From Novosphingobium sp. 9 (GTDB taxonomy: Bacteria; Pseudomonadota; Alphaproteobacteria; Sphingomonadales; Sphingomonadaceae): DNA of 64,000 nucleotides. The stretch's first letter is position 1. The number at the start of each line of letters is the position of its first letter. Positions 1-64,000 of this stretch are shown here, one piece after another. The position numbers and the translations under genes were made by a program. The stretch spans positions 1,144,501 to 1,208,500 of the forward strand of contig NZ_CP022708.1 in assembly GCF_025340265.1 (NCBI RefSeq), in the 5' to 3' direction. The notes under the pieces were generated by a model, which worked only from the letters and a program-made list of their open reading frames with translations, did no database searches and was not told the origin of the DNA.

Positions 1-924
1 GTTGCGGCCAACCTGATCGGACGAGTTGGCAACGTCCGACATCAGCAGAAGCTTGGGCGTTTCCAGGCCGTGCGCGGCCACCACGAAGTACCGTGCGGTG
101 AGGCGTACATCCTCGCCCTTCGAGGTGCGGTAATGAACCGCAACGATCTTGCCGTTCGCGCCCTTTTCCAGCTTGTAGGCCGTCGCATCGGTCAGCAGCT
201 TGGCGCCTGCAGCTTCCGCATGGTCGGCATGGAAGCCGCCCGAATACATCGCACCGATCGGGCACACCGGCATGCAGTTGTTGTTGCCAGCGCAGGCCGG
301 ACGCCCGTCGTAGGGCTTGGTCACGCGCGCGTTGGGCTCGTGAATGAAGTTGAAGCCGAGCGGCGAGAGGCGTGCCTCAAGGCGCTGGAACATGTAGGTC
401 TTGCCCTCGGGCGGCAGCGGATAAGGCTTGGAGCGCGGCGGGAAAGCCGGACCGCCCTGTCCGCTCTGGTCCTGCTCGTCGGAACCAACCACGCCCAGCG
501 CTTCCTCGGCGCGCTGATACCAGGGCTCCAGATCGTCATAGCTGATCGGCCAGTCGCGGCCGACGCCATAGGTCGACTTGAGCTTCATGTCCGCGGGCAG
601 ATAACGCCAGGTCGCCGCAGCCCAGTGCCAGGTGGTGCCGCCGACCAGCTTGAGCATGCCCGGACGCAAGGCGAACGAGCCGGTGTTCTCAAGATACTCC
701 TCGGACTCGGTGGTCATCGCCCACTCGGCGTCGGGATAAGGGCGATTGTAGTCCGAGCGGCGCGAGGAATTGCGCGAGTTCTGGACGATCTTCCAGCGCG
801 GGATACGCAGCCCCGCCTCCAGCAGGATCACCGACTTGCCGGCCTTCGCCAGTTCATACGCCGCGTTGGAGCCCAGCGCGCCGGAGCCGACGACAATCAC
901 GTCCGCATCATACGTTTCGGCCAT
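1..924 (-). CDS. GMC-family FAD oxidoreductase, large subunit (3' end beyond window)
   Basis: The minus-strand frame from 924 runs off the left edge after 308 codons. The N-terminus (MAETYDADVIVVGSGALGSN) is a Rossmann FAD-binding motif. The segments GGTTWHWAAATWRY and CAGNNNCMPVCPIGAMYSGG are typical of the GMC branch that includes gluconate 2-dehydrogenase and sorbitol/fructose dehydrogenase large subunits, whose cysteine-rich stretch is near an iron-sulfur or heme partner site. It probably oxidises a sugar, sugar acid or alcohol at the periplasmic face and passes electrons to a cytochrome c. It follows the small subunit with a 2-bp gap, as in dehydrogenase operons. Substrate cannot be read from the sequence. 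The C-terminal domain is outside the window. Confidence 0.85.
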   Translation of the reverse strand, partial: MAETYDADVIVVGSGALGSNAAYELAKAGKSVILLEAGLRIPRWKIVQNSRNSSRRSDYNRPYPDAEWAMTTESEEYLENTGSFALRPGMLKLVGGTTWHWAAATWRYLPADMKLKSTYGVGRDWPISYDDLEPWYQRAEEALGVVGSDEQDQSGQGGPAFPPRSKPYPLPPEGKTYMFQRLEARLSPLGFNFIHEPNARVTKPYDGRPACAGNNNCMPVCPIGAMYSGGFHADHAEAAGAKLLTDATAYKLEKGANGKIVAVHYRTSKGEDVRLTARYFVVAAHGLETPKLLLMSDVANSSDQVGRN

Positions 925-926
925 GA

Positions 927-1579
927 TTATACTTTCCCTGCTCGATCGGCGGCAGAATTGGAGGAATGGGCAGAGCCCTGCCATTCGGGGATGCTCCTGG
1001 GACCGCGCGGCACCGGCGTTCCGGCAGGCGGGTTGACCCAGAAATTGGTGCCGCCGCGTGCGTAGGTGGGGATCACCGTCGCATCGATAGTGGGGCGCCA
1101 CATCAAGGCGCCCGTGAACGTCACGAAGCCGGTGGTGTCCTTGTGTCCTTCCGAAGGGGGCCTGCCCGTGAAGCCGAGATAGAACGCCGCAGTGATGGTG
1201 CGCGCGGTTGCCAGCAAGGCCTCATCCTTGCTGACCGACGCCGCCAGGAAGGCAGCCATGTCCTGCACACCCGAGGACGTGATCGCCGCGCTCAGCCGCT
1301 CTGCGGCGCGGGGAAACTCGCGGTCGAGCGTCGAAAGCTGGGTCCATGCCCGCATGACGGCCACGTCATCGGTCAGCGGCGCGCTGGTGACGAAACGGCT
1401 TGCATGAAGGAATGCGCCGCTCGGCTTTGCCGCTTGGGCCTGCGCGAGCAGCGCATCGACAGAAAAGCCGCTGCCTGCAAGAAAGGCAACACCGCCGATA
1501 CCGGCAAGCAGGTCGCGTCGCCGGAATGCGGCAAAGGGGTGGCGGCGAAAGTCGAACGACTCGCCTTGGCTTGTGTCAT
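927..1579 (-). CDS. Gluconate 2-dehydrogenase subunit 3-like protein, Tat-exported (N-terminal frame disrupted)
   Basis: The body of the protein (about 217 residues) reads in one minus-strand frame ending at 927 and contains a twin-arginine signal, FRRRDLLAGIGGVAFLAG, followed by the small-subunit domain (YLGFTGRPP; TYARGGTNFWVNPP near the end). Members of this family carry the large GMC subunit across the membrane by the Tat system. No ATG, GTG or TTG precedes the Tat signal in this frame, which is closed by a stop at about 1590-1592. A good ATG at 1579 lies in another frame and joins it if one base is missing near 1550-1556. The alternative is a non-standard start. Family assignment is good; the N-terminus is uncertain. 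Confidence 0.65.
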
Positions 1580-1703
1580 GGGGCGCTTCTCACGTTTTCG
1601 TGGCCAGATTTGGCCTTGCCCCTGCCTCTGCCTCCCTTGCTGCGCATTTTCCAGCCCTCCCGAATGTTCGCATCGCGAAGGCTGCCTCCCGAAATCGCGA
1701 AGA

Positions 1704-2633
1704 TTAAGTGTAGGCGCTTTCTATTTCGGGATAGCGCATCACTTCGCGCCGCAACTCGTCCTGAAGGAAATCGACAAAGGCGCGGATACGCGCGGGCTGG
1801 TGATGGCGTGAGGCGAACACGGCCTGGATCGGGATCGCCGGAGGCACCCAGCCCGGAAGCAGTTCGACAAGGCGCCCCGTCGCGAGATCCTCACGCGAAT
1901 CCCATATCGACTTCAGCGCAATTCCCGCGCCACCCAGACAAGCGGCATGCGCCGCAGCCCCATCGTTGGCCAGCAGCGTCCAGCCCACTTCGACGCCGAT
2001 CTTGCGACTGCCGCGCTGGAACCGCCAGAGCGTTACCGGCGGGTCTCCCAGCACAATGCAATCGTGATCAGCCAAATCCTGCGGAACACGCGGATTGCCT
2101 CGCCGTGCGACATACTCCGGCGAGGCGACCAAGACCCGGCGATCCGGCGCAATCGTGCGGGATACGAGGTCGGAATCGGGCAGTTTCGCCTGCCGGATCG
2201 CCACATCGACATTGTCCTGAACGATATCGAGCATGCGATCCGTCGAGAGCAACTGGATACGCAAGTCCGGATTGGCCTGCAGGAAGCGCCCGAGGCGCGG
2301 AGCGATCTGCCCGATGCTGAAGGCAATCGTGGCCGTGACCCGCAGCACTCCGGCAGCAGCGGTGCTGCGCGTATGCAAAGCGGCCTGCGCCTCTTCCATC
2401 TTGTTCAGGATATCGCGCGCACGCGGCAGGAATTCCAGCCCATCATCGGTCAGGCTGATGCGACGCGAAGACCGGTTTACCAGCCGAACCTGCAGATCCG
2501 CTTCCAGTCGGGCCAGCCGTTTGGAAACGACGGCCAGCGCCATCCCCTCCAGACGCGCAACCTCGGACAGGCTGCTGGCATCGGCAAGGCGCACGAAAAC
2601 GGCCAAATCCTCCAAATGCGGCATAGTTGTCAA
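1704..2633 (-). CDS. LysR-family transcriptional regulator
   Basis: A 309-residue protein of normal LysR length. The N-terminal winged helix-turn-helix covers about residues 5-65 (DLAVFVRLADASSLSEVARL, then KRLARLEADLQVRLVNRSSR). An effector-binding domain follows, ending in the usual FVDFLQDELR region. A second start, MPHLEDL, lies three codons downstream. The gene is divergent from the OprB-like porin at 2790, with about 150 bp between them, the normal arrangement for a LysR protein controlling its neighbour. It also lies just upstream of the dehydrogenase operon, so it may control both. Inducer unknown; the dehydrogenase-porin context suggests a sugar or sugar acid. Confidence 0.9.
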   Translation of the reverse strand: MTTMPHLEDLAVFVRLADASSLSEVARLEGMALAVVSKRLARLEADLQVRLVNRSSRRISLTDDGLEFLPRARDILNKMEEAQAALHTRSTAAAGVLRVTATIAFSIGQIAPRLGRFLQANPDLRIQLLSTDRMLDIVQDNVDVAIRQAKLPDSDLVSRTIAPDRRVLVASPEYVARRGNPRVPQDLADHDCIVLGDPPVTLWRFQRGSRKIGVEVGWTLLANDGAAAHAACLGGAGIALKSIWDSREDLATGRLVELLPGWVPPAIPIQAVFASRHHQPARIRAFVDFLQDELRREVMRYPEIESAYT

Positions 2634-2789
2634 CCTTTAGAAATGCCGCCCGCCTGCGGGTGGCGTTCGCGCATGCAGCGCGCATCTCGCCCGAGACTTG
2701 CCTGATTGCAACCAGAAGACCAAGGGCCGCAACCGATCGCGCCGTTGCATGGCCGATGCCCCCCCTGCCTTGCTCAAGGAGCTTTCACA

Positions 2790-4118
2790 ATGCCATCCCG
2801 ATCCTGTCTGCTCTTGCTCGGCGTGGCATTATCCGATCTCGTCATCGCCTCCGGCGCGCACGCCGCCGACGCTCCTGCCCCGGTCGAGCAGGAAACGCCA
2901 ACGCCCACCCCCACGCTGACCGGCGACTGGGGCGGGCTGCGTTCGGACCTGCGCGACAAGGGCATCGACCTTTCCATCGGCTATACGGGCGAACTCGCCA
3001 CCAACGTCTCTGGCGGCAGCCGCAAGGCGGTGAACGATACGGATCAGATCACGGTCGGCGCGGCCATCGATGCCGACAAGCTGATGGGCCTTCGCGGCGG
3101 CAGCTTTCAGGCAACCGTAACCTACCGACGCGGAGAAAACCTCTCGCAGAACGCGGGCCTGGATACCCTTCTCCAGGTCCAGGAAGTATACGGGCGCGGC
3201 CAAACCTTCAGGCTGACCGAGTTCTCGTATTCGCAGGACCTTGGCGGCGGTGTCGACGTGAAGCTGGGACGTCTGCCGGTCGGCAACGATTTCAGCAGTT
3301 TCTCCTGCGATTTCATGAACGGCAGCTTCTGCGGCGCCCCCATCGGCAACATCGGCGGCGATTTCTGGTACAACTGGCCGGTAAGCCAATGGGCTGCACG
3401 ACTGCGCGTCAAGCACGGCTCGGCCTATGCCATGATCGGCGCCTACGAAGTCAATCCGCGCAATCTGGAGAACACCTTCACGATCGGCCACTTCAAGGGC
3501 GCGACCGGGGTGCTGATCCCCTTCGAAATGGGTCATGGCCTGCGTCTGGGGCACGACCATCTGCCGGGCCTCATCAAGGCCGGCGGCTGGTACAGCACCG
3601 CCGATGCCGACGATGTCCTGCTCGGAACCGACCGCCTCCCTGCGGTTGCGGCAGACCAGCCCATGCTGCAACGGTCGGGGCGGTACGGCGGCTTCGTGAT
3701 CATCCAGCAGCAATTGACCGGTCGCTACACGCAATCGGCTGATGGCACCACGCACGCGACGCAAGGGCTGAGCACGTTCGCCACGTTCACGCAGGCCGAC
3801 AGGAATACGGCCCGCGTCGACAACCAGATTACTGCGGGGCTGCACTACCTCGGGTTTGCCGACAGCCGCCCTCAGGATTTCATCCAGCTTGGCGTGGCAC
3901 GCACGCACCTGAACGCCCGTGCCGCACTGGCGGACGAACTCCAAACTGGCGTCGATATCAGCCAAGGCGCCGAATATGAAATCGAGGCCGACTACGGCCT
4001 GCAACTGACGCCCTGGATGAATGTCCAACCCAACGTTCAGTACATCGCCAATCCAGACGGCGACAAGAAACGCACAAACATTGTCGTTCTGGGCCTCAAG
4101 ACCGCGATTGCCCTGTAA
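2790..4118 (+). CDS. OprB-family carbohydrate-selective outer-membrane porin
   Basis: I place the start at ATG 2790 because AAGGA lies 10 bp upstream and the protein then opens with a signal peptide (MPSRSCLLLLGVAL... cleaved after AHA). The mature N-terminus has LTGDWGGLRSDLRDKGIDL, the OprB hallmark found at the start of the barrel. The rest is beta-strand rich and ends IVVLGLKTAIAL, with hydrophobic alternation typical of a barrel end. About 442 residues is normal for OprB. It should admit sugars or small polar solutes through the outer membrane. Divergent from the LysR gene and close to the GMC dehydrogenase, it probably feeds that enzyme's substrate. Confidence 0.87.
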   Translation: MPSRSCLLLLGVALSDLVIASGAHAADAPAPVEQETPTPTPTLTGDWGGLRSDLRDKGIDLSIGYTGELATNVSGGSRKAVNDTDQITVGAAIDADKLMGLRGGSFQATVTYRRGENLSQNAGLDTLLQVQEVYGRGQTFRLTEFSYSQDLGGGVDVKLGRLPVGNDFSSFSCDFMNGSFCGAPIGNIGGDFWYNWPVSQWAARLRVKHGSAYAMIGAYEVNPRNLENTFTIGHFKGATGVLIPFEMGHGLRLGHDHLPGLIKAGGWYSTADADDVLLGTDRLPAVAADQPMLQRSGRYGGFVIIQQQLTGRYTQSADGTTHATQGLSTFATFTQADRNTARVDNQITAGLHYLGFADSRPQDFIQLGVARTHLNARAALADELQTGVDISQGAEYEIEADYGLQLTPWMNVQPNVQYIANPDGDKKRTNIVVLGLKTAIAL

Positions 4119-4446
4119 TCAAACGGCCTCTTGATGGATTTCTCAAGTCGGCAAAATTCTGAAGCCATGATGCCTTGGCCTTAAAGTGCGGCACCATGGC
4201 TTCAACGATCGGCTTGCGAGAAGCGTCTGATGAAGCAGCGCGGCGATGATTGCCGCGGACGACAAAGCGCAAACCGCCAAGCTTTGGACCTTAACCGCAA
4301 ACGCAAATCGGTCTGTCGCGAATTCATCAATGAAAATGGCGGAAGACCGTTTGCCTTAACGGTTGCTGCCCCGCGTGTTTTTGCATCGTTCAGCCGATCA
4401 TTCATACCTGAAGCTCATGCGCCGTATGGAGTTTCTGGAGGTCGCG
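4119..4446. other. Intergenic stretch without recognised gene
   Basis: About 330 bp between the porin and a small secreted-protein gene. I see no convincing coding frame or terminator hairpin. The distal part must hold the promoter of the gene at 4447. Confidence 0.5.
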
Positions 4447-4796
4447 ATGAGGATACGAAGCAAGATAACGCTCGCCACGGCTATGCTGGCAATAGCGACA
4501 ACGGGTATGGTGACTGCGGTTCCAGCAGAGGCCCGTGTCAGTGATGGGGCTGCGGTCGGCCTGGGGCTTTTGGGCCTCGGCGTTGGAGCTGCGGTCGCGT
4601 CGGATCACCATCGCCGTCACTACTATGTCGATGACGGATATTATGCACCGCCTCCTCCGCCGCCGGAATATGCGCCGCCTCCACCCCCCCTCCTCCGCCG
4701 CCATCGTATTCTTACGAATATGTCCAGCGCTGCCGGGTCGTCGAACGCTGGGATCCTTACTGGCACGACTACAGGTCGGTAAGGCGCTGCTACTGA
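4447..4796 (+). CDS. Small secreted glycine/proline-rich protein, C-terminus frameshifted in a C7 run
   Basis: Start ATG 4447 has a strong GGAGG at 4437-4441. The protein begins with a signal peptide (cleaved near AEA), then a hydrophobic glycine-rich segment (GAAVGLGLLGLGVGAAVA), a His/Tyr-rich stretch and a proline-rich stretch. In the sequence as given the frame then reads RRHRILTNMSS and stops at 4782. Adding one C to the run at 4684-4690 gives SYSYEYVQRCRVVERWDPYW... and ends with a Cys-Tyr at 4794-4796, a far more protein-like tail. Function unknown; it resembles small surface or periplasmic proteins with a glycine-zipper segment. The family is not identified with confidence. Confidence 0.6.
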
Positions 4797-4799
4797 CCC

Positions 4800-4845
4800 G
4801 AAGGAACCTCGCTGCTCCAACATGCGGCGAGATTCCTTTTTCTAA
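4800..4845 (+). terminator. Probable rho-independent terminator of the small secreted-protein gene
   Basis: AAGGAAcCTCGC pairs with GCGAGaTTCCTT across an 11-13 base loop and is followed by a T run. It begins four bases after the restored stop at 4796, which supports that stop as the true end. Confidence 0.7.
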
Positions 4846-5087
4846 GGAATGCCAGGTTGCAACGGTCGCAAGGGCTGATTTGCCGCATTCCCCTTCACGG
4901 CAAGGCTCCTTTTGCGTTCCCGATCGCTTCGCAAAACCCCTCGAAAATGCTCTCGACGATGCGCTCAAGCTCGCACTGCTTTGATGGTGTGCTGACGGTG
5001 CGTATGGTTTGAGCATCGGCCAGCGCAGGCCGCCCCTATCATCTCCTTCAACATGAGGAGACGAACGATGCACACAACCCCATTATG

Positions 5088-5500
5088 ATGCCCATCCAGA
5101 CGTCACGTCAGTGCATGGTCGAAGACATGGATCTGCGCCTCCTGCCGCACACCATGCAGCACAACTATCTACGGGATGTAGCGCGGTTTGCCACCCATCT
5201 CCCGATACAGCGACAGGAGCAAAACTGGGCCAATTCCAGCGCGAGGCAGAGCCGATGCTGAACAGCATCGTGTGGGCAATAAGATTCTTCTATTCCCATG
5301 CGATTAATCGGCCGCACTGCCCCGTAAGCTTTGCCAGGTGAAGCACCGGCGGTCCTTGCCAACGGTGCTCAATCGTGAGGAAGTGTCACGAATACTGCTT
5401 CGGGTGGAATACACTCAGCTGGCAATTCGCACCTTGAGGAACGTGGTCGGTCCGCTCGACATGCTAGCCGTACTTCCCGCTCCTCGATCGCAGGCATCAC
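5088..5500 (+). pseudogene. Decayed tyrosine recombinase (phage-type integrase) remnant
   Basis: Three adjacent plus-strand frames each hold a piece of a tyrosine integrase, in the correct order. The first gives MVEDMDLRLLPHTMQHNYLR, matching the start of the SAM-like core-binding domain. The second gives PDTATGAKLGQFQ and LNSIVWAIRFFYSHAINRP, matching the end of that domain. The third gives RRSLPTVLNREEVSRILLRV, matching the linker into the catalytic domain. The catalytic R-H-R-Y part is absent. With several frame changes, a stop and a missing C-terminal half, this is real decay and not one sequencing error. It suggests past mobile-element activity at the edge of the catabolic region. Confidence 0.6.
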
Positions 5501-5587
5501 CAAACGGTAGGAGTGCGCGCCGATCATGACCGACAATCCGAAAACAGAAGAATGGCCCCTCTTCGATCAGAGAGGCGCAAGGAACAC

Positions 5588-5630
5588 CAAAAAAGCGGCC
5601 ACGCCCTTTGCTTGGGCAGGGCGTGGCCGC
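5588..5630 (-). terminator. Terminator of the RutA-like operon
   Basis: A 12-bp perfect stem, GCGGCCACGCCC at 5595-5606 pairing with 5619-5630, is followed on the minus strand by six T residues (5589-5594). It lies about 150 bp past the stop of the RutA-like gene. Confidence 0.85.
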
Positions 5631-5775
5631 ATGAGGAACTGGCGTCCGGTAGGGACATGCCCTGAGGGAATGTCGGACGTCAGGGTGTTCGGTGTTGCGC
5701 CCTCCCGTTCGAGAAAGAAGGGCAGGAGAAGATCGCCGGCTCTAACCTGCCAGGGGCTGGAGCCCTGGCACCACC

Positions 5776-6858
5776 TCAGGCCTCGACCAGCCGGTGCTGA
5801 CGGCAGGCCATCAGCGGCTGGATCTTCTCGCCGAAGTCGGTGATGCCCTTCTCGAAATCGTCGAAGGTCAGCATGATGCCCTTGGTGCCTTCGACCGCGG
5901 CGGCCTCGTCGAGCAGCGCTGCCACCGTTGCGTAAGAGCCCACGAACGTACCGATACCCAGGTTCACCGCGCCTTCGGGCAGGTTGATGTGCCGCGCGGT
6001 CGAGCCCTCACCCGCGGTCTTGTCCGCCGCACCCTGATCGCTCATCCACGACAGCGCATCGACATCGGCGCCTTCGCGATAGCTCTGCCACTTGGCCATC
6101 GCTGCCTCGTCGGTCTCGTCGGCGATCACCATGCACAGGATATAGGCGCCGACATCGCGCCCGGTCTGCTTCGCCGCCTCGACCAGCGCCTCGACAGTAG
6201 GGGCATGCTTGGTCGGTTTATTGAGCCCGCCTGCGGTCACGAAGTTGTAGTCGCCATAGTTGGAGACGAACTCCATGCCGCGCGCCGACTGACCAGCGCC
6301 GACGATCTCGATCTTGCCGGTCGAAGGCTTGGGCAACAGCTTGCAATCATCCATCTGGAAGTGCTCGCCTTTGAAATCGGACGTGCCGGTGCTCCACAGA
6401 TCCTGCATGACCTGCACGTATTCACTGGCGTAATCATAGCGATAGCCGAAGTACGCATCGCCCGGCCACACGCCCATCTGAGTGTACTCGCCCTTCGCCC
6501 AGCCGGTGACGATGTTGACGCCGAAACGCCCCGGCGCCACGCTGTCGATCGTTACCGCCATGCGTGCCACCATCGCGGGCGGCAGCGTCAGGATCGCCGT
6601 CGAGGCGAACAGCTTGATCTTGCTGGTTACCGCCGCCAGCGCGCTCATCAGCGTGAAGCTTTCCAGGTTGTAGTCCCAGAACTCGGTCTGCCCGCCAAAC
6701 CCGCGCAGCTTGATCATCGACAGCGCGAAGTCGAAGCCATAGCCCTCCGCCGCCAGAACCAGCTTCTTGTTCAGCTCGAAGCTGGGCTTGTACTGCGGCG
6801 CATTCGCCGAGATCAGCCAGCCGTTGTTTCCGATCGGAATGAAAAGTCCAATATCCAT
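5776..6858 (-). CDS. RutA-like FMN-dependent monooxygenase (luciferase-like fold)
   Basis: A 360-residue protein close to the length of E. coli RutA and, from memory of that sequence, clearly similar along its whole length: [67 protein letters not shown] and GTFVGSY. RutA uses FMNH2 and O2 to break the amide bond in the uracil ring. No other rut gene and no flavin reductase is in the window, so the true substrate may be another cyclic amide. It is the last gene of a minus-strand operon behind the FAD monooxygenase and the racemase-superfamily gene. A palindromic operator lies ahead of the operon at 8988. Confidence 0.85.
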
Positions 6859-6883
6859 GGTTGATTAACTCCTGGAGAGAAGG

Positions 6884-7627
6884 TCAGAACTCGGCCAGCA
6901 GGCGGCCCATCCCGGCGATACGGTCGGTAAACCCGACCGAGCGCAGCGCATGCCAGTACGTGGCGGTATTGATGGCGATCACAGGCTTGCCCAGACGCGC
7001 CTCGTGCCGGGCGGCGACATCGACCATCGACAGGTTGGTGCCGACCTGCACGATCGCATCGACATCGTCCCCATCGAGTTCATCGATCACGGCATCGAGC
7101 CGCCCCGGCGTCACTTTGGCGATATCAGTCCAGCGCTTGCATTCGAGCGGGATGTCGCGCTTCACGGCAAAGCCCGATTCCTCAAGGAACCGCCGGACTT
7201 CCGCGTTCGCCACCGGATAATACGGGGACACGAAGCTCACCGATTTCGCGCCATACGCCTTGAGCGCGGCGGCAACGGATTCCGCTCCGGTCGAGGCACC
7301 GATCCCGGCAAGATCCTCCACCTGCTTTTTCCAGGCACGAGATCCCTCTACCCCACCATAGAACGTGATCGCCGACATCCCGAGCACCAGATAATCGGGC
7401 TTGCAGGTCATGACCGAGCGCACGGCATCGAGCGTGTTCTGCGCGATCGCCGTCGTCCCGGCGATGAAATCCTCGTTATTCAGCGCGTAAGGGTCCTCGA
7501 CATAGATGCGCGAGAAATGGTTGGTCACGCCTTCGGGCCGCATCCGTTCCATGTCGGGCTGGACCACGGTATTGGTGGAAGGCGCCACGACCCCGAACAG
7601 GGCGCGCCAGCCGAGCACATCGGTCAT
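6884..7627 (-). CDS. Maleate isomerase/arylmalonate decarboxylase-like protein (Asp/Glu racemase superfamily) lacking both usual cysteines
   Basis: A 247-residue protein with the superfamily layout: VVAPSTNTVVQPDMER at the N-terminus, LVLGMSAITFYGG at the end of the first half and VQVGTNLSMVDVAARHEARL in the second half, followed by KPVIAINTATYWHALRSVG. Maleate isomerases have a catalytic Cys in each half and arylmalonate decarboxylase has one. Here the expected positions read G-M-S and V-G-T, so neither Cys is present. An automatic name of maleate isomerase is therefore doubtful. It is 25 bp upstream of the RutA-like gene and probably acts on the same or the next intermediate. Reaction unknown. 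Confidence 0.7.
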   Translation of the reverse strand: MTDVLGWRALFGVVAPSTNTVVQPDMERMRPEGVTNHFSRIYVEDPYALNNEDFIAGTTAIAQNTLDAVRSVMTCKPDYLVLGMSAITFYGGVEGSRAWKKQVEDLAGIGASTGAESVAAALKAYGAKSVSFVSPYYPVANAEVRRFLEESGFAVKRDIPLECKRWTDIAKVTPGRLDAVIDELDGDDVDAIVQVGTNLSMVDVAARHEARLGKPVIAINTATYWHALRSVGFTDRIAGMGRLLAEF

Positions 7628-7706
7628 CGCTGAAATCTCCTCCGGTTATCGCAAGTCGCTGCTGCAGACCCAGACAAAAGCCTCGGCCACAGCAACGACT
7701 GCCCCG

Positions 7707-8915
7707 TCATGCGATGGCTGCCGCCGTTTCGAGGCTCTCGAACATCGCCTGGCGCAGCATGTACTGACGCCGCTGGACATCATCCTGCTTGATTGCCAGC
7801 ATCGCCTGGCGGCGGGCCTCATGGGCATTGTCCTGATTGCCCTTGATGAATTCCATGTTCTGCTTGGTCTGCGTCTGGGTGAAGGTATGCGTCACTTCGC
7901 GACGCTGACGCTCGAACAGGGCAAGCCCGCCATCCACATCCCTGTTGCCGATCAGCGCAGGCGCCAGCTTGTCGAACAGGTTGAAGGCATCATGGATGCC
8001 CGAATTCATCCCGAACCCGCCCAGCGGATTGTTGAGATGCGCGGAGTCGCCGATCAGCATCACGCGCCCCTCGCGGAACGACTTCGCGACGCGCTGATGC
8101 ACGCGGTAAAGCGTCCGATGGCGAGTCTGAACAGCAGCGCCATCGCCTATAATGCGGTCGAAGATCGCGTTCTTGTTCGCGTCCGAGCGCAGCGTCTCTT
8201 CATCCACAGCACCGTTAACGGGCACCAGAACGCGCCACAGCGACGGTACACGAAGCAGAACCAGCCACTCGTCGGGATCGCTGACGTAATTGACGTAAGC
8301 CAGATTGGGCAGATGGTCCGCCAGTTCGACTTCGGTGGACAGCGTCAGGAAGCGCTCGGGATATGTGAACCCGTCGAAGCCGATACCCAGCCACTTGCGG
8401 ACGATCGAGTTCGCGCCATCGGCACCGATCAGATAGTCCGCCCGCAAGGTTTCGATGCCGGTCATCGTCTCGACCCAGAGGTCGACGCCGGTCTGGTCCT
8501 GCTGGAATGTCAGAAGTCGGCTGTTGAAGCGCACATCGGCGTTCGGCAGTCGTTCGAGCCCCTCTGCGAGTGCCCGCGAGAGATGATACTGCTCGCACTG
8601 GATGCGGAAGGGGTAACGGGTGACATCGGAAATCTCGGAGAGATCGAAGTCGATCACCTCACCGCTCTTGCGGTCGCGCCAGTGGAACACCGGCGCCTTG
8701 AGGCCCGTCTCCAGCAGCATCTTGGTAATGCCGATGCGGTCGAGCATTTCGAGCGTCGGCGGATGGAATGTCGAGGCGCGAAGGTCCTGGGCGCAGTCGC
8801 CCCCGGCTTCGAGCAGAACCACTGATATCCCTTCCTGCGCCAGCAGTGTCGCCATGACTGTGCCGACCGGACCCGCCCCGGCAATGGCCACCTGGCAACG
8901 ATTATCCCCTGTCAT
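7707..8915 (-). CDS. FAD-dependent aromatic hydroxylase-type monooxygenase
   Basis: A 402-residue group A flavoprotein monooxygenase. The FAD Rossmann motif GAGPVGTVMATLLAQEG is at about residue 11, the DG motif LIGADGANSIVRKW near 160, and the second FAD motif VMLIGDSAHLNNPLGGFGMN near 290. This family uses NAD(P)H and O2 to hydroxylate aromatic or enolic rings. It is the first gene of the three-gene minus-strand operon ending in the RutA-like enzyme, with a CTATCC/GGGTAG palindrome about 75 bp upstream. Probable role: ring hydroxylation before ring opening. Substrate not deducible. Confidence 0.85.
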   Translation of the reverse strand: MTGDNRCQVAIAGAGPVGTVMATLLAQEGISVVLLEAGGDCAQDLRASTFHPPTLEMLDRIGITKMLLETGLKAPVFHWRDRKSGEVIDFDLSEISDVTRYPFRIQCEQYHLSRALAEGLERLPNADVRFNSRLLTFQQDQTGVDLWVETMTGIETLRADYLIGADGANSIVRKWLGIGFDGFTYPERFLTLSTEVELADHLPNLAYVNYVSDPDEWLVLLRVPSLWRVLVPVNGAVDEETLRSDANKNAIFDRIIGDGAAVQTRHRTLYRVHQRVAKSFREGRVMLIGDSAHLNNPLGGFGMNSGIHDAFNLFDKLAPALIGNRDVDGGLALFERQRREVTHTFTQTQTKQNMEFIKGNQDNAHEARRQAMLAIKQDDVQRRQYMLRQAMFESLETAAAIA

Positions 8916-8987
8916 TCAGCGGTCTCCGTTTGATTGCCAGCCGCTTATGAACCCTCGCCATACCTGCGCGACACGCCCGACCCCGCT

Positions 8988-9006
8988 CTATCCACCTGCC
9001 GGGTAG
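8988..9006. promoter_or_regulatory. Candidate palindromic operator (copy 1)
   Basis: CTATCCACCTGCCGGGTAG is an imperfect inverted repeat that matches the perfect palindrome at 12954-12972. It sits about 75 bp upstream of the FAD monooxygenase operon. Confidence 0.45.
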
Positions 9007-9045
9007 CGCATCGCGAACCCCGTATTCCCTAGGCAATCCCGAACG

Positions 9046-9080
9046 AAAAAGGCCGGAAGGATCACCCTTCCGGCCTTTCG
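9046..9080 (-). terminator. Terminator of aldehyde dehydrogenase gene
   Basis: AAAGGCCGGAAGG (9048-9060) pairs with CCTTCCGGCCTTT (9066-9078) around a five-base loop. On the minus strand it is followed by a T run, so it ends transcription of the gene whose stop is at 9116. Confidence 0.85.
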
Positions 9081-9115
9081 CTGATCGCCTGTCGGTCAAT
9101 CCCGAGATGCGCAGG

Positions 9116-10639
9116 TCAGACCACCGCGCACACGGTCTTCCATTCGAGGTAATTGTCGAGCGCCTGCCTGCCGCTGTCGCGTCCCCAGCCGGACTGCTTG
9201 ATGCCGCCGATCGCAAGGCTGGCATCGAACATCGAATGACAGTTGATCCAAACCGTCCCCGCCTTGATGTCAGACGACATGCGGTGGGCATGGCTGAGGC
9301 TTTCGGTCCACACGCTTGCCGCCAGGCCATATTCGCTGTCGTTGGCGGCGGCGATGACTTCCTCGGGCTCGTCGAACGCCTGCGCGACCAGCACCGGACC
9401 GAACACTTCCTCGCGCACGATCTCCATGTCGGGACGGACATCGACGACGACGGTCGGCGCGATGAACGTGCCCGCCTCGCCGCCGCGTTCGCCCCCAGTC
9501 AGCATGGTCGCGCCTTCGCTCCGGGCACGCTCAAGGAAGCCTTCGACCCGCTCGGCATGGATGCGCGAGACCACCGGCCCCATCTGCGTTTCGGCAGCAA
9601 GGCCATGGCCCAGTCTGATCCCGCGCGCATACGCCGCAATCCCTTCCACCACCTCGTCATGGATCGAGCGATGGACGTAGAGCCGCGATCCCGCGATGCA
9701 GACCTGCCCGGCGTTCATGAAGATCGCATTGGCAGCCCCCGGAATGGTGATCGAGAGGTCAGCGTCGGGCATGATGATTGCGGGCGACTTGCCGCCCAGT
9801 TCCAGCGTCACGCGCTTGAAATTGCTCTTTGCGGCATCCAGCACCGCACGTCCCGTCGCCGTCGAACCAGTGAAGGCGATCTTGTCCACCTTGGGGTGGC
9901 CCGCCAGCGCGGCGCCCGTTTCGCGACCATAGCCGGTCACGACATTGAGCACGCCCGCCGGGACACCGGCCTCCACCATCAGTTCGGCCAGACGCAGTGC
10001 TGAAAGCGATGTGTCTTCCGCAGGCTTGAGCACCAGCGTGCATCCGGCGGCAAGCGCGGGCGCCAGCTTCATCGCCGTCAGCACCAAAGGCGAATTCCAC
10101 GGCACGATCGCCGCGACCACGCCCACCGGCTCGCGCACGGTCCAGGTCCGCATCTGCCGCCCCTGCGGCTGGTAGTTGATCGAGCTTTCCAGAGTGCTGC
10201 CCTCGATCGCCATCGCCTGCCCCGCAAAGAAGCGGAACTGCCCGATGGCACCGGGAATCTCCGCCCAGCGGCCAAGCGACAGCGGTTTGCCCTGATCAAG
10301 CGTCTCAATCTCCGCCAGTTCGTCGATGTGCGCCTCGATCAGGTCCGCGACCTTCCACAGGATGCGCGCACGTTCGACCGGCACCACGGCCTTCCACGCC
10401 GCCAGCGCCCGCGTTGCCGCATCCACCGCGGCATCTACGTCGGCGGCATCTGCACGCGCGATCTGCCCGGTTTCAAGGCCACTGGCGGGATCGAGCGTCG
10501 GAAAAGTCGCGCCGCCCGCCGCAGCCTGCCATGCTCCGTCGATCAGAAGCCCATGCCCCCGCGCCCGGCGAGCCAGGAACGCACGCGTTTCTGGGCGGAG
10601 ATTTTCGAGAGGAAAGGTCGAGGAAAGAGGCAAGGTCAT
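9116..10639 (-). CDS. NAD(P)-dependent aldehyde dehydrogenase
   Basis: Start ATG 10639 has GGAGA about 10 bp upstream, giving 507 residues, the usual length. The signature parts are PWNSPLVLTAMKLAPALAAG (cofactor site), LELGGKSPA (general-base glutamate), GQVCIAGSR with catalytic Cys at about residue 314, and EEVFGPVL. It oxidises an aldehyde to the acid. It stands alone between its own terminator at 9046 and a divergent promoter region shared with the PEP-mutase-family lyase gene at 10916, which contains a half-match to the operator motif at 10712. A second aldehyde dehydrogenase lies at 13907. Confidence 0.92.
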   Translation of the reverse strand: MTLPLSSTFPLENLRPETRAFLARRARGHGLLIDGAWQAAAGGATFPTLDPASGLETGQIARADAADVDAAVDAATRALAAWKAVVPVERARILWKVADLIEAHIDELAEIETLDQGKPLSLGRWAEIPGAIGQFRFFAGQAMAIEGSTLESSINYQPQGRQMRTWTVREPVGVVAAIVPWNSPLVLTAMKLAPALAAGCTLVLKPAEDTSLSALRLAELMVEAGVPAGVLNVVTGYGRETGAALAGHPKVDKIAFTGSTATGRAVLDAAKSNFKRVTLELGGKSPAIIMPDADLSITIPGAANAIFMNAGQVCIAGSRLYVHRSIHDEVVEGIAAYARGIRLGHGLAAETQMGPVVSRIHAERVEGFLERARSEGATMLTGGERGGEAGTFIAPTVVVDVRPDMEIVREEVFGPVLVAQAFDEPEEVIAAANDSEYGLAASVWTESLSHAHRMSSDIKAGTVWINCHSMFDASLAIGGIKQSGWGRDSGRQALDNYLEWKTVCAVV

Positions 10640-10711
10640 GATACGCGCGATCTCCTGAACAGCAGCGCAGTCTAGGCACAGCCCTGACAAGATGGCGAGG
10701 CGCCGGGATAA

Positions 10712-10730
10712 AAATTCGCAGGTCGGATAA
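10712..10730. promoter_or_regulatory. Candidate operator, one good half-site (copy 2)
   Basis: GTCGGATAA (10722-10730) matches the right arm of the palindrome at 12954; the left arm is poor. It lies between the divergent aldehyde dehydrogenase and lyase genes. Confidence 0.35.
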
Positions 10731-10915
10731 TCGGCGCACGGATCGCCCGGCATGTCGGCTTGCCGTCTAAGCCGCCCCGGCACGGACTCGCTCTTATGAA
10801 GCGAGCCTTCGGCGTCGCACCTGCATAGATGAATACCGGCCCCGGATACGCAGCAGTGCCCAGACGTTGGCACCATGACCGGCCCGGCCCCTTACGGCAA
10901 CCCAGGAGAGAGCAC

Positions 10916-11788
10916 ATGGCCAACCCCATTCTTCGTCGCAAGCTTGCCGAGGGCAAGTTCTTCGTCGTCCCCGGTATTCAGGACATGATTACGGCCGTGA
11001 TCGCGAACAAGGTGGGTTTCGATCTGGTCTACGGCACCGGTTACTGGCTCACGGCGTCGGCCTGGGGGCTGCCGGACGCGGGCATCGCCACCTACACCGA
11101 AATGAAGAACCGCATGGAAACGCTGGTGCGCACCAGCAATGCCGCTGTCATCGCCGATGGCGACACCGGCTATGGCGGGCTGCTGAACGTGCATCACACG
11201 GTCAAGGGCTACGAGGCCGCAGGCGTCACCGCGATCCAGCTCGAAGATCAGGAGTTTCCGAAGAAGTGTGGCCACACGCCGTTCCGCCGCGTCATCCCGC
11301 TTGAAGACATGGTGGAAAAGATCAAGGTCGCCGTCGCCGCGCGGGAAAGCGAGGATTTCCTTGTGATCGCCCGCACCGACGCACGCCAGAGCGAGGGACT
11401 GGACGCGGTCATGCGTCGCCTTGAAGCTTACGACAAGGCCGGTGCCCATGTGCTGTTCCCCGAAGCGCTCGAAAGCGAAGAGGAGATGGCCAAAGCCTGC
11501 GCCGCCTTCGACAAGCCACTGATGGCCAACATGGCGAACGGAGGCTCCACGCCGATCCCGCTGGCTTCGGTGCTGGAAGAAATCGGCTATGCCTATGCCA
11601 TCTACCCTTCGCTTACCAGTCTGGTCGCCGCCACCGCCATCGAGAAATCCCTGCGTGACCTCAAGGACAAGGGTATCGGCGAACCGGACGGCATCTTCAA
11701 CTTCAAGGAATTCTGCTCGTTGATCGGTTTCGACGAGGTTTGGGAGTTCGAGAAGACCTGGGCCCCTGCCCCCTCGCAGTCGAAGTGA
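10916..11788 (+). CDS. Isocitrate lyase/PEP mutase-family lyase (dimethylmalate or 2-methylcitrate lyase type)
   Basis: Start ATG 10916 follows AGGAGAG by a good distance, giving 290 residues. The protein has the (beta/alpha)8 family features: FVVPGIQDMITAVIANKVGFD, ADGDTGYGG (metal-binding aspartates), QLEDQEFPKKCGH with the K-K-C-G-H active-site loop, and IARTDAR. Family members split or form C-C bonds in 2-hydroxy acids, for example isocitrate, 2-methylisocitrate, 2,3-dimethylmalate or oxaloacetate. In Eubacterium barkeri nicotinate fermentation a lyase of this kind works with a LeuCD-like dimethylmaleate hydratase, a combination also present here (27485-29460). Followed by the alcohol dehydrogenase gene after 14 bp. 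Confidence 0.85.
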   Translation: MANPILRRKLAEGKFFVVPGIQDMITAVIANKVGFDLVYGTGYWLTASAWGLPDAGIATYTEMKNRMETLVRTSNAAVIADGDTGYGGLLNVHHTVKGYEAAGVTAIQLEDQEFPKKCGHTPFRRVIPLEDMVEKIKVAVAARESEDFLVIARTDARQSEGLDAVMRRLEAYDKAGAHVLFPEALESEEEMAKACAAFDKPLMANMANGGSTPIPLASVLEEIGYAYAIYPSLTSLVAATAIEKSLRDLKDKGIGEPDGIFNFKEFCSLIGFDEVWEFEKTWAPAPSQSK

Positions 11789-11802
11789 CGGTTAGAACAG
11801 AC

Positions 11803-12947
11803 ATGGCCTCCACCCACCCCGCGCGCCGCATCGCCGCCGCCGTGCTTCACCGCAGCGGCGAAAACCCGCGCCCTTATGCGCAGAACAAACCGCTCACGGT
11901 TTCCCCGCTCGATCTCGCCGATCCCAAACCCGGCGAAGTCCTGCTGCGGATCGATGCGGCAGGCATCTGCCATTCCGATCTCTCCGTCATCAACGGAGAC
12001 CGCCCACGCCCGATGCCGATGGCGCTGGGGCACGAGGCCTCCGGAACGGTGCTTGCACTGGGCGATCCGGACGAGCCGGGCCTTGCCGTGGGCGACCGCG
12101 TGGTGCTGGTATTCCTGCCTTCCTGCGGCCAGTGCCAGCAGTGCCTTTCCGGGCAAGGCTATCTGTGCGATGCCGCCGCTGCCGCCAACGGACGCGGGGA
12201 ACTGATGCGCGGCGGATCGCGCCTGGCGTGCCGGGCAGAAGATGGCGGGCAGGCGGTGCATCACCACCTTGGCGTCTCCGCCTTCGCTACGCAGGCCGTG
12301 GTAGACCGGCGATCGCTTGTCCGCATCGACGCCGACATTCCCGCAGAAGTCGCGGCACTGTTCGGCTGCGCGGTACTCACGGGTGTCGGTGCCGTTTTCA
12401 ACACCGCCATGGTCCGCCCCGGCGAAAGCGTGACGATCTACGGCCTTGGCGGCGTAGGACTGGCAGCCCTGCTGGGCGCGCTTGCCGCCGGAGCACAGCC
12501 GGTCCGCGTGGTCGATCCCTCACCAGAAAAGCGGGCGCTGGCGCTGGAACTAGGCGCCGCCGTGGCGCTTGCCCCGATGACGATGGCGGCGCAGACGGCA
12601 GCGATGTCGTCATCGAGACGGTCGGCAAGGCCGCTGCTCTGGCACGCGCCTATGCCGGGGCACGCCGTGGCGGGCGGATCGTCACTGTGGGCCTGCCCAA
12701 CCCGGCGGAGGATCTGTCGATCAAGGCCATCTCGTTGGTGGCCGAAGGCAAGAGCCTGCTCGGCAGCTACATGGGATCTTCGGTCCCGTCGCGCGACATC
12801 CCGCGTTATATCGCCCTGTGGCGCGCCGGAAGGTTGCCGGTCGAACGGCTGCTCACCTCGCGCCGCCCGCTGGAGGAAATCAACGATGCGATGGACGATC
12901 TCGCATCGGGGGCCGCCATCCGGCAGGTCATTATCCCCGGCTGGTGA
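11803..12947 (+). CDS. Zinc-dependent alcohol dehydrogenase (frame disrupted at a C4 run)
   Basis: The N-terminal part from ATG 11803 shows AGICHSDLSVINGDR and MALGHEASG (catalytic zinc ligands), LPSCGQCQQCLSGQGYLC (structural zinc cysteines) and TIYGLGGVGLAALLGALAAG (NAD(P) binding). The frame then becomes implausible after ALAP. One extra C in the run at 12572-12575 restores APDDDGGADGSDVVIETVG and carries on to VIIPGW with a stop at 12945-12947. Restored length is about 381 residues, right for the medium-chain family. It oxidises an alcohol, presumably feeding the two aldehyde dehydrogenases. It lies 14 bp behind the lyase gene, so the two are likely co-transcribed. Confidence 0.8.
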
Positions 12948-12953
12948 TCATTT

Positions 12954-12972
12954 CTATCCGACAGTCGGATAG
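12954..12972. promoter_or_regulatory. Perfect 19-bp palindrome, candidate IclR operator (copy 3)
   Basis: CTATCCGACAGTCGGATAG is a perfect inverted repeat about one base. It lies between the end of the alcohol dehydrogenase gene and the IclR-family gene at 13049, where an autoregulatory site would be expected. Related sequences occur upstream of other operons in this window. Confidence 0.7.
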
Positions 12973-13048
12973 TTTCTTGATTAACGCGGTGAAACGTCAT
13001 TTGCTCGTCACTCTTTGATCTGGGTCAAAGTTGTGGGGAGCAAGTGAC

Positions 13049-13840
13049 GTGGAAAAAGGCGTTCCGATTCGGTCCATTACCCGGTCTATTGCCGCCCTGC
13101 GCGCGATCAATCGCGCCGGGTCGCTCAACATGATGGAAATCGCCAAGGCCTCCGAAGTGCCCTATGCCACCGCCTGCCGGATCGTGCAGACGCTGCTGTA
13201 CGAAGGGCTGATCGAGCAGGAGCCATCGCGCAAGCGCTACCGCGCAACGATGCTCGTCCAGACGCTGGCCACGGGCTACCAGCGCGACGATGCGCTGGTG
13301 CAGGCCGCCCGTCCGCACATCGTGGACCTGACCAGACGCCTTGGCTGGCCGGTTTCGATCGCAGTGCGTGTCGGGCGTGAAATGATGCTGCGCGATTCGA
13401 CGCACTCGAACTCGTCGCTGACCTTCGAGCATTACTACCCCGGCTTCACGCTGCCGATCCTCGACAGTGCCTCGGGCAAGGTCTCCATGGCCTTCGCACC
13501 GGACGAGGAACGCGAGATGATCCTGCGCTTCATGCGCGTCTCGCAGGACATCGATCTCAACTATCTGGCGACTGCCGAAGTGGGGCTCGACGTTGAACGC
13601 ATCCGGGCCGACGGTTTTGCCGTGCAGGGGCGCAACTATCACAACCTCACGCCCGGCAAGACCTCCTCGATCGCGGTGCCGATCTTCCGCGATGGGCGCT
13701 ATGAGGGCGCCATGACGCTGGCATTCTTCGTTGCCGCCATGAAGCTTTCGGCGGGCATCGATCTCTATCTGGACGAGATGAAGGCCACCGCTGCGGCCAT
13801 CAGCCACGATCTCAGCCATCAGCCGCAAGGGCATGCCTGA
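13049..13840 (+). CDS. IclR-family transcriptional regulator (module A)
   Basis: I choose GTG 13049 because GGGGAG lies 8 bp upstream and the paralogue at 47939-48738 starts at the same point (MEKGIPIRS). The 263-residue protein has an N-terminal winged helix (SITRSIAALRAINRAGSLNMMEIAKASEV; recognition segment PYATACRIVQTLLYEG) and a C-terminal effector-binding domain ending LSAGIDLYLDEMKATAAAIS. IclR proteins bind short palindromes and respond to small aromatic or organic acids. The perfect palindrome 77 bp upstream is the natural candidate site. It is probably the local regulator of the surrounding catabolic operons. Confidence 0.92.
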   Translation: MEKGVPIRSITRSIAALRAINRAGSLNMMEIAKASEVPYATACRIVQTLLYEGLIEQEPSRKRYRATMLVQTLATGYQRDDALVQAARPHIVDLTRRLGWPVSIAVRVGREMMLRDSTHSNSSLTFEHYYPGFTLPILDSASGKVSMAFAPDEEREMILRFMRVSQDIDLNYLATAEVGLDVERIRADGFAVQGRNYHNLTPGKTSSIAVPIFRDGRYEGAMTLAFFVAAMKLSAGIDLYLDEMKATAAAISHDLSHQPQGHA

Positions 13841-13846
13841 ACGCAA

Positions 13847-13884
13847 GAAGCGCGGCCATGGGTTTCTCGCCATGGCCGCGCTTC
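13847..13884. terminator. Bidirectional terminator between IclR and aldehyde dehydrogenase
   Basis: GAAGCGCGGCCATGG (13847-13861) pairs with CCATGGCCGCGCTTC (13870-13884), a 15-bp perfect stem between two convergent genes. Confidence 0.75.
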
Positions 13885-13906
13885 TCGAATATTGGGGCAG
13901 CCCGCC

Positions 13907-15409
13907 TCAAAGCCGCGCGGTGACTGCCTTGGTTTCCAGATAGGCGTCGAGCCCCTCCTGCCCGAATTCGCGCCCCCATCCCGACTGGCCATAGCCGCCG
14001 AAGGGAATGTTCGTGCCCACCGCACCATGGCAGTTGATAGAGACATGACCCGCCCGGATGCGCTTCGCCAGACGGTGCGCGGTCGAAAGATCGCGCGTCC
14101 ACACCGAGCCTGACAGGCCATAGGGCGTGTCGTTCGCCAGCGCAGCCAGTTCGTCGAGATCCGTCGTCTCGACTTTCGTCACGGCCATGACCGGCCCGAA
14201 GATTTCCTCGCGGACCAGCGCCATGTCGGGGCGACAATCGGCATAGATGGTGGGCGTGATGAAGTTCCCCGGTCGATCCAGCTTGCGCCCGCCCGTAACA
14301 AGGCGCGCGCCTGCCGCCCCGGCGCCATCGATATAGCCCATGACCTTGGCGGTATGCGCGTCCGAGATCATCGGCCCCTGCATGGTGGCGGGATCGAGCC
14401 CGTGGCCCAGCGTCATGCCTTCGGCAAAGGCTTTCAACCCCTCCAGCAATTCATCGTGAATCGAGGCATGGGCGAAGATGCGCGTCCCGGCCATGCAGTT
14501 CTGTCCCTGCAGGAAGAACGTTGCGAAGGCCACGCCGGGCACCGCGAGGGCAAGGTCGGCATCGGGCATGACCATGACCGGGCTCTTGCCGCCCAGTTCC
14601 AGGCTCACCTTCTTGAGGTTGCCGAGCGCCGCCTCGACGATCCGCCTTCCCGTCGCAGTCGATCCCGTGAACGATACCTTGTCGATGCCGGGATGCGCAG
14701 CGATGGCGGCGCCCGCCTGTGCGCCAAGACCATTGACGATGTTCACCACACCTGCCGGAAAGCCTGCCTCCAGCACCATCGCGCCCAGCGCCAGAGCGGA
14801 TAGCGGCGTCTCCTCGGACGGCTTGACGATCACCGTGCAGCCCGCCGCCAGAGCCGGTGCCAGCTTCAGGATCGCGGTGGAGAGCGGCACGTTCCACGGC
14901 ACGATCTGGCCGACCACGCCCACCGGTTCGCGGAGTGTGTAAGTCAGCGCTTCGGTTTCGGCGGCGATATGGCGTGGCGGCGCGGTGGTCGTCCCCTCGA
15001 TCCGCATGATGGCGCCGGCATAATAGTCGACCATCTCGACGCAGTTCGCGGTGGTCAGCCCGGCGATAAAGCCGGGCATGCCGTTGTCGAGGATGTCGAG
15101 TTGCGTCAGCAACGTCGCATCGCGCTCCATGATCCGGGCAAGACGATGCATCAAAGCCGTGCGATCGGCCACAGTCATGCGCCCCCAGGGACCATCGACC
15201 GCGGCCCTTGCGGCCTTCACCGCCCGGTCGATCTCCGCCGCTCCGCCGGTCTGGACGCGGGTCAGCTCCAGCCCTGTCGCAGGATCGCGACTGACGATCT
15301 CGCCGCTGCCTTCGACCCATTCGCCGCCGATCAGCAGGCGATGAGGCGCGGCAAGGAACGCCGCCGTTTCCGGTGCAATGGCGTGTCCGTCGAATGGAGT
15401 GGCGGTCAT
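13907..15409 (-). CDS. NAD(P)-dependent aldehyde dehydrogenase
   Basis: ATG 15409 overlaps the stop of the upstream FAD monooxygenase gene (ATGA), so the two are translationally coupled; this gives 500 residues. Signatures: PWNVPLSTAILKLAPALAAG, FTGSTATG, LELGGKSPV, GQNCMAGTR with catalytic Cys at about residue 305, and EEIFGPVM. It resembles the aldehyde dehydrogenase at 9116 but is not a recent duplicate. Order in the minus-strand operon: PuuE-like hydrolase (16575), FAD monooxygenase (15406), this gene. It probably oxidises an aldehyde formed in the same pathway. Confidence 0.92.
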   Translation of the reverse strand: MTATPFDGHAIAPETAAFLAAPHRLLIGGEWVEGSGEIVSRDPATGLELTRVQTGGAAEIDRAVKAARAAVDGPWGRMTVADRTALMHRLARIMERDATLLTQLDILDNGMPGFIAGLTTANCVEMVDYYAGAIMRIEGTTTAPPRHIAAETEALTYTLREPVGVVGQIVPWNVPLSTAILKLAPALAAGCTVIVKPSEETPLSALALGAMVLEAGFPAGVVNIVNGLGAQAGAAIAAHPGIDKVSFTGSTATGRRIVEAALGNLKKVSLELGGKSPVMVMPDADLALAVPGVAFATFFLQGQNCMAGTRIFAHASIHDELLEGLKAFAEGMTLGHGLDPATMQGPMISDAHTAKVMGYIDGAGAAGARLVTGGRKLDRPGNFITPTIYADCRPDMALVREEIFGPVMAVTKVETTDLDELAALANDTPYGLSGSVWTRDLSTAHRLAKRIRAGHVSINCHGAVGTNIPFGGYGQSGWGREFGQEGLDAYLETKAVTARL

Positions 15410-16572
15410 ACAGGCACCGTGCGGCAGTCGTAGGTGAACAGACCGAGCGATTCCTCGTCCTTCATGCCTTCCAAGCCGAAGAAATCGGTCTTCTGCCCCT
15501 GCATGCGATCGGCATTGGCATTGCTTTCCGACTGGATGAACGTGCACCGCTCATGCCGCGCGGCTTCATAACGCTGGAGCCCCTCGGCGATCGACGAAGA
15601 TGCTGCCAGCGCCCGCGCCAGCACCACGCCATCCTCGATCCCGCAGGCGGCACCGTGGCCAAGGAACGGCGTCATCGCATGGGCCGCATCGCCGATCAGC
15701 GTGACGTTATCGTCAAGCGTCCAGTTCGGCAGCGCCGTGCGCGCATTGATCGCCCACTTGAACATCGGTTGCTGACATGCCGCCTCGATCAGGGTCTGGG
15801 CATCCTGGCACCAGTCCGCATAGACGCGGCGCACCTCATCCGGGTCTGCGGCGGTCGTCCAGCCTTCCTCGTTCCAGCCGTCCTGCCTTGAGAAGAACAC
15901 CAGGTTCATCGCGGTGGAATTGCGGATGTTGTACCGCGTGATCATCGCGCCGGGACCGATGATGATGCCCGGAAAATCCGAAAGTTCCTGAAGCTGCGGC
16001 GTCACCGGCACCAGGCAGCGCCACGCGACATGGCCGGTGAAATGCGGCGGAGCGGTGTCGAAACGCTGGCGGATCACCGACTTCACACCGTCCGCGCCAA
16101 CGATAAGATCCCCGCTGACGGTCGACCCGTCTGCCAGCGTGACGCTTGCACCATCGCTTGACACTACGGCGGCACCGCAGCGCAGATCGACGCCGGCTGC
16201 GCGGGCCGCGCCGAGCAACACGTCATGCAGATCGGCGCGATGGATCGTCACGTAAGGCGCGCCGTACTTCTCCCGCTGGCTGGAGCGATCCTTGGCAACG
16301 AGGGTGCGCCCGTCCTCATAATGCTGGATGCGCTGGCGCACCGGCTCCACACCGGCGGCAGCGGCGGTCTCGCAAACGCCGATGAAGTCCAGCCCCAGCA
16401 TGGCATTAGGCGATAGCGTAACGCCTGCACCGATCTCGCCGAACTGCGGTGCGCTTTCCAGCAGCGTCACCTTGAAGCCCTGTTGCGCGAGGGCGGCGGC
16501 GGCGGTCATACCCGCAATGCCGCCGCCCACCACGACGATGCCGTTGGGCGCGATGGCCTGAGGCGTGGTCAT
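15406..16572 (-). CDS. FAD-dependent monooxygenase, salicylate hydroxylase / 6-hydroxynicotinate 3-monooxygenase type
   Basis: A 388-residue group A flavoprotein hydroxylase. GGGIAGMTAAAALAQQG binds FAD; GEIGAGVTLSPNAM, KYGAPYVTIHRADLHDVL, GADGVKSVIRQRF (DG motif) and LIGDAAHAMTPFLGHGAACG (second FAD motif) follow in order. From memory, the YITIHRGDLH and SVSNAN segments of Pseudomonas NicC, which decarboxylates and hydroxylates 6-hydroxynicotinate, have close counterparts here, so a pyridine-type or hydroxybenzoate-type substrate is plausible. It starts 3 bp past the PuuE-like gene and overlaps the aldehyde dehydrogenase gene, a compact three-gene operon. Confidence 0.87.
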   Translation of the reverse strand: MTTPQAIAPNGIVVVGGGIAGMTAAAALAQQGFKVTLLESAPQFGEIGAGVTLSPNAMLGLDFIGVCETAAAAGVEPVRQRIQHYEDGRTLVAKDRSSQREKYGAPYVTIHRADLHDVLLGAARAAGVDLRCGAAVVSSDGASVTLADGSTVSGDLIVGADGVKSVIRQRFDTAPPHFTGHVAWRCLVPVTPQLQELSDFPGIIIGPGAMITRYNIRNSTAMNLVFFSRQDGWNEEGWTTAADPDEVRRVYADWCQDAQTLIEAACQQPMFKWAINARTALPNWTLDDNVTLIGDAAHAMTPFLGHGAACGIEDGVVLARALAASSSIAEGLQRYEAARHERCTFIQSESNANADRMQGQKTDFFGLEGMKDEESLGLFTYDCRTVPV

Positions 16573-16574
16573 GG

Positions 16575-17498
16575 TCAGGCCTTCGCCTCCAGCTGGCCCG
16601 GAATGTGGCTTTCGTGGTTCTCCAGATACCACTCGGCGATCTCCTCGCGGGTGGCCCACCACACACCGGGCAGCGACTTGGCATGCTCGATGAATTCGCG
16701 CAGCGCACGCACGCGATGGGCGCGGCCCGAGACATGCGGGTGCAGGCCCACGTTCATGATCCGCCCGGTGGTCTCCCCTTCCGCATAGAGCACATCGAGT
16801 TCCTCGATCAGCGCATCGCGGAACTGGTCGGTCGTGAAGTTCTTGCGGGTGATGAACGTGAAGTCGTTGATCTCGTTGGAATAGGGCACCGAGACGATCG
16901 GACCGTTCGGGGTACGCAGCAGGAACGGCTGATCGTCGTTCATGATGTCGCAATAGAACGTGCAGCCATATTCGGCGAGGATGTCGGCCGTCTGCATCGT
17001 GCCGCGCAGCGAGGACGAGAGCCAGCCCTTGGACTTGCGCCCGACGTATTTCTCGAACTGATCGAGGCTGCGCAGAACGATCTCGCGCTCCTTTTCGGGC
17101 TGCTGGGCGAAGGTGGTCAGCAACTCACCCTGCTCCCAGTTGTGCTGCAAAAGCTCCCATCCGCGTTCCAGCACGGCGTCGGTCATCGCCTTGCGACGCT
17201 CGAACGTGACGGCATTGGTCGTGCAGCTGGCCTTCACACCCAGTTCGTCGAACAGGTCGAACAGGCGCCAGATGCCGACGCGCTGGCCATATTCGCGCCA
17301 GGTGTAGTTCGGGAAGTCGGGCGTGTTGCCGGGCAGGATATCGGGCAGGATCGCAGGCCCGCCTGCATAGTACGGCTTGTCGGTGTCCTTGGTGAGATCC
17401 CAGGTTTCGAGATTGAAGGTCAGGATCAGCGCGACGCGCGCGCCATTCGGCCACTTGAGGGGCTTGCGCTGCGGAAGGGGGACGTAATCATATTCCAT
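16575..17498 (-). CDS. PuuE-like cyclic amide/imide hydrolase (polysaccharide deacetylase fold), copy 1
   Basis: ATG 17498 gives 307 residues (MEYDYVPLPQRKPLKWPNG). The fold is NodB/polysaccharide deacetylase-like, but TFDDG is replaced by TFNLETW and the second motif reads ELLQHNWEQG, as in PuuE-type allantoinases rather than true deacetylases. The C-terminal VGLHPHVSGRAHRVRAL keeps two histidines. Such enzymes open cyclic amides (allantoin, cyclic imides). There is no signal peptide, so it is cytoplasmic, which also argues against polysaccharide as substrate. It is the first gene of the operon with the FAD monooxygenase and aldehyde dehydrogenase, and is divergent from an isochorismatase-family amidase at 17704. 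Two related genes lie at 46023 and 46931. Confidence 0.8.
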   Translation of the reverse strand: MEYDYVPLPQRKPLKWPNGARVALILTFNLETWDLTKDTDKPYYAGGPAILPDILPGNTPDFPNYTWREYGQRVGIWRLFDLFDELGVKASCTTNAVTFERRKAMTDAVLERGWELLQHNWEQGELLTTFAQQPEKEREIVLRSLDQFEKYVGRKSKGWLSSSLRGTMQTADILAEYGCTFYCDIMNDDQPFLLRTPNGPIVSVPYSNEINDFTFITRKNFTTDQFRDALIEELDVLYAEGETTGRIMNVGLHPHVSGRAHRVRALREFIEHAKSLPGVWWATREEIAEWYLENHESHIPGQLEAKA

Positions 17499-17586
17499 GA
17501 TGCGACTCTCTGCTGGAAACAGGACCGGGCGGCTCTTTGGCCAAGTACCCACCTTGAGTGCCTCGATGTCGATCAGATCGCCTGCC

Positions 17587-17605
17587 CTGACCACCTGTCG
17601 GATAA
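17587..17605. promoter_or_regulatory. Candidate operator, one good half-site (copy 4)
   Basis: GTCGGATAA at 17597-17605 with a partial left arm. It lies in the divergent promoter region between the PuuE-like operon and the isochorismatase-family gene. Confidence 0.4.
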
Positions 17606-17703
17606 GTGGGGCAAGGGCGCAGTCGGCTTCGGGACGGGCGCTAGTTTGAAACCGAATAGCCAAAACTTTGCAACGACATATCCGATTCAAGGAGGGCTCA
17701 CCG

Positions 17704-18359
17704 ATGAGCGAAAGCGATGACCTTCTGGCCAACTACCGCAAAGCCTACGACAACCGTGTCGGCTTCGGCAGCAAACCGGCGCTGATATTGATCGATTTCT
17801 GCCAGGCCTACTTCGAGCCGGACAACATGCTCTATGCGCAAGTGGACGATGCCCTGGCCTCGGCGCTGCGCCTTCGCGCCCTCGCCCGCGAGGCCGGCGT
17901 GCCGGTCATCCTTACCAATGTCGTCTATCAGGCGCGCGGTTTCGACGGCGGGCGCTTCTTTGAAAAAGCCCTGCCCTTGCGCAATTTCCTGAAGGACAGC
18001 CCGACAGCCGTGTTCGGTCCGGGCCTTGTCCCTTCGAGGATGAACTGGTCGTCTCGAAGCAATACCCCAGCGCCTTCTTCGGGACTTCGCTAGCCTCGAC
18101 GCTGACCGCTGCCGGGATCGATTCGGTGATCCTCACCGGGCTCACCACCTCGGGCTGCGTGCGGGCGAGTTGCGTCGATGCGATGTCGCATGGCTTTCGC
18201 ACCGCCGTTGTCGCCGACGCCTGCGGGGACCGTCACGCCGCCCCGCACGAGGCGAACCTGTTCGATATGAACGCGAAATACGCCGACGTTGTGAGCGAGG
18301 CGGAAGCTGCCGATTTCCTGCGCTCACTCAAGACCGCGACCGGACAGAAAGCGCCTTGA
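17704..18359 (+). CDS. Isochorismatase-family amidohydrolase (frame disrupted at a C3 run)
   Basis: Start ATG 17704 follows AAGGAGG closely. The first frame gives ALILIDFCQAYF (catalytic Asp) and continues to GPGLV. The rest reads in another frame: PFEDELVVSKQYPSAFFGT (catalytic Lys), then LTGLTTSGCVRASCVDAMS (catalytic Cys), ending at 18359. One extra C in the run at 18030-18032 joins the halves into about 218 residues with all three catalytic residues. The family includes nicotinamidase, maleamate amidase, ureidoacrylate hydrolase and N-carbamoylsarcosine amidase. Divergence from the PuuE-like gene suggests it cleaves the open-chain amide that enzyme forms. A second copy is at 45337. Confidence 0.8.
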
Positions 18360-18415
18360 TCAGAAGCCTTTGCGGCACGATCATGGACCTGACACCGGCA
18401 GGCTGCGCACCCCGA

Positions 18416-18434
18416 CTATCCGCCTGTCGGTAAA
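18416..18434. promoter_or_regulatory. Candidate palindromic operator (copy 5)
   Basis: CTATCCGCCTGTCGGTAAA matches 14 of 19 positions of the perfect palindrome at 12954. It lies about 75 bp upstream of the methyltransferase gene. Confidence 0.5.
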
Positions 18435-18507
18435 AGCGGCACCGGCGCTGCGTGCTTGCCCGGAAAGATGATGTTCTGGCGCTCTTGCGCCATCCAGGAG
18501 TTCCCCG

Positions 18508-19740
18508 ATGCTCAACACCTTCCAACAGGCCGATCACAAGGCGCTCCCCAAGGCTTCGGCCGACGAGGCATCGCGTCAAGAGTTCACCAAAAGCTTCAAG
18601 GGCTTCATCCAGAGCACGCTGCTGCCCGGACTGACCCCGGTGTTCAACACCCGCGTGTCGCACAAGTTCGAGAAGGAACATGGCCGCGCGCCGGTCGATC
18701 GTCGCGACATCCGCAAGGGCATGGTCGATGACATCTACTTCCAGCACTATGCCGCCGCGAACCGCATCGCGCAGGAACTCCTGTGGGAATCTGTCGGCGG
18801 CTCGATCGATCGCCAGTTGCCCGAACTGAACGCCGCTGCCGCCGCGCTCAGCGCCTCGACCCTAGCCCAGCTCGTCATTCCCGACGACTTCGAGGCGCCC
18901 CGCTACGTCACCGCGCTCGACATCCACTGCATGCCGGGCGGCTATTGCTCGCAAGTGTGCGAGGACGACATATCGGTCGGCGCACTCTACGATCGCGGCG
19001 TGTTTCTCTATGCCATGGGCTACACCGGCCCGGACAACGACGACATGGGCCGGTCGGTCGTGAACTACCTCAGGCGCAACATGCCCGACTTCAAGCCGCG
19101 CCGCATCCTCGACATGGGCTGCACCGTGGGGCACTCGACCGTCCCGTACAAGGAACTGTTCCCCGAAGCCGAAGTGTGGGGCATTGATGTCGGCAAGCCG
19201 GTGATCCGCTATGCCCACGCCCGCGCCGCCGCCATGGGGCAGGAAATCAACTATGCAGTGATGAACGCTGAGGAGACCACCTTCCCCGACGGACACTTCG
19301 ATCTCGTCGTCAGCCACATCCTGCTGCATGAAACCAGCGGCAAGGCGATGCCGAAGATCTTCGCCGAGGCCCATCGCGTGCTCGCGCCGGGCGGCCTGAT
19401 GATCCACGCAGATCTTCCGCCCTTCGATCTGATGGACCCGTTCACCCAGTTCATTCTCGACAACGAGACCTGGTACAACAACGAGCCGTTCTGGGGTGCG
19501 ATGCGCGATCTCGATCAGATCGCCCTTGCCGAGAAGGCCGGTTTCGCGCGCGAGGACGTGCGGTTCGACAATGCGCCGATGGCCGTGATGGAATTCGCCG
19601 CTGCCGAAAGCGCAGGCTACAGCCAGGATGCCTCCGAAGCGGTGGCCGAGCGTGATTTCACCGCCGGTGAGTTCGCCCCCGGCGGCGGCTGGGAAGTGTT
19701 GATCGCCCGCAAGCCCGCCGCGCAGGCCAAGGCCGCCTGA
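18508..19740 (+). CDS. Two-domain class I SAM-dependent methyltransferase (module A copy)
   Basis: ATG 18508 follows AGGAG. The 410-residue protein has an unusual N-terminal half: a helical stretch, then DIHCMPGGYCSQ, the acidic CEDDIS and YDRGVFLYAMG. A normal class I methyltransferase domain follows from about residue 200: ILDMGCTVGHSTVP (SAM motif I), VWGIDVG (motif II), VMNAEETTFPDGHFDLV and HRVLAPGGLMIHAD. The paralogue at 50008 shares both halves, including the D-I-H-x-M-P-G-G signature. Both are paired with a small coiled-coil protein (here 50 bp downstream). I do not recognise the family's substrate. Context suggests methylation or a methylation-like step on a catabolic intermediate. 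Confidence 0.8.
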   Translation: MLNTFQQADHKALPKASADEASRQEFTKSFKGFIQSTLLPGLTPVFNTRVSHKFEKEHGRAPVDRRDIRKGMVDDIYFQHYAAANRIAQELLWESVGGSIDRQLPELNAAAAALSASTLAQLVIPDDFEAPRYVTALDIHCMPGGYCSQVCEDDISVGALYDRGVFLYAMGYTGPDNDDMGRSVVNYLRRNMPDFKPRRILDMGCTVGHSTVPYKELFPEAEVWGIDVGKPVIRYAHARAAAMGQEINYAVMNAEETTFPDGHFDLVVSHILLHETSGKAMPKIFAEAHRVLAPGGLMIHADLPPFDLMDPFTQFILDNETWYNNEPFWGAMRDLDQIALAEKAGFAREDVRFDNAPMAVMEFAAAESAGYSQDASEAVAERDFTAGEFAPGGGWEVLIARKPAAQAKAA

Positions 19741-19789
19741 TCCGCGCGTCTGTCAGCACCCGCAATTCAACGAACGGATACCCACTGTG

Positions 19790-20146
19790 ATGATCGAAGA
19801 CCGTCCGCACGTCATTCGCCATGCCCGAGGCAAGCGTCCCGAATTCTACGACACCCCCGGCCTCGATGAGGCGATGTCGATGATCCTGGTACTCGCCAAC
19901 GAGATTTCCGTGATGCGTGACCGTCTCGACTCGGCCGAGCGCGTCGCCAAGATCAACGGCCTCGATCTGGCCGCCGGGATCGAGACGCTCCAGCTCGATC
20001 AGGCCGCGCTGGAAGAACGCGAGGCGCGCCGTCAGGACTTCCTTCGCCGCCTGTACTACGTCCAGCTGAAGGACGCGGCCGAAGCCGCAGCCGCTGAAAC
20101 GCGCGAAGGCTACTCCGCCACGATCACCGAGATCGCCCAAGCTTGA
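19790..20146 (+). CDS. Small coiled-coil protein partnered with methyltransferase (module A copy)
   Basis: About 118 residues from ATG 19790 (a GTG codon directly precedes it). It is charged and helical: MSMILVLANEISVMRDRLDS, then an E/R-rich heptad-like stretch (ALEEREARRQDFLRRL). The protein encoded at 51162-51479 aligns with it through MIL-x-L-x-x-E-I-x-V-x-R-x-R-L-D-x-x-E-R and N-G, and that gene is likewise next to a methyltransferase of the same family. No signal peptide or membrane segment. It could be a structural or activating subunit of the methyltransferase. Not recognised as a named family. Confidence 0.7.
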   Translation: MIEDRPHVIRHARGKRPEFYDTPGLDEAMSMILVLANEISVMRDRLDSAERVAKINGLDLAAGIETLQLDQAALEEREARRQDFLRRLYYVQLKDAAEAAAAETREGYSATITEIAQA

Positions 20147-20175
20147 TCGGACGGACAGGCCAATACCCAATTCAA

Positions 20176-20210
20176 AAAGGCCCGGAACGGATACGCCGTT
20201 CCGGGCCTTT
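20176..20210. terminator. Bidirectional terminator
   Basis: AAAGGCCCGGAACGG (20176-20190) pairs perfectly with 20196-20210 over 15 bp around a five-base loop, with T-rich ends on both strands. It separates the convergent coiled-coil gene and MFS gene. Confidence 0.9.
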
Positions 20211-20237
20211 CTTTGTATCGATCAATCGGTCCAACTG

Positions 20238-21629
20238 TCAGTCTTGCGGCAATCGGTAGCGCGTGAAGACGATCAAGCTCACCGCCATCAGCCCTGCCGG
20301 AATCCAGCTGTACAGCATGACGATGCCCGTCACCGCGCGGACGCTTTGCGCCGCCGCACCGCCCGTGGAAGAGGCGAACCCGAAAGCGCTCATCACCAGT
20401 CCGGCAATGACCGGCCCGACCGCAAACGACAGTTTCTCGAAGGCAGAGAACAGGCCCGAGAATACACCTTCGTTGGCAATGCCATGGCGGCGGCGCTCCA
20501 GATCGATGGTGTCTGTCAACATCGAATAGCCGAGCATGATGAACGCCCCGTTGGTGAGCCCGATCAACATGCCCCGGACCATCACCAGCACGTCCTGCGT
20601 GCCCAGTCGCAAGCCGCCCGGCAGCGTCATCAGAACATCCGTGGAAGGATGAATAAACCACCAGGATGCAGTGACCACGCCCCATACCAGCGAGGCCAGC
20701 ACAAAAGCGCGCTCTTTGCCAAGGCGGCGCGAGATCGTCAGCCAGACCGGCTGGGTGACGATGCCGACACCCGTCATCGCGATGATGAACAAGGGAACCA
20801 GCCAGATCGCCTTGAGCGCATAGAGGAAGATGAAGCCGATCACGGTATAGCCGCAAGCCTGCGCCACGTTCTGGATCAGGCAAGTCGACAGCAACACCAG
20901 ATAGGGCCGGTTCCCGCCGATCGCGCCAAGTTGCCTGAGGAGCCCTGTCGGCTGCGCCTCGTCGCGGATCAGCGGCACCCGCATCATCCCGATGGCGGTC
21001 GCCAGCATCGTCACCAGACACAGCGCGCCCAGGATCAGCGACATGAGCAGCCAGCCGCGGGCTCCACCGCCAAAGGCATAGACCAGCGGCTGGGCACTGC
21101 CCACGCCGGCAAGCACACCGAAAGAGGCAAAGACCATCCGGAACACCATGATCCGCGTGCGCTGGTGCGGATCGCGCGACAGGCCCGAGGCGACAGCGAG
21201 ATAGGGAACGGAAAACGCCGAAAACGCGGTGGATCCCACGAAGAAGATGAAACAGGTCAACATCGCCGACAGCAGCGGGCTGCCGGTAGCCGTCAGATTG
21301 AACAGCGCCACGAAGGCAAGGCTGGTCAGAACCGCGCCCACGAGCAGGAACGGCGTGCGCCCATATCTGTCCTTGATGCGATCCGACCATGCACCGGTCA
21401 ACGGATCGCAGGCGATCAGCCAGAGCTTGGGGATCAGCACCACAAAACCGGACATCCATGCCGGAATACCCAGCATCGTGGTCATGAACAGCGGAAGGAG
21501 CACAGCCGGGGTATCGCGGAAGACCTGTGCGCCCAGTTGTCCCACGCCGTAGCGCAGCACGACCGAGGTCGGGACCGCAGCCTCCGCTACCGGAGGCGTA
21601 AAGGCAGGTCTTGCGGCAAGAGCAGTCAT
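20238..21629 (-). CDS. MFS transporter, GPH-like (glycoside-pentoside-hexuronide:cation symporter type)
   Basis: ATG 21629 has AGGAGA upstream, giving 463 residues with about 12 hydrophobic segments. VLRYGVGQLGAQVFRDTPAV near the start, LWLIACDPLTGAWSDRIKDR with the D-P-x-x-G-x-x-S-D signature, and YGRTPFLLVGAVLTS are typical of the MFS_2/GPH family. It imports a solute with cations across the inner membrane. Last gene of a minus-strand group with SDR (22517) and an unknown protein (21774). Substrate unknown. Confidence 0.85.
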   Translation of the reverse strand: MTALAARPAFTPPVAEAAVPTSVVLRYGVGQLGAQVFRDTPAVLLPLFMTTMLGIPAWMSGFVVLIPKLWLIACDPLTGAWSDRIKDRYGRTPFLLVGAVLTSLAFVALFNLTATGSPLLSAMLTCFIFFVGSTAFSAFSVPYLAVASGLSRDPHQRTRIMVFRMVFASFGVLAGVGSAQPLVYAFGGGARGWLLMSLILGALCLVTMLATAIGMMRVPLIRDEAQPTGLLRQLGAIGGNRPYLVLLSTCLIQNVAQACGYTVIGFIFLYALKAIWLVPLFIIAMTGVGIVTQPVWLTISRRLGKERAFVLASLVWGVVTASWWFIHPSTDVLMTLPGGLRLGTQDVLVMVRGMLIGLTNGAFIMLGYSMLTDTIDLERRRHGIANEGVFSGLFSAFEKLSFAVGPVIAGLVMSAFGFASSTGGAAAQSVRAVTGIVMLYSWIPAGLMAVSLIVFTRYRLPQD

Positions 21630-21773
21630 GCAAGGGTCTCCTGAAGGCGGCAGGCCAAAAATTAGACAGGAACGTCGAAGGGCTCGGCGATGTTGCCGTG
21701 GCACCCATCTCCAAGTCCATGGCCGACGAGTGTCGTCAAAAGATCGGGCGCCGAAGCGCACCTTTGGCAAATC

Positions 21774-22520
21774 TCACCGCAGATCGGATAAACGCTGCGC
21801 CGTTTCGAGCGTTTCCAGCACGAAGTCCCCCTCCACCAGTTCCCAGGCCATCCGCAGGAACAGGCAATCTCCGCGACGCACCCACAGGTCTGCCGCAGGC
21901 CAGTCCTGACGCCAGCGCAACCGAAAATGATCGGCCGCAAAGCGTCCCGCAGGCACCGAAATCTCGCTCTCGCCCACCCAGGCGACGGCGATATCGAGAA
22001 GATGAGCGCCCGGCGCTGCATCCCCGTTGGGCGATACCGAATTGGTTGCCGAGGCGATCAGGCGATAGACGCCCGGCTCATCGCGCCCTCGGGCCATGGC
22101 GATCAGCGCATCTCCCTGCAACGGATGCAGGCCGAGATAGGGCAGCCCGAAGGGAAGCGATGAAACCGCCTGCGCGCGGTCTTCTCCGGCGAGGCGGGTG
22201 TCGGCAAGCAGCCGTTCCCCGCTGACCCGGAACCAGAGCGCATCATCGCCCTGTGCCGGGCGCATGACGCGGCTCCAGCCATCGCGAGGACGCCAGTCCC
22301 GGTCGAGCGCCATCGACACGTCCCGAACCAGATCCCCCTCGCCTCTCTCGTCGGCCGCCATGATACAAAGCGCCCGCAGCAACCTTCCTCCCGGCACCAT
22401 CCACAGATCGAACCACTCGCGCCCGATCACGGCCTGTTCGCGGTTACGATAGGCGATCACACCCCGCTCGATCAAAGCGCCGGGGGCCGTGCGCATCGCG
22501 TGGTCTGGCAACGGGCTCAT
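21774..22520 (-). CDS. Uncharacterised 248-residue protein in SDR-MFS operon
   Basis: ATG 22520 overlaps the SDR stop (ATGA), so translation is coupled. The protein is rich in Trp, Arg and Asp, with no signal peptide or membrane helix: WFDLWMVPGGRLLRALCIMA, VSMALDRDWRPRDGWSRVM, FGLPYLGLHPLQGDALIAM and SATNSVSPNGDAAPGAHLLD. The strand-rich pattern suggests a barrel-like or lipocalin-like fold, but this is a guess. I do not recognise the family. Its position between an SDR and a transporter suggests a role in the same catabolic route. Confidence 0.7.
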   Translation of the reverse strand: MSPLPDHAMRTAPGALIERGVIAYRNREQAVIGREWFDLWMVPGGRLLRALCIMAADERGEGDLVRDVSMALDRDWRPRDGWSRVMRPAQGDDALWFRVSGERLLADTRLAGEDRAQAVSSLPFGLPYLGLHPLQGDALIAMARGRDEPGVYRLIASATNSVSPNGDAAPGAHLLDIAVAWVGESEISVPAGRFAADHFRLRWRQDWPAADLWVRRGDCLFLRMAWELVEGDFVLETLETAQRLSDLR

Positions 22521-23254
22521 GCTGCACGTTCCCGTGGGCGCGGCACAGCCTTGCCTGCCGTATAGCCACCGTCCACCGGCATGATCGCACCGGTCATGAA
22601 GGAAGCGGCATCCGACATCAGGAACGCGACAGCCTCCGCCACTTCGCGCGCCTGCCCGATCCGCCCGAGCGGATGCGCGTCGAGATCACCCTGCAAGTGG
22701 GCCTCATACCCTGCACTGGTCAGCGGATGGACCATCGGCGTCTCGATCAGCCCAGGGCAGACGCAATTGACCCGGATGCCGCTATTGCCAAGGTCAAGCG
22801 CCATACAACGCGTCAGGTGCGCCACTGCTGCCTTGCTGACAGCATAGGATGCACAGCCGTTCCGCGCGAGAAGCCCGAAGGTCGAACCGATATTCACGAT
22901 CGCGCCGCGCCCCGCCTGGCGCATCAGGGGAAGGACTGCCCGGCATCCCAGCACCGTGCCCCTCAGGTTGACCGCCATCACGGCATCGAAGCGGACCATG
23001 TCCTCCTCTTCGATCGTGGCGATGGAACCGATCCCAGCGCAATTTACCAATCCTTCCACACCGCCTTTCGATACGAGACCTTCCACGAGCCGCGCCCAGC
23101 CTCCCTCATCGCGGACATCGAGAAGAGCACCCTGATCGCACCCCATGGCAAGATCGGCGCGCAACACCTTGCGACCTGCCTCTTCCAGCCTGTCTGCAAC
23201 CGCGGCCCCGATCCCGGATGCCGCCCCCGTCACGATTGTCCACGCATCCATCAT
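22517..23254 (-). CDS. Short-chain dehydrogenase/reductase
   Basis: I choose ATG 23254 (MMDAWTIVTGAASGIG) because GGAAGG precedes it and the SDR glycine motif then starts at the usual distance; 245 residues. TGAASGIG binds NAD(P); NCAGIGS, catalytic serine in NIGSTFG, YAVSK with catalytic Tyr and Lys, and the PGLIETPM segment follow; MPVDGGYTAG near the end is normal. It probably oxidises a secondary alcohol or reduces a ketone. First gene of the minus-strand group, divergent from the alpha/beta hydrolase at 23423. Confidence 0.9.
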   Translation of the reverse strand: MMDAWTIVTGAASGIGAAVADRLEEAGRKVLRADLAMGCDQGALLDVRDEGGWARLVEGLVSKGGVEGLVNCAGIGSIATIEEEDMVRFDAVMAVNLRGTVLGCRAVLPLMRQAGRGAIVNIGSTFGLLARNGCASYAVSKAAVAHLTRCMALDLGNSGIRVNCVCPGLIETPMVHPLTSAGYEAHLQGDLDAHPLGRIGQAREVAEAVAFLMSDAASFMTGAIMPVDGGYTAGKAVPRPRERAA

Positions 23255-23422
23255 CTCGCCTTCCCATGATATCGCTACGCGGACATGGTGCTGCCGGCCC
23301 GACGATCCCTGATGAGCGAGCCTGCGTTTGACCGCCCTGCGGTTATCGCAGGCGAGATCGCGCGATGATGCGACGCCTTGCATCAAGATATCGCCATACC
23401 TTGACAGGACGCATTCTTGCAG

Positions 23423-24261
23423 ATGACCAAGCATCCCACCACGTCAGCACCGCTGGTCCGGCGACATTATATCGACGGGCCATTCGGTCAGATCCATGCT
23501 CGCTGCCATGGCGCAGGCACCCCGCTTCTCCTGCTCCATCAGGCACCGATGACCTCGGCCCAGTTCGATCATGTCTACGCCCCTCTGGCAAAGCACGGGA
23601 TCATGGCTGTCGGTATCGACATGCCCGGCTTCGGGGGATCGGACCCGACACCCGATGTGCCCACCATCGGCGATTATGCCCAGATCATACCGGCCGTGCT
23701 CACCGCGTTCGGTCTCGAACGGGCCGCGCTGCTGGGCATCACACCGGCGCGCTCGTCGCCGCAGAAGCCGCCGTACGGTTTCCGGACATGGCCTCTGCCC
23801 TGATCCTCAATGGGCCCTTGCTGGTTGATGAAGCGCTGAAGGCCGACTTCCTAAGCGGCCTGCACGTCTGGGAACGCAACTGGCATGCCCGCGAGCATGC
23901 CGGACACATGGCCGAACTGTTCGACATCCGCGACACGCTCGCCCACGGAGAAATCTCTGCGGAGCGTCTTTCCGATTACGTGGTGCAGGCCCTCAGCGGC
24001 AGGGGACCCTTCTGGTGGGGGCACCATGCAGCCTTCACCTACGATCTATCGGCACGCCTTCCCCAGATCGCCTGTCCGACACTGATCCTGACCAATACCG
24101 GCGACCAGATCCACGACCATGCCCTGCGCACGAAAGCCTTGCGCCCCGACTTCTCGCTGATCTCGCTGGACGGCGGCGGGATCGACATCGTCGACGAACA
24201 ACCCGATCGCTGGGCCGAGGCTGTCGCCCGGTTCCTTGCAGAAACAGGAAACGACCTATGA
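23423..24261 (+). CDS. Alpha/beta-fold hydrolase-like protein with G-H-H-T-G elbow (frame disrupted at a G3 run)
   Basis: ATG 23423 begins MTKHPTTSAPLVRRHYIDGP. The first frame covers LLLLHQAPMTSAQFDHVYAP, IDMPGFGGSD and ALLG. Adding one G at 23734-23736 joins it to HHTGALVAAEAAVRFPDMA and on to a stop at 24261, about 280 residues. The nucleophile elbow would read G-H-H-T-G, with His where Ser is expected. The usual catalytic His region reads GGGIDIVDEQP, with Ile in place of His. So both triad positions look altered. It overlaps the SDR start at 24258. A relative with G-Y-H-T-G is at 36124. Reaction unknown. Confidence 0.75.
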
Positions 24262-25025
24262 GCGGCGACATCCAGGGGCGCTTTGCCGGAAGCACCGTCA
24301 TCGTGACCGGCGGCGCAAGCGGTCTCGGCGCCGCTATCGTCGAAGCCTTTGCACGGGAGGGCGCCTCTGTCGTGTCGGCAGACATCGCCTGCGAGGATGA
24401 AGACGCGCTCCCCGACACCCCCATCGTCCGCCGCCATCTCGACGTCAGCGACGAGGCCTCGTGGCATGCCCTGATGGCCTTCGTCGAACGCCGGTTCGGT
24501 CGCCTCGACGTGCTGGTGAACAACGCCGGGTTCTACCGTCCCAACGTTGCTTTCGAGGATATGCCGCTCGACCTGTGGCGACGGCATTTTGCGATCAATG
24601 CCGATGGCACATTTCTGGGCTGCCGAGAGGCGATCAGGGCCATGAAGCCCAGAATGTCAGGCGCGATAGTCTACATGGGCTCGGGCCTCTCGATCACCGC
24701 CAGCCCCACCGGAGCCGCCTATTGCGGATCAAAGGCAGCGGTTCTCATGACGACGCGAACCGCCGCACGCGCCGCCGGTGCCTACGGCATTCGCGTCAAT
24801 GCGGTTCTGCCCGGCGCTGTCCCCACCGATATGCTGATGGGCAACGTGATGGAGGGAGAAAGCGACACGGCTTTTCTCGACCGCATGCGCGCCTACAGCC
24901 CTCTCGGCAAGCTGGCGGCCCCCGACGATATTGCCCGCGCTGTGCTGTTCCTCGCCGATCCTACGAATGCAGCCATCAGCGGTATTCACCTGCCAGTCGA
25001 CGGCGGCAACATTCCGGGTGCCTGA
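24258..25025 (+). CDS. Short-chain dehydrogenase/reductase
   Basis: ATG 24258 overlaps the hydrolase stop by ATGA; 255 residues. VIVTGGASGLGAAIVEAF is the NAD(P) motif, NNAGFY the structural motif, MGSGLSIT holds the catalytic Ser, YCGSK the catalytic Tyr and Lys, and LPVDGGNIPGA the C-terminus. It is the middle gene of a plus-strand operon: hydrolase, SDR, VOC protein. Likely a hydroxy-acid or alcohol dehydrogenase of the local pathway. Confidence 0.9.
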   Translation: MSGDIQGRFAGSTVIVTGGASGLGAAIVEAFAREGASVVSADIACEDEDALPDTPIVRRHLDVSDEASWHALMAFVERRFGRLDVLVNNAGFYRPNVAFEDMPLDLWRRHFAINADGTFLGCREAIRAMKPRMSGAIVYMGSGLSITASPTGAAYCGSKAAVLMTTRTAARAAGAYGIRVNAVLPGAVPTDMLMGNVMEGESDTAFLDRMRAYSPLGKLAAPDDIARAVLFLADPTNAAISGIHLPVDGGNIPGA

Positions 25026-25052
25026 CCCCTTTTCATTCCTGCGAGACATGCG

Positions 25053-25568
25053 ATGACGATGAGCCTCGAACACCCGTCTTCGGCGCTGGTACGCGCCACC
25101 ATCTTCGTGCGCGATATCGAACGTTCAAAGCGCTTCTACCGCGCGATCGGCCTTGGCGAGATCTACTTCGAGGGCCGCCTTCAGCACCCCTCCGCCACCG
25201 CAATCCTCGGCTTCGACGATCCACGCCCGTTCGATATCTGCATCGTCAAGCGACCCGGACCGAACTTCGGCATGGTCGGCCTGTTCCAACTGGCCGCAGG
25301 TACGACCGCAGAAGAGATTGCGCCTGCCAGCGGTCCGGCCCGTATCGGCGAAGTGACCCTGGTGTTCTATGTCACCGATATCATAACCACGATGGCCACG
25401 CTTCGCGAACTGGGCGCAAGCTGGGCGCCTGAACCGCAGGTCTTCGCGATGGAGCACCGCCAGCAACTGGAAGTGTGTCTGCGCGATCCGGACGGGGTCT
25501 TCATCAACCTTGTCGAAACCGATCCCGCCCAGCAGGAGCGGACCCGGCCCGAACTCGACTATTCGTGA
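25053..25568 (+). CDS. VOC-superfamily (glyoxalase/ring-cleavage dioxygenase fold) protein
   Basis: A 171-residue protein with two beta-alpha-beta-beta-beta units. The first begins ALVRATIFVRDIERSKRFYR and the second EVTLVFYVTDIITTMATLRE; RDPDGVFINLVE closes the fold with a likely metal-ligand Glu. This size matches single-chain glyoxalase-like enzymes and small ring-cleavage dioxygenases. It is 27 bp behind the SDR gene. It could isomerise, epimerise or cleave a pathway intermediate. Not assigned further. Confidence 0.8.
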   Translation: MTMSLEHPSSALVRATIFVRDIERSKRFYRAIGLGEIYFEGRLQHPSATAILGFDDPRPFDICIVKRPGPNFGMVGLFQLAAGTTAEEIAPASGPARIGEVTLVFYVTDIITTMATLRELGASWAPEPQVFAMEHRQQLEVCLRDPDGVFINLVETDPAQQERTRPELDYS

Positions 25569-25646
25569 TATCGGCGACGGGGCAACAGCCCGGACGGTTC
25601 TGCGCTCCGACTACACTGCCCTTTGCGTGTCGCTTGAGGCCACCGC

Positions 25647-27215
25647 TCAGAACCCCAGAACGCCCGGCCCCAGTCGTCGGGCAGGGTCGAACGCGTCCTT
25701 CAGAGCATCGGCGATCTGCTGCTCTGTCCCGCCCAGACGCTCCCTGAAAGGATAGGCGCGGCCAAGCTGGAAATGGACAGCGCCATGGGCATCGTACAGC
25801 GCGATCAGGTCTGCCTTCATCCTGGCCACATACTCGCGCGCTTCGGGATTTGGCGCAAAACTGGGTAGTTGCGCCAGGTAATCTGCGGGCACCATTTCGC
25901 GGTGGTAGGCCGTGATCTCATCCGGCCAGTAGAGCGCGATCTCGTACAGAAAACCCGACGTGCCGATGGTCGAGTACATGCCTCCGCCCCACACGCCAAG
26001 GCGCTCCATGTCCGCTTTGCGCAGCGCATAGAAATTCTGCAGCGCGGCATCAAACCCGCGCACCGCATCGTGTGCCATCACCCCGTGCAACGGCACCCAG
26101 CGCTCGCCTCCGGGGCCCAGAACATTATAGAACGGCGCAAAGGGCATACCGCGCACGACAGCGGGAACGGTCGCCGCGATCTCGCGGCCAAGCTCGCGGT
26201 TGATCTCGCGCAGGCGATGCAGGCGCGCGCGCGCCTCGCCATCGTCGAACCCCTCGACGATGTAGTGCGTCATGTACCGCGAGGCCGCGATCTGGCGACG
26301 TGCCATGACGCCCGCCGCGGCGACCTGTTTCACGCCCGAAAGCACCGAAGGCGAAGAACGCACGATCGAGAGCGCCATCTTCAGGCTTCCCCCTGCCCGC
26401 TCCTGCCGCGCGATCTGGCCCTGGGACAGGGCGGCATCGAGAGCGAAGTGCGAATCCTCGATACGCTCCTGCGCGATCCGGCGCATGGATTCATGCATCT
26501 GCGCGAACTCGGCAAAGGCAAACGACACCACACGATGCGCCGGACGGCTGCGGATGATCGGCAGGGTGATCCTTGCCTTGATCCCCAGAGCGCCGCAATC
26601 GCCGGTAAACAGGCCGGTCAGGTCGGGGCCGAAATGCCGGGCGAAAGGCTTCAGGCCGGCAGCACCGGAACCGGTTCGAAGCAGCGAACCATCGGCCATC
26701 ACGACGTCGAAGCTTTGGGCGGATTCGGCGGAAATGCCCCATGCGCCCGAGCCATGGCTGACCGCGTTCTGCGACATCGAGCCGCCGACCGTCGCAACGA
26801 GACCCGAAAATGGCCCCCGGAAGGGTGTGCGCCAGCCACGCTCGGCCAGCACGTCGGACAGCTTCGCCCAGGTTACGCCTGCCTCGACCGTCACGAAGCC
26901 GTTGAATTCATCCAGCGTAACGATCCGATCCAGTCGGCTGAGATCGATCAGCACGAGATCGGGTGATGTCGCGTTGTAACCATCGGTGTACGATGCGCCG
27001 CCGCCGCGCACGGTCCACTTCACATCGGCATCCGATAAAGTGCGGACAACCCCCTGCAATGCCTCGACGCTGTTCGGGCGCGCAACGGCGACCGGCATCG
27101 CCTGGGCACGATAGACGTCGGTCGCAAGGAAGGCCACGCGAGCCGGGTCCGTCACCAGCCCCTCGGCATCCAGCTCGGCAGCGAGGCGCGCAAGGAAATC
27201 GGCCTGGACAGTCAT
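25647..27215 (-). CDS. VAO-family FAD-binding oxidoreductase (glycolate oxidase GlcD-like)
   Basis: A 522-residue protein with a PCMH-type FAD domain at the N-terminus: VARPNSVEALQGVVRTL, VRGGGASYTDGYN (FAD pyrophosphate loop), VEAGVTWAKLSDVL and GSMSQNAVSHGSGAWG. The C-terminal half is a substrate domain ending FDPARRLGPGVLGF, as usual in the family. No iron-sulfur motif. Such enzymes oxidise 2-hydroxy acids, phenolic or lactone substrates. It is convergent with the VOC gene and divergent from the LeuC-like gene. The shared intergenic region holds a 13-bp tandem repeat. Confidence 0.85.
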   Translation of the reverse strand: MTVQADFLARLAAELDAEGLVTDPARVAFLATDVYRAQAMPVAVARPNSVEALQGVVRTLSDADVKWTVRGGGASYTDGYNATSPDLVLIDLSRLDRIVTLDEFNGFVTVEAGVTWAKLSDVLAERGWRTPFRGPFSGLVATVGGSMSQNAVSHGSGAWGISAESAQSFDVVMADGSLLRTGSGAAGLKPFARHFGPDLTGLFTGDCGALGIKARITLPIIRSRPAHRVVSFAFAEFAQMHESMRRIAQERIEDSHFALDAALSQGQIARQERAGGSLKMALSIVRSSPSVLSGVKQVAAAGVMARRQIAASRYMTHYIVEGFDDGEARARLHRLREINRELGREIAATVPAVVRGMPFAPFYNVLGPGGERWVPLHGVMAHDAVRGFDAALQNFYALRKADMERLGVWGGGMYSTIGTSGFLYEIALYWPDEITAYHREMVPADYLAQLPSFAPNPEAREYVARMKADLIALYDAHGAVHFQLGRAYPFRERLGGTEQQIADALKDAFDPARRLGPGVLGF

Positions 27216-27310
27216 CGAATTTCGTTCCTCATACTTGGGGCGTGATGGACCATTGCCGGCTCACATTCCCGAACGAATACGCCGGGGACAGTGTTCGGGC
27301 ACCAAGTCAT

Positions 27311-27375
27311 CGTCTATTGGCACCGTCTATTGGCACCGTCTATTGGCACCGTCTATTGGCACCGTCTATTGGCAC
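27311..27375. repeat. Five perfect tandem copies of a 13-bp unit
   Basis: CGTCTATTGGCAC is repeated five times without change, starting at 27311, 27324, 27337, 27350 and 27363. A rough inverted sixth copy (GCGCCAATGACGC) follows near 27390. The array lies between the divergent FAD oxidase and LeuC-like genes, about 110 bp upstream of the latter. It may bind a regulator cooperatively or be a variable-number repeat. Confidence 0.95.
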
Positions 27376-27416
27376 CCTAATCGCACAGCGCCAATGACGC
27401 GCCTGCTCGTGTCCCG

Positions 27417-27435
27417 CTATCCGAAGGACGGACAC
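27417..27435. promoter_or_regulatory. Candidate palindromic operator (copy 6)
   Basis: CTATCCGAAGGACGGACAC matches the left arm of the palindrome at 12954 in 8 of 9 positions and the right arm in 6 of 9. It is about 50 bp upstream of the LeuC-like gene. Confidence 0.4.
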
Positions 27436-27484
27436 CCCCTGCCTTCTGCTCGACCCGGTAGCGAACGCGGCAGCAAAAGGCCCC

Positions 27485-28879
27485 ATGAACAACACCGCCG
27501 ATGCGCCGCGCACACTGTACGACCGCCTCTGGGACGCGCATGTCGTCGCCAGTGCACCCGATGGACAGGACCTGCTCTATCTCGACAGGCACCTGTTGCA
27601 TGAGGTCTCTACCCCGCAATCCTTCGAGTTGCTGCGCGAAAACGGCCTGGCTGTCCGCCGCCCGGCCACGCAACTGGCGGTTCCCGACCACGCCGTCCCG
27701 ACGCGCGATCGCGAAGGCGGCGCGATCCGCGAGGAAATGGCGCGTCGTCAGGTGGCCCTGCTGGAACGCAACTGCCGCGAATTCGGCATCGAACTGATCG
27801 ATCTGAACGACCCTCGGCAGGGCATCGTCCATGTGATCTCGCCCGAACAGGCCTTCACGCTTCCCGGCATCACGCTCGTTTGCGGTGACAGCCATACGGC
27901 GACGCACGGCGCCTTCGGGGCGCTTGCCTTCGGGATCGGCGCCAGCGAATGCGGCACGGTCATGGCGACGCAGTGCCTCTGGCAAACGCGCGCGAAGACC
28001 CTGCGCGTCCGCATCGACGGCCAGCTTCCGCCGGGCGTTTCCGCCAAGGACATGGTACTTTCGCTGATCGGCCGGATCGGATCGGGCGGCGGGGTTGGCC
28101 ATGCAATCGAACTATGCGGAAGCGCCGTCACCTCTGCCTCGATGGAAGCGCGCATGACCTTGTGCAACATGGGGATCGAAGCGGGTGCGCGCGTCGCCCT
28201 CATCGCGCCCGACGATACCACCTTTGCCTGGATCGAAGGGCGCGAACGCGCGCCGACAGGCCCCTTGTGGGAGGCCGCCGTCGCATACTGGCGCACGCTG
28301 CGTTCTCACGATGACGCCGTGTTCTCGCAGGAGGTCGTCCTCGATGCGGCGAGCATGGCCCCGCAGGTCACATACGGTATCTCCCCCGATCAGGTCATCG
28401 CCGTCGATGCGCCGGTGCCCGATGGCCCGGCCCGTGCGCTCGCCTACATGGGGCTGGACGCGGGCAAGCCGGTCAAGGGCCTGCCGATCGACTTCGCGTT
28501 CATCGGATCGTGTACCAACGGCCGGATCGAAGACCTTCGCGCCGCTGCCGCCGTGATCCGGGGGCGCCATGTCGCCCCGAACGTGACGGCAATGGTGGTC
28601 CCCGGCTCCGGGCTGGTGAAACGACAGGCCGAAGCGGAAGGACTGGACAGCGTGTTCAGGGCAGCGGGGTTCGAGTGGCATGCCGCCGGATGCTCGCTGT
28701 GTGTCGCCATGAACGGTGACAGTGTGCCGACCGGCCAGCGCGCGATCTCGACATCCAACCGCAACTTCGAGGGTCGGCAGGGCCCCGGAGCCCGCACCCA
28801 TCTCGCCAGCCCGCAGATGGTGGCCGCCGCAGCGATCGCAGGCCGGATCGTCGATATTCGCGAGGAACTTGCAGCATGA
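27485..28879 (+). CDS. LeuC-like aconitase-family hydro-lyase, large subunit (module A)
   Basis: A 464-residue protein, the normal size of isopropylmalate dehydratase large subunits. It has [11 protein letters not shown] at the start, [20 protein letters not shown], and the iron-sulfur ligands Cys343 in FIGSCTNGR and Cys403/Cys406 in GCSLC. The 4Fe-4S enzyme moves or adds water on a 2-hydroxy dicarboxylate or maleate-type acid. No leuA or leuB is nearby and a second LeuCD pair exists in the window, so a catabolic role, such as hydrating citraconate or dimethylmaleate, is more likely than leucine synthesis. Overlaps the small-subunit gene. Confidence 0.88.
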
Positions 28880-29460
28880 CCCCTTTCACCACCGTTTCGG
28901 GCAGCGCCTTCGCCTTGCCCGAAGATGATATCGATACCGACGTGATCTATCCCGCACGCTTCCTGCTGCGCACCGAGAAGCTGGGCCTGGGCAACCTCGC
29001 CTTTGCCGACCGCGCAGACCTGCGCGCCCGCATTGATGCTCCGGACGAAAATCCCATTCTGGTGGCAGGTGCCAACTTCGGCTGCGGCTCAAGCCGCGAA
29101 CATGCCGTGTGGACTCTGGCGGACGCGGGCTTTCGGGCGATCTTCGCGCCGTCCTTCGGCGAAATCTTCCGCAGCAATTGCACCAATAACGGCGTATTGG
29201 CAGGTCTGGTCGGCGAGGCCGATCACCTCGCGCTGATGACAGCCGCGCAGGCGGGCACCGTGCTGGAGGTCGACCTTGCCAATACAACTGTCCATTTCGG
29301 CGGAACAGCGATCCGCTTCTCGATCAGCGACGTGGATCGCCGTATGCTGCTGGAAGGCTGGAATGCCACAACCCGCATTCTGGCGCTGCACCGCGAGGAC
29401 ATCACGGCCTTCGAAGGGCGCCAGCGTCACGCGGCGCCCTGGTTGTGGACGAAGGGGTGA
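28876..29460 (+). CDS. LeuD-like hydro-lyase, small subunit (module A)
   Basis: ATG 28876 overlaps the LeuC-like stop (ATGA). The 194-residue protein carries [14 protein letters not shown] and [15 protein letters not shown], the swivelling-domain signatures of the isopropylmalate dehydratase small subunit. It closes the active site over the iron-sulfur cluster of the large subunit. The partner lyase could be the PEP-mutase-family enzyme at 10916. Confidence 0.9.
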
Positions 29461-29483
29461 GGTAAAAGCCCGGATATTCCAGA

Positions 29484-29508
29484 CCTGCTGCCGTCAACCG
29501 GCAGCAGG
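29484..29508. terminator. Hairpin between convergent genes
   Basis: CCTGCTGCCG and CGGCAGCAGG pair around a short loop. It overlaps the last codons of the M24-family gene and lies 24 bp past the LeuD-like stop. No long T run, so confidence is moderate. Confidence 0.5.
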
Positions 29509-30747
29509 GATCTGGATATAAGGCGCATCGCGCTCGTTCAGCGGCTCGCAACCATCCTGCGTGACCAGCCAGAGATCTTCCAGATGCACATTGCCGCTCT
29601 CGTCGAGATGCAGCAGCGGGCAGTCGATGCTGAGCGTCATGTTCGCCTCGATCACGTGATCGTCCTTGAGAAAGGCCAGCGAACCGTCGCGGAAAGCCTC
29701 GTCGGTATGGAACAGACCAACACTGTGGGCGGTGCAGGGAATGCCGATATTGTCGAAACCGGCCTTGCGGATGGCATCCTGCCCCATCCGCTGGACTTCC
29801 GAATAGCGCATGCCGGGCTGCAATTGCGCGGCGATGGCATCGTTGGCGCACAAGGCGGCATCGACCATACGGCGAATGATCGCATCCGGCTCTCCCACGA
29901 ATACCGTTCGCCCATAATCGCCGTGATAGCCCGCATAATGGCTGACCGCATCGATCTGGAATGAACGCCCCGTCTTGATGACGCTGGAGCGACGGCGCAT
30001 GGTCATCGTATCGGACGACAGGAACAGCGGGACCCCGCCCCGAGCGCCGGTCTCTGCGAAGAAGGCCTTGCGCAGATCGTCGTAGGTGCTGACCTCGGGG
30101 ACCATCGATTCGATCGCCGTGCGGGCCGCCGTCGCGTTGTTCTGCGCAGCGTGGCGCATCAGCGCGACTTCGCGCTGGGATTTCACCATCCGCGTCGCGC
30201 GAAGGATGGGGTCCGCCATCTGGAAATCGAAGCCGTCTCCCAGTACCGATGTCACCACCAGGGTATCGACGCCCACGCGCGGGCGCGCACCGAGCAACCC
30301 CTCCAACGCACCGAACACGGCAGCGCGGGCACTGGGAAATGCCGGGCGACGTTCGAGCAGGCGCATCGTGGAATCGCGCGTGATCTCGTCCAGCACATCC
30401 GCCCGCCCGTCCGGCAGAGGCGAGAGGAACAGCGGCGCCGCAGCGGCACCATCCATTCCGAAGGGCGCGGTATAAAGGTAGATGTCCAGTTCGCCGCCGT
30501 CGGGCGTATCGTCCAGATCCCACAGGTAATGCAAAAACTGGCTGGAAATGAGCCGGACCGGCTTGGCGGCATCGGCCGGGACGACGGCATAGGCGACCCC
30601 GTTCTGCCCCATTGCCACCGTCTGCGGCCAGAAACCCGTCGCGTGATAGATATTCAGCGGGTCCGAAAGCACGAGAGCCTCAACCTGCGAGGCGGCCATG
30701 ACCTGCGATGCCCGCGCACGGTTCATGAGAGGAAGAGGAAGGCTCAT
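29494..30747 (-). CDS. M24-family metallopeptidase-fold enzyme (Xaa-Pro aminopeptidase/creatinase type)
   Basis: A 417-residue protein with a creatinase-like N-terminal domain (LVLSDPLNIYHATGFWPQT) and a C-terminal pita-bread domain. Five metal-ligand positions can be seen: Asp in FQIDAVSHYAGYHGDYGRT (two), His in PCTAHSVGLFHTDEA, Glu in EANMTLSID and Glu in VHLEDLWLVT. So it is probably a dinuclear metal hydrolase rather than creatinase, which lacks metal. It ends a minus-strand group behind DUF3089, the FMN monooxygenase and the TonB receptor. It may cleave a peptide-like or C-N bond in an imported compound. Confidence 0.85.
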   Translation of the reverse strand: MSLPLPLMNRARASQVMAASQVEALVLSDPLNIYHATGFWPQTVAMGQNGVAYAVVPADAAKPVRLISSQFLHYLWDLDDTPDGGELDIYLYTAPFGMDGAAAAPLFLSPLPDGRADVLDEITRDSTMRLLERRPAFPSARAAVFGALEGLLGARPRVGVDTLVVTSVLGDGFDFQMADPILRATRMVKSQREVALMRHAAQNNATAARTAIESMVPEVSTYDDLRKAFFAETGARGGVPLFLSSDTMTMRRRSSVIKTGRSFQIDAVSHYAGYHGDYGRTVFVGEPDAIIRRMVDAALCANDAIAAQLQPGMRYSEVQRMGQDAIRKAGFDNIGIPCTAHSVGLFHTDEAFRDGSLAFLKDDHVIEANMTLSIDCPLLHLDESGNVHLEDLWLVTQDGCEPLNERDAPYIQIPAAG

Positions 30748-30801
30748 CGTGTCGATCTCACATAAGAAAAGAAGGAAAAATCACAGGGCGCTCGCGCCCG
30801 C

Positions 30802-31896
30802 TTACCGGTTACGCCGCTCCCAGGCCTTGATGCGCACCAGCACGTTGGCTCGAATATCGTTGTAGAACAGGCCGTACTCGTCATAGTGCAGCGATCCGTT
30901 CGGCAGCGGCGTCATCGCCAGACGCGCGTCCGGCTGAACCACCAGCACACCATCCTCACAGCGCGCCGAGACAGCCCCGCGCAGAACCGGGTGCATGGGC
31001 AGGAAACCCGGATCGCCCGCCACGGCGCCCTTCGAGCGGCGCGCGGATGCATCCGGCTTGCCGGTATCGAACGTCAACGGATTGACGCATTCCAGCGCCT
31101 TGCCGGGATTGTCGCCATATTGGTCGGTATAGAACTTTTCCGAGCTGTCGATGAACGCCTGTCGTTTCCCATCGGGCAGCATGGCATTCCAGCTGAGCAC
31201 GCAGCCGGTCTGATCCGGGCGATCGCAGAACTGAAGCTGATGATACCGGCGGCCGAACTCGCCCTTGGAGATGTTCAGGCCGATAACGTAAGCGACGACC
31301 ATCCGGCGGGCGAGCGGGGTGCCGTCGATACGGTCCTGCAACAGCTCTGCGGCATGGAATGCCCCCTGGCTGTGGCTGGCGATAATGAACGGCGTGTTCG
31401 GCCCGATCCGCTGGAGGAACACGTCAAAAGCGCGCAGGACATCGCTATAGGCGATGGCGAAGGCGGCCTTGCGCGTAGGGGTATCGATAAAGGCACCGGT
31501 GCTCGCCTGCCGATACTTCGGTGCATAGATCGTACAACAGCCGTTGAACACGCCCGCCTGCCGCGCGATCACGCTCTCTGCCGTCCAGTGGTTGGTGGTC
31601 TCGTCCGCGATATCCAGATTGTAGCGGTCTGTCGATTTGTAGGTCGTCGGATGGATGTAGAACACCGCGACCTGCTTTGCCTTCGACGCTGCCGGGCGTG
31701 CCCCTTCAGGCGTGGCGATCGTATCGCCGGGGTGGCCGGGCAGCGCAAACCACGATGCGGCGCTGGTATAATCCGGCGCGCTCGGCGCCATGCTGTCCGG
31801 CATGGGATGCGCCGGAACAGGTGCTGCCGCAGGAGCCTGCGCCATGGCGGATGCCCCGGACAACAGCGCCAGTACGGCCAGTGTGATCGCCTTCAT
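30802..31896 (-). CDS. Secreted DUF3089 alpha/beta hydrolase
   Basis: A 364-residue protein with a signal peptide (LAVLALLSGASAMAQA). The mature part has VAVFYIHPTTYKSTDRYN, characteristic of DUF3089, the nucleophile elbow IIASHSQGAFHAAEL (G-x-S-x-G-like S-H-S-Q-G) and a catalytic-type HYDEYGLFYNDIRANV end. These proteins are predicted periplasmic esterases or lipases. It is 25 bp behind the FMN monooxygenase gene. It may hydrolyse an ester or amide of the imported substrate before inner-membrane transport. Confidence 0.8.
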   Translation of the reverse strand: MKAITLAVLALLSGASAMAQAPAAAPVPAHPMPDSMAPSAPDYTSAASWFALPGHPGDTIATPEGARPAASKAKQVAVFYIHPTTYKSTDRYNLDIADETTNHWTAESVIARQAGVFNGCCTIYAPKYRQASTGAFIDTPTRKAAFAIAYSDVLRAFDVFLQRIGPNTPFIIASHSQGAFHAAELLQDRIDGTPLARRMVVAYVIGLNISKGEFGRRYHQLQFCDRPDQTGCVLSWNAMLPDGKRQAFIDSSEKFYTDQYGDNPGKALECVNPLTFDTGKPDASARRSKGAVAGDPGFLPMHPVLRGAVSARCEDGVLVVQPDARLAMTPLPNGSLHYDEYGLFYNDIRANVLVRIKAWERRNR

Positions 31897-31920
31897 ATCG
31901 TATCACTCACTCTTGCGCCA

Positions 31921-33294
31921 TCAGGCCCAGATCGCCGGTTCGTTACCCAGTTCGGGATCGGCCACAAAGCCATTCTCGGGGCGCGAGAGGCCCAGATTGT
32001 CCCTCAGGGTCTCGCCTTCGTAATCGGTACGGAACAGGCCGCGGCGCTGGAGGATCGGCACCACCTCGTCGACGAAATCGTCAAGGTTGGCCGGAAGGTA
32101 ATTGGGCGTGATCGAAAAGCCGTCCGCGCCCTTCTGCAGGAACCAGTCCTGGCAGAAGTCAGCCACCTGTTCGGGCGTTCCCGCCATCGCCAGACTGGCG
32201 CGGGCAACCACGACCCGCTTGGCCAGTTCACGGATCGTCAGGTCTTCCTCACGAGCCATGCGCACGATCTGCTCCTGCACCCACTGGCCGCCCTCGGTCT
32301 GCGCGACTTCTGGAAGCTTGTCGTCCAGCGAACAGTGGCTGAGGTCCGCACCGAGCTGCAACTGCAGCGTCTGGAACGCCAGCGCATCGGGAATGAGTTC
32401 GAGCAGTTCTTCCTTCTTGCGCGCTGCCGCTTCCTCGGTGCCTGCAAGGATGAACTGTACGGAAGGGATCACCAGCAGCGTACCGGGATCGCGCCCGAAC
32501 AAGGCAGCCCGCGCCTTCATATCGGCGTAGAAATCCTGGGCGCCGGAAATGCTGTTCTGCGCCGTAAAGATCATGTCGGCGGTACGCGCCGCCAGAGCCC
32601 GACCGGAAGGCGAACCGCCTGCCTGCACGATGATCGGATGACCCTGCGGCGGTCGACCGACGTTCAGCGGCCCGGCGACCCGGAAGAACTCGCCGTCATG
32701 ATCAAGCTGGTGAACCTTTGCGGGATCGAAGTAGCGCCCTGCCGAAGCATCGCGAACGATCGCATCGTCTTCCCAACTGTCCCACAAGTTGCGCACGACA
32801 TTCACGAATTCCTCCGCGCGTTCATAGCGCCGGTCATGCCCCATGATCGCATCGAACCCGAAGTTGCGCGCCTCGATATCGCCGGTCGAGGTCACGACAT
32901 TCCAGCCGATACGCCCGCCCGAGATATGATCCAGCGAGGCGAAACGTCGCGCGATCGAATAAGGCTCGTTGAAGGTGGTCGAGACGGTGGCGACAAGCCC
33001 GATGTTCTGCGTCACCACCGAGAGCGCCGCGAGCAGAGTGGTCGGCTCCAGCTTACCGGCATAATCGGTCGCGGCAAAGGCGTCCTTGCCGCGGATATGC
33101 GGAAATCCCTGGGAATCTCCCGAGAAATAGACGTGCAGCTTACCCTTTTCGGCCTTTTGGGCAAGTCGGGCATAGTGCGAAAAGTCGTGCTGATCGACCG
33201 GCCCCTCTGCCGGATAGCGCCAGCCGCCGGGGTGAGAACCGCTGTTGTGAATGAACGTCGCGAGGATCATCCGCCGATTGTCTGCACTCATCAC
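31921..33294 (-). CDS. NtaA/SnaA/DszA-family FMN-dependent monooxygenase, copy 1
   Basis: A 457-residue luciferase-like protein of the NtaA/SnaA/DszA group. Signatures in order: HPGGWRYPAEGP, LVATVSTTFNEPYSIARRFA, LDHISGGRIGWNVVTS, VNVVRNLWDSWEDDA, GRPPQGHPIIVQAGGSP and LFRTDYEGETLRDNLGL near the end. Such enzymes use FMNH2 from a separate reductase and cleave C-N, C-S or ring bonds (nitrilotriacetate, dibenzothiophene sulfone). The reductase is not in the window. Probably co-transcribed with the TonB receptor upstream and DUF3089 downstream. A paralogue lies at 38513. Confidence 0.9.
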   Translation of the reverse strand: MMSADNRRMILATFIHNSGSHPGGWRYPAEGPVDQHDFSHYARLAQKAEKGKLHVYFSGDSQGFPHIRGKDAFAATDYAGKLEPTTLLAALSVVTQNIGLVATVSTTFNEPYSIARRFASLDHISGGRIGWNVVTSTGDIEARNFGFDAIMGHDRRYERAEEFVNVVRNLWDSWEDDAIVRDASAGRYFDPAKVHQLDHDGEFFRVAGPLNVGRPPQGHPIIVQAGGSPSGRALAARTADMIFTAQNSISGAQDFYADMKARAALFGRDPGTLLVIPSVQFILAGTEEAAARKKEELLELIPDALAFQTLQLQLGADLSHCSLDDKLPEVAQTEGGQWVQEQIVRMAREEDLTIRELAKRVVVARASLAMAGTPEQVADFCQDWFLQKGADGFSITPNYLPANLDDFVDEVVPILQRRGLFRTDYEGETLRDNLGLSRPENGFVADPELGNEPAIWA

Positions 33295-33427
33295 ACGTCG
33301 CTTTCTTGCCTGTTTGGAACCGGAGCGCGCTTCGCCCCTCCATCGTTGCCCGACGATCCTGCCGCGCAGGATCGCAAGGCTGCCGGGGCGGGAATGACCG
33401 TCATACCCTTCCCGCCCCGGCGGTTAC

Positions 33428-35907
33428 TCAGAAATCGTACCGCGCGCTGAGACCGAAGGTGCGCAGATCGCGCAGGCCCACGGCAAGCCCGGAATACTTG
33501 CTGAAGTGCGCAAACGTCGGATCGATGGTGTAGTAATCACCGATCGACGAATAGGCCTTGTTGTTGAACACGTTGGTTACGTAGGCTTCGATCTTGACCT
33601 TGCCGGTCTTGATCCCGGCGCGCATGTCGAACTGCGTATAGGCCTGCGTCTTGACCAGGTTCGACACATCCGAATAGAGGCCGGAGCGATAGACGAAATC
33701 GCCGCGCATGTAGAGGTCCGCCTTGATCGTATCGAGCGGATAATCGTACTGCGCCCCGATAGAACCAGAGTACTTCGGCGCGTTGGGCAACTGCTTGCCG
33801 CGGAAGCTGGTCATGCCGGTCAGCGCCGTCACCGGCGAGCTGGCGTATTGCAGGATATAGGTATCGTTCAGCGATCCCGAGGCATTCAGATGTACCCGAT
33901 CGCTCAGCGCCGCATTAAGCTCGGCCTCGAGGCCCCACACGCGTACCTTGCCCGAGTTGACCGTTGCGCTGATGAGCTGCGGCACGCCATTGGCATCCGT
34001 CACGGTGATCTGCTGCGAGTTCAGCTGATGGTTCCAGATCCCGTAATACCCGTCGACCGAATACGTCACCGCCCCGCCGAACAGCTTGCCCTTGGCGCCC
34101 AGTTCATAGTCGGAAAGCGTTTCCGGGCGCACGCCGACCTGAAGACCCGCATCGGCTGCTGCCTGCTGCGTCGTCGCAGGCTGGGTCAGGAACACCACGT
34201 TGAACGCGCCCGGATTGATGCCCTTTGCATAGGAGGTATAGAGCATCAGATTTGGCGATACGTTGAAGTTCAAAATCGCGCGGGGCATGAAGTTGTGATA
34301 GGTGCTGCTCAGCAGCTTCTGGCCACCGGCATAGGTTCCGGCCGGCGCGAAGGCATCCGACAGCAACGTCTGACCGGTCGGCTTTGCGAAGGCGGCCAGT
34401 TCGTCGATCTGGTATCGACCATCGACGCTCAGGCTCAGGCGGCTGGTCAGATCATAGGTCAGACCGAAGAACGCGCCATAGGTATTGGAGTCCGTGCTGC
34501 CGCTGACGGCTGAGAACGTGGTCGTACCCAGCGCTCCGGGCGAACCGCCGCCGCCCGACTGGAAGAACGAATAGAGGTAGCTCGCCCCGACCACGAGATG
34601 CAGCGGTCCGCCGTTCTCCAGGCTCATGCGAAATTCCTGCGACACGTCCTTCTGATGGTATTCGACCAGATAAGGATACGCGAAGTAGGTCGGCGAACCT
34701 GCCGTCGTCGTGGAATTGAGAAGCGCGCCCTGATTGCTGTAAAGCGTGAGGTCGGACAACGTGCTGCGGATTTCGTCGTTGTAGCCGGTCAGCGAGCTGA
34801 GAGTCAGGCCCGATCCGATATCCCAGTCCATCGCCAGGTGCAGGTGATAGAACCGGCTGCGCAGACCATACCCCTTCGTGCCGTCTTCGGGATTGAGCAG
34901 GCGACCGTTGGGCTGCGAGAGGAAGTTCTTGATGAACTGCGTGTTCGCCGTGTTCGCCGAAGGCTGATTCCCCTGGAGCTTGGGCGCGGTCCCGCAGAAC
35001 CAGGCATTGCCGTTGACGTTGCAGTTCGACTGCGAGGTGACGATCGATGTCCCGTTGGCCGCCGTTACCGAATAGGCGGGGATCAGTGCGGTGGCGCTGG
35101 GACCGTCGATATTCTCCGACCAAAGGCCCAGCACCTTGGCCGTGAAATTGCTGGACGGCGTGAATTTCAGCGCAAGGTTGGCGGAACGGGTGGTCTGGTC
35201 GCCCAGCGTCTGCCCGGCGATGCCCTTGTTTCCATAGGACCCATCCTTGCCCCAATAGCGACCGCCGAGCGAGAACGACAGCACATCGTCGATCAGCGGG
35301 CCGCCGATCTGTGCCGCGACTTCCCGGTTGTTGTTGGTGCCAAGCTGCGCCTTGACCCAGCCGCCGAACTCATCCGGCGGACTTTGGGTGACGACATTGA
35401 CGGCGCCCGCGAAAGTCTGACGACCGAAATAGGCGCTCTGAGGGCCCTTGAGCACTTCCACACGCGCCGGATCGCCAAGGTTCTGCACCGCCGTGGAGGA
35501 CGAGACCGGCACGCCGTCGATAAACAGGCTTGCGGTCTGCGAGGTCGAGATCGCCGGCGTGAAGCCACGGATGATGATCGACTGGAACGAACGGTCGCTG
35601 CGGCCCGAACTGTTGCTGTTGATGCTCATGCTGGGCGTATAGTTCGCCAGATCATCGAGCGAGGCGATGCCGCGGCTTTCCAGCATTTCGCCGGTCATCG
35701 CGGTGATCGCAACCGGCGTCTTGAGAATGTCTTCGCTGCGCTTGCGCGCCGTCACGACAATATCACCCCCGAGGACGGCACTTGCGCCGCAGGCGCAGCA
35801 GCAGCGCCACCCGCAGCCGGCGTGGACGTCTGGGCGATCGCAGGCTCGGCGGCAGTAACAAGGGCCAGTACCGAGACAACGGCGTAAAGATAACTTTTCC
35901 GCTGCAT
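33428..35907 (-). CDS. TonB-dependent outer-membrane receptor 1 (frame disrupted at a C5 run)
   Basis: ATG 35907 opens a signal peptide (MQRKSYLYAVVSVLALVTAA, cleaved after AIAQ) and an Ala/Pro linker, but the frame stops within 20 codons of the linker. One extra base in the C run at 35766-35770 gives SSGGDIVVTARKRSEDIL, the TonB box followed by the plug domain. The plug and barrel then run unbroken to ARYDF with the terminal Phe at 33428. Restored length is about 826 residues. Plug motifs include FIDGVPVSS and RVEVLKGPQSAYFGR. It should import a large or scarce substrate for the monooxygenase/DUF3089/M24 genes behind it. A candidate operator half-site lies at 36090. Confidence 0.87.
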
Positions 35908-36079
35908 ATTAACCTCATGGTTTTACGAAGCCCGTACTGGACGGATCTTCTATGTGTTGATCGACACATTCCTCCTCCGCGCAGTATTATTTTTTCGCGT
36001 CTGCGCGTCCGTACCCGGCTCTTCGTCCGTGACAAAAATAATGATCTATTATTAATCCAAATCGAGATGCTGCGCCGGA

Positions 36080-36098
36080 ATCTTCGTTAGTCGGATAA
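36080..36098. promoter_or_regulatory. Candidate operator, one good half-site (copy 7)
   Basis: GTCGGATAA at 36090-36098 upstream of TonB receptor 1 matches the right arm of the palindrome at 12954. The left arm is not conserved. Confidence 0.35.
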
Positions 36099-36123
36099 TT
36101 TTCACCCGCACGGGTGCGCCGCC

Positions 36124-36947
36124 TTACGAATCTCGCAGGAACGCGTCGACCACACGCACCACGCGCAAGGTCTCCAGCTTCAGGATACCGTGCGATACGC
36201 CCGGCATGTCATGCCGTTGACCGTGCGGAAAAAGGTGCGAGGTCGCATGCGTCACATCCCAGAGGTCGTCCTGCGGATTCATTACCAGCACCGGCTGCCG
36301 GACCTCGGCCATCGCCCTCAAAAAGTCATACTTGTAGACCGATTCATATCCCCAGGTCATGCGATGGCCAAGGCTGAGGCACTGGGCCATGGCCACATGG
36401 AGATCTTCCGCGCTCATCCTTTCGTCGATCAGGGTGCGCATGATGGCCCAGAGCTTCTCGACATGATGGAGCGTGGCGTCGGGCACGGGGAACACCTCGC
36501 CAAGCCGCGCCAGCTTCTGCGCACGTAGGTCGGCCGGATAAGCTGCAAGCCCGAAGACTACCGCCTTGCGCACCCGATCCGGGAAACGCCGCGCCAGTTC
36601 GGTCGTCGTGACCGAGCCGGTGTGATAGCCCATGACATCGAACGCGCCGCCTGCGATCTCGCCGATCCCGGCCAGGTACGTCATCAACGCTGCCATTTCT
36701 TCCGCGAAATCCTCAATCGCGACAGGCGCCGGCGGCGCGTCACTCATGCCATAGCCAGGCGTATCCGCTGCGATGACCACCCGGTCCTGCGCCAGTTCGG
36801 GCAGGACCGGCATCCATTCCCGTCCACTGCTGGGGTCTGGTGCAGGCACAGCAGCGGGGGCTGCGTAACCGGCCCGTCGGGCGTGGAGATATAGTAATGC
36901 ACCTGCCCGAAGCGGCCCGGAGCATACGCCTTGCGTATCGCGGTCAT
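36124..36947 (-). CDS. Alpha/beta-fold hydrolase-like protein with G-Y-H-T-G elbow (frame disrupted at a G4 run)
   Basis: ATG 36947 begins MTAIRKAYAPGRFGQVHYYI and reaches LLCLHQTP before leaving the proper frame. One extra base in the run at 36832-36835 gives SSGREWMPVLPELAQDRVV and continues to FLRDS at 36124, about 274 residues. The elbow reads FDVMGYHTGSVTTTELA, His in place of the usual Ser. GVSHGILK keeps the catalytic-type His. The protein shares GQ-x-H and L-H-Q-x-P with the hydrolase at 23423. It is 50 bp behind an MFS gene. The chemistry may be C-C cleavage or a non-serine hydrolysis; unknown. Confidence 0.78.
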
Positions 36948-36997
36948 GGTGTGATCCTGTCTGGAAGCGGGCGCCTCTGCGGGCGCCTCGTGAAGTG

Positions 36998-38354
36998 TCA
37001 GGCGCGCCTGCCGATCGCGACCGAGGCCAATGTCATCAGCACCGCACAGCCTGCGAAGGCGACCGTGCCGATCACTGCCAGCGACAGGCCGACGGCGCCG
37101 TCCGAATGGAAGACATGTTCGGTCAGGAAAGCCACCAGCACCGGCCCCAGCGATGCTCCAACCAGCGTCATGAAGAACGCATAGAAGGAAATCGCCAGCC
37201 CGCGCACCTGCGGCGGCGAGACATCGGCGATCACCGACAGCATCGAAGAGCCGAACAGGCACGATGCAAAAGCGATCGACGTCAGCAACACAAGCGCCAG
37301 TTCACCGCGTCCGGCGAATACCGCCAGCACTGACGGCAACGCAACAATCGCCAGGATGCCTGCGAAACGCAACAACCCCTTCGATCCCCAGCGACGCACC
37401 ACGCGGTCAAGCACGAAGCCTGCGCTCAGCGACCCCAGGGCCGCCCAGACGATATTGCCCGTGCCCAACGCCTTGCTCGTCTGCTCGATCGAATATCCGA
37501 ACACCCGCGTCATGACCATCGGGCTCCAGTAGACCGCAATGGATACGCCCATGCCATAGAAGGCAAGCCCACCGTAAAGCGGCAGGAAGAGGCGCCATTC
37601 GCGCAGCATCTCCCCAACGCCCTGCGCGATGTTCGCACGGCGGCTTTCGCGTGGTGCCTCGCTGGAAACCGCGCCCGCCTTCTTGCGCGGCTCACGCATG
37701 GGCAGGAAAATCGCCGCCAGCACCAACCCGACAAGGCCTGCAAGAATGAAGGCCACGCGCCACGGCGCCATCTCGCTCAAGCGACCCAGCGCATCGAACG
37801 CACCTCGGGGGCGGCCTCCAGCACGTAGCCGGTTAGAAGCGTCCCCAGACCGAAGGCGATCATGGATCCGAACATGTAAAGCGCCATGGCCTTGCCCCGA
37901 CGTTTGGCCGGAAACAGGTCGGCGATCAGCGTGATCGCACAGGGTGCCATCACCGCCTCGCCCGTACCGATGAGCAGACGAGCGACGAACATCTGGGTGA
38001 AGTTTTCAGCAAGCCCCGTCGCCAGGGTGGCAGCGCTCCATACCGAAATTCCCGCGATCAGCAGCCATTTGCGGCTCACCACATCGGTCACAAGCCCCAG
38101 AGCCACACCCGCCAGCACATAGAACACCGAGAATGCGACACCTTGCAGAAGCGCGATCTGCATATCGGTAATCGACAGGTCGTGACGCACCGGGTCCACC
38201 ACCAGGGACAGCATTCCGCGATCCATGGTGGAAATGATCTGCGCCAGGCAGAGCAGCACGACAATGCACCACGCCCCCAACATGCTGGTGGCGGCAGGCT
38301 GCGTGGTAACGTCAAGCCTTGGTTATCCGTAACTTTGGGTAGGATGGCGGTCAT
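36998..38354 (-). CDS. MFS transporter (frame disrupted, one or two sites)
   Basis: The two halves of a 12-helix carrier lie in different frames. The N-terminal part (LCLAQIISTMDRGMLSLVVD, ALLQGVAFSVFYVLAGVALG, LIADLFPAKRRGKAMALYM) ends at EVRS; the C-terminal part begins RLSEMAPWRVAFILAGLVGL. One base missing near 37797-37802 joins them. The best start, ATG 38354 behind GGAG, needs a second base near 38314-38318; ATG 38283 needs none. The sequence resembles the MFS carrier at 56786 over its first 120 residues. Probably imports an organic acid or the pathway substrate; co-transcribed with the hydrolase at 36124. Confidence 0.8.
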
Positions 38355-38512
38355 GGGGACTCCTTCACCGACTTTAATGTCTTGAAAGCAAGCCAATTGC
38401 ATAGCCCCTCTGACTCTATATCCACTCTACGGAAACATCTGCCTCTGACGTTCCCGCCGCCCGTTCCCCGGTGGCATGGGCAAGGCTCGTTGCTATCTGC
38501 GGAGATCTCTCG

Positions 38513-39865
38513 ATGAAACTGTTGGCGTTCCTGATGCAGACCGGCGGCCACATCGCCGGATGGCGGCACCCGCAAGCAGCCGAGAACGCGCTGTGCGATC
38601 TCGATTATTTCGTTTCTGCCGCACAAACGGCAGAGCGCGGCCTGTTCGATGCCGTGTTTTTCGCAGATTCGGTCGGCTATCCGGGATCGCGATCGGCAGA
38701 TGCGTTTGCCGGGCAGGAGGCCCCGAAACTCGACCCGTTGATGCTGCTGTCCGCCCTCAGCGTCGCCACCCGCAACGTCGGCCTGATCGGCACGGCATCG
38801 ACGACGTTCAACGAACCCTATCCCACGGCCCGGCGCTATGCCACGCTCGATCACCTGAGCGGTGGCCGTGCCGGATGGAACATCGTCACCTCGACGATGC
38901 CGAACGAGGCGCACAATCATTCGCTGGCGCAGTTACCTGCCCATGCCGACCGTTACCGCCGCGCTGCCGAATTCGTCGATGTTTCCCGCAACCTGTGGGA
39001 CAGCTGGAGCGATGGCGCGGTGCTGTCCGACAAGACCAGCGGGAAATATGTCGATCCCGCCGGCATTTCCGCCATCGATCACGCTGGCGAATTCTTCTCC
39101 GTCGCCGGGCCGCTCAATGTCCCACGCTCACCGCAGGGCCATCCGGTACTGGTCCAGGCTGGCGCCTCGCCGGACGGCAAGGCTTTTGCGGCCCGCTACG
39201 CCGACGTAATCTTCACCTCGCACCCTACGATCGAGACCGCACTCGCCTTCCGGCAGGAAATGCATGACCTGCTTGCAGCACAGGGCCGCGCGAAGGATGC
39301 GCTCAAGGTGCTTCCCGCGATCACGCCCGTGATAGCCGACACGCGCGAGGAGGCACAGGCGCTCAAGGCCGAACTCGACGCGCTGATCCCGCTGCCGATC
39401 GCGGTCAACAAGCTGGAACAACTTCTGGGCGGGTTCGACCTGTCCTCTGCCGATCTCGACAGGCCTTTGCCTGCCTTGCCGCAAGCCTATCTGGAAGGCC
39501 AGAATTCCACTCGCGACCGGGTTCTGGAAGTGGCCGAAAAGCAACGCCCCTCGGTTCGCGATCTCGCGATGCAGATGGCAGCCGGACGCACGAGCCAGTC
39601 GCTGGTGGGAACGCCCCAGGATATCGCCGATTCGCTGGCGCACTGGTATGAAAGCGGCGCGGCAGACGGATTTGTCATTGCCGCGCCGGTTCTGCCCGTC
39701 GGGCTGGAGCGCTTCGTCGATGGCGTCGTGCCGCTGCTCCAGCAGCGTGGCCTATTCCGTCGCTCTTACGAGGGCAAGACGCTGCGCGACAACCTCGGCC
39801 TGCCGCGCCCCGAACGGATCTTCGACATGCTGCCGGACCTCTACCGCAAGCCCGAATTCTGGTAA
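38513..39865 (+). CDS. NtaA/SnaA/DszA-family FMN-dependent monooxygenase, copy 2
   Basis: ATG 38513 has GGAG about 9 bp upstream, giving 450 residues. The order of signatures matches copy 1 at 31921: LLAFLMQTGGHIAGWRHP, LIGTASTTFNEPYPTARRYA, LDHLSGGRAGWNIVTS, VSRNLWDSWSDGAVL, QGHPVLVQAGASPDG and LFRRSYEGKTLRDNLGL. A flavin reductase must come from elsewhere. It is divergent from the MFS gene at 38354 and followed by a strong terminator, so it is a single-gene unit. Substrate may differ from copy 1, since the two share only moderate identity. Confidence 0.9.
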   Translation: MKLLAFLMQTGGHIAGWRHPQAAENALCDLDYFVSAAQTAERGLFDAVFFADSVGYPGSRSADAFAGQEAPKLDPLMLLSALSVATRNVGLIGTASTTFNEPYPTARRYATLDHLSGGRAGWNIVTSTMPNEAHNHSLAQLPAHADRYRRAAEFVDVSRNLWDSWSDGAVLSDKTSGKYVDPAGISAIDHAGEFFSVAGPLNVPRSPQGHPVLVQAGASPDGKAFAARYADVIFTSHPTIETALAFRQEMHDLLAAQGRAKDALKVLPAITPVIADTREEAQALKAELDALIPLPIAVNKLEQLLGGFDLSSADLDRPLPALPQAYLEGQNSTRDRVLEVAEKQRPSVRDLAMQMAAGRTSQSLVGTPQDIADSLAHWYESGAADGFVIAAPVLPVGLERFVDGVVPLLQQRGLFRRSYEGKTLRDNLGLPRPERIFDMLPDLYRKPEFW

Positions 39866-39867
39866 CG

Positions 39868-39903
39868 AAAAAGGGCGCGGCCATCATCGGCCGCGCCCTT
39901 TTT
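39868..39903. terminator. Strong bidirectional terminator
   Basis: AAAAAGGGCGCGGCC pairs with GGCCGCGCCCTTTTT around a short loop, with T runs on both strands. It separates the convergent monooxygenase and hydrolase genes. Confidence 0.92.
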
Positions 39904-39926
39904 GCCGCCTATGCGGCTTGCGCCGG

Positions 39927-40882
39927 TCAGGCCTTCGGGAAATCCGGGGCAAGGAACCCCTTCAGCACAGTGGCCGTGGCGGCAGGCTGATCCTGCATCA
40001 CGAACGCCCCGGCGCCCGGCACCACACGTGTCACCGACCGCTTCAAGGCTGCCTCGGCCGCACTGCGGAATTTGACGTAGGCCTTGTCGTACTCGCCATA
40101 GACCAGCATCGTCGGGCACGCGATGCGCGGCATGGTGCCGATGATGTCAAAATCGGCGACCCCGCGCTCGGACGGCTGGATCCAGCGTCCGGCGGCCTTG
40201 CGGCTGGCCAGACCATCGATCTGAATCTGGTGCGTATTGACGATACCGAAGATATCGCTGAGCAGCTTTTCCGGCGTGGGCACCGGCAGACCGTTCTTGT
40301 CGTAAAGTGCGGTCTGCTTTTCGTCGATCGCGGTGTGGATTTCAGCCAGGGTACGGCGCGGAGACAGAGCACTGGAAACCAGGGCCAGGCGCTCGACCCG
40401 CTCGGGCCAGAACGCGGCGAGCGGAACCGAGAGACATCCGCCGAGCGACGTGCCGATCAGCGCAATGCGATCGATCCCCAGTTCATCCAGTGCGCCTACG
40501 AGCAGCGCGGCCGTCTCACCAAGGGTCTGGATATAGGGCGGCGGCCCGTCCCAGGCCGAGCCACCATGGCCGGGCAGATCGAAGGCATAGACCTTGCGCC
40601 CCTCGGCCAGCGCGGGCGCCACGAAGCGCCAGTCGGAAAGCCACCCGCCAAGCTTGTGCAACAGAACGACCGGGGCAGGCCGGAATTGCCCGAACCCAGC
40701 GTCGCATAATGCAGAATGCCGCCCGCGCGGCGAACGGACCCGAATCCATCCCACGGGCCCTTTGGTGGAGTCACGGTTGCTCGCGCACTTGCGCGTGCCG
40801 TTTCCGCACGCCCGGTGCCGACCAGCCCGGCGAAGGCCATTGCGGCGCCAGCGCCCGCCATCAACTTGCGTCGATCCAACAT
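39927..40882 (-). CDS. Tat-exported alpha/beta hydrolase (frame disrupted at a G4 run)
   Basis: ATG 40882 begins MLDRRKLMAGAGAAMAFAGL, a twin-arginine-like signal. The frame is sound to NSGLP. One extra base in the run at 40672-40675 restores PVVLLHKLGGWLSDWRFVAP and the rest to FPKA at 39927, about 318 residues. The elbow ALIGTSLGGCLS has the normal serine, and VPGAGAFVMQDQP stands where the catalytic His is usually found. Export suggests a periplasmic esterase or amidase acting on the substrate before uptake. It lies 105 bp behind the GntR gene. Confidence 0.78.
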
Positions 40883-40987
40883 GTCACCTCGTTTATTTCG
40901 GCTGATTCCGTTCCGAAGGCATGCAAGCCGCCCTTGCCTCGTCCATCAAGACCGCCCGGCCAGCATGATCGCGGCGTGGATAGCGCC

Positions 40988-41779
40988 TTAAAGAACCGTG
41001 GCCCGCATGCCGCTCTCTGCGCCTCCATCACCGCCGGTATCATAGCTGATCGGGCGCCCGTTCAGATCGAGCCGGATCTGGAACCGATCGGAACGATAAT
41101 GGGCATACGTCAGCAGAAACGGCTGACCACTGGCATCGGAGCTGACACGGCTGATCTTGAGCAGCGCGGAAAGCGGATCGATTTCCAGCGCCTGCGCTAT
41201 CCGGGTATCGGCCTGGATTGCCCGGATCGTCTGCTCGGCATGGGCCACCTTGTAACCGGCATCCTGCAGCAGTTGAAGGATCGGCCCTCGTGCAAGGTTC
41301 CCTGCCGTCATCAGGGGCGCCAGATCTGCCGGAACGAAGCTGACGACATATCCGATCGGAATCCCATCCAGGAAACGGAGGCGAATGGCCCGAATAACCT
41401 CGCTGCCGGGCTCCAGCTTGAGCGCGTTCATCACCGAGGCGTCAGCCTGTTCGGTATTCACTTCGATCACATTGACCGTCGTGCCGCTGCCCAGAGCCAT
41501 GAGCGAGTCCATCGCCTGATGGATATCGGCCTCGATCGGCTTTCCGGGTGTCCTGAAAGAAACACGTGTGCCCAAACGCCGCCGCCGCTCGACATAGCGT
41601 TGATCGGCCAGCTCATTGAGCACGCGCCGGGCCGTGATCCGGGATACCTGAAAGTTCGCAGCCAGCTCAAGTTCGGTCGGAAGCGAGCTTCCGAAAGGCC
41701 GCTGTCCATTCAGGATTTCATCGCGAAGCTGCTGATATATCTGATAGTAGAGCGGAACAGCCGCATTGCGATCCAACAA
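40988..41779 (-). CDS. GntR-family regulator, HutC/UTRA type
   Basis: I choose TTG 41779 because GGAG lies 8 bases upstream and the protein then begins just before the conserved VPLYYQIYQQLRDEILNGQ; an upstream TTG at 41839 lacks a ribosome site. The 263-residue protein has a winged helix (PTELELAANFQVSRITARRV, LNELADQRYVERRRRLGT) and a UTRA effector domain (EVIRAIRLRFLDGIPIGYVV; LLKISRVSSDASGQPFLLTY). HutC-type regulators usually repress nearby catabolic genes until an inducer acid binds. Targets may be the divergent operon side and the CoA-transferase operon; CAATTGAC occurs at both. Confidence 0.88.
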   Translation of the reverse strand: MLDRNAAVPLYYQIYQQLRDEILNGQRPFGSSLPTELELAANFQVSRITARRVLNELADQRYVERRRRLGTRVSFRTPGKPIEADIHQAMDSLMALGSGTTVNVIEVNTEQADASVMNALKLEPGSEVIRAIRLRFLDGIPIGYVVSFVPADLAPLMTAGNLARGPILQLLQDAGYKVAHAEQTIRAIQADTRIAQALEIDPLSALLKISRVSSDASGQPFLLTYAHYRSDRFQIRLDLNGRPISYDTGGDGGAESGMRATVL

Positions 41780-41913
41780 GTGCGAAGCTCCACCACCCAA
41801 AAAATACTTAGCCAGATTCCTTAGCGTCCCAACAGCCAATTGACCATGGCGATCATTGCATTGCCCACCAGTCGGTCAATGGCATTCGCGAATTGTATTA
41901 TCAAATGGCACCA

Positions 41914-42522
41914 TCACAGGTAGATCCAGGGCCTGACAAGACCATCGCGAGACAGGAAGGCGTCTATCTCCGCCTGATGGCGCTGCGTCAGGGCAATCGC
42001 ATCCGCGCCCTCCAGCAGCATCATGCGCGCTTCGGCATCAAGGCGGAACGGGAATTGCAGGCTACCGCAGCGAACCTGTCCTGCCGCAATATCGACCGAG
42101 GTCGCCTTTCCGTCTCCGGCGCGACGGGCCAGTTCCTGAATGGCTTCCTTTGGCAGCACCACAGGCGCCAGCCCGTTACGAATACAGTTCGCCTCAAAGA
42201 TCGGGCTGAACGAACTGGCGATCACCACGCGAAACCCGTATTCGGCCAGTGCCCAGACGGCATGTTCGCGGCTGGACCCGCATCCGAAGTTGCTGCCTCC
42301 CAGCAGGATGGCGGCTCCGGCAAACGCGGGAAGGTTGAGCACGAAATCCGACCGCACTTCGCGCGAGCCCACTTCACGATAACGCCAGCCTGCGAACAGC
42401 CCTTCGGCCAGACCGTCCTTGGTGACGGTCTTCATCTCGCGCGAGGGGATAATGATGTCCGTGTCGATGTTGTCATGCACCAACGGCACGGCAATGCTTT
42501 CGACGAGAATGACAGGGGTCAT
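41914..42522 (-). CDS. LeuD-like hydro-lyase, small subunit (module B)
   Basis: ATG 42522 overlaps the large-subunit stop (ATGA), giving 202 residues. VHDNIDTDIIIPSREMK and [19 protein letters not shown] are the small-subunit signatures. It is the last gene of the operon CoA-transferase, LeuC-like, LeuD-like. It differs markedly from the module A copy, so the two pairs probably act on different substrates. Confidence 0.9.
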   Translation of the reverse strand: MTPVILVESIAVPLVHDNIDTDIIIPSREMKTVTKDGLAEGLFAGWRYREVGSREVRSDFVLNLPAFAGAAILLGGSNFGCGSSREHAVWALAEYGFRVVIASSFSPIFEANCIRNGLAPVVLPKEAIQELARRAGDGKATSVDIAAGQVRCGSLQFPFRLDAEARMMLLEGADAIALTQRHQAEIDAFLSRDGLVRPWIYL

Positions 42523-43936
42523 ACCGGCGCCTTTCCAAGGTTTGCGATCTTCTGATCGGGCACGCCCGGAAGCGGCGGTGCGACGATCGCCCCTGCCAGC
42601 GCCGACGCCGCCACCGTCTCGGGCGATGCAAGGTGCGTCCGGGTGCGCGGTCCCTGACGGCTCTCGAAATTGCGATTGGTCGAACTGATGACCCGCTGAT
42701 CGGCTCCGAAACTCTCGCCGCCGGCAAAGAAGCACATCGAACACCCCGATTCGCGCCATTCAAACCCGGCGGCCGTGAATATCCGATCGAGACCTTCGGC
42801 TTCGGCCTGTGCCTTCACGCTGCTGGACCCCGGCACGCAGATCGCCCGCACACCCGGTGCGACCTTGTGTCCTTCAATAACGGCTGCGGCACGGCGCAGA
42901 TCCGATATCCGGCTGTTCGTACAGGACCCGATGAACGCACCTTCGATAGCAAGCCCCTCCAGCGCGGTGCCCGGTTGCAGGTCCATGTAGTCCAGCGCAC
43001 GCGCGCTATCGGCAACTTCGGGAACCGGCATGCCAAGCGGCACGGCCTGTTGCGGACTGGTGCCCCATGTCACCATGGGGCGCATCCTTGCCGCATCGAA
43101 GACATGTTCGGACGCAAACCCGGCGCCCACGTCGCTGAACAACGCCCGCCACTGCGATAATGCCGTGGGCCAGGTATCGCCGCCCGGCGCGAAAGGCCTG
43201 CCCTTCAACCAGGCAAAAGTCTTCTCGTCGGGCGCGATGACCGCTCCGAATGCGGCAAGTTCGGTCGCCATGTTGCACAGCGTCATGCGCGCTTCCATAT
43301 CGAACGCGTAAACGGTGCTGCCTGCAAACTCGACAATATGGCCCTTCGCCCCGTTGGATCCGAGCGCGGCAATGATATGAAGCGCTACATCCTTGGCCGT
43401 GACACCTGCCGCCAGTTCACCCTCAATGCGAATACGCATGTCCTTGGGGCGCGAAAGCCGCAGCGTCATCGTCGCCAGAACATGCTCTGCTTCGGTCGAA
43501 CCGATCCCCAAGCCAGCGCACCGAACGCGCCCTGCGTGCAGGTGTGACTGTCCGGGCAAACCAGCGTGGCACCGGGCAGAACGATACCCTGCTCCGGCGA
43601 GATCACATGAACGATCCCCTGCCGCGGGTCGCTGACATCGAACAGGGTTATACCATGGCGATGCGCGCTTTCGCGAGTGGCAAGAATGAAATCGGTGCCG
43701 GTGGGCATCGTCGTGCGATCGGTACGGCCCGGCAAGGTATCGACGATATGGTCCATCGTGGCGAAAACCTGCCGGGGACGGCTGACGTGACGCCCGGCCG
43801 CCTCCAGCGACTTGAGCGCTACGCCGCCCGTCCGCTCATGCAACAGCAGGCGGTCGATCGCGACAATTTCAGCACCACTCTCAAGCGTCAGGACACGATG
43901 CGCAGACCAGATCTTCTCCGCCAGCGTCCGGCTCAT
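42519..43936 (-). CDS. LeuC-like aconitase-family hydro-lyase, large subunit (module B; frame disrupted)
   Basis: ATG 43936 overlaps the CoA-transferase stop. The first frame gives [20 protein letters not shown] and [16 protein letters not shown]. The rest, [20 protein letters not shown] onward, is in another frame; one extra base in the run at 43506-43511 joins them. Iron-sulfur ligands are visible in FIGSCTNSR and [11 protein letters not shown]. Restored length is about 472 residues. With a class III CoA-transferase in front and an HMG-CoA-lyase-like gene nearby, hydration of citraconate or another alkyl-maleate to a citramalate-type acid is a good hypothesis. Confidence 0.82.
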
Positions 43937-45146
43937 GCGGCAACCCCGGCGAGTTCAACGGCCCCCGAGGCTGCAAGCTGGGCAATCTGCTCTTCCCCGA
44001 AACCCCAGTCACGCAGGATCTGCGCGGTATCCTCACCCACGCGCGCCAGATCGTGACGGACACCCGGCAGTTCGCCGTTCAGTTCCACCGGCAAGGCCGG
44101 AAGGCGCACGGCGGTTCCGTCCGTCAGCGTCAGGTCGACCAGCGCACCGTTGGCGTTGAGATGAACGTCGTCGAGCAGATCCTCGGGCCGGGCAATCGGT
44201 GCAAACGCGACGCCTGTCTCTTCCAGACGGGCCAGCAGCGCCTCGCGCTCAAAGCCGGACACCAGTTCGCGTATACGCGGCAAGAGCACATCGCGCGCGA
44301 GCACGCGCTGGTTGTTCTCGGCAAGCGATGCGTCAGCGGCCAGATCCTCCAGACCGAAACCGGCCGTAAAGCGCGCCCACTGCGCATCGCTGACCACGCC
44401 GATAAACACCTGCTCGCCCGGATTGGCGGTCTCGAAAACGTCGTAGATTGCCCAGGCGGACACCCTTTCGGGCATCGGGCGGGCGGGTGTTCCGGTCACG
44501 GCCATCTGCGCGATGTGCTGGCCGACGAGGAAGGCGGTCGTCTCGAACAGCGAAGAGCGTACCGTGGCCCCCAACCCCGTTTCCGCGCGACGCGTGAGCG
44601 CGGCCAGAATGCCGATGGCCCCGAACATGCCGCCTGCCACATCGATCACCGAGGCGCCTGCGCGTAACGGTCGCCCGCTGGGCCCGGTCATATAGGCAAG
44701 ACCACCCATCATCTGCGCAACTTCGTCCAGCGCGGCGCGATGCTCGTAAGGCCCGGCCAGAAACCCTTTTGCCGAATAATAGATCAGGCCCGGATTGCTC
44801 TGGCGGAACGCATCCGGCCCCAGGCCCAGCTTGTCCAGCGCGCCGGGCCGGAAGTTCTCGATCAGCACGTCCGCCCCTCGACCAGCTTGCGCGCCGTCTC
44901 CAGCCCCTCTGCCGATTTGAGGTCGATCGCGATCGAGCGCTTGTTGCGGTTGTACATCGGGAAATAGCCCGAGCCCGAACCCAGCAACCGGCGCGTGCGG
45001 TCGCCGCCGATCGGCTCGACCTTGATCACTTCCGCACCAAGGTCGGCCAGCACCAGCCCGGCGGACGGCCCCATCACCATGTGCGAGAACTCCACCACCC
45101 GGATGTTCTGAAGTGGCAGCGTTGCCCCCGGTCCCCGCATATTCAT
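43933..45146 (-). CDS. Class III (CaiB/BaiF) CoA-transferase (frame disrupted at a C4 run)
   Basis: ATG 45146 starts [20 protein letters not shown], then [20 protein letters not shown] and the [13 protein letters not shown] segment typical of the family. After LVEG the frame is lost; one extra base in the run at 44874-44877 gives [20 protein letters not shown]. Catalytic Asp is likely in [12 protein letters not shown]. Restored length is about 404 residues. These enzymes move CoA between carboxylic acids, as succinyl-CoA:(R)-citramalate CoA-transferase does. As first gene of the operon with the LeuCD-like pair, it probably activates the hydroxy acid they make. Confidence 0.83.
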
Positions 45147-45188
45147 GTCCTTCTAGTCGTAACCCTTGCCGCACCGTGAAATCGATCC

Positions 45189-45218
45189 GGACAATTGACA
45201 TACTCAAAGGACAATTGA
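45189..45218. promoter_or_regulatory. Direct repeat GGACAATTGA, two copies 20 bp apart
   Basis: GGACAATTGA occurs at 45189-45198 and 45209-45218, exactly two helical turns apart, in the divergent promoter region between the CoA-transferase operon and the isochorismatase operon. A similar CCAATTGACC lies at 41836-41845, just upstream of the GntR gene. It could be a GntR operator. Confidence 0.4.
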
Positions 45219-45336
45219 ACAATCGCAAGGCATGCAGGCGGCCTGTTCGCTCTGCGGGCACAGGAGACCTTTCGGCTCCCCCTGATGCACAAACGCGAGG
45301 CATCATGGTTGCAGGTTGCATCAAGGAGAAGGCACG

Positions 45337-46023
45337 GTGAGCGATATCGTCGGAACCCGCATGGTCTGTGAGGACAAGACCGCGCGGCAGCTATTCGAGC
45401 AGGTCATGGCGAACCCCGCCCGCGCCAAGTTCGGCTTTGGCGAACGCCTTGCCATCGTCAACATCGACTTCCAGAATGCGTATACCCGCATCGACGAGTT
45501 CAAGACCGCCTACGAGACCGACCCGCGCCAGATCGAACACGTCAACACGATCTCCCGCCTCGCCCGCGCGAAGGGCATGCCGGTGGTCTGGACGCGCGTC
45601 GCCTATGCCGAAGATGCCAGCGATGCGGGAGTCTGGGGCACGCGCACCAATACCCCCGACAGCCTCCAGAACATCAAGTACGGCAGCCGCCGACATGCCT
45701 TCGACGAGCGTTGCGAAATCGACGAGGCGAAGGACACGATCTACACCAAGCGCATGCCCTCGCCGTTCTTCGAGACGCCGTTGCAGAGCTTGCTGGTGTG
45801 GCACAAGGTGGACACCGTCGTCATCACCGGCGGCTCGACCTCGGGCTGCGTGCGCGCCGCTGCGGTCGATTCCCTTTCTCGCGGATATCGCACGATCGTG
45901 CCGATCGAGACCTGTGCCGACAAGCACGAGTCCTATCACTTCGCCAATCTTACCGACCTTCAACTCAAGTACGCCGATGTCGAACCGGTGCAGACCGTGA
46001 TCGACTGGCTGGAGGCCCGCTGA
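45337..46023 (+). CDS. Isochorismatase-family amidohydrolase (module B)
   Basis: GTG 45337 follows AAGGAGAAGG, giving 228 residues. Catalytic residues are visible: Asp in LAIVNIDFQNAY, Lys in IYTKRMPSPFFET and Cys in ITGGSTSGCVRAAAVD. The family hydrolyses amides and carbamoyl groups (maleamate, nicotinamide, N-carbamoylsarcosine, ureidoacrylate). The stop overlaps the start of a PuuE-like gene by one base, and a second PuuE-like gene follows. The order amidase-PuuE-PuuE suggests stepwise ring opening and deamidation of a cyclic amide. It parallels the intact-frame counterpart at 17704. Confidence 0.88.
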   Translation: MSDIVGTRMVCEDKTARQLFEQVMANPARAKFGFGERLAIVNIDFQNAYTRIDEFKTAYETDPRQIEHVNTISRLARAKGMPVVWTRVAYAEDASDAGVWGTRTNTPDSLQNIKYGSRRHAFDERCEIDEAKDTIYTKRMPSPFFETPLQSLLVWHKVDTVVITGGSTSGCVRAAAVDSLSRGYRTIVPIETCADKHESYHFANLTDLQLKYADVEPVQTVIDWLEAR

Positions 46024-46934
46024 TGCGCGAAGGCGAAAAGGACCCCGGCCTCTACGACTATCGTGCCTGGCCCGAACGTGCCCCGCTGCAATGGCCGGAA
46101 GGCAAGACCTGCGCGGTCTGGGTCTCTCCCAATCTCGAGTTCTACGAACTCGACCCACCGGCCAATCCTCACCGCAAATCCTGGGCGAAGCCTCATCCCG
46201 ACGTGGTAGGCTATTCGCACCGCGACCACGCCAACCGCGTGGGCCACTGGCGCATGGCCGATGTGATGAGCAAGCACGGCTTTCCCGGTTCGGTCAGTCT
46301 GTCGGTGGCGCTGTGCCAGCACATGCCCGAAGTCGTCGCCGATGCGAACGCGCGGGGCTGGGAGTTCTTCAGCCACGGCATCTACAACACCCGCTATTCC
46401 TACGGCATGGACGAGGCGCAGGAGCGCGCCATCATCGAGGATTCTATCCATACCGTGCGCGAGGCGACCGGGCAGACCATCAAGGGCTGGCTAGCCCCTG
46501 CCCTTACCCACACGCCGCGCACGCTGGACCTGATCGCCGAATATGGCCTGAACTATACCTGCGATCTCTACCACGACGACCAGCCCGGCGAAGTTCATGT
46601 GCAATCGGGCCGTCTGATCTCGATGCCCTACAGCCTTGAGGTCAACGATCATTACGGGTTCTTCGTCTACAACATGAGCCCGCGCGAATACGCAGACGTC
46701 TTGATCCGCCAGTTCGAGCGGCTTGCTGCAGAGGGCGAGAACGGCGGTACGGTGATGTGCATTCCGCTGCATTCCTACCTGATCGGCCAGCCGCATCGCA
46801 TCGGTGCCTTCGAGGAAGTGCTGCGCCACATTGCAGCAGACGGCCGCGCCTGGATTACCCGTTCGGGCGACATCGCGGACCATTACATGGCGCAGACCGG
46901 CGCCCCCACATCTTGCGAGGAGATCGTGCGATGA
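46023..46934 (+). CDS. PuuE-like cyclic amide/imide hydrolase, copy 2
   Basis: ATG 46023 gives 303 residues. TFDDG of deacetylases is replaced by VSPNLEFYEL; the second motif is WEFFSHGIYNTRYSYG; the C-terminal motif is IPLHSYLIGQPHRIGAFEE with both histidines. GWLAPALTHTPRTLDLIAEYG is typical of PuuE-type allantoinases. Cytoplasmic, no signal peptide. It lies between the amidase (1-bp overlap) and copy 3 (4-bp overlap). Likely an amidohydrolase for a cyclic amide such as an imide, hydantoin or allantoin-like ring. Confidence 0.82.
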   Translation: MREGEKDPGLYDYRAWPERAPLQWPEGKTCAVWVSPNLEFYELDPPANPHRKSWAKPHPDVVGYSHRDHANRVGHWRMADVMSKHGFPGSVSLSVALCQHMPEVVADANARGWEFFSHGIYNTRYSYGMDEAQERAIIEDSIHTVREATGQTIKGWLAPALTHTPRTLDLIAEYGLNYTCDLYHDDQPGEVHVQSGRLISMPYSLEVNDHYGFFVYNMSPREYADVLIRQFERLAAEGENGGTVMCIPLHSYLIGQPHRIGAFEEVLRHIAADGRAWITRSGDIADHYMAQTGAPTSCEEIVR

Positions 46935-47854
46935 GCCTCGACCCCGCCTATCTCGAATATTCGCACCGCCGACAGGGCTACGATCACGACTTTTATGACT
47001 GGTCGGCCCTGCGCGAACGCCCGGCCTTTGCCTGGCCCGGCGGCAAGCCGCTGGCGGTGTGGCTGGCCGTCAGCCTCGAATGGTTTCCCATCGTGCCCGA
47101 GGACAAGCCCTTCCGCGCGCCGGGGCATATGCAAACCGCCTATCCCGATTACCGGCACTATACCTCGCGGGAATATGGATCGCGCGTGGGCGTCTTCCGG
47201 ATGCTCGACGCCTTTGCCAAAGTCGGCGCCAGGGCCTCGTTTCTGCTCAACGCCGCGATCGCCGAGCGCTATCCCGAACTGGTTGCAAGCGTCATCGCGG
47301 CAGGTCACGAGATCGTTGCCCATTCCACCGACATGAACGGTACGATCGCCTCGACCCTGCCCGAAGAGCAGGAACGCGCGCTGATCCGCGAAACGCTCGA
47401 CCGGATCGAGGATGCCTGCGGCGTGCGTCCGCGCGGCTGGGCCTCCATCGCTCGCTCGCAAAGCTTCGCGACACCACGGCTGCTCGCCGAAGCGGGCGTG
47501 GAATACCAGTGCGACTGGGTGAACGACGAACTGCCCTATGCCATGCAGACTTCTGCCGGCCAGATCGTCAATATTCCGCTCAACCATGAATTGTCCGACC
47601 GTCAGATCGTGACGGTACAACAGCACTCGGCAGAAAGTTATGCCGAGCAGATCGGCGACGCCGCGCAATGGCTTGCGGACGAAGCCGCTCGCGAGAACGG
47701 CGCGCGGATGCTGCCGCTGCAACTGACACCGTACATCATGGGGCTACCTTATCGCATCGGGGCACTGGAAGACCTGCTCGCCAAACTGGCAGCACGGGAA
47801 GACGTCTGGTTCGCGACCGGCGCGAACCTGCTCGATGGCTGGCGCAATCGCTGA
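46931..47854 (+). CDS. PuuE-like protein, copy 3, with altered C-terminal histidines
   Basis: ATG 46931 overlaps the previous stop (ATGA). The 307-residue protein has WLAVSLEWFPI at motif 1 and HEIVAHSTDMNGT at motif 2, but the C-terminal motif reads LQLTPYIMGLPYRIGALED, with Thr and Tyr where copies 1 and 2 have His. Loss of two residues likely to be catalytic suggests altered chemistry, or a non-catalytic partner for copy 2, with which its translation is coupled. Followed by a hairpin terminator. Confidence 0.8.
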   Translation: MSLDPAYLEYSHRRQGYDHDFYDWSALRERPAFAWPGGKPLAVWLAVSLEWFPIVPEDKPFRAPGHMQTAYPDYRHYTSREYGSRVGVFRMLDAFAKVGARASFLLNAAIAERYPELVASVIAAGHEIVAHSTDMNGTIASTLPEEQERALIRETLDRIEDACGVRPRGWASIARSQSFATPRLLAEAGVEYQCDWVNDELPYAMQTSAGQIVNIPLNHELSDRQIVTVQQHSAESYAEQIGDAAQWLADEAARENGARMLPLQLTPYIMGLPYRIGALEDLLAKLAAREDVWFATGANLLDGWRNR

Positions 47855-47868
47855 GCAGGATGCAGACA

Positions 47869-47905
47869 GCCAAGGGGGCAGGCGATATCCGCCTGCCCCC
47901 TTGGC
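47869..47905. terminator. Hairpin terminator after the amidase-PuuE operon
   Basis: GCCAAGGGGGCAGGCG (47869-47884) pairs perfectly with 47890-47905 over 16 bp. No long T run follows, but the position between convergent units fits a terminator. Confidence 0.75.
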
Positions 47906-47925
47906 ATTCATACAAATTTGCTATC

Positions 47926-47945
47926 AGTTCAGTTCAGTTCAGTTC
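47926..47945. repeat. Tandem pentamer AGTTC x4
   Basis: AGTTC is repeated four times without change and overlaps the stop codon of the IclR-type gene on the minus strand. It looks like a simple slipped-strand repeat. Confidence 0.9.
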
Positions 47946-48738
47946 AGCGCAGCGTTATCCCCTGCGGCGATTTCCAGATCGCGCGAGATGGCAGCGGCCG
48001 TCGCCTTGAGGTCTTCGAGGTGACGGGCCACCGCTTCGGGCTGCTTCATGGCCGAAGAGAAATAGATCATGGTGAGCGCCGCGACGAACCGGCCGCGACA
48101 CATGATCGGCACGGCCAGCGAAGACGTCTTGCCCGGCGTCAGATTGTGTTGCCCCACGAGATGGCATCGTACCCGTCTTCCCGGATACGCTCACGGTTGC
48201 TGAGGGCGATCTCGGTGGGCAGGCCACGCTGTCCGCTGTCGTCCGCGACATTGAGCCACTCGACGACCTGCTCCAGCTCCATCGCATCCATGTTGGCAAG
48301 GCAGACGCGTCCGGCGGCGCTGTCGACCAGCGGCAGTCTGAAGCCGGGATAATAGACCTCGAAGGTCAGCGATGTCTCGGAATGCGTCGAATCGCGCACC
48401 ACCATATGCGTGCCGATCCGCACCGTCAGCGAGACCGGCCAGCCGATTCGCTGGGTCAGATCACGGATATGCTCGCGCCCATGTTCCACGACCATGCTGT
48501 CCGAGCGGAACCCTTGCGAGAGCGACTGGACCAGCGCGGTCGGGCGATAGTACTTGCGCGCGGGCTCCTGCTCGACCAGCCCTTCGTGGATGAGGGTCTG
48601 CACGATACGGCAGGTCGTGGGATAAGGCAGACCGCCGCGACGGGCGATCTGCATCATCGACAGCGATCCCATCTGGTTGATTTCCTGAAGGATCGAAATG
48701 GCCCGGCTGACAGACCGGATCGGAATACCCTTTTCCAT
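47939..48738 (-). CDS. IclR-family regulator, paralogue of the 13049 gene (frame disrupted at a C4 run)
   Basis: ATG 48738 begins MEKGIPIRSVSRAISILQEI. The winged helix (SLSMMQIARRGGLPYPTTCR, IVQTLIHEGLVEQEPARK) and most of the effector domain read cleanly to DAISWG. One extra base in the run at 48152-48155 joins QHNLTPGKTSSLAVPIMCRG and the C-terminus, ending at 47939. The same HNLTPGKTSS segment is intact in the 13049 paralogue, which confirms the correct frame. Restored length is about 266 residues. It may regulate module B. Confidence 0.85.
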
Positions 48739-48838
48739 GGTGCGCGACCTCCCTGTAGATGCAGTCCTGAACGTGCTTTTTGCGAACCCCCGTTCGCCCC
48801 ATCCGGACCGCGATCACCTGCGGCCCGCAACTCTTGAT

Positions 48839-49794
48839 TCAGGCCGCCTTCAGCGTCTTCGAGAAGCCCAGCGGCAGGCCTGCGTCCGTGACGAAGCCGT
48901 AGAGCGGTTCGCCCGGCAATGCCTCGGCAACGATCGCGCGAACCGCGAACAGCCGGTCGAGATCGATACCGGTGGCGATCCCCATCGCCTCCAGCATGAA
49001 GGCCAGGTCTTCCGTCACGATATTGCCGCTGGCGCCGGGCGCGAAGGGACAGCCGCCCAGGCCGCCCAGCGAGGCATCGATGGTGTCCAGCCCGGACTCC
49101 AGCGCCGCCAGTACGTTGGCAAGGCCCAGTCCACGCGTGTTGTGGAGGTGGATACCGGTCAGCGCCGCCTCGCCCACCGCACCGCGCACCAGCGCGACAA
49201 GACGACGAACGGCGACGGATCGGCATAACCGGTAGTGTCCGACAGCCCCACCTCGTTGCAGCCCGCAGCCATCAGCCGTTCGGCAAGGCGCGCGATCTGC
49301 GCATCGGGAATGGCCCCCTCCAGCGTGCAACCGAACGCTGTGGAAAGACTGCCCTCGAAGTGCGGCCGCCCGTCTGCCGGCAGCGCAAGGATCATTTCGG
49401 CAATGCGGCTCGCCTCCTCGATCACCTGATCGTGGGTCCGGCGCAGGTTGCGCAGCGAATGCGTTTCCGAGACCGAAAGCGGCAGGGTGATCTTGTGGGC
49501 ACCGGCAGCAATGGCATCCGCCGCGCCGCGAGCGTTCGGCACCAGAACCGCCACGGTCAGATCGGGTATCGTGCGGGCATAAGCAACAATTTCGGCGGTA
49601 TCGGCAAGTTGCGGCAGCAGTTTTGCCGGTACAAAGCTGCCGACCTCGATTTCGCGGACTCCCGCAGCGGCCTCCGCTGCGATCCATGCCTTCTTCGCTT
49701 CGGTCGGCATCGTGCGCGACACGTTCTGCAAGCCGTCACGAGGTCCAACTTCGCTGATCAAAACCGACACGCCAGAGCCCTTCACTTCATTCAT
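48839..49794 (-). CDS. HMG-CoA lyase-like enzyme (citramalyl-CoA lyase type possible; frame disrupted)
   Basis: ATG 49794 leads into VLISEVGPRDGLQNVSRTMP, then EVGSFVPAKLLPQLADT and EVGLSDTTGYADPS. The C-terminal part (GIHLHNTRGLGLANVLAALE, LGGLGGCPFAPGASGNIVTE) is in another frame. One extra base near 49211-49215 joins them into about 318 residues. Catalytic Arg, Asp, two His and the Cys of the G-G-C-P-F loop are all present. HMG-CoA lyases split 3-hydroxyacyl-CoAs; a relative in Chloroflexus splits (R)-citramalyl-CoA to pyruvate and acetyl-CoA. Near the CoA-transferase/LeuCD operon, that reaction fits better than leucine breakdown. Confidence 0.83.
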
Positions 49795-49901
49795 TTGTCA
49801 TATTGATACACCAAATAAAAAGGCTGTCCATAGGCCTCGGACACGCATGATTGTTTCACGGAGAAGGGCAGGAACGTAACAGCGCACCCCGCAGAAATGC
49901 G

Positions 49902-49937
49902 CGATGCGCGCCGCTCCCCCAGGACCGGCGCGCATCG
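49902..49937. terminator. Hairpin between convergent-side units, possible terminator
   Basis: CGATGCGCGCCG pairs with CGGCGCGCATCG over 12 bp, followed on the plus strand by ATTTT. It lies 70 bp past the methyltransferase stop on the minus strand. The T tract is short, so this is tentative. Confidence 0.45.
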
Positions 49938-50007
49938 ATTTTCCAGTACGGAAAGATAGCTCGGGGCTGTTCCCCGAACGAATCAGCAATAACCCGAAAG
50001 GCGAATC

Positions 50008-51165
50008 TCAGGCGACGCCGGATGCCACGAACCACGATCGGAACACGCCCTCGCTTTTCGCGCCGAACCGGAAAGGGCCGCTGCGTGCATCCAGACTGGT
50101 CGCCTGATACCCGGCCTCGATATCGTGGAAGCCTGCCGCAGCGAACAGCGCCGGATAATCCGCCGTCAGCGCACCGCGCCAGTTGGGTTCATTGTTGTAC
50201 TGGGCTTCCAGTTCGCCGGACAGTTCCACCCACGGATCGGAGTTATCGTGCAGCAGCGGCACTTCGAGATGGACCGCCAGACCGCCCGGCGTCAGCAGAC
50301 GACGGCTCTCGGCGAGGATGGCCTGCACCGCCTCTGGCGAGGATTCGTGGAACAGGATGCAGCTGTAGACCACATCGAAGCTGGCGTCGGCGAAGTCCGT
50401 CCGTTCCGCGTTCTGCTGGGAGAAATGGATGGCGGCTCCAAGATGTTCGGCGCGGGCATGGGCGTAGCGCAGGATCGAGGCACCGACGTCGATCGCATGG
50501 ATTTCCGCCTTCGGGAAAGCCCGCGCGGCAGGCACCGTGCTGGTCCCGATCCCGCATCCCATGTCGAGTACACGCTCGGGCGCAATCTGCGGGCATCGCG
50601 TCAGGACGTGGGCAATGGCAGTCTGCCCCCTCAGGTCGTTGAGCATGCCCCCGTTGCGCCCCAGCATGTAGACCGCGCCGCCGCGGTCCATCACAGCCCC
50701 CTGCAACAGCGAGCCATCATCGAGCTGATTGCCGCCGGGCATCAGATGGATGTCACCCTGCGTCACATAGTCCGGCGCCACGAACGCGGCATCGACGCGA
50801 ACGGAGCCTTTCGGCTCGACAATTTTCGCCAGCGCTTCGAGTTCTTCTGCCTGTCGCTCGACGCTTCCGGCAACCGCGCTCCACAACTGTCGCTGGGATT
50901 CGCGCTTCAGCGCCATCCAGCTGCGGAAGCTTTCGCGGCTCTCCATGCGCTCTCGCAGGTCCGCCACGCGATTGTTGGTGGCCGTGCCTGCAAGGCCCGC
51001 CTGCTCCACTTGCGCAAGTCCCGCCTGCACCGGCTCCAGCTGCTGCATCACATAGAGCTTGAGATCGCGCACGAACAATTGCTCAACCAGTTCGTCGTGG
51101 CTGGGCAGCGCGATCATCGGGTGATCGAGCGCCTTGCGGCTTTCGGAAATCCCTTCCATCGTCAC
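50008..51165 (-). CDS. Two-domain class I SAM-dependent methyltransferase (module B copy)
   Basis: ATG 51165 overlaps the stop of the coiled-coil gene (ATGA). The 385-residue protein has a helical N-terminal half, the signature GDIHLMPGGNQLDDGSLLQG and AVMDRGGAVYMLGRNGG, then a class I domain: VLDMGCGIGTSTVP (motif I), IHAIDVGASILRYAHARAEH, FADASFDVVYSCILFHESS and SRRLLTPGGLAVHLE. The N-terminal signature, the R-Y-A-H-A-R-A segment and the Y-N-N-E-P segment are shared with the copy at 18508. Substrate unknown. Conservation of both the paired gene and the extra domain points to an uncharacterised enzyme system. Confidence 0.82.
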   Translation of the reverse strand: MTMEGISESRKALDHPMIALPSHDELVEQLFVRDLKLYVMQQLEPVQAGLAQVEQAGLAGTATNNRVADLRERMESRESFRSWMALKRESQRQLWSAVAGSVERQAEELEALAKIVEPKGSVRVDAAFVAPDYVTQGDIHLMPGGNQLDDGSLLQGAVMDRGGAVYMLGRNGGMLNDLRGQTAIAHVLTRCPQIAPERVLDMGCGIGTSTVPAARAFPKAEIHAIDVGASILRYAHARAEHLGAAIHFSQQNAERTDFADASFDVVYSCILFHESSPEAVQAILAESRRLLTPGGLAVHLEVPLLHDNSDPWVELSGELEAQYNNEPNWRGALTADYPALFAAAGFHDIEAGYQATSLDARSGPFRFGAKSEGVFRSWFVASGVA

Positions 51166-51479
51166 TGTCCTTCCTGCTGCTGTGCCTTGACCAGTTCCGC
51201 CTGCGCCGCCTCGCGCATGGGGCGCAGCACCTTGTCGAGGATACGGCCACGCTGCTCGTCTCGCTCGGCCTGCGCCGCCGGGTCCGGATCGAAGGCATCC
51301 ACCGAACCGGGCGCGAGCGTGCCGTTCGCCACCAACAGTCGCTCGCAGGCATCCAGCCGGGCACGCAGCACGGTGATTTCCGAGGTCAGGGCCAGGATCA
51401 TGGCCAGATGCTGTTCATCCAGCGCGCGGCTGCCGACAATATCATCGAGTCGATGGGGTGTGCGGGGAAGTCTGCTCAT
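51162..51479 (-). CDS. Small coiled-coil protein partnered with methyltransferase (module B copy)
   Basis: A 105-residue helical protein: LDEQHLAMILALTSEITVLR, ARLDACERLLVANG, then AAQAERDEQRGRILDKVLRP. It matches the protein at 19790 through the same M-I-L-x-L-x-x-E-I-x-V and R-L-D-x-x-E-R-x-x-x-x-N-G pattern. Here it precedes the methyltransferase and overlaps it by 4 bp, while in module A it follows, so the pairing survives rearrangement. That supports a physical or functional partnership. No known family recognised. Confidence 0.75.
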   Translation of the reverse strand: MSRLPRTPHRLDDIVGSRALDEQHLAMILALTSEITVLRARLDACERLLVANGTLAPGSVDAFDPDPAAQAERDEQRGRILDKVLRPMREAAQAELVKAQQQEGQ

Positions 51480-51843
51480 GCCGCCAGACTAGCGCGCCAG
51501 CGGATTTGTCACGCATCGCCGAAGCCGATGATCGCACAATGGATAGGCAGGCCAGTTCCATCCCGACATCGGCAAGCTATCAGGCCGCCACGGTCAAGAC
51601 CTGCCGCCCCTTATCGCGCAAACCGCAGCATGCCTAACCTTTGCAAGGCGTTGCGCCTTGCCGAAAGTACAGATCGAGCATGCCGACCAGCCGCATAAAG
51701 ATTGCCCAATTTTTCAGCAGCACTGCCTTGCAAACCGGCATTCCTCGCTCTTCGGATAGTGAACGCAGCGATGCCCCAAAGGCATACGATCAGCATCACT
51801 CTCCGCATCAGCCAAGCGCACATTGGCGTTCAGGAGAAGTATC
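51480..51843. other. Divergent promoter region with operator-like half-site
   Basis: About 365 bp between the coiled-coil gene and TonB receptor 2. TTCGGATAG at 51751-51759 matches the right arm of the 12954 palindrome in 8 of 9 positions. AGGAGA lies just before the receptor start. No convincing coding frame. Confidence 0.45.
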
Positions 51844-54030
51844 ATGAGGAAAGCTTCGTTGCTGCTGGCGAGCGCCATGACGGTTGCCGCCACCCTTGCC
51901 GCCGGGTCTGCACAGGCTCAGGACTCGGCATCGTCGTCCGAGAAGGCGAAACCGTCCGCCACGGGGAGCGGCGACATTGTCGTGACGGCGCAGCGCCGCG
52001 AGCAGAACCTGGAAAAGACGCCGATCGCGATCACAGCACTGACCAGCGCCATGCTGGAACAGCGTGGGCTCACCCAAGTGCAGAATATCGCCGCGCAAAC
52101 GCCCGGTCTTCAGATCACCAACGTCACCGCCTCGCCCAACGCGATCCTTGTTGCGCTGCGCGGCGCACAGGAGCTGAACGGCGGCTCGATCACCTCGGAA
52201 TCGCCTGTCGCGATCTATATCGACGACGTTTACCAGTCGCGCCTGTCCGCCGCGAACTATGACCTCGCCGACATCACCCGCGTCGAAGTGCTGCGCGGAC
52301 CGCAGGGCACGCTTTACGGTCGCAATTCGATGACCGGCGCGATCAAGCTGGTCACTCGCCAGCCGGACGGCACAAGCTGGGCGAACGTCGACGTTTCGGC
52401 GGGCAGCTATCAGGAGGCCAAGATCAAGGCAAGCGTGGGCACGCCGATCACCGAGAACCTCGCCCTTGCAGCCTCCGGCTTCTACGATGACCGCAATGAC
52501 GGGTGGCAGTACGACGAGGCGCTGGACCAGAAAGTGGGCAAGTTCCGCAAGTACGGCGGGCAGGTCGCTCTCGGCATCACCAACGTACCGGGCCTAACTG
52601 CCGTACTGACCGGCCGCTATGGCGTCAGCCTGACCGACGGCATGTATTTCATCCCGGTGGATTACGCGACGAACAAATCCAGCCTCGGCAACTTCTACGA
52701 TACCAATTCGCCGCGTAAATCCAATGGCGACACCTGGCAGAAGAGCCTCTCGCTCAAGCTCGGCTACGACCTTGGCAACGTAACCATCAAGTCCATCACC
52801 GCCTACGAGCACCTGAAGGACAACTGGGCCATCGACTTCTCGGGCGGCTATTATCTGGCGCCGGACGATCTCACCACCGGCTTCTATCGCTCCAGCTTCG
52901 GCAAGCAGCACCAGTTCACCGAAGAACTGCAGGCACTGGGCAAGGCCTTCGACGGCAAGCTGAACTGGATCGTCGGCGCATTCTACTTCGACGAACATGC
53001 CAGCCAGGTATTGCCCGAGGACGACCTCGGCGCATTCGGCCTGACCTACCTGCCCACGAGCTATTCCACCGACAGCAAGAGCCTCGCGGTCTACGGTCAG
53101 GCCGACTACGCGCTGACCGACAAGCTGACGGTGTCCGTGGGCATCCGCCACTCGCACGACGTGAAGCACTTCTATTCGCTGTCACCCGACGGCGCAGGCG
53201 ACGATGCGCCGCTCGTGGCCGGAACCGACAAGACCACGGCCAGCGTCTGGACGCCGCGCTTCAACGTCCAGTACGATCTCAACCGGGATGTCATGCTCTA
53301 TGCCACTATCGCCAAGGGCTATCGCGCCGGTGGTTTCAACTCGCTGGTCATCGCCAACCCTTCGCTGTTCGGGACGCCCTACAAGCCCGAAAGCGTGTGG
53401 TCCTATGAGGCAGGCGCCAAGATCCAGACGCCCGATCACCGCGGCCACCTGAACCTTGCAGGCTATTACGAGCAGCTCAGTGATCTGCAGACGCTGGCCG
53501 ATGCCGGCGGGTCGGGCTCGTTCATCTACCAGAACGCGGCCAACGCGAAAGTCTGGGGCGTAGAGGCAGAGCTGGCCTACCAGCCTGTCACCGGCCTCAA
53601 CCTCTATGCCAGCGGCGCCTGGACGGACGACAAGTACGGCAAGCTGGATCCCAGTTCGGAAGCGGCACAGTACGGCGCCGACAAGCTGCCAATGATCTCG
53701 CGTTGGCAGTACCAGGTCGGCGGCAGCTACGAAGCCGCACTGCCCAAGGATGCCGGTTCGCTGACCTTCGCGGGCGATTACAGCTATCGCTCGTCCTACT
53801 ACATGCTCGTCACGCTGGACCCGTACAGCAAGGTGACACCGGTCGGTCGCGGCAATGCCTCGATCACCTGGAAGTCCGACAAGGACCACTTCGAAGTCTA
53901 TCTGCAGTCCAAGAACGTCTTCAATTCGAAGGACTATTACGCGCAGAACAACTTCATTCCGGGTGTCTTCGCCTACAAGCTCGCGATGGAGCCGCGCACG
54001 TTCATGGCCGGCTTCCGCTTCAAGTTCTGA
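51844..54030 (+). CDS. TonB-dependent outer-membrane receptor 2
   Basis: ATG 51844 behind AGGAGA gives 728 residues. Signal peptide LLLASAMTVAATLAAGSAQA, TonB box GDIVVTAQRREQNLEKTP, plug motifs IYIDDVYQSRL and RVEVLRGPQGTLYGRNSMTG, and a 22-strand-type barrel ending MAGFRFKF with the terminal aromatic residue. Frame intact. It imports a substrate in a TonB-dependent way and heads a plus-strand operon: hydrolase, SDR, Gfo/Idh dehydrogenase and MFS. It is the sphingomonad receptor type often linked to catabolic clusters. Confidence 0.92.
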   Translation: MRKASLLLASAMTVAATLAAGSAQAQDSASSSEKAKPSATGSGDIVVTAQRREQNLEKTPIAITALTSAMLEQRGLTQVQNIAAQTPGLQITNVTASPNAILVALRGAQELNGGSITSESPVAIYIDDVYQSRLSAANYDLADITRVEVLRGPQGTLYGRNSMTGAIKLVTRQPDGTSWANVDVSAGSYQEAKIKASVGTPITENLALAASGFYDDRNDGWQYDEALDQKVGKFRKYGGQVALGITNVPGLTAVLTGRYGVSLTDGMYFIPVDYATNKSSLGNFYDTNSPRKSNGDTWQKSLSLKLGYDLGNVTIKSITAYEHLKDNWAIDFSGGYYLAPDDLTTGFYRSSFGKQHQFTEELQALGKAFDGKLNWIVGAFYFDEHASQVLPEDDLGAFGLTYLPTSYSTDSKSLAVYGQADYALTDKLTVSVGIRHSHDVKHFYSLSPDGAGDDAPLVAGTDKTTASVWTPRFNVQYDLNRDVMLYATIAKGYRAGGFNSLVIANPSLFGTPYKPESVWSYEAGAKIQTPDHRGHLNLAGYYEQLSDLQTLADAGGSGSFIYQNAANAKVWGVEAELAYQPVTGLNLYASGAWTDDKYGKLDPSSEAAQYGADKLPMISRWQYQVGGSYEAALPKDAGSLTFAGDYSYRSSYYMLVTLDPYSKVTPVGRGNASITWKSDKDHFEVYLQSKNVFNSKDYYAQNNFIPGVFAYKLAMEPRTFMAGFRFKF

Positions 54031-54102
54031 TGATCGCGCGGGGCCGGGGGCGCGCACCGCACCCCCGACCCCGCGCTTGTTCAAACAGGTGTCGCACAGC
54101 TT

Positions 54103-54911
54103 ATGACCGACCTGACCGCCGCCGCACAGCATGCGGGAGCTTCGCTGTTCCGCATCGATGCCGGGATCGGCCGCGATCTGGTCGGCCTCGACTGGAACCG
54201 GGAAGGCGCCTCAGCGGGCTGCATCCTGTTCTCTCACGGTGCCGCTTCGGCGCCTTGGAAGTACGCGCCGATGATCGATGACTGGCGCGCGCGCGGTTAT
54301 CGCGTGCTGGCCCCGCTGCACGTCGATTCCACCGATCACCCCGATACCCTTGCCTATCCCGGTCTCGCCTCATGGCGGGCAAGGCTCGAAGATATGCGCA
54401 GTCTGGCGCAGCTGACCGATCAGCCACATATCGCCGCCGGACACAGTTACGGCGCTCTCGTCGCCCTGACGCTGGGCGGGGCTCGCGGGGAGGAGCCCGC
54501 CGATATCGCGCGCTCCTGCGGTGATGCCACACCCTCGCGACACACCCAGTGCGTGCTGGCGTTCTCGCCTCCCCGGCCATTCCGGGGCTGATCAGCGAGG
54601 CGGGTTATTCCAGGCTTGCCCGCCCCGCTCTCATCCAGACTGGCACCCGCGACGACATGCCCGGATGGCACGATCCCCATGCCGGGTGGGAACTCCATCG
54701 ACAGGCCTGGGATGCGTCACCTGCGAAGGGCGACACGCACTTGCTGGTGCTCGACGGCGTCGATCACACCTTTGGCGGCGCGATCTGCGAGCCCGGACCG
54801 GAAAACGGATGGCAATCGGCGGAATTGGCCATCGCGCTGCAAACCACCGCGCTGTTTCTGAGTGGCGAGCACCTGACAGTCAGCCCCGCTCACAGGATCG
54901 AAACGAAATGA
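54103..54911 (+). CDS. Alpha/beta hydrolase, dienelactone-hydrolase-like (frame disrupted at a C4 run)
   Basis: ATG 54103 begins MTDLTAAAQHAGASLFRIDA. HIAAGHSYGALVALTLGG is a normal G-x-S-x-G elbow. The frame is lost after VLAFSPP; one extra base in the run at 54571-54574 gives PAIPGLISEAGYSRLARPAL and on to a stop at 54911, with the catalytic-type LDGVDHTFGGAI. Restored length about 269 residues. Unlike the hydrolases at 23423 and 36124, this one keeps the Ser and His. Probably a lactone or ester hydrolase. It is in the TonB receptor 2 operon. Confidence 0.78.
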
Positions 54912-54921
54912 AAGACCCACG

Positions 54922-55692
54922 ATGACAGACAGGCTTGCAGGCAAGACGGCGCTCGTCACCGGCGCAGCGCTCGGCATCGGCAAGGCGATCGCGCTGCGTT
55001 TCGCCCAAGCCGGCGCGCGCGTCGCCCTTGTCGACATCGATGACAAGGCCCTCGCGCAGACCTGCGAGGAAATTGCGACACTCGGCGGCGAGGCATGGCC
55101 GATCCTCGCCGATGCGACCGATCCGGCATCGGTGGAACAGGGCGTAGACCTCGCTCTCTCCCGCCTCGGCAACGTTCAGGTGCTGGTGAACAACGTCGGC
55201 GGCGGTAAGGCGGGGCGTATCTGGGAGCTATCCGTCGAGGACTGGGACCGGATCATGGCGCTCAATCTGCGCTCGATGTTCCTGTTTACCCGAACTCTCG
55301 TCCCGCAGATGATCGCGCAAAAATCCGGGCGCATCATCTGTCTTTCGTCCGGTGCCCGCAACGGCACCGTCTGGAATGCCTATTATCGCGGCGCCTGCGC
55401 CTACTCCACGGCAAAGGCGGGCGTCACCGGGTTCGTACGCGATCTTGCCATCGAACTGGCGGACCATGCGATTACCGTCAACGCGATTGCCCCCGGCCCC
55501 ATCGATACCGAACTGGCCGGCCCGTACCTGCGCGCGATGGAGACCCCAGACATGCCGCTCTCGCCCTGCCGGATGACGCCGCTCGGCCGCCTCGGCACCC
55601 CGCGCGAGGTCGCCGACGCCGCCCTGTACCTTGCGGGAGACGATGCCGCCTACGTTACCGGGACCGTACTCGACGTGACCGGCGGCCGCTAA
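54922..55692 (+). CDS. Short-chain dehydrogenase/reductase
   Basis: A 256-residue classical SDR starting 10 bp past the hydrolase stop. LVTGAALGIGKAIALRFAQA is the NAD(P) motif, followed by NNVGGG, the catalytic Ser in CLSSGARNG, YSTAK, PGPIDTELAG and a C-terminal TGTVLDVTGGR. Resembles 3-hydroxyacyl or alcohol dehydrogenases. Part of the receptor 2 operon. Confidence 0.92.
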   Translation: MTDRLAGKTALVTGAALGIGKAIALRFAQAGARVALVDIDDKALAQTCEEIATLGGEAWPILADATDPASVEQGVDLALSRLGNVQVLVNNVGGGKAGRIWELSVEDWDRIMALNLRSMFLFTRTLVPQMIAQKSGRIICLSSGARNGTVWNAYYRGACAYSTAKAGVTGFVRDLAIELADHAITVNAIAPGPIDTELAGPYLRAMETPDMPLSPCRMTPLGRLGTPREVADAALYLAGDDAAYVTGTVLDVTGGR

Positions 55693-55717
55693 AGCCCTAA
55701 CCTTCAAAGGACACGCC

Positions 55718-56755
55718 ATGAACGCCACAGCCGCCACTTTGTCCGATCACGAATACCCTGCCGGTATCCGTCCTGTCGGCATCGCGCTGATCGGATGCGG
55801 TCGCATTTCCACGCCGCACCTCAAGGCCATCGTCAACCAGCCCGGCTTTGGACGGCTCATTGCCGTCGTCGACAGCGATCTTGCCCGCGCACAAAGCGTC
55901 GGCGAGGCGTTCGGTGCGCCGCATCGACTGGCGACGCTCGAAGAAGCGCTGGCACTGGACGACGTCGAGGCCGTGGTGCTGTGCACGCCCAACGAACTGC
56001 ACGCGGAACAAGTGTACGCCGCGCTTTCGGCAGGTCGCCATGTGCTGGTCGAAAAGCCTTTCGCCGAGACCGTGGCGGAAGCCGAGCGCAACGCAACGCT
56101 TGCTGACGAGACCGGCCTTGTCCTGGCCGCAGGACACACCTTTCGCCATGTCGAGGCAGTTCGCACGTTGCAGGACCGGATGCCTGAGTTCGGTCGCTTG
56201 CGCGCAGTGAGCATTTCGATGTGCGTGTTCTGGGACGGGCCACAGGCGCCCTGGTGGGCGACACGCACGGCCCGAGACGGCCTGATCCTGTCGCTGTTCG
56301 CACCGCATGCGCTGGATTTCCTGCACCTCGTCGTCGGCGAGGTTGATCCGGTGAGCGTCCACGTCGAGGCCGTCCGTCATCAGTCGGGCTGGCAGGGCGA
56401 GGATGAGGCGATGATCCTGTTGCGCTATCCCGGCGATATCCTCGCCTCGATCCATGTCTCGTACAACCAGCGCCACACGATCAACCGCAAGACCGTCCAT
56501 TTCGAGAATGCCACCGTCTGCCTCGATAACGGTGATGAGCTGTGGATCGACGGACAGCCGGAGGTGGTGCCGCAGCGGATGCCGAAAACCGACGAGGCGC
56601 TGCTGGGCGACGGCATTACGCACTACTTCGCAACGCAGCTACGCGAGTTCGCGCTGGCGGTTCGCGGAGCGCCCAACCGCTCCGTTCTGCACCCCATGGC
56701 GCTGCGCCTCACCCGTCTCAACCGCCTCATCGTCGATCTGGCCGCGCGCGGCTGA
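55718..56755 (+). CDS. Gfo/Idh/MocA-family dehydrogenase
   Basis: A 345-residue protein with the N-terminal Rossmann domain (GIALIGCGRISTPHLKAIVN), VVLCTPNELHAEQVYAAL, the EKPFAE motif with catalytic-type Lys, and AAGHTFRHVEAVRTLQDRM before the C-terminal alpha/beta domain. These enzymes oxidise or reduce sugars, inositols or bile pigments such as biliverdin with NAD(P). It sits 26 bp behind the SDR gene. It may act on a hydroxylated intermediate; specific substrate not deducible. Confidence 0.9.
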   Translation: MNATAATLSDHEYPAGIRPVGIALIGCGRISTPHLKAIVNQPGFGRLIAVVDSDLARAQSVGEAFGAPHRLATLEEALALDDVEAVVLCTPNELHAEQVYAALSAGRHVLVEKPFAETVAEAERNATLADETGLVLAAGHTFRHVEAVRTLQDRMPEFGRLRAVSISMCVFWDGPQAPWWATRTARDGLILSLFAPHALDFLHLVVGEVDPVSVHVEAVRHQSGWQGEDEAMILLRYPGDILASIHVSYNQRHTINRKTVHFENATVCLDNGDELWIDGQPEVVPQRMPKTDEALLGDGITHYFATQLREFALAVRGAPNRSVLHPMALRLTRLNRLIVDLAARG

Positions 56756-56785
56756 CACAGACCTCATCTTGAAAGCGCCCCCGCC

Positions 56786-58138
56786 ATGACTGCCAGTACC
56801 AGTATGCCTGCCACCCATACCTTTGACGAAGACCACTATGCCTTCGGATCGAAAGGCTACGCCTGGCTGGTCTGCCTTCTGCTCAGCGGCTTGCAGATCG
56901 TCAGCAACATGGAGCGCCAGATCATCAATCTGGTGGTGGAGCCGCTGCGTCGCGATTTCCATATTCAGGACGTGCAGGTCAGCGTGTTGCAAGGTATCGC
57001 CTTTGCGCTGTTCTATGCCGTTGTGGCCGTTCCGATCGGCTGGCTGGCCGACCGCTGGCGCCGCGACCGGATCATCATCGCCGGGATGGCGCTGTGGGCG
57101 CTGTGTACACTGGGCTGCATGATCGCGCGCTCGTTCGAGATGCTGTTCGTGGCCCGCCTGCTGATCGGGCTGGCCGACGCCTCGCTGGTGCCGGCCTCGA
57201 TGTCGCTGCTGGGCGATTACTTCCCCCGTGCGCGCCTCGCGGGCCCTGTCGGCATCCTGACCGGCGCGACGTTTCTGGGCAGTGGCATGGCTTTGACTTT
57301 CGGGGGACTGTTGCTGGCCATCCTGCCGGTCGATCGGGATGTGGCGTTGCCTCTGTTCGGCTCTATCCACGGCTGGCAGCTTGCTTTTGGCATCATGTGC
57401 CTGATCGGAATCGCCTTCACGCTGGCCCTCCTGGCGATCCGGGAGCCCGTGCGCCGCGATCGTTCAGCCGTTGCGGGCACGGCCAACCATTCCGCAAGCT
57501 TTCGCGACGTCATCGCCTTTCTGATCCGGCAGCGGCGCTCGCTGGGCAGCCTGCTGACCGGCCTGATCCTGTTAGGAACCTACCAGTACGGCTTCTCCGC
57601 CTGGGCCGTTACCATGTTCATCCGCGTCCATGGATGGAGCGCCACCCGCATCGGCTTCATCTATGGCCTCTATCTGATGATCCTGGGCCCCACCGCCAGT
57701 GCTCTGGGTGGACGGATCTGCGACTGGCTGCGTGCGCGGGGACGAGCCGATGCCAATTATCTCGTTCCGCTGGGGGGCGTCATCGCCCTGCTGCCGCTGA
57801 CCGTAACGTTCTCGCTGGCGCACTCGGGCACCACCGCTGCCGTGCTGCTCGGCTTCGTCTCGTTCGCCTCGATCATCTGCTTCGGCCCGGCGATGGCGGC
57901 GATCCCTGACACGGTACCCAGCACCATGCGGGCCCAGACGGTCGCCATCACGATGCTGCTCTCCACGCTTGTGGGCGGCGGTGGCGGTCCCTGGCTGATC
58001 GCTATGTTCACGCAGAACATCTTCGCGAATACCGCAGCCATTGGTTGGTCCATGGCCGTCTGTGCAGGTCTTTTGCTGCTGCCCACTGCGATCTTCTTCT
58101 ACAGCGGCGCACGCACAGCGCGGCGGCAGGAGACCTAA
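56786..58138 (+). CDS. MFS transporter
   Basis: A 450-residue, 12-helix carrier. QIVSNMERQIINLVVEPLRR, VLQGIAFALFYAVVAVPIGW, LADRWRRDRIIIAGMALWAL (loop 2-3) and MSLLGDYFPRARLAGPVGI are seen. Its N-terminal third resembles the MFS gene at 38354 (NMERQ/TMDRG, VLQGIAF/LLQGVAF). Intact frame, last gene of the receptor 2 operon. It probably carries the substrate or a product across the inner membrane. Confidence 0.9.
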   Translation: MTASTSMPATHTFDEDHYAFGSKGYAWLVCLLLSGLQIVSNMERQIINLVVEPLRRDFHIQDVQVSVLQGIAFALFYAVVAVPIGWLADRWRRDRIIIAGMALWALCTLGCMIARSFEMLFVARLLIGLADASLVPASMSLLGDYFPRARLAGPVGILTGATFLGSGMALTFGGLLLAILPVDRDVALPLFGSIHGWQLAFGIMCLIGIAFTLALLAIREPVRRDRSAVAGTANHSASFRDVIAFLIRQRRSLGSLLTGLILLGTYQYGFSAWAVTMFIRVHGWSATRIGFIYGLYLMILGPTASALGGRICDWLRARGRADANYLVPLGGVIALLPLTVTFSLAHSGTTAAVLLGFVSFASIICFGPAMAAIPDTVPSTMRAQTVAITMLLSTLVGGGGGPWLIAMFTQNIFANTAAIGWSMAVCAGLLLLPTAIFFYSGARTARRQET

Positions 58139-58201
58139 CAAAGGTTTGCGCGATACTGGCTAACATCATCGACTGGAAGTTTTCAACCACTCAAGCGTTG
58201 G

Positions 58202-58390
58202 AAGCACGCCCGCAGCCTCATCACCGTCGCCGCGCTCGTCCCCCTTCATGCCAAGCACGAACTGTTCGCGAATCTCAAGCGAGCACGCTAGAAGCGCGTG
58301 ACCGAGGCAGAGCCTGGCGTCCTTGTCACGCACCTCGCATTCTACGCCGGGTTCCCCGCCGCCACACTTGCCACAGACCGGAGGTGAAGA
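58202..58390 (+). pseudogene. Carboxymuconolactone decarboxylase-family remnant
   Basis: A short frame reads KHARSLITVAALVPLHAKHE, LFANLKRAR, then a TAG stop, then KRVTEAEPGVLVTHLAFYAG and FPAATLAT. This is the CMD-family core (S-L-x-T-V-A-A-L, then T-H-L-A-F-Y-A-G). Both ends are missing and there is an in-frame stop, so it is a true remnant rather than a one-base error. Confidence 0.6.
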
Positions 58391-58867
58391 GTGCAAACCA
58401 TCCAGTTCAGCGGCTTGGCCGATGCGCCGCAAGCCCATCGCCGGATGGAAACAGGTGCCAGCTTCGACAAGATCATCCTACAGGCACGGTAGGCCGATTC
58501 TGATGGAGAGGAGCATGCATGTCGGCTGGTGCTTCCCAAGAAACGCGAAATTTCTCCGGGCCGAACTCGCACATCATGTATCTCTGCAAAGCCGAACGCA
58601 ATATGCGGACCGTCCACAACCAAGGATCGAAAATCGGCGATTGAACGGCAAGAAGGGGGCGTCTCCACTTCCAATGACGACCGCTTACGCAGACTTGAAG
58701 CCCTGTGCCTAAATGCGATGTAGAACGCCTCCTGGAAACCGGATTGGCTATTACCATCGCATCACGCTCCGCTTCCACTCCTGAAAAGGAAGGCACGATC
58801 ATAACTTCGCTTTGCAGAAGGTTCAGCAGATCGTTTAAGGGCTGATCGTCAGGATTTTTGAACCGCA
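58391..58867. other. Stretch without a convincing gene
   Basis: About 480 bp between the CMD remnant and rlmJ. Short open frames on both strands have no recognisable domain. The base composition is less GC-rich than the surroundings, which fits degraded or recently inserted DNA. Confidence 0.4.
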
Positions 58868-59697
58868 ATGAATTATCGCCATTCCTTCCACGCCGGCAAT
58901 AGCGCCGATGTCGTCAAACACAGCCTCCTCATCGCCTTGGTACGGGCCTTGCAGCAAAAGCCGGGCGCACTGACTTTAATCGATACCCACGCCGGCTGCG
59001 GGCTTTACGACCTCGGCGGTGACGAAGCTCAACGCACCGGCGAGGCCACGCAGGGCGTTCTGCGGGCCTTTGTCGACCCGAGCCGGTTGCTGGACGACTA
59101 CCGCACCGCCGTGCAGGCGGTGAATAGGGGGACGAACCCCGCCTGTACCCCGGCTCGCCGCAATTTCTGACGCAGCTCCTGCGTCCGCAGGACGCACTAG
59201 TCCTCAACGAAAAGCACCCCGACGATGCCTATACCTTGCGGGGCGTGATGCGCGGCACCGGCGCGGCCATACATGAACGCGACGCCTATGAACTATGGCT
59301 GGCCATGGTGCCGCCCCGGACACCTCGCGGCATGGTTGTGGTCGACCCGCCTTATGAGCAGACGGACGAACGTGCGCGCATCACCGCTACCCTTGCTGCC
59401 GCCTACCGCAAATGGGCGCATGGCGTGACAGTGATCTGGTATCCGCTGAAAGACAGCACTACGCACCAGCGGTGGAAGGCGCAGTTACGCAAGCTCGGCA
59501 TCCCGAAATTTCTGGTGGTGGAACATTGGCTGTACGACAGCGAGCAGCCCGGCATCTATAACGGCGCGGGCCTCTTCATTGTCAATCCGCCCTATGCTTT
59601 CACGCAGACACTGCCGCCACTGCTGGAGGCTTTGCGCGCGGCGTTAGCCCCCGAAGGGCATAACGGCGAGATTATATGCGATTGGTTGGGCGACTGA
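58868..59697 (+). CDS. rlmJ: RlmJ-like 23S rRNA (adenine2030-N6)-methyltransferase (frame disrupted at a G5 run)
   Basis: ATG 58868 begins MNYRHSFHAGNSADVVKHSL, the RlmJ hallmark. LIDTHAGCGLYDLGG and GVLRAFVDPSRLLDDYRTAV follow. The frame is lost after AVNRG; one extra G at 59127-59131 gives DEPRLYPGSPQFLTQLLRPQ and restores the catalytic-type VVVDPPYEQTDE segment (D-P-P-Y), ending DWLGD at 59697. Restored length is about 276 residues, normal for the family. RlmJ modifies A2030 of 23S rRNA during ribosome assembly and is not essential in E. coli. A one-base gap in such a conserved gene supports an assembly error. Confidence 0.85.
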
Positions 59698-59698
59698 C

Positions 59699-60010
59699 AT
59701 GCGCCTTATTCCCCCTTTTCCAAAAGGGCAATTGCCGGGCGTTGAAGGACTCGTCTGCACCGGCAATCAGGCTGCGTTCGCCGCATGCCTCAAGGAGATG
59801 GACGCGTATCAGGCGACGAGCATGAATGACAAGAGCTCGGTTGATTTTCAGCCTGCCAAATGTGCACTCGATGCAATTGCTCTGATGATAGAGCGGTTGT
59901 GCTCTGGTCTGCGCCCCACGGTTGGCGGCCCTATCGGCAGCAGCCCTTTCAGGACGCTCAATTCCACCCCGGTAAGATCGCCACAATCTCAGAGCTATCC
60001 AAAAATATAA
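59699..60010 (+). CDS. Short open frame after rlmJ, possibly truncated gene
   Basis: MRLIPPFPKGQLPGVEGLVC begins one base past the rlmJ stop. The first 50 residues look protein-like (NQAAFAACLKEMDAYQA), but the second half runs into a region matching an IS5-type transposase on the other strand. It may be a small gene cut by an insertion remnant. Function unknown. Confidence 0.3.
   Translation: MRLIPPFPKGQLPGVEGLVCTGNQAAFAACLKEMDAYQATSMNDKSSVDFQPAKCALDAIALMIERLCSGLRPTVGGPIGSSPFRTLNSTPVRSPQSQSYPKI
59840..59950 (-). pseudogene. IS5-family transposase fragment
   Basis: The minus strand encodes YHQSNCIECTFGRLKINRA, matching the R-N-x-I-E-R-x-F-G-R-L-K-I-N-R-A block near the C-terminus of IS5-family DDE transposases, which holds the catalytic Glu. 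The sequence on either side no longer matches the family. No inverted repeats were seen. A remnant only. Confidence 0.4.
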
Positions 60011-60432
60011 CCTTAAATCAATATCTTCTCGATATGCCGATAGATCAAGGCGATAGCTGGAAACGAACCATCATCAGTCTGCCACGGTGATGGGAACTTC
60101 AACCGGCGCAACGCTGTCAGCAAAAATCCTACTGCCATCTTCGAATTCGATCATGACTTCGCTGTCTCGAAAGCGCATGACACGCTGAGCCTTTTACCCA
60201 ACAGCATCGCTGTTGCCCATTGGCTCTCTTCTTCCAGTGTCAGGCATCAAGGCTAACAGCCTTGGAGGCATGTTGCCAACCTATGCCACCATAAATTCGT
60301 CCACGCCGCCTGGCATTATGGCAATGTGAACGCTCACGACCGGGACTGAGCCTCGGCTTGGGGGTAATTCGCTGATTTTCGCGGTGGAGCCCTGCTTGCG
60401 ACGATACTCCCCGCCACGACGGAATGATAGTC
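60011..60432. other. Stretch without a recognised gene
   Basis: About 420 bp. A 34-codon minus-strand frame at 60074-60178 (MRFRDSEVMIEFEDGSRIFA) looks protein-like but is too short to assign. The rest has no recognised coding potential; some of it may belong to the degraded insertion-sequence region. Confidence 0.35.
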
Positions 60433-61227
60433 CTACCCGCCCTGCCACCCCAATTGGCGGCTGAGATCGCGGCATAGATCACCCAATTCGGCGATCCCCA
60501 TGCTTGCCTTGCGATGACCGCCACGATCAGGCTGGAGCACGGTGGCCGTCAGCGGAATACGCCCCTGAAGATCGAAGATCGGGTATGCCGTTGCCCGAAG
60601 GCCCGGAACCATATTGCCATCCACATAACCGAAACCACGCTCGCGCACCTTGTCGCACAGCGCGGCCACATCCGGTCTGTCGCCTTCCAGTTTTTCGAGT
60701 TCCAGCGCCAGCATTGCTGCTGTTTCTGCTTCAGGCATATAGGCCAGGAACACATGGCCGGTCGCCGACCCCAAGAGAGGCAGGACCGTACCGACATGGA
60801 ACGAGGTCATGACCGGCGGGCGCCCCATGATCCAGCGCACGATGGTAGGGCCCAGCGGCCCCAGGGCGGCCATCTGCACGGTCATGCCCGTGCGCTGCGA
60901 GAATTCGCCGATAGCGGCATCGGCAAGACGGTAGGCATCCAGCCGGGCCAAAGTGGTCAGCCCCAGCGACAACCCGGCCGGACCCAGATCATAGCGCCCG
61001 GAATCGGGCAACTGCTGCACCATCCCTTCGGCTATCAGGCTCTGGAGGTAACGATGGACCTGGGGCGCCGGCATATCGCAAGCCTGTGCCAGAACCCCCA
61101 GCGGCGTCGCGCTTCCAAGACCGGCCAGAACCTTGAGAATCCGCAAGCCGATCTCGACCGACTGGATGCCCCGGCGACGCGGCTCGGCAGCCTCCTGCCC
61201 TCCCTTGGTGTCATTATCCGTCGACAA
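60433..61227 (-). CDS. IclR-family transcriptional regulator
   Basis: A 264-residue protein with an N-terminal winged helix (SVEIGLRILKVLAGLGSATP, LGVLAQACDMPAPQVHRYLQ, SLIAEGMVQQLPDSGRYDLG) and an effector domain (GTVLPLLGSATGHVFLAYMP, RERGFGYVDGNMVPGLRATA). It is not a close relative of the two module regulators. Divergent from the MFS carrier at 61463, so it probably controls that gene and the isomerase/hydrolase pair beyond, a usual arrangement for aromatic-acid catabolism. Confidence 0.92.
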   Translation of the reverse strand: MSTDNDTKGGQEAAEPRRRGIQSVEIGLRILKVLAGLGSATPLGVLAQACDMPAPQVHRYLQSLIAEGMVQQLPDSGRYDLGPAGLSLGLTTLARLDAYRLADAAIGEFSQRTGMTVQMAALGPLGPTIVRWIMGRPPVMTSFHVGTVLPLLGSATGHVFLAYMPEAETAAMLALELEKLEGDRPDVAALCDKVRERGFGYVDGNMVPGLRATAYPIFDLQGRIPLTATVLQPDRGGHRKASMGIAELGDLCRDLSRQLGWQGG

Positions 61228-61462
61228 ATCCCTGCATCCTCATGCCTGTTTGCAGGCCATCATAACGACTGCCGTCCCATGTTCGTCAAGTTATGGACAT
61301 CGCGGCCTACGGGCCGCTCCACAGTCCCGTTTCGGCGCCACTCAGTGGAACACCCTAAATTATCCATCTGCAAATATATTTGACATAGGTCAACAAATGC
61401 CTCAATCCTCGCTCGTCTAACACGGCGCGCCGAATGGTGCCCATTTCACCGGGTAGAGGACG

Positions 61463-62776
61463 ATGACAGGCATGATTCCCCGCACCGAGACCGCTATCGA
61501 GGGCTGGCACATCGGCTCCTTCCAGATCCGTATCGCCGCGCTGTGTACCCTCGTGGCGATGCTCGACGGGTTCGATACCCAGTCGATCGCCTATGTCGCC
61601 CCGCGCATCGCCGAGGACTGGGGCCTTGGCATGTCGGCCTTCGGGCCGATCTTCGGGATCGGCCTGCTAGGACTGACCATCGGCGCCTTCGTCATGAGCC
61701 CACTTGCGGATCGCTTCGGCCGCAAGATCGTGCTGCTGGGATCGGTGCTGATGTTTGGCCTATTCGCGCTGGCGACGGCGGCAGCGGATTCCATGACGCA
61801 TCTTCTCGTCCTGCGCCTGCTGACCGGCATCGGCCTTGGCGGTGCCATGCCCAATATCATCGCGCTTACCAACGAGTACGCCCCGGCTCGCTCGAAGGCG
61901 ACGATGGTGACGGTGATGTTCTGCGGCTTTCCCCTGGGCTCGACGCTGGGCGGCCTGATTGCGGCACCGATGATCGGGGCCTATGGCTGGCACTCGGTCT
62001 TTGTGCTGGGCGGCATCCTTCCCTTGCTGGTTTTGCCAGTGCTGGCCTTCGGAATTCCGGAATCGATCCGCTTTCTTGCGACACGCTCCAACAAGGAGGC
62101 GCAGATCGCCCGCATTCTGTCGAAGATCGACCCCGAGGCTTCCGCCGCTGCGTTCATCGCCAATGCACGATCCGAAGCACGCAACACGACGACGGGTTTT
62201 CCAGTGCTCGAACTGTTCCGCCATGGTCGCGCACGCCGCACCGCTCTGGTTTGGACGGCATTCTTCATGAATCTGCTGGTCATGTACTTCCTCGTCAACT
62301 GGTTGCCTTCGCTGCTGAAAGCCGAAGGGCTGCCGCTGCGCACGGCCATCCTCTCGACCGCCCTCCTCAACCTCGGCGGTGCAGTGGGCGGTGTCATTCT
62401 GGGCCGCCTGATCGACCGCATGAACCCGTATATCGTCCTGGGTTCGACGTACCTGTTCTCCGCACTGTGCGTCGCAGGAATCGCTTATGCCGGAACAAGC
62501 GCGGCGCTGGTCTTTGCCGCCTCGGCAGCCTGCGGCTTCGGCGTTTCAGGTGCGCAGATCGGCCTCAATGCGGTGACAGCGGAAAGCTACCCCACCGCTA
62601 TCCGTTCCACCGGGATCGGCTGGGCCCTTGGCGTCGGCCGGGTGGGATCGATCCTTGGCCCGCTGCTGGGCGGCATGCTTCTGGGAGCAGGCTGGTCCGC
62701 GCAGATGATCATCCTGTTCGCCGTGGCACCTGCTCTCGTTTCCGCAGCAGCGGTGTTCTCGCTACGACGCATCTGA
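61463..62776 (+). CDS. MFS aromatic-acid:H+ symporter-type carrier (AAHS-like)
   Basis: A 437-residue, 12-helix protein with LCTLVAMLDGFDTQSIAYVA (helix 1 D-G-F-D-T motif of the AAHS family), MSPLADRFGRKIVLLGSVLM (loop 2-3 D-R-x-G-R-K), RLLTGIGLGGAMPNIIALTN and VMFCGFPLGSTLGGLIAAPM. This family includes PcaK, BenK and MhbT/GenK, carriers for 4-hydroxybenzoate, benzoate and gentisate or 3-hydroxybenzoate. The isomerase and FAH genes at the right edge make gentisate or 3-hydroxybenzoate plausible. Confidence 0.9.
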   Translation: MTGMIPRTETAIEGWHIGSFQIRIAALCTLVAMLDGFDTQSIAYVAPRIAEDWGLGMSAFGPIFGIGLLGLTIGAFVMSPLADRFGRKIVLLGSVLMFGLFALATAAADSMTHLLVLRLLTGIGLGGAMPNIIALTNEYAPARSKATMVTVMFCGFPLGSTLGGLIAAPMIGAYGWHSVFVLGGILPLLVLPVLAFGIPESIRFLATRSNKEAQIARILSKIDPEASAAAFIANARSEARNTTTGFPVLELFRHGRARRTALVWTAFFMNLLVMYFLVNWLPSLLKAEGLPLRTAILSTALLNLGGAVGGVILGRLIDRMNPYIVLGSTYLFSALCVAGIAYAGTSAALVFAASAACGFGVSGAQIGLNAVTAESYPTAIRSTGIGWALGVGRVGSILGPLLGGMLLGAGWSAQMIILFAVAPALVSAAAVFSLRRI

Positions 62777-62789
62777 CCTTGGTTCCCAA

Positions 62790-62998
62790 TACGGGGCGCA
62801 ACCGGCACGGCACTGTCAAAAGCCGTACTGGCAGCTACCCAAGTACAGGCACAGGACGACAAACCTGCACGGAACAATAACGACTGCATCAAGCCCGCCG
62901 AAGGCCATCGTCATCGTCCCGGATATGCCGATGCCCTCCGCCAGTATTGCAGGGGCGAAGTACTGGTCTCCAACGATCTTGACCGCTTCCAGTTCTGA
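62790..62998 (+). pseudogene. Possible remnant of a small secreted protein, no start codon
   Basis: Directly after the MFS stop a frame reads ALSKAVLAATQVQAQDD, like a signal-peptide end, then NNDCIKPAEGHRHRPGYADA and LRQYCRGEVLVSNDLDRFQF before a stop at 62996-62998. No ATG, GTG or TTG precedes it in frame. It could be a degraded gene or one whose start is lost by a base error. Low confidence. Confidence 0.25.
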
Positions 62999-63002
62999 TT
63001 TT

Positions 63003-63100
63003 GGGCAGGGGAGCCGTTGCTCCCCTGCCCGATCGGGCCCTGGTATCAGGGCCTCCATGCAAAAACGGGCGAGGCTGCGAGGCCCCGCCCTTTTCTTTTC
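63003..63100. terminator. Two hairpins, the second a bidirectional terminator
   Basis: GGGCAGGGGAGC pairs with GCTCCCCTGCCC at 63003-63030. A second hairpin at about 63066-63092 (GGGCGAGGC with GCCCCGCCC) is flanked by T runs on both strands, so it probably ends the isomerase operon on the minus strand. Confidence 0.7.
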
Positions 63101-63195
63101 ATCTGCCTTTGTTCGGCCAGTCCATGCCAAAGCCCGTGCGGCACTTGGGCGTGGACCGATCCGGATGCGTCGGCGTCCATCTCGAAGGCCCTGCA

Positions 63196-63831
63196 TCACC
63201 CCGCGTCGGGTTGGACCTCCGGCCGTGAAGACGCGAATGCCTCGATCTCGAAGCAGGCTGCCTCGATGGCGGCGAGGCGTGGCAAGCGCGTTGCGTAATC
63301 GACGCCAAAGCGCCGGGCGTTTGCCAACTGCGGCACCAGACACAGGTCGGCCAATGTGACCGTATCGCCTGCACTGAATCGCCCCGCGCATGAGGCGATC
63401 AGCGTGTCGTAGGCCGCGAGACCTTCCTCGATGGTGATCTGCGCCCAGCGCTCCACTCCCGCATCGTCCACGCCGAAGCCCTTCAGTCTTGCCAGGATCT
63501 TCAGGTTCTGCACCGGATGGATGTCGCAGGCGATAACCTGTGCCAGCGCGCGGATGCGAGCCTTCGCAAAGGCATCGCCAGGCAGAAGCGGCGGCTCCGG
63601 CCATAGTTCGTCAAGATATTCGCAAATCGCCAGCGACTGGGTGAGGAGATGGCCCTCACCCAGCTCCAGTGCAGGAACGAGGCCTTGCGGATTGAGCGCC
63701 AGATAGTCCGGCGCGCGCTGCTCGCCGTTGCGCAGCACGTACCAGGCCTCGTCATGCGCAACGCCTTTCAGCGCCAGCGCGATCCGCACCCGGTACGATG
63801 CCGTCGAGCGATGAAAGCCGTGAAGCTTCAT
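63196..63831 (-). CDS. Zeta-class GST isomerase (maleylpyruvate or maleylacetoacetate isomerase)
   Basis: ATG 63831 gives 211 residues: MKLHGFHRSTASYRVRIALA. The S-x-x-S-Y-R-V-R-I-A-L motif is the glutathione-site signature of zeta GSTs. LNPQGLVPALELGEGHLLTQ (with S-L-A-I-C-E-Y-L) and TLADLCLVPQLANARRFGVD follow. These enzymes convert cis-maleylpyruvate or maleylacetoacetate to the trans isomer. It lies 8 bp behind an FAH-family gene. The pair is the usual end of the gentisate or homogentisate pathway; the carrier and regulator favour gentisate. Confidence 0.9.
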   Translation of the reverse strand: MKLHGFHRSTASYRVRIALALKGVAHDEAWYVLRNGEQRAPDYLALNPQGLVPALELGEGHLLTQSLAICEYLDELWPEPPLLPGDAFAKARIRALAQVIACDIHPVQNLKILARLKGFGVDDAGVERWAQITIEEGLAAYDTLIASCAGRFSAGDTVTLADLCLVPQLANARRFGVDYATRLPRLAAIEAACFEIEAFASSRPEVQPDAG

Positions 63832-63838
63832 GGCGTCC

Positions 63839-64000
63839 TCAGAACGCCTTCGGCCCGACCGTGACGGCGCAGTCCTCCAGACTGTCGATCGACACGGTAA
63901 CGACATCGCCAGTCACGACCGCGCCAACGCCTGCGGGCGTGCCGGTGTAGATCAGATCCCCCGCCTCAAGGCGATAGAAGCGCGAGACATAGGCAATCAC
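63839..64000 (-). CDS. FAH-family hydrolase (fumarylpyruvate hydrolase type), C-terminal part
   Basis: The last 53 residues of a fumarylacetoacetate hydrolase-family protein: AYVSRFYRLEAGDLIYTGTP, then AGVGAVVTGDVVTVSIDSLE and a stop at 63839-63841. The G-D-L-I-Y-T-G-T-P-x-G-V-G block is the family's C-terminal signature. The N-terminal part is beyond the window. With the zeta GST it would give fumarate and pyruvate or acetoacetate. Confidence 0.87.
   Translation of the reverse strand: MIAYVSRFYRLEAGDLIYTGTPAGVGAVVTGDVVTVSIDSLEDCAVTVGPKAF

Follow-up and report, generated by a model that had tools for sequence, protein, structure and literature searches.

Paired genes for a predicted SAM-dependent methyltransferase and a small helical protein in Novosphingobium sp. 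9: candidate subunits of one catabolic enzyme

Trm112 is a small protein of about 120 aa that serves as the obligate partner of class I SAM methyltransferases; it binds zinc, and the methyltransferases it accompanies act on RNA and protein. Small-molecule methyltransferases that require a dedicated second protein are, to our knowledge, rare, and methyltransferases of any kind are unusual in the bacterial breakdown pathways known to us. Here we report the analysis of a 64,000 nt stretch of the Novosphingobium sp. 9 genome (NZ_CP022708.1, assembly GCF_025340265.1, positions 1,144,501-1,208,500; hereafter the window), in which two modules each place a small, apparently obligate partner beside a class I SAM methyltransferase (MT), a likeness to Trm112. 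No description of such a pair was found among the titles and abstract openings covered by a literature search. On balance we favour the reading that each module encodes an obligate two-subunit SAM-dependent small-molecule methyltransferase of catabolism.

Two homologous modules in the window

Module A consists of MT-A (18508..19740, forward strand, 410 aa, Methyltransf_25 at residues 200-296, E 1.7e-20) followed by small-A (19787..20146, forward strand), a helical protein without a known family that is 119 aa long as listed and 118 aa counted from the ATG at 19790. Module B lies on the reverse strand, where the 105 aa helical protein small-B (51162..51479) precedes MT-B (50008..51165, 385 aa, Methyltransf_25 at residues 199-295, E 5.2e-22), so that the gene order is reversed and the pairing kept, as the earlier note had described. 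All four reading frames are open at these coordinates. Pairwise alignment confirmed that both members of the modules are homologous, with 38% identity over 344 aa between MT-A and MT-B (E 4e-70) and 33% between small-A and small-B (E 3e-11). A and B are the only close copies of the module in the host genome, which holds two further, generic matches (E 1e-7 and E 1e-5). The modules had been called duplicated, which is correct insofar as they are homologous, but a recent duplication in this genome was ruled out: A and B belong to separate subfamilies and have nearer relatives in other genomes, and are by this placement old paralogues. In two other genomes an A-type and a B-type pair share one locus.

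MT-A, small-A and MT-B passed a simple codon-position GC screen that small-B failed, and a 455 aa antisense ORF over module B (50125-51492, forward strand) passed it, so the standing of small-B as a gene rests on homology. Translation in module B had also been proposed to be coupled. The listed GTG start of MT-B does overlap the small-B stop by 4 nt (GTGA), but a second candidate start, an in-frame ATG, lies 6 nt past the GTG, which leaves coupling plausible only.

Both window MTs match Methyltransf_25 at 73.9 and 78.8 bits (Pfam gathering cutoff 27), and by this match the C-terminal half is an ordinary class I SAM (Rossmann) domain. Across 77 family sequences G204 is invariant and G208 and D227 are conserved in at least 90%; we take these residues to be the glycine motif and the acidic residue of the SAM site. 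A His-Glu pair in the C-terminal half, H274-E275, is likewise invariant. The motif D-I-H-x-M-P-G-G occurs in both window MTs, and in the same 77 sequences H140 never varies and at least 90% retain P143 and G144. The N-terminal half, previously noted as non-standard, proved to be specific to the family, its ~190 residues having no consistent relative in Pfam (best E 0.012, in 1 of 20 members) or in the PDB (best E 1.7). From these features it is very probable that the encoded MTs are active methyltransferases; a class I SAM fold is unlikely to carry out demethylation.

Among 82 small proteins E39 is the sole invariant residue, M1, G15, P18, R46 and E51 are conserved in at least 90%, and two amphipathic stretches are retained. 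Neither small-A nor small-B matched any Pfam family at E<=1, and the only NCBIfam match of small-B was PspB (E 0.016; 15.5 bits where the cutoff is 51.7). The 82 relatives gave scattered weak matches to 27 Pfam families, the best being Peptidase_S41_N (E 3.3e-5, 2 members), with PspB found in 6 members (best E 0.002); Trm112 is not among the 25 of these 27 families that were listed. The PDB likewise held no consistent relative of the small proteins (best E 0.66).

Linkage and co-diversification of the pair

Separate searches with the MT and the small protein in 296 genomes of the host order returned an identical set of 42 genomes positive for both, at 105 and 107 places respectively; in 39 of these 42 the two counts agree. 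Across the phylum, a sample of 398 genomes yielded the small protein at E<=1e-5 in four, the host genome included, and all four carry the MT. A small ORF adjoins the MT on the same strand for 180 of the 184 MT ORFs in the fetched loci, of which 80 represent the top 80 out of 382 relatives, a set skewed to MT-A; the order set contributed 60 regions with 78 MT ORFs, against 103 places outside the host genome, and loci L095-L099 lie outside the pair counts. The small gene is downstream in 164 of these pairs and upstream in 16, and three of the four unpaired MT ORFs have an orphan MT and an orphan small gene in one locus. Some genomes are present in both locus sets; removing identical pairs leaves 171 unique ones, of which 83 could have stop and start overlapping by 4 nt. 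The small protein is thus an obligate genetic partner of the MT, which supports in part the obligate complex suggested in the earlier note; the contrary outcome, a small protein occurring mostly without the MT, was sought and not found in the 296 order and 398 phylum genomes. A gene fusion would speak for contact between the two proteins, and none of the 183 small and 184 MT ORFs is such a fusion. Two loci depart from the pairing: L111 has a distant MT without a small partner, and L116 an extra small-protein fragment (25 bits) without an MT.

The pairs fall into about 18 subfamilies, over which the two proteins have diversified together. Their distance matrices correlate at r 0.94 (maximum of 0.13 in shuffles, which do not preserve relatedness), and 42 of 83 bipartitions are common to the MT and small trees where 0.15 were expected from 100 shuffles. 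When partners were swapped between in-locus paralogue pairs, the cognate partner fitted better in 36 of 36 cases. We consider it likely, on these sequence comparisons, that the small protein is a physical subunit of the MT enzyme.

Neighbouring genes and pathway context

The genes neighbouring the modules include, on the reverse strand, an Asp/Glu-racemase-type protein near maleate isomerase and arylmalonate decarboxylase (6884..7627), a FAD_binding_3 monooxygenase near PnpA and HspB (7707..8915), an aldehyde dehydrogenase (13907..15547), a FAD_binding_3 hydroxylase whose ORF is overlong at the N-terminus (15406..16953; PDB 8gsm, 8x38, 8uiq) and a FAD_binding_4 oxidoreductase (GlcD/VAO-like) that often accompanies the MT family (25647..27215). 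A further reverse-strand gene (16575..17732; PDB 3s6o, 3cl6) encodes a PuuE-like protein of the polysaccharide deacetylase fold, a putative cyclic-imide or ureide hydrolase; at 143.6 bits against the TIGR03212 (PuuE allantoinase) cutoff of 424.6 it is classed by that model as a PuuE homologue and not an orthologue. Forward-strand genes encode a lyase of the PEP mutase/isocitrate lyase family, PrpB-like below cutoff (10829..11788), an isochorismatase-family ORF that appears truncated (17668..18093; profile 2-84 of 175, 22.1 bits, Pfam cutoff 27), a LeuC-like large hydratase subunit (27485..28879), a LeuD-like small hydratase subunit (28876..29460), the latter in the same cluster as an Aconitase_C gene at 41914-42759, and an isochorismatase-family amidohydrolase (45316..46023) whose nearest structures are 4l07 and N-carbamoylsarcosine amidohydrolase. 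Within the window, several of the catabolic genes at the flanks look broken, a point against the proposed reading. Frame changes were seen at 15397 and 23737, each from a single query.

Across 150 MT loci the recurrent neighbours are PuuE-like hydrolases, isochorismatases, flavin hydroxylases, HyuA/B, LeuCD and maleate-isomerase-like proteins, whereas each family tested appeared in 0 or 1 of 20 control loci, taken at arbitrary positions in 12 MT-bearing genomes. The PuuE-like gene, for instance, occurs in 67 of 150 MT loci and 0 of 20 controls. By manual tallies from the match lists of the order genomes, the FAD_binding_4 oxidoreductase is present in 39 of 42 genomes with the MT and 13 of 254 without, and the PuuE-like gene (E<=1e-60) in 14 of 42 and 3 of 254, including 11 of 11 genomes in which the MT score exceeds 580 bits, i.e. 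MT-A. The catabolic surroundings suggested earlier are therefore borne out in outline. The PuuE-related HxnM is a cyclic imidase of fungal nicotinate catabolism (PMC9304392). The recurrent families suggest N-heterocycle catabolism, which we hold to be a reasonably probable role of the clusters; no C-N hydrolase of four tested families was found in 60 of 150 loci, some of them short, nor in any locus of subfamilies E (0/9) and F (0/7), so that this role may not hold for the whole MT family. RutA was dropped as a module part, since it is in no recurrent neighbour cluster. Tetrapyrrole, bilin and nicotine were considered as substrates; each suits some neighbours, and the evidence singles out none.

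Proposed enzyme and comparison with known systems

By family match, the large protein would bind SAM through its C-terminal Rossmann half, and methyl transfer would probably be catalysed by the H274-E275 pair together with H140/E326. The small protein would dock on the MT, perhaps at its unusual N-terminal domain, probably completing or stabilising the active site. Recurrent neighbours point to host pathways in which a nitrogen-containing ring would be hydroxylated and opened as a cyclic imide or amide, after which ammonia would be released and a dicarboxylic acid passed to central metabolism; pairs A and B may methylate different intermediates of one route.

The same linkage would be expected if the small protein were a separate functional partner, such as a substrate chaperone, a flavin-oxidase scaffold or a regulator, that forms no stable complex with the MT. 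The three loci in which the two genes lie apart within the cluster, and the recurrence of the FAD_binding_4 oxidase as a third companion in 88 of 150 loci, fit this alternative, which we nevertheless judge unlikely given that near 1:1 copy numbers over ~18 subfamilies and the 36/36 cognate fit favour a dedicated, specific partner.

The MT itself could have a damage-control role instead of an on-pathway one, detoxifying a dead-end by-product in the manner of trans-aconitate methyltransferase, and aconitase-family hydratases do recur as neighbours (LeuC in 34 of 150 loci). MT-A resembles the trans-aconitate methyltransferase model weakly and generically, however, at 29.9 bits, far under the cutoff of 320 and outranked by other generic MTs, and the conserved association with flavin oxidases, seen in 102 of 150 loci, suggests a pathway role, making detoxification decidedly improbable. 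An N-terminal half without known relatives and an obligate partner might instead mark non-methylating chemistry within the same catabolism, e.g. SAM-assisted decarboxylation or hydroxylation or a pericyclic reaction, but with the SAM-binding motifs and the His-Glu pair retained we think this very unlikely. We give just as little credence to the MT as a tailoring enzyme of natural-product clusters: neighbours of HapK/REDY-like and DUF1330 type, present in some loci, would suit it, yet TonB receptors, MFS transporters, aldehyde dehydrogenases, amidases, LeuCD and IclR-type regulators suit breakdown, and the annotated subset of clusters contains no peptide, polyketide or terpene synthase.

Returning to the two-subunit catabolic enzyme, a small partner retained through about 18 subfamilies offers a clear test case for a two-protein methyltransferase, and in diverse Proteobacteria the clusters may mark a route, not yet characterised, for a nitrogen-ring compound of some kind. 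More tentatively, the pairs could represent an undescribed obligate heteromeric MT family, with a new N-domain, a helical activator and ~18 subfamilies spread between Proteobacteria classes, that supplies the methylating step of an aerobic N-ring route; if so, the N-ring compound would be widespread, e.g. a pyrrole or pyridine of plant or cyanobacterial origin.

The clusters resemble in enzyme type the nicotinate/nicotine maleamate and Aspergillus Hxn pathways in their flavin hydroxylases, cyclic imidase, maleamate-type amidase and isomerase, and differ from the Hxn pathway in the MT pair, none being named in the portions of PMC9304392 used. The best SAM-core profile matches are phosphoethanolamine N-methyltransferase (PDB 5wp5) and other small-molecule MTs (E 2.9e-25), the alignment being confined to the C-terminal part of the MT profile (best stretch 197-366 of 394). 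CpaM (corrinoid protein-associated methyltransferase, NF043040) is the top NCBIfam match of MT-B, but the window MTs score 50.6 and 64.8 bits, below its curated cutoff of 180, the alignment is limited to the SAM core and no corrinoid protein is found among the annotated neighbour clusters. Trm112 shares with these modules the small obligate partner, whereas here partner and methyltransferase are encoded together and are diversifying together.

Architecture of the two modules

The four open reading frames (ORFs) proposed in the earlier note are present as it described them. In module A the methyltransferase gene MT-A (18508-19740, forward strand) precedes that of its small helical partner, small-A (19787-20146, forward), and in module B this order is reversed, with small-B (51162-51479, reverse) ahead of MT-B (50008-51165, reverse). 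MT-A and MT-B are 38% identical across 344 aa, and the small proteins 33% identical (E 3e-11). The window belongs to a 1.39 Mb contig, one of two in the 4.39-Mb genome, and a frame-change screen with homologues from other genomes detected none in either module. Frame shifts relative to homologues were seen at window positions 12576, 43508, 44859, 48181, 49174 and 54573 (3-21 queries per place), where LeuC-like, CoA-transferase, IclR-type regulator, HMGL-like and other genes look broken, through errors in the assembly or through gene decay.

A class I SAM domain forms the C-terminal half of the methyltransferase (MT). Residues H140, G204, D265, H274, E275, E287, R290, E326 and G345 are invariant across 77 MTs; the DIHxMPGG motif singled out in the earlier note contains H140, G204 falls within the SAM motif, and His/Glu residues around the position of H274-E275 are catalytic in many small-molecule methyltransferases. 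The N-terminal ~190 residues matched no solved structure (best E 1.7), and 20 members searched against Pfam gave four weak matches, in one member each. Two amphipathic stretches are conserved in the small protein, at roughly residues 25-58 and 77-96. The protein matched no solved structure (best E 0.66); small-A and small-B had no Pfam match at E≤1, 82 members gave scattered weak Pfam matches in a few (best E 3.3e-5, 2 members), and the sole NCBIfam match was PspB to small-B at 15.5 bits, under the cutoff of 51.7. Given these weak or absent matches, the libraries offer no consistent relative for either the MT N-terminal region or the small protein. Searches of open-licence papers showed no description of the pair.

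Genetic obligacy of the methyltransferase and the small protein

Across 296 genomes of the order, a two-row MT profile (E≤1e-25) found MT in 42 genomes at 105 places, and a separately run 82-row small-protein profile (E≤1e-5) found the small protein in the identical 42 genomes at 107 places, with unequal copy number in three. Of 398 genomes sampled from the phylum, five carry MT (E≤1e-30) and five the small protein (E≤1e-3). Four of those with the small protein also carry MT, including the window's own genome; the fifth match (36 residues, E 1e-3) is probably due to chance, and the one genome with MT but no small protein is that of the distant MT of locus L111. Among the loci retrieved for inspection, a small ORF adjoins the MT ORF on the same strand in 180 of 184 cases, downstream in 164 and upstream in 16. 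Three of the four unpaired MT ORFs share their locus with one orphan small protein, the remaining case being L111, and one locus (L116) has a small-protein fragment with no MT next to it. In 83 of the 171 unique pairs the stop and start codons could overlap by 4 nt. The upstream order requires three changes on the MT tree and two on the small-protein tree, from which it follows that module B's reversed order was inherited and that pairing survived rearrangement.

For the 171 pairs left after identical ones were dropped, the correlation between MT and small-protein distance matrices was 0.94, whereas 500 shuffles, which do not preserve relatedness, reached 0.13 at most. Swapping paralogues within a locus, which is less exposed to this objection because it compares pairs of the same genome, favoured the true partner in 36/36 comparisons. 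Trees of 86 representatives had 42 of 83 bipartitions in common (0.15 expected). Genetic obligacy is shown within the genomes sampled.

Average-linkage clustering at 50% divided the unique pairs into 18 subfamilies, and loci L035 and L173 each hold A-type and B-type modules. The best 80 of 382 MT-A relatives are 66-87% identical and come from Novosphingobium, Sphingomonas, Blastomonas, Caulobacter, Niveispirillum, Nitrospirillum, Azospirillum, Alteromonas, Roseateles, Pseudorhodoferax, and Cellvibrionaceae and Woeseiaceae MAGs, a host range that fits transfer between classes. In Caulobacter loci L152-L155, L157 and L184, two facing MT genes flank one FAD_binding_4 oxidase, a compact arrangement that suits genetics; the sequence of L156 stops before the point where a second MT could show. 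On plasmid p1 of Novosphingobium sp. ES2-1 (L098), the small protein matches along 95% of its length and MT-A over residues 333-399 only; this module, adjoined by a TonB receptor gene, is apparently truncated.

Catabolic neighbours and a predicted pathway

Neighbour families were surveyed by tblastn (E≤1e-25) at 150 MT loci, and 12 MT-bearing genomes supplied 20 control loci. Absent from all controls were the FAD_binding_4 oxidoreductase (88 MT loci), PuuE-like hydrolase (67), DUF1838 (49), two FAD_binding_3 hydroxylases (45 and 40), isochorismatase (35), LeuC (34), maleate-isomerase-like protein (34), PrpB-like lyase (27), LeuD (22), HyuB (19), HyuA (18) and a carbon-nitrogen hydrolase (13), while aldehyde dehydrogenase (55) and the TonB receptor (45) each occurred at one; nonzero MT-locus counts are expected, since the queries came from the window or MT loci, and it is the controls that show these families not to be common background. 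Any C-N hydrolase was present at 90/150 MT loci, with none found by tblastn in subfamilies E (9 loci) and F (7 loci). The FAD_binding_4 protein occurs in 39/42 MT genomes versus 13/254 others, and the PuuE-like protein in 14/42 versus 3/254, including 11/11 genomes whose MT, of the MT-A group, exceeded 580 bits in the order-wide search.

A DUF1838 protein is found at 42/85 subfamily A and 7/9 subfamily E loci (0/20 controls), for example at 8763-9848 of L123. On plasmid pJE1 (L095), a HapK/REDY-like protein (14517-14837) adjoins an MT-small pair, with hydantoinase-type genes close by. In the window, a RutA-like pyrimidine monooxygenase gene (5776-6858, -; 598.5 bits, above the curated cutoff of 498.3) adjoins maleate-isomerase-like and HspB-like genes.

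Most likely, the MT and small protein are the two subunits of an obligate SAM methyltransferase whose target is an intermediate of N-heterocycle catabolism; here the physical complex, substrate and chemistry are inferred. The isochorismatase neighbour is closest to 4l07 (Pseudomonas putida S16 maleamate amidase) and to N-carbamoylsarcosine amidohydrolase. The flavin enzymes are closest to 8gsm and a decarboxylative vanillate hydroxylase, with 6-hydroxynicotinate 3-monooxygenase lower down, and to PnpA and HspB. In Aspergillus nicotinate breakdown, ring opening is the work of HxnM, a cyclic imidase related to PuuE, and an amidase acts next (PMC9304392). Together, the nearest structures of the neighbours and this Aspergillus parallel suggest breakdown of an N-ring via a cyclic imide, in which ring hydroxylation would be followed by imide opening, deamidation, and hydration or cleavage of a dicarboxylic acid.
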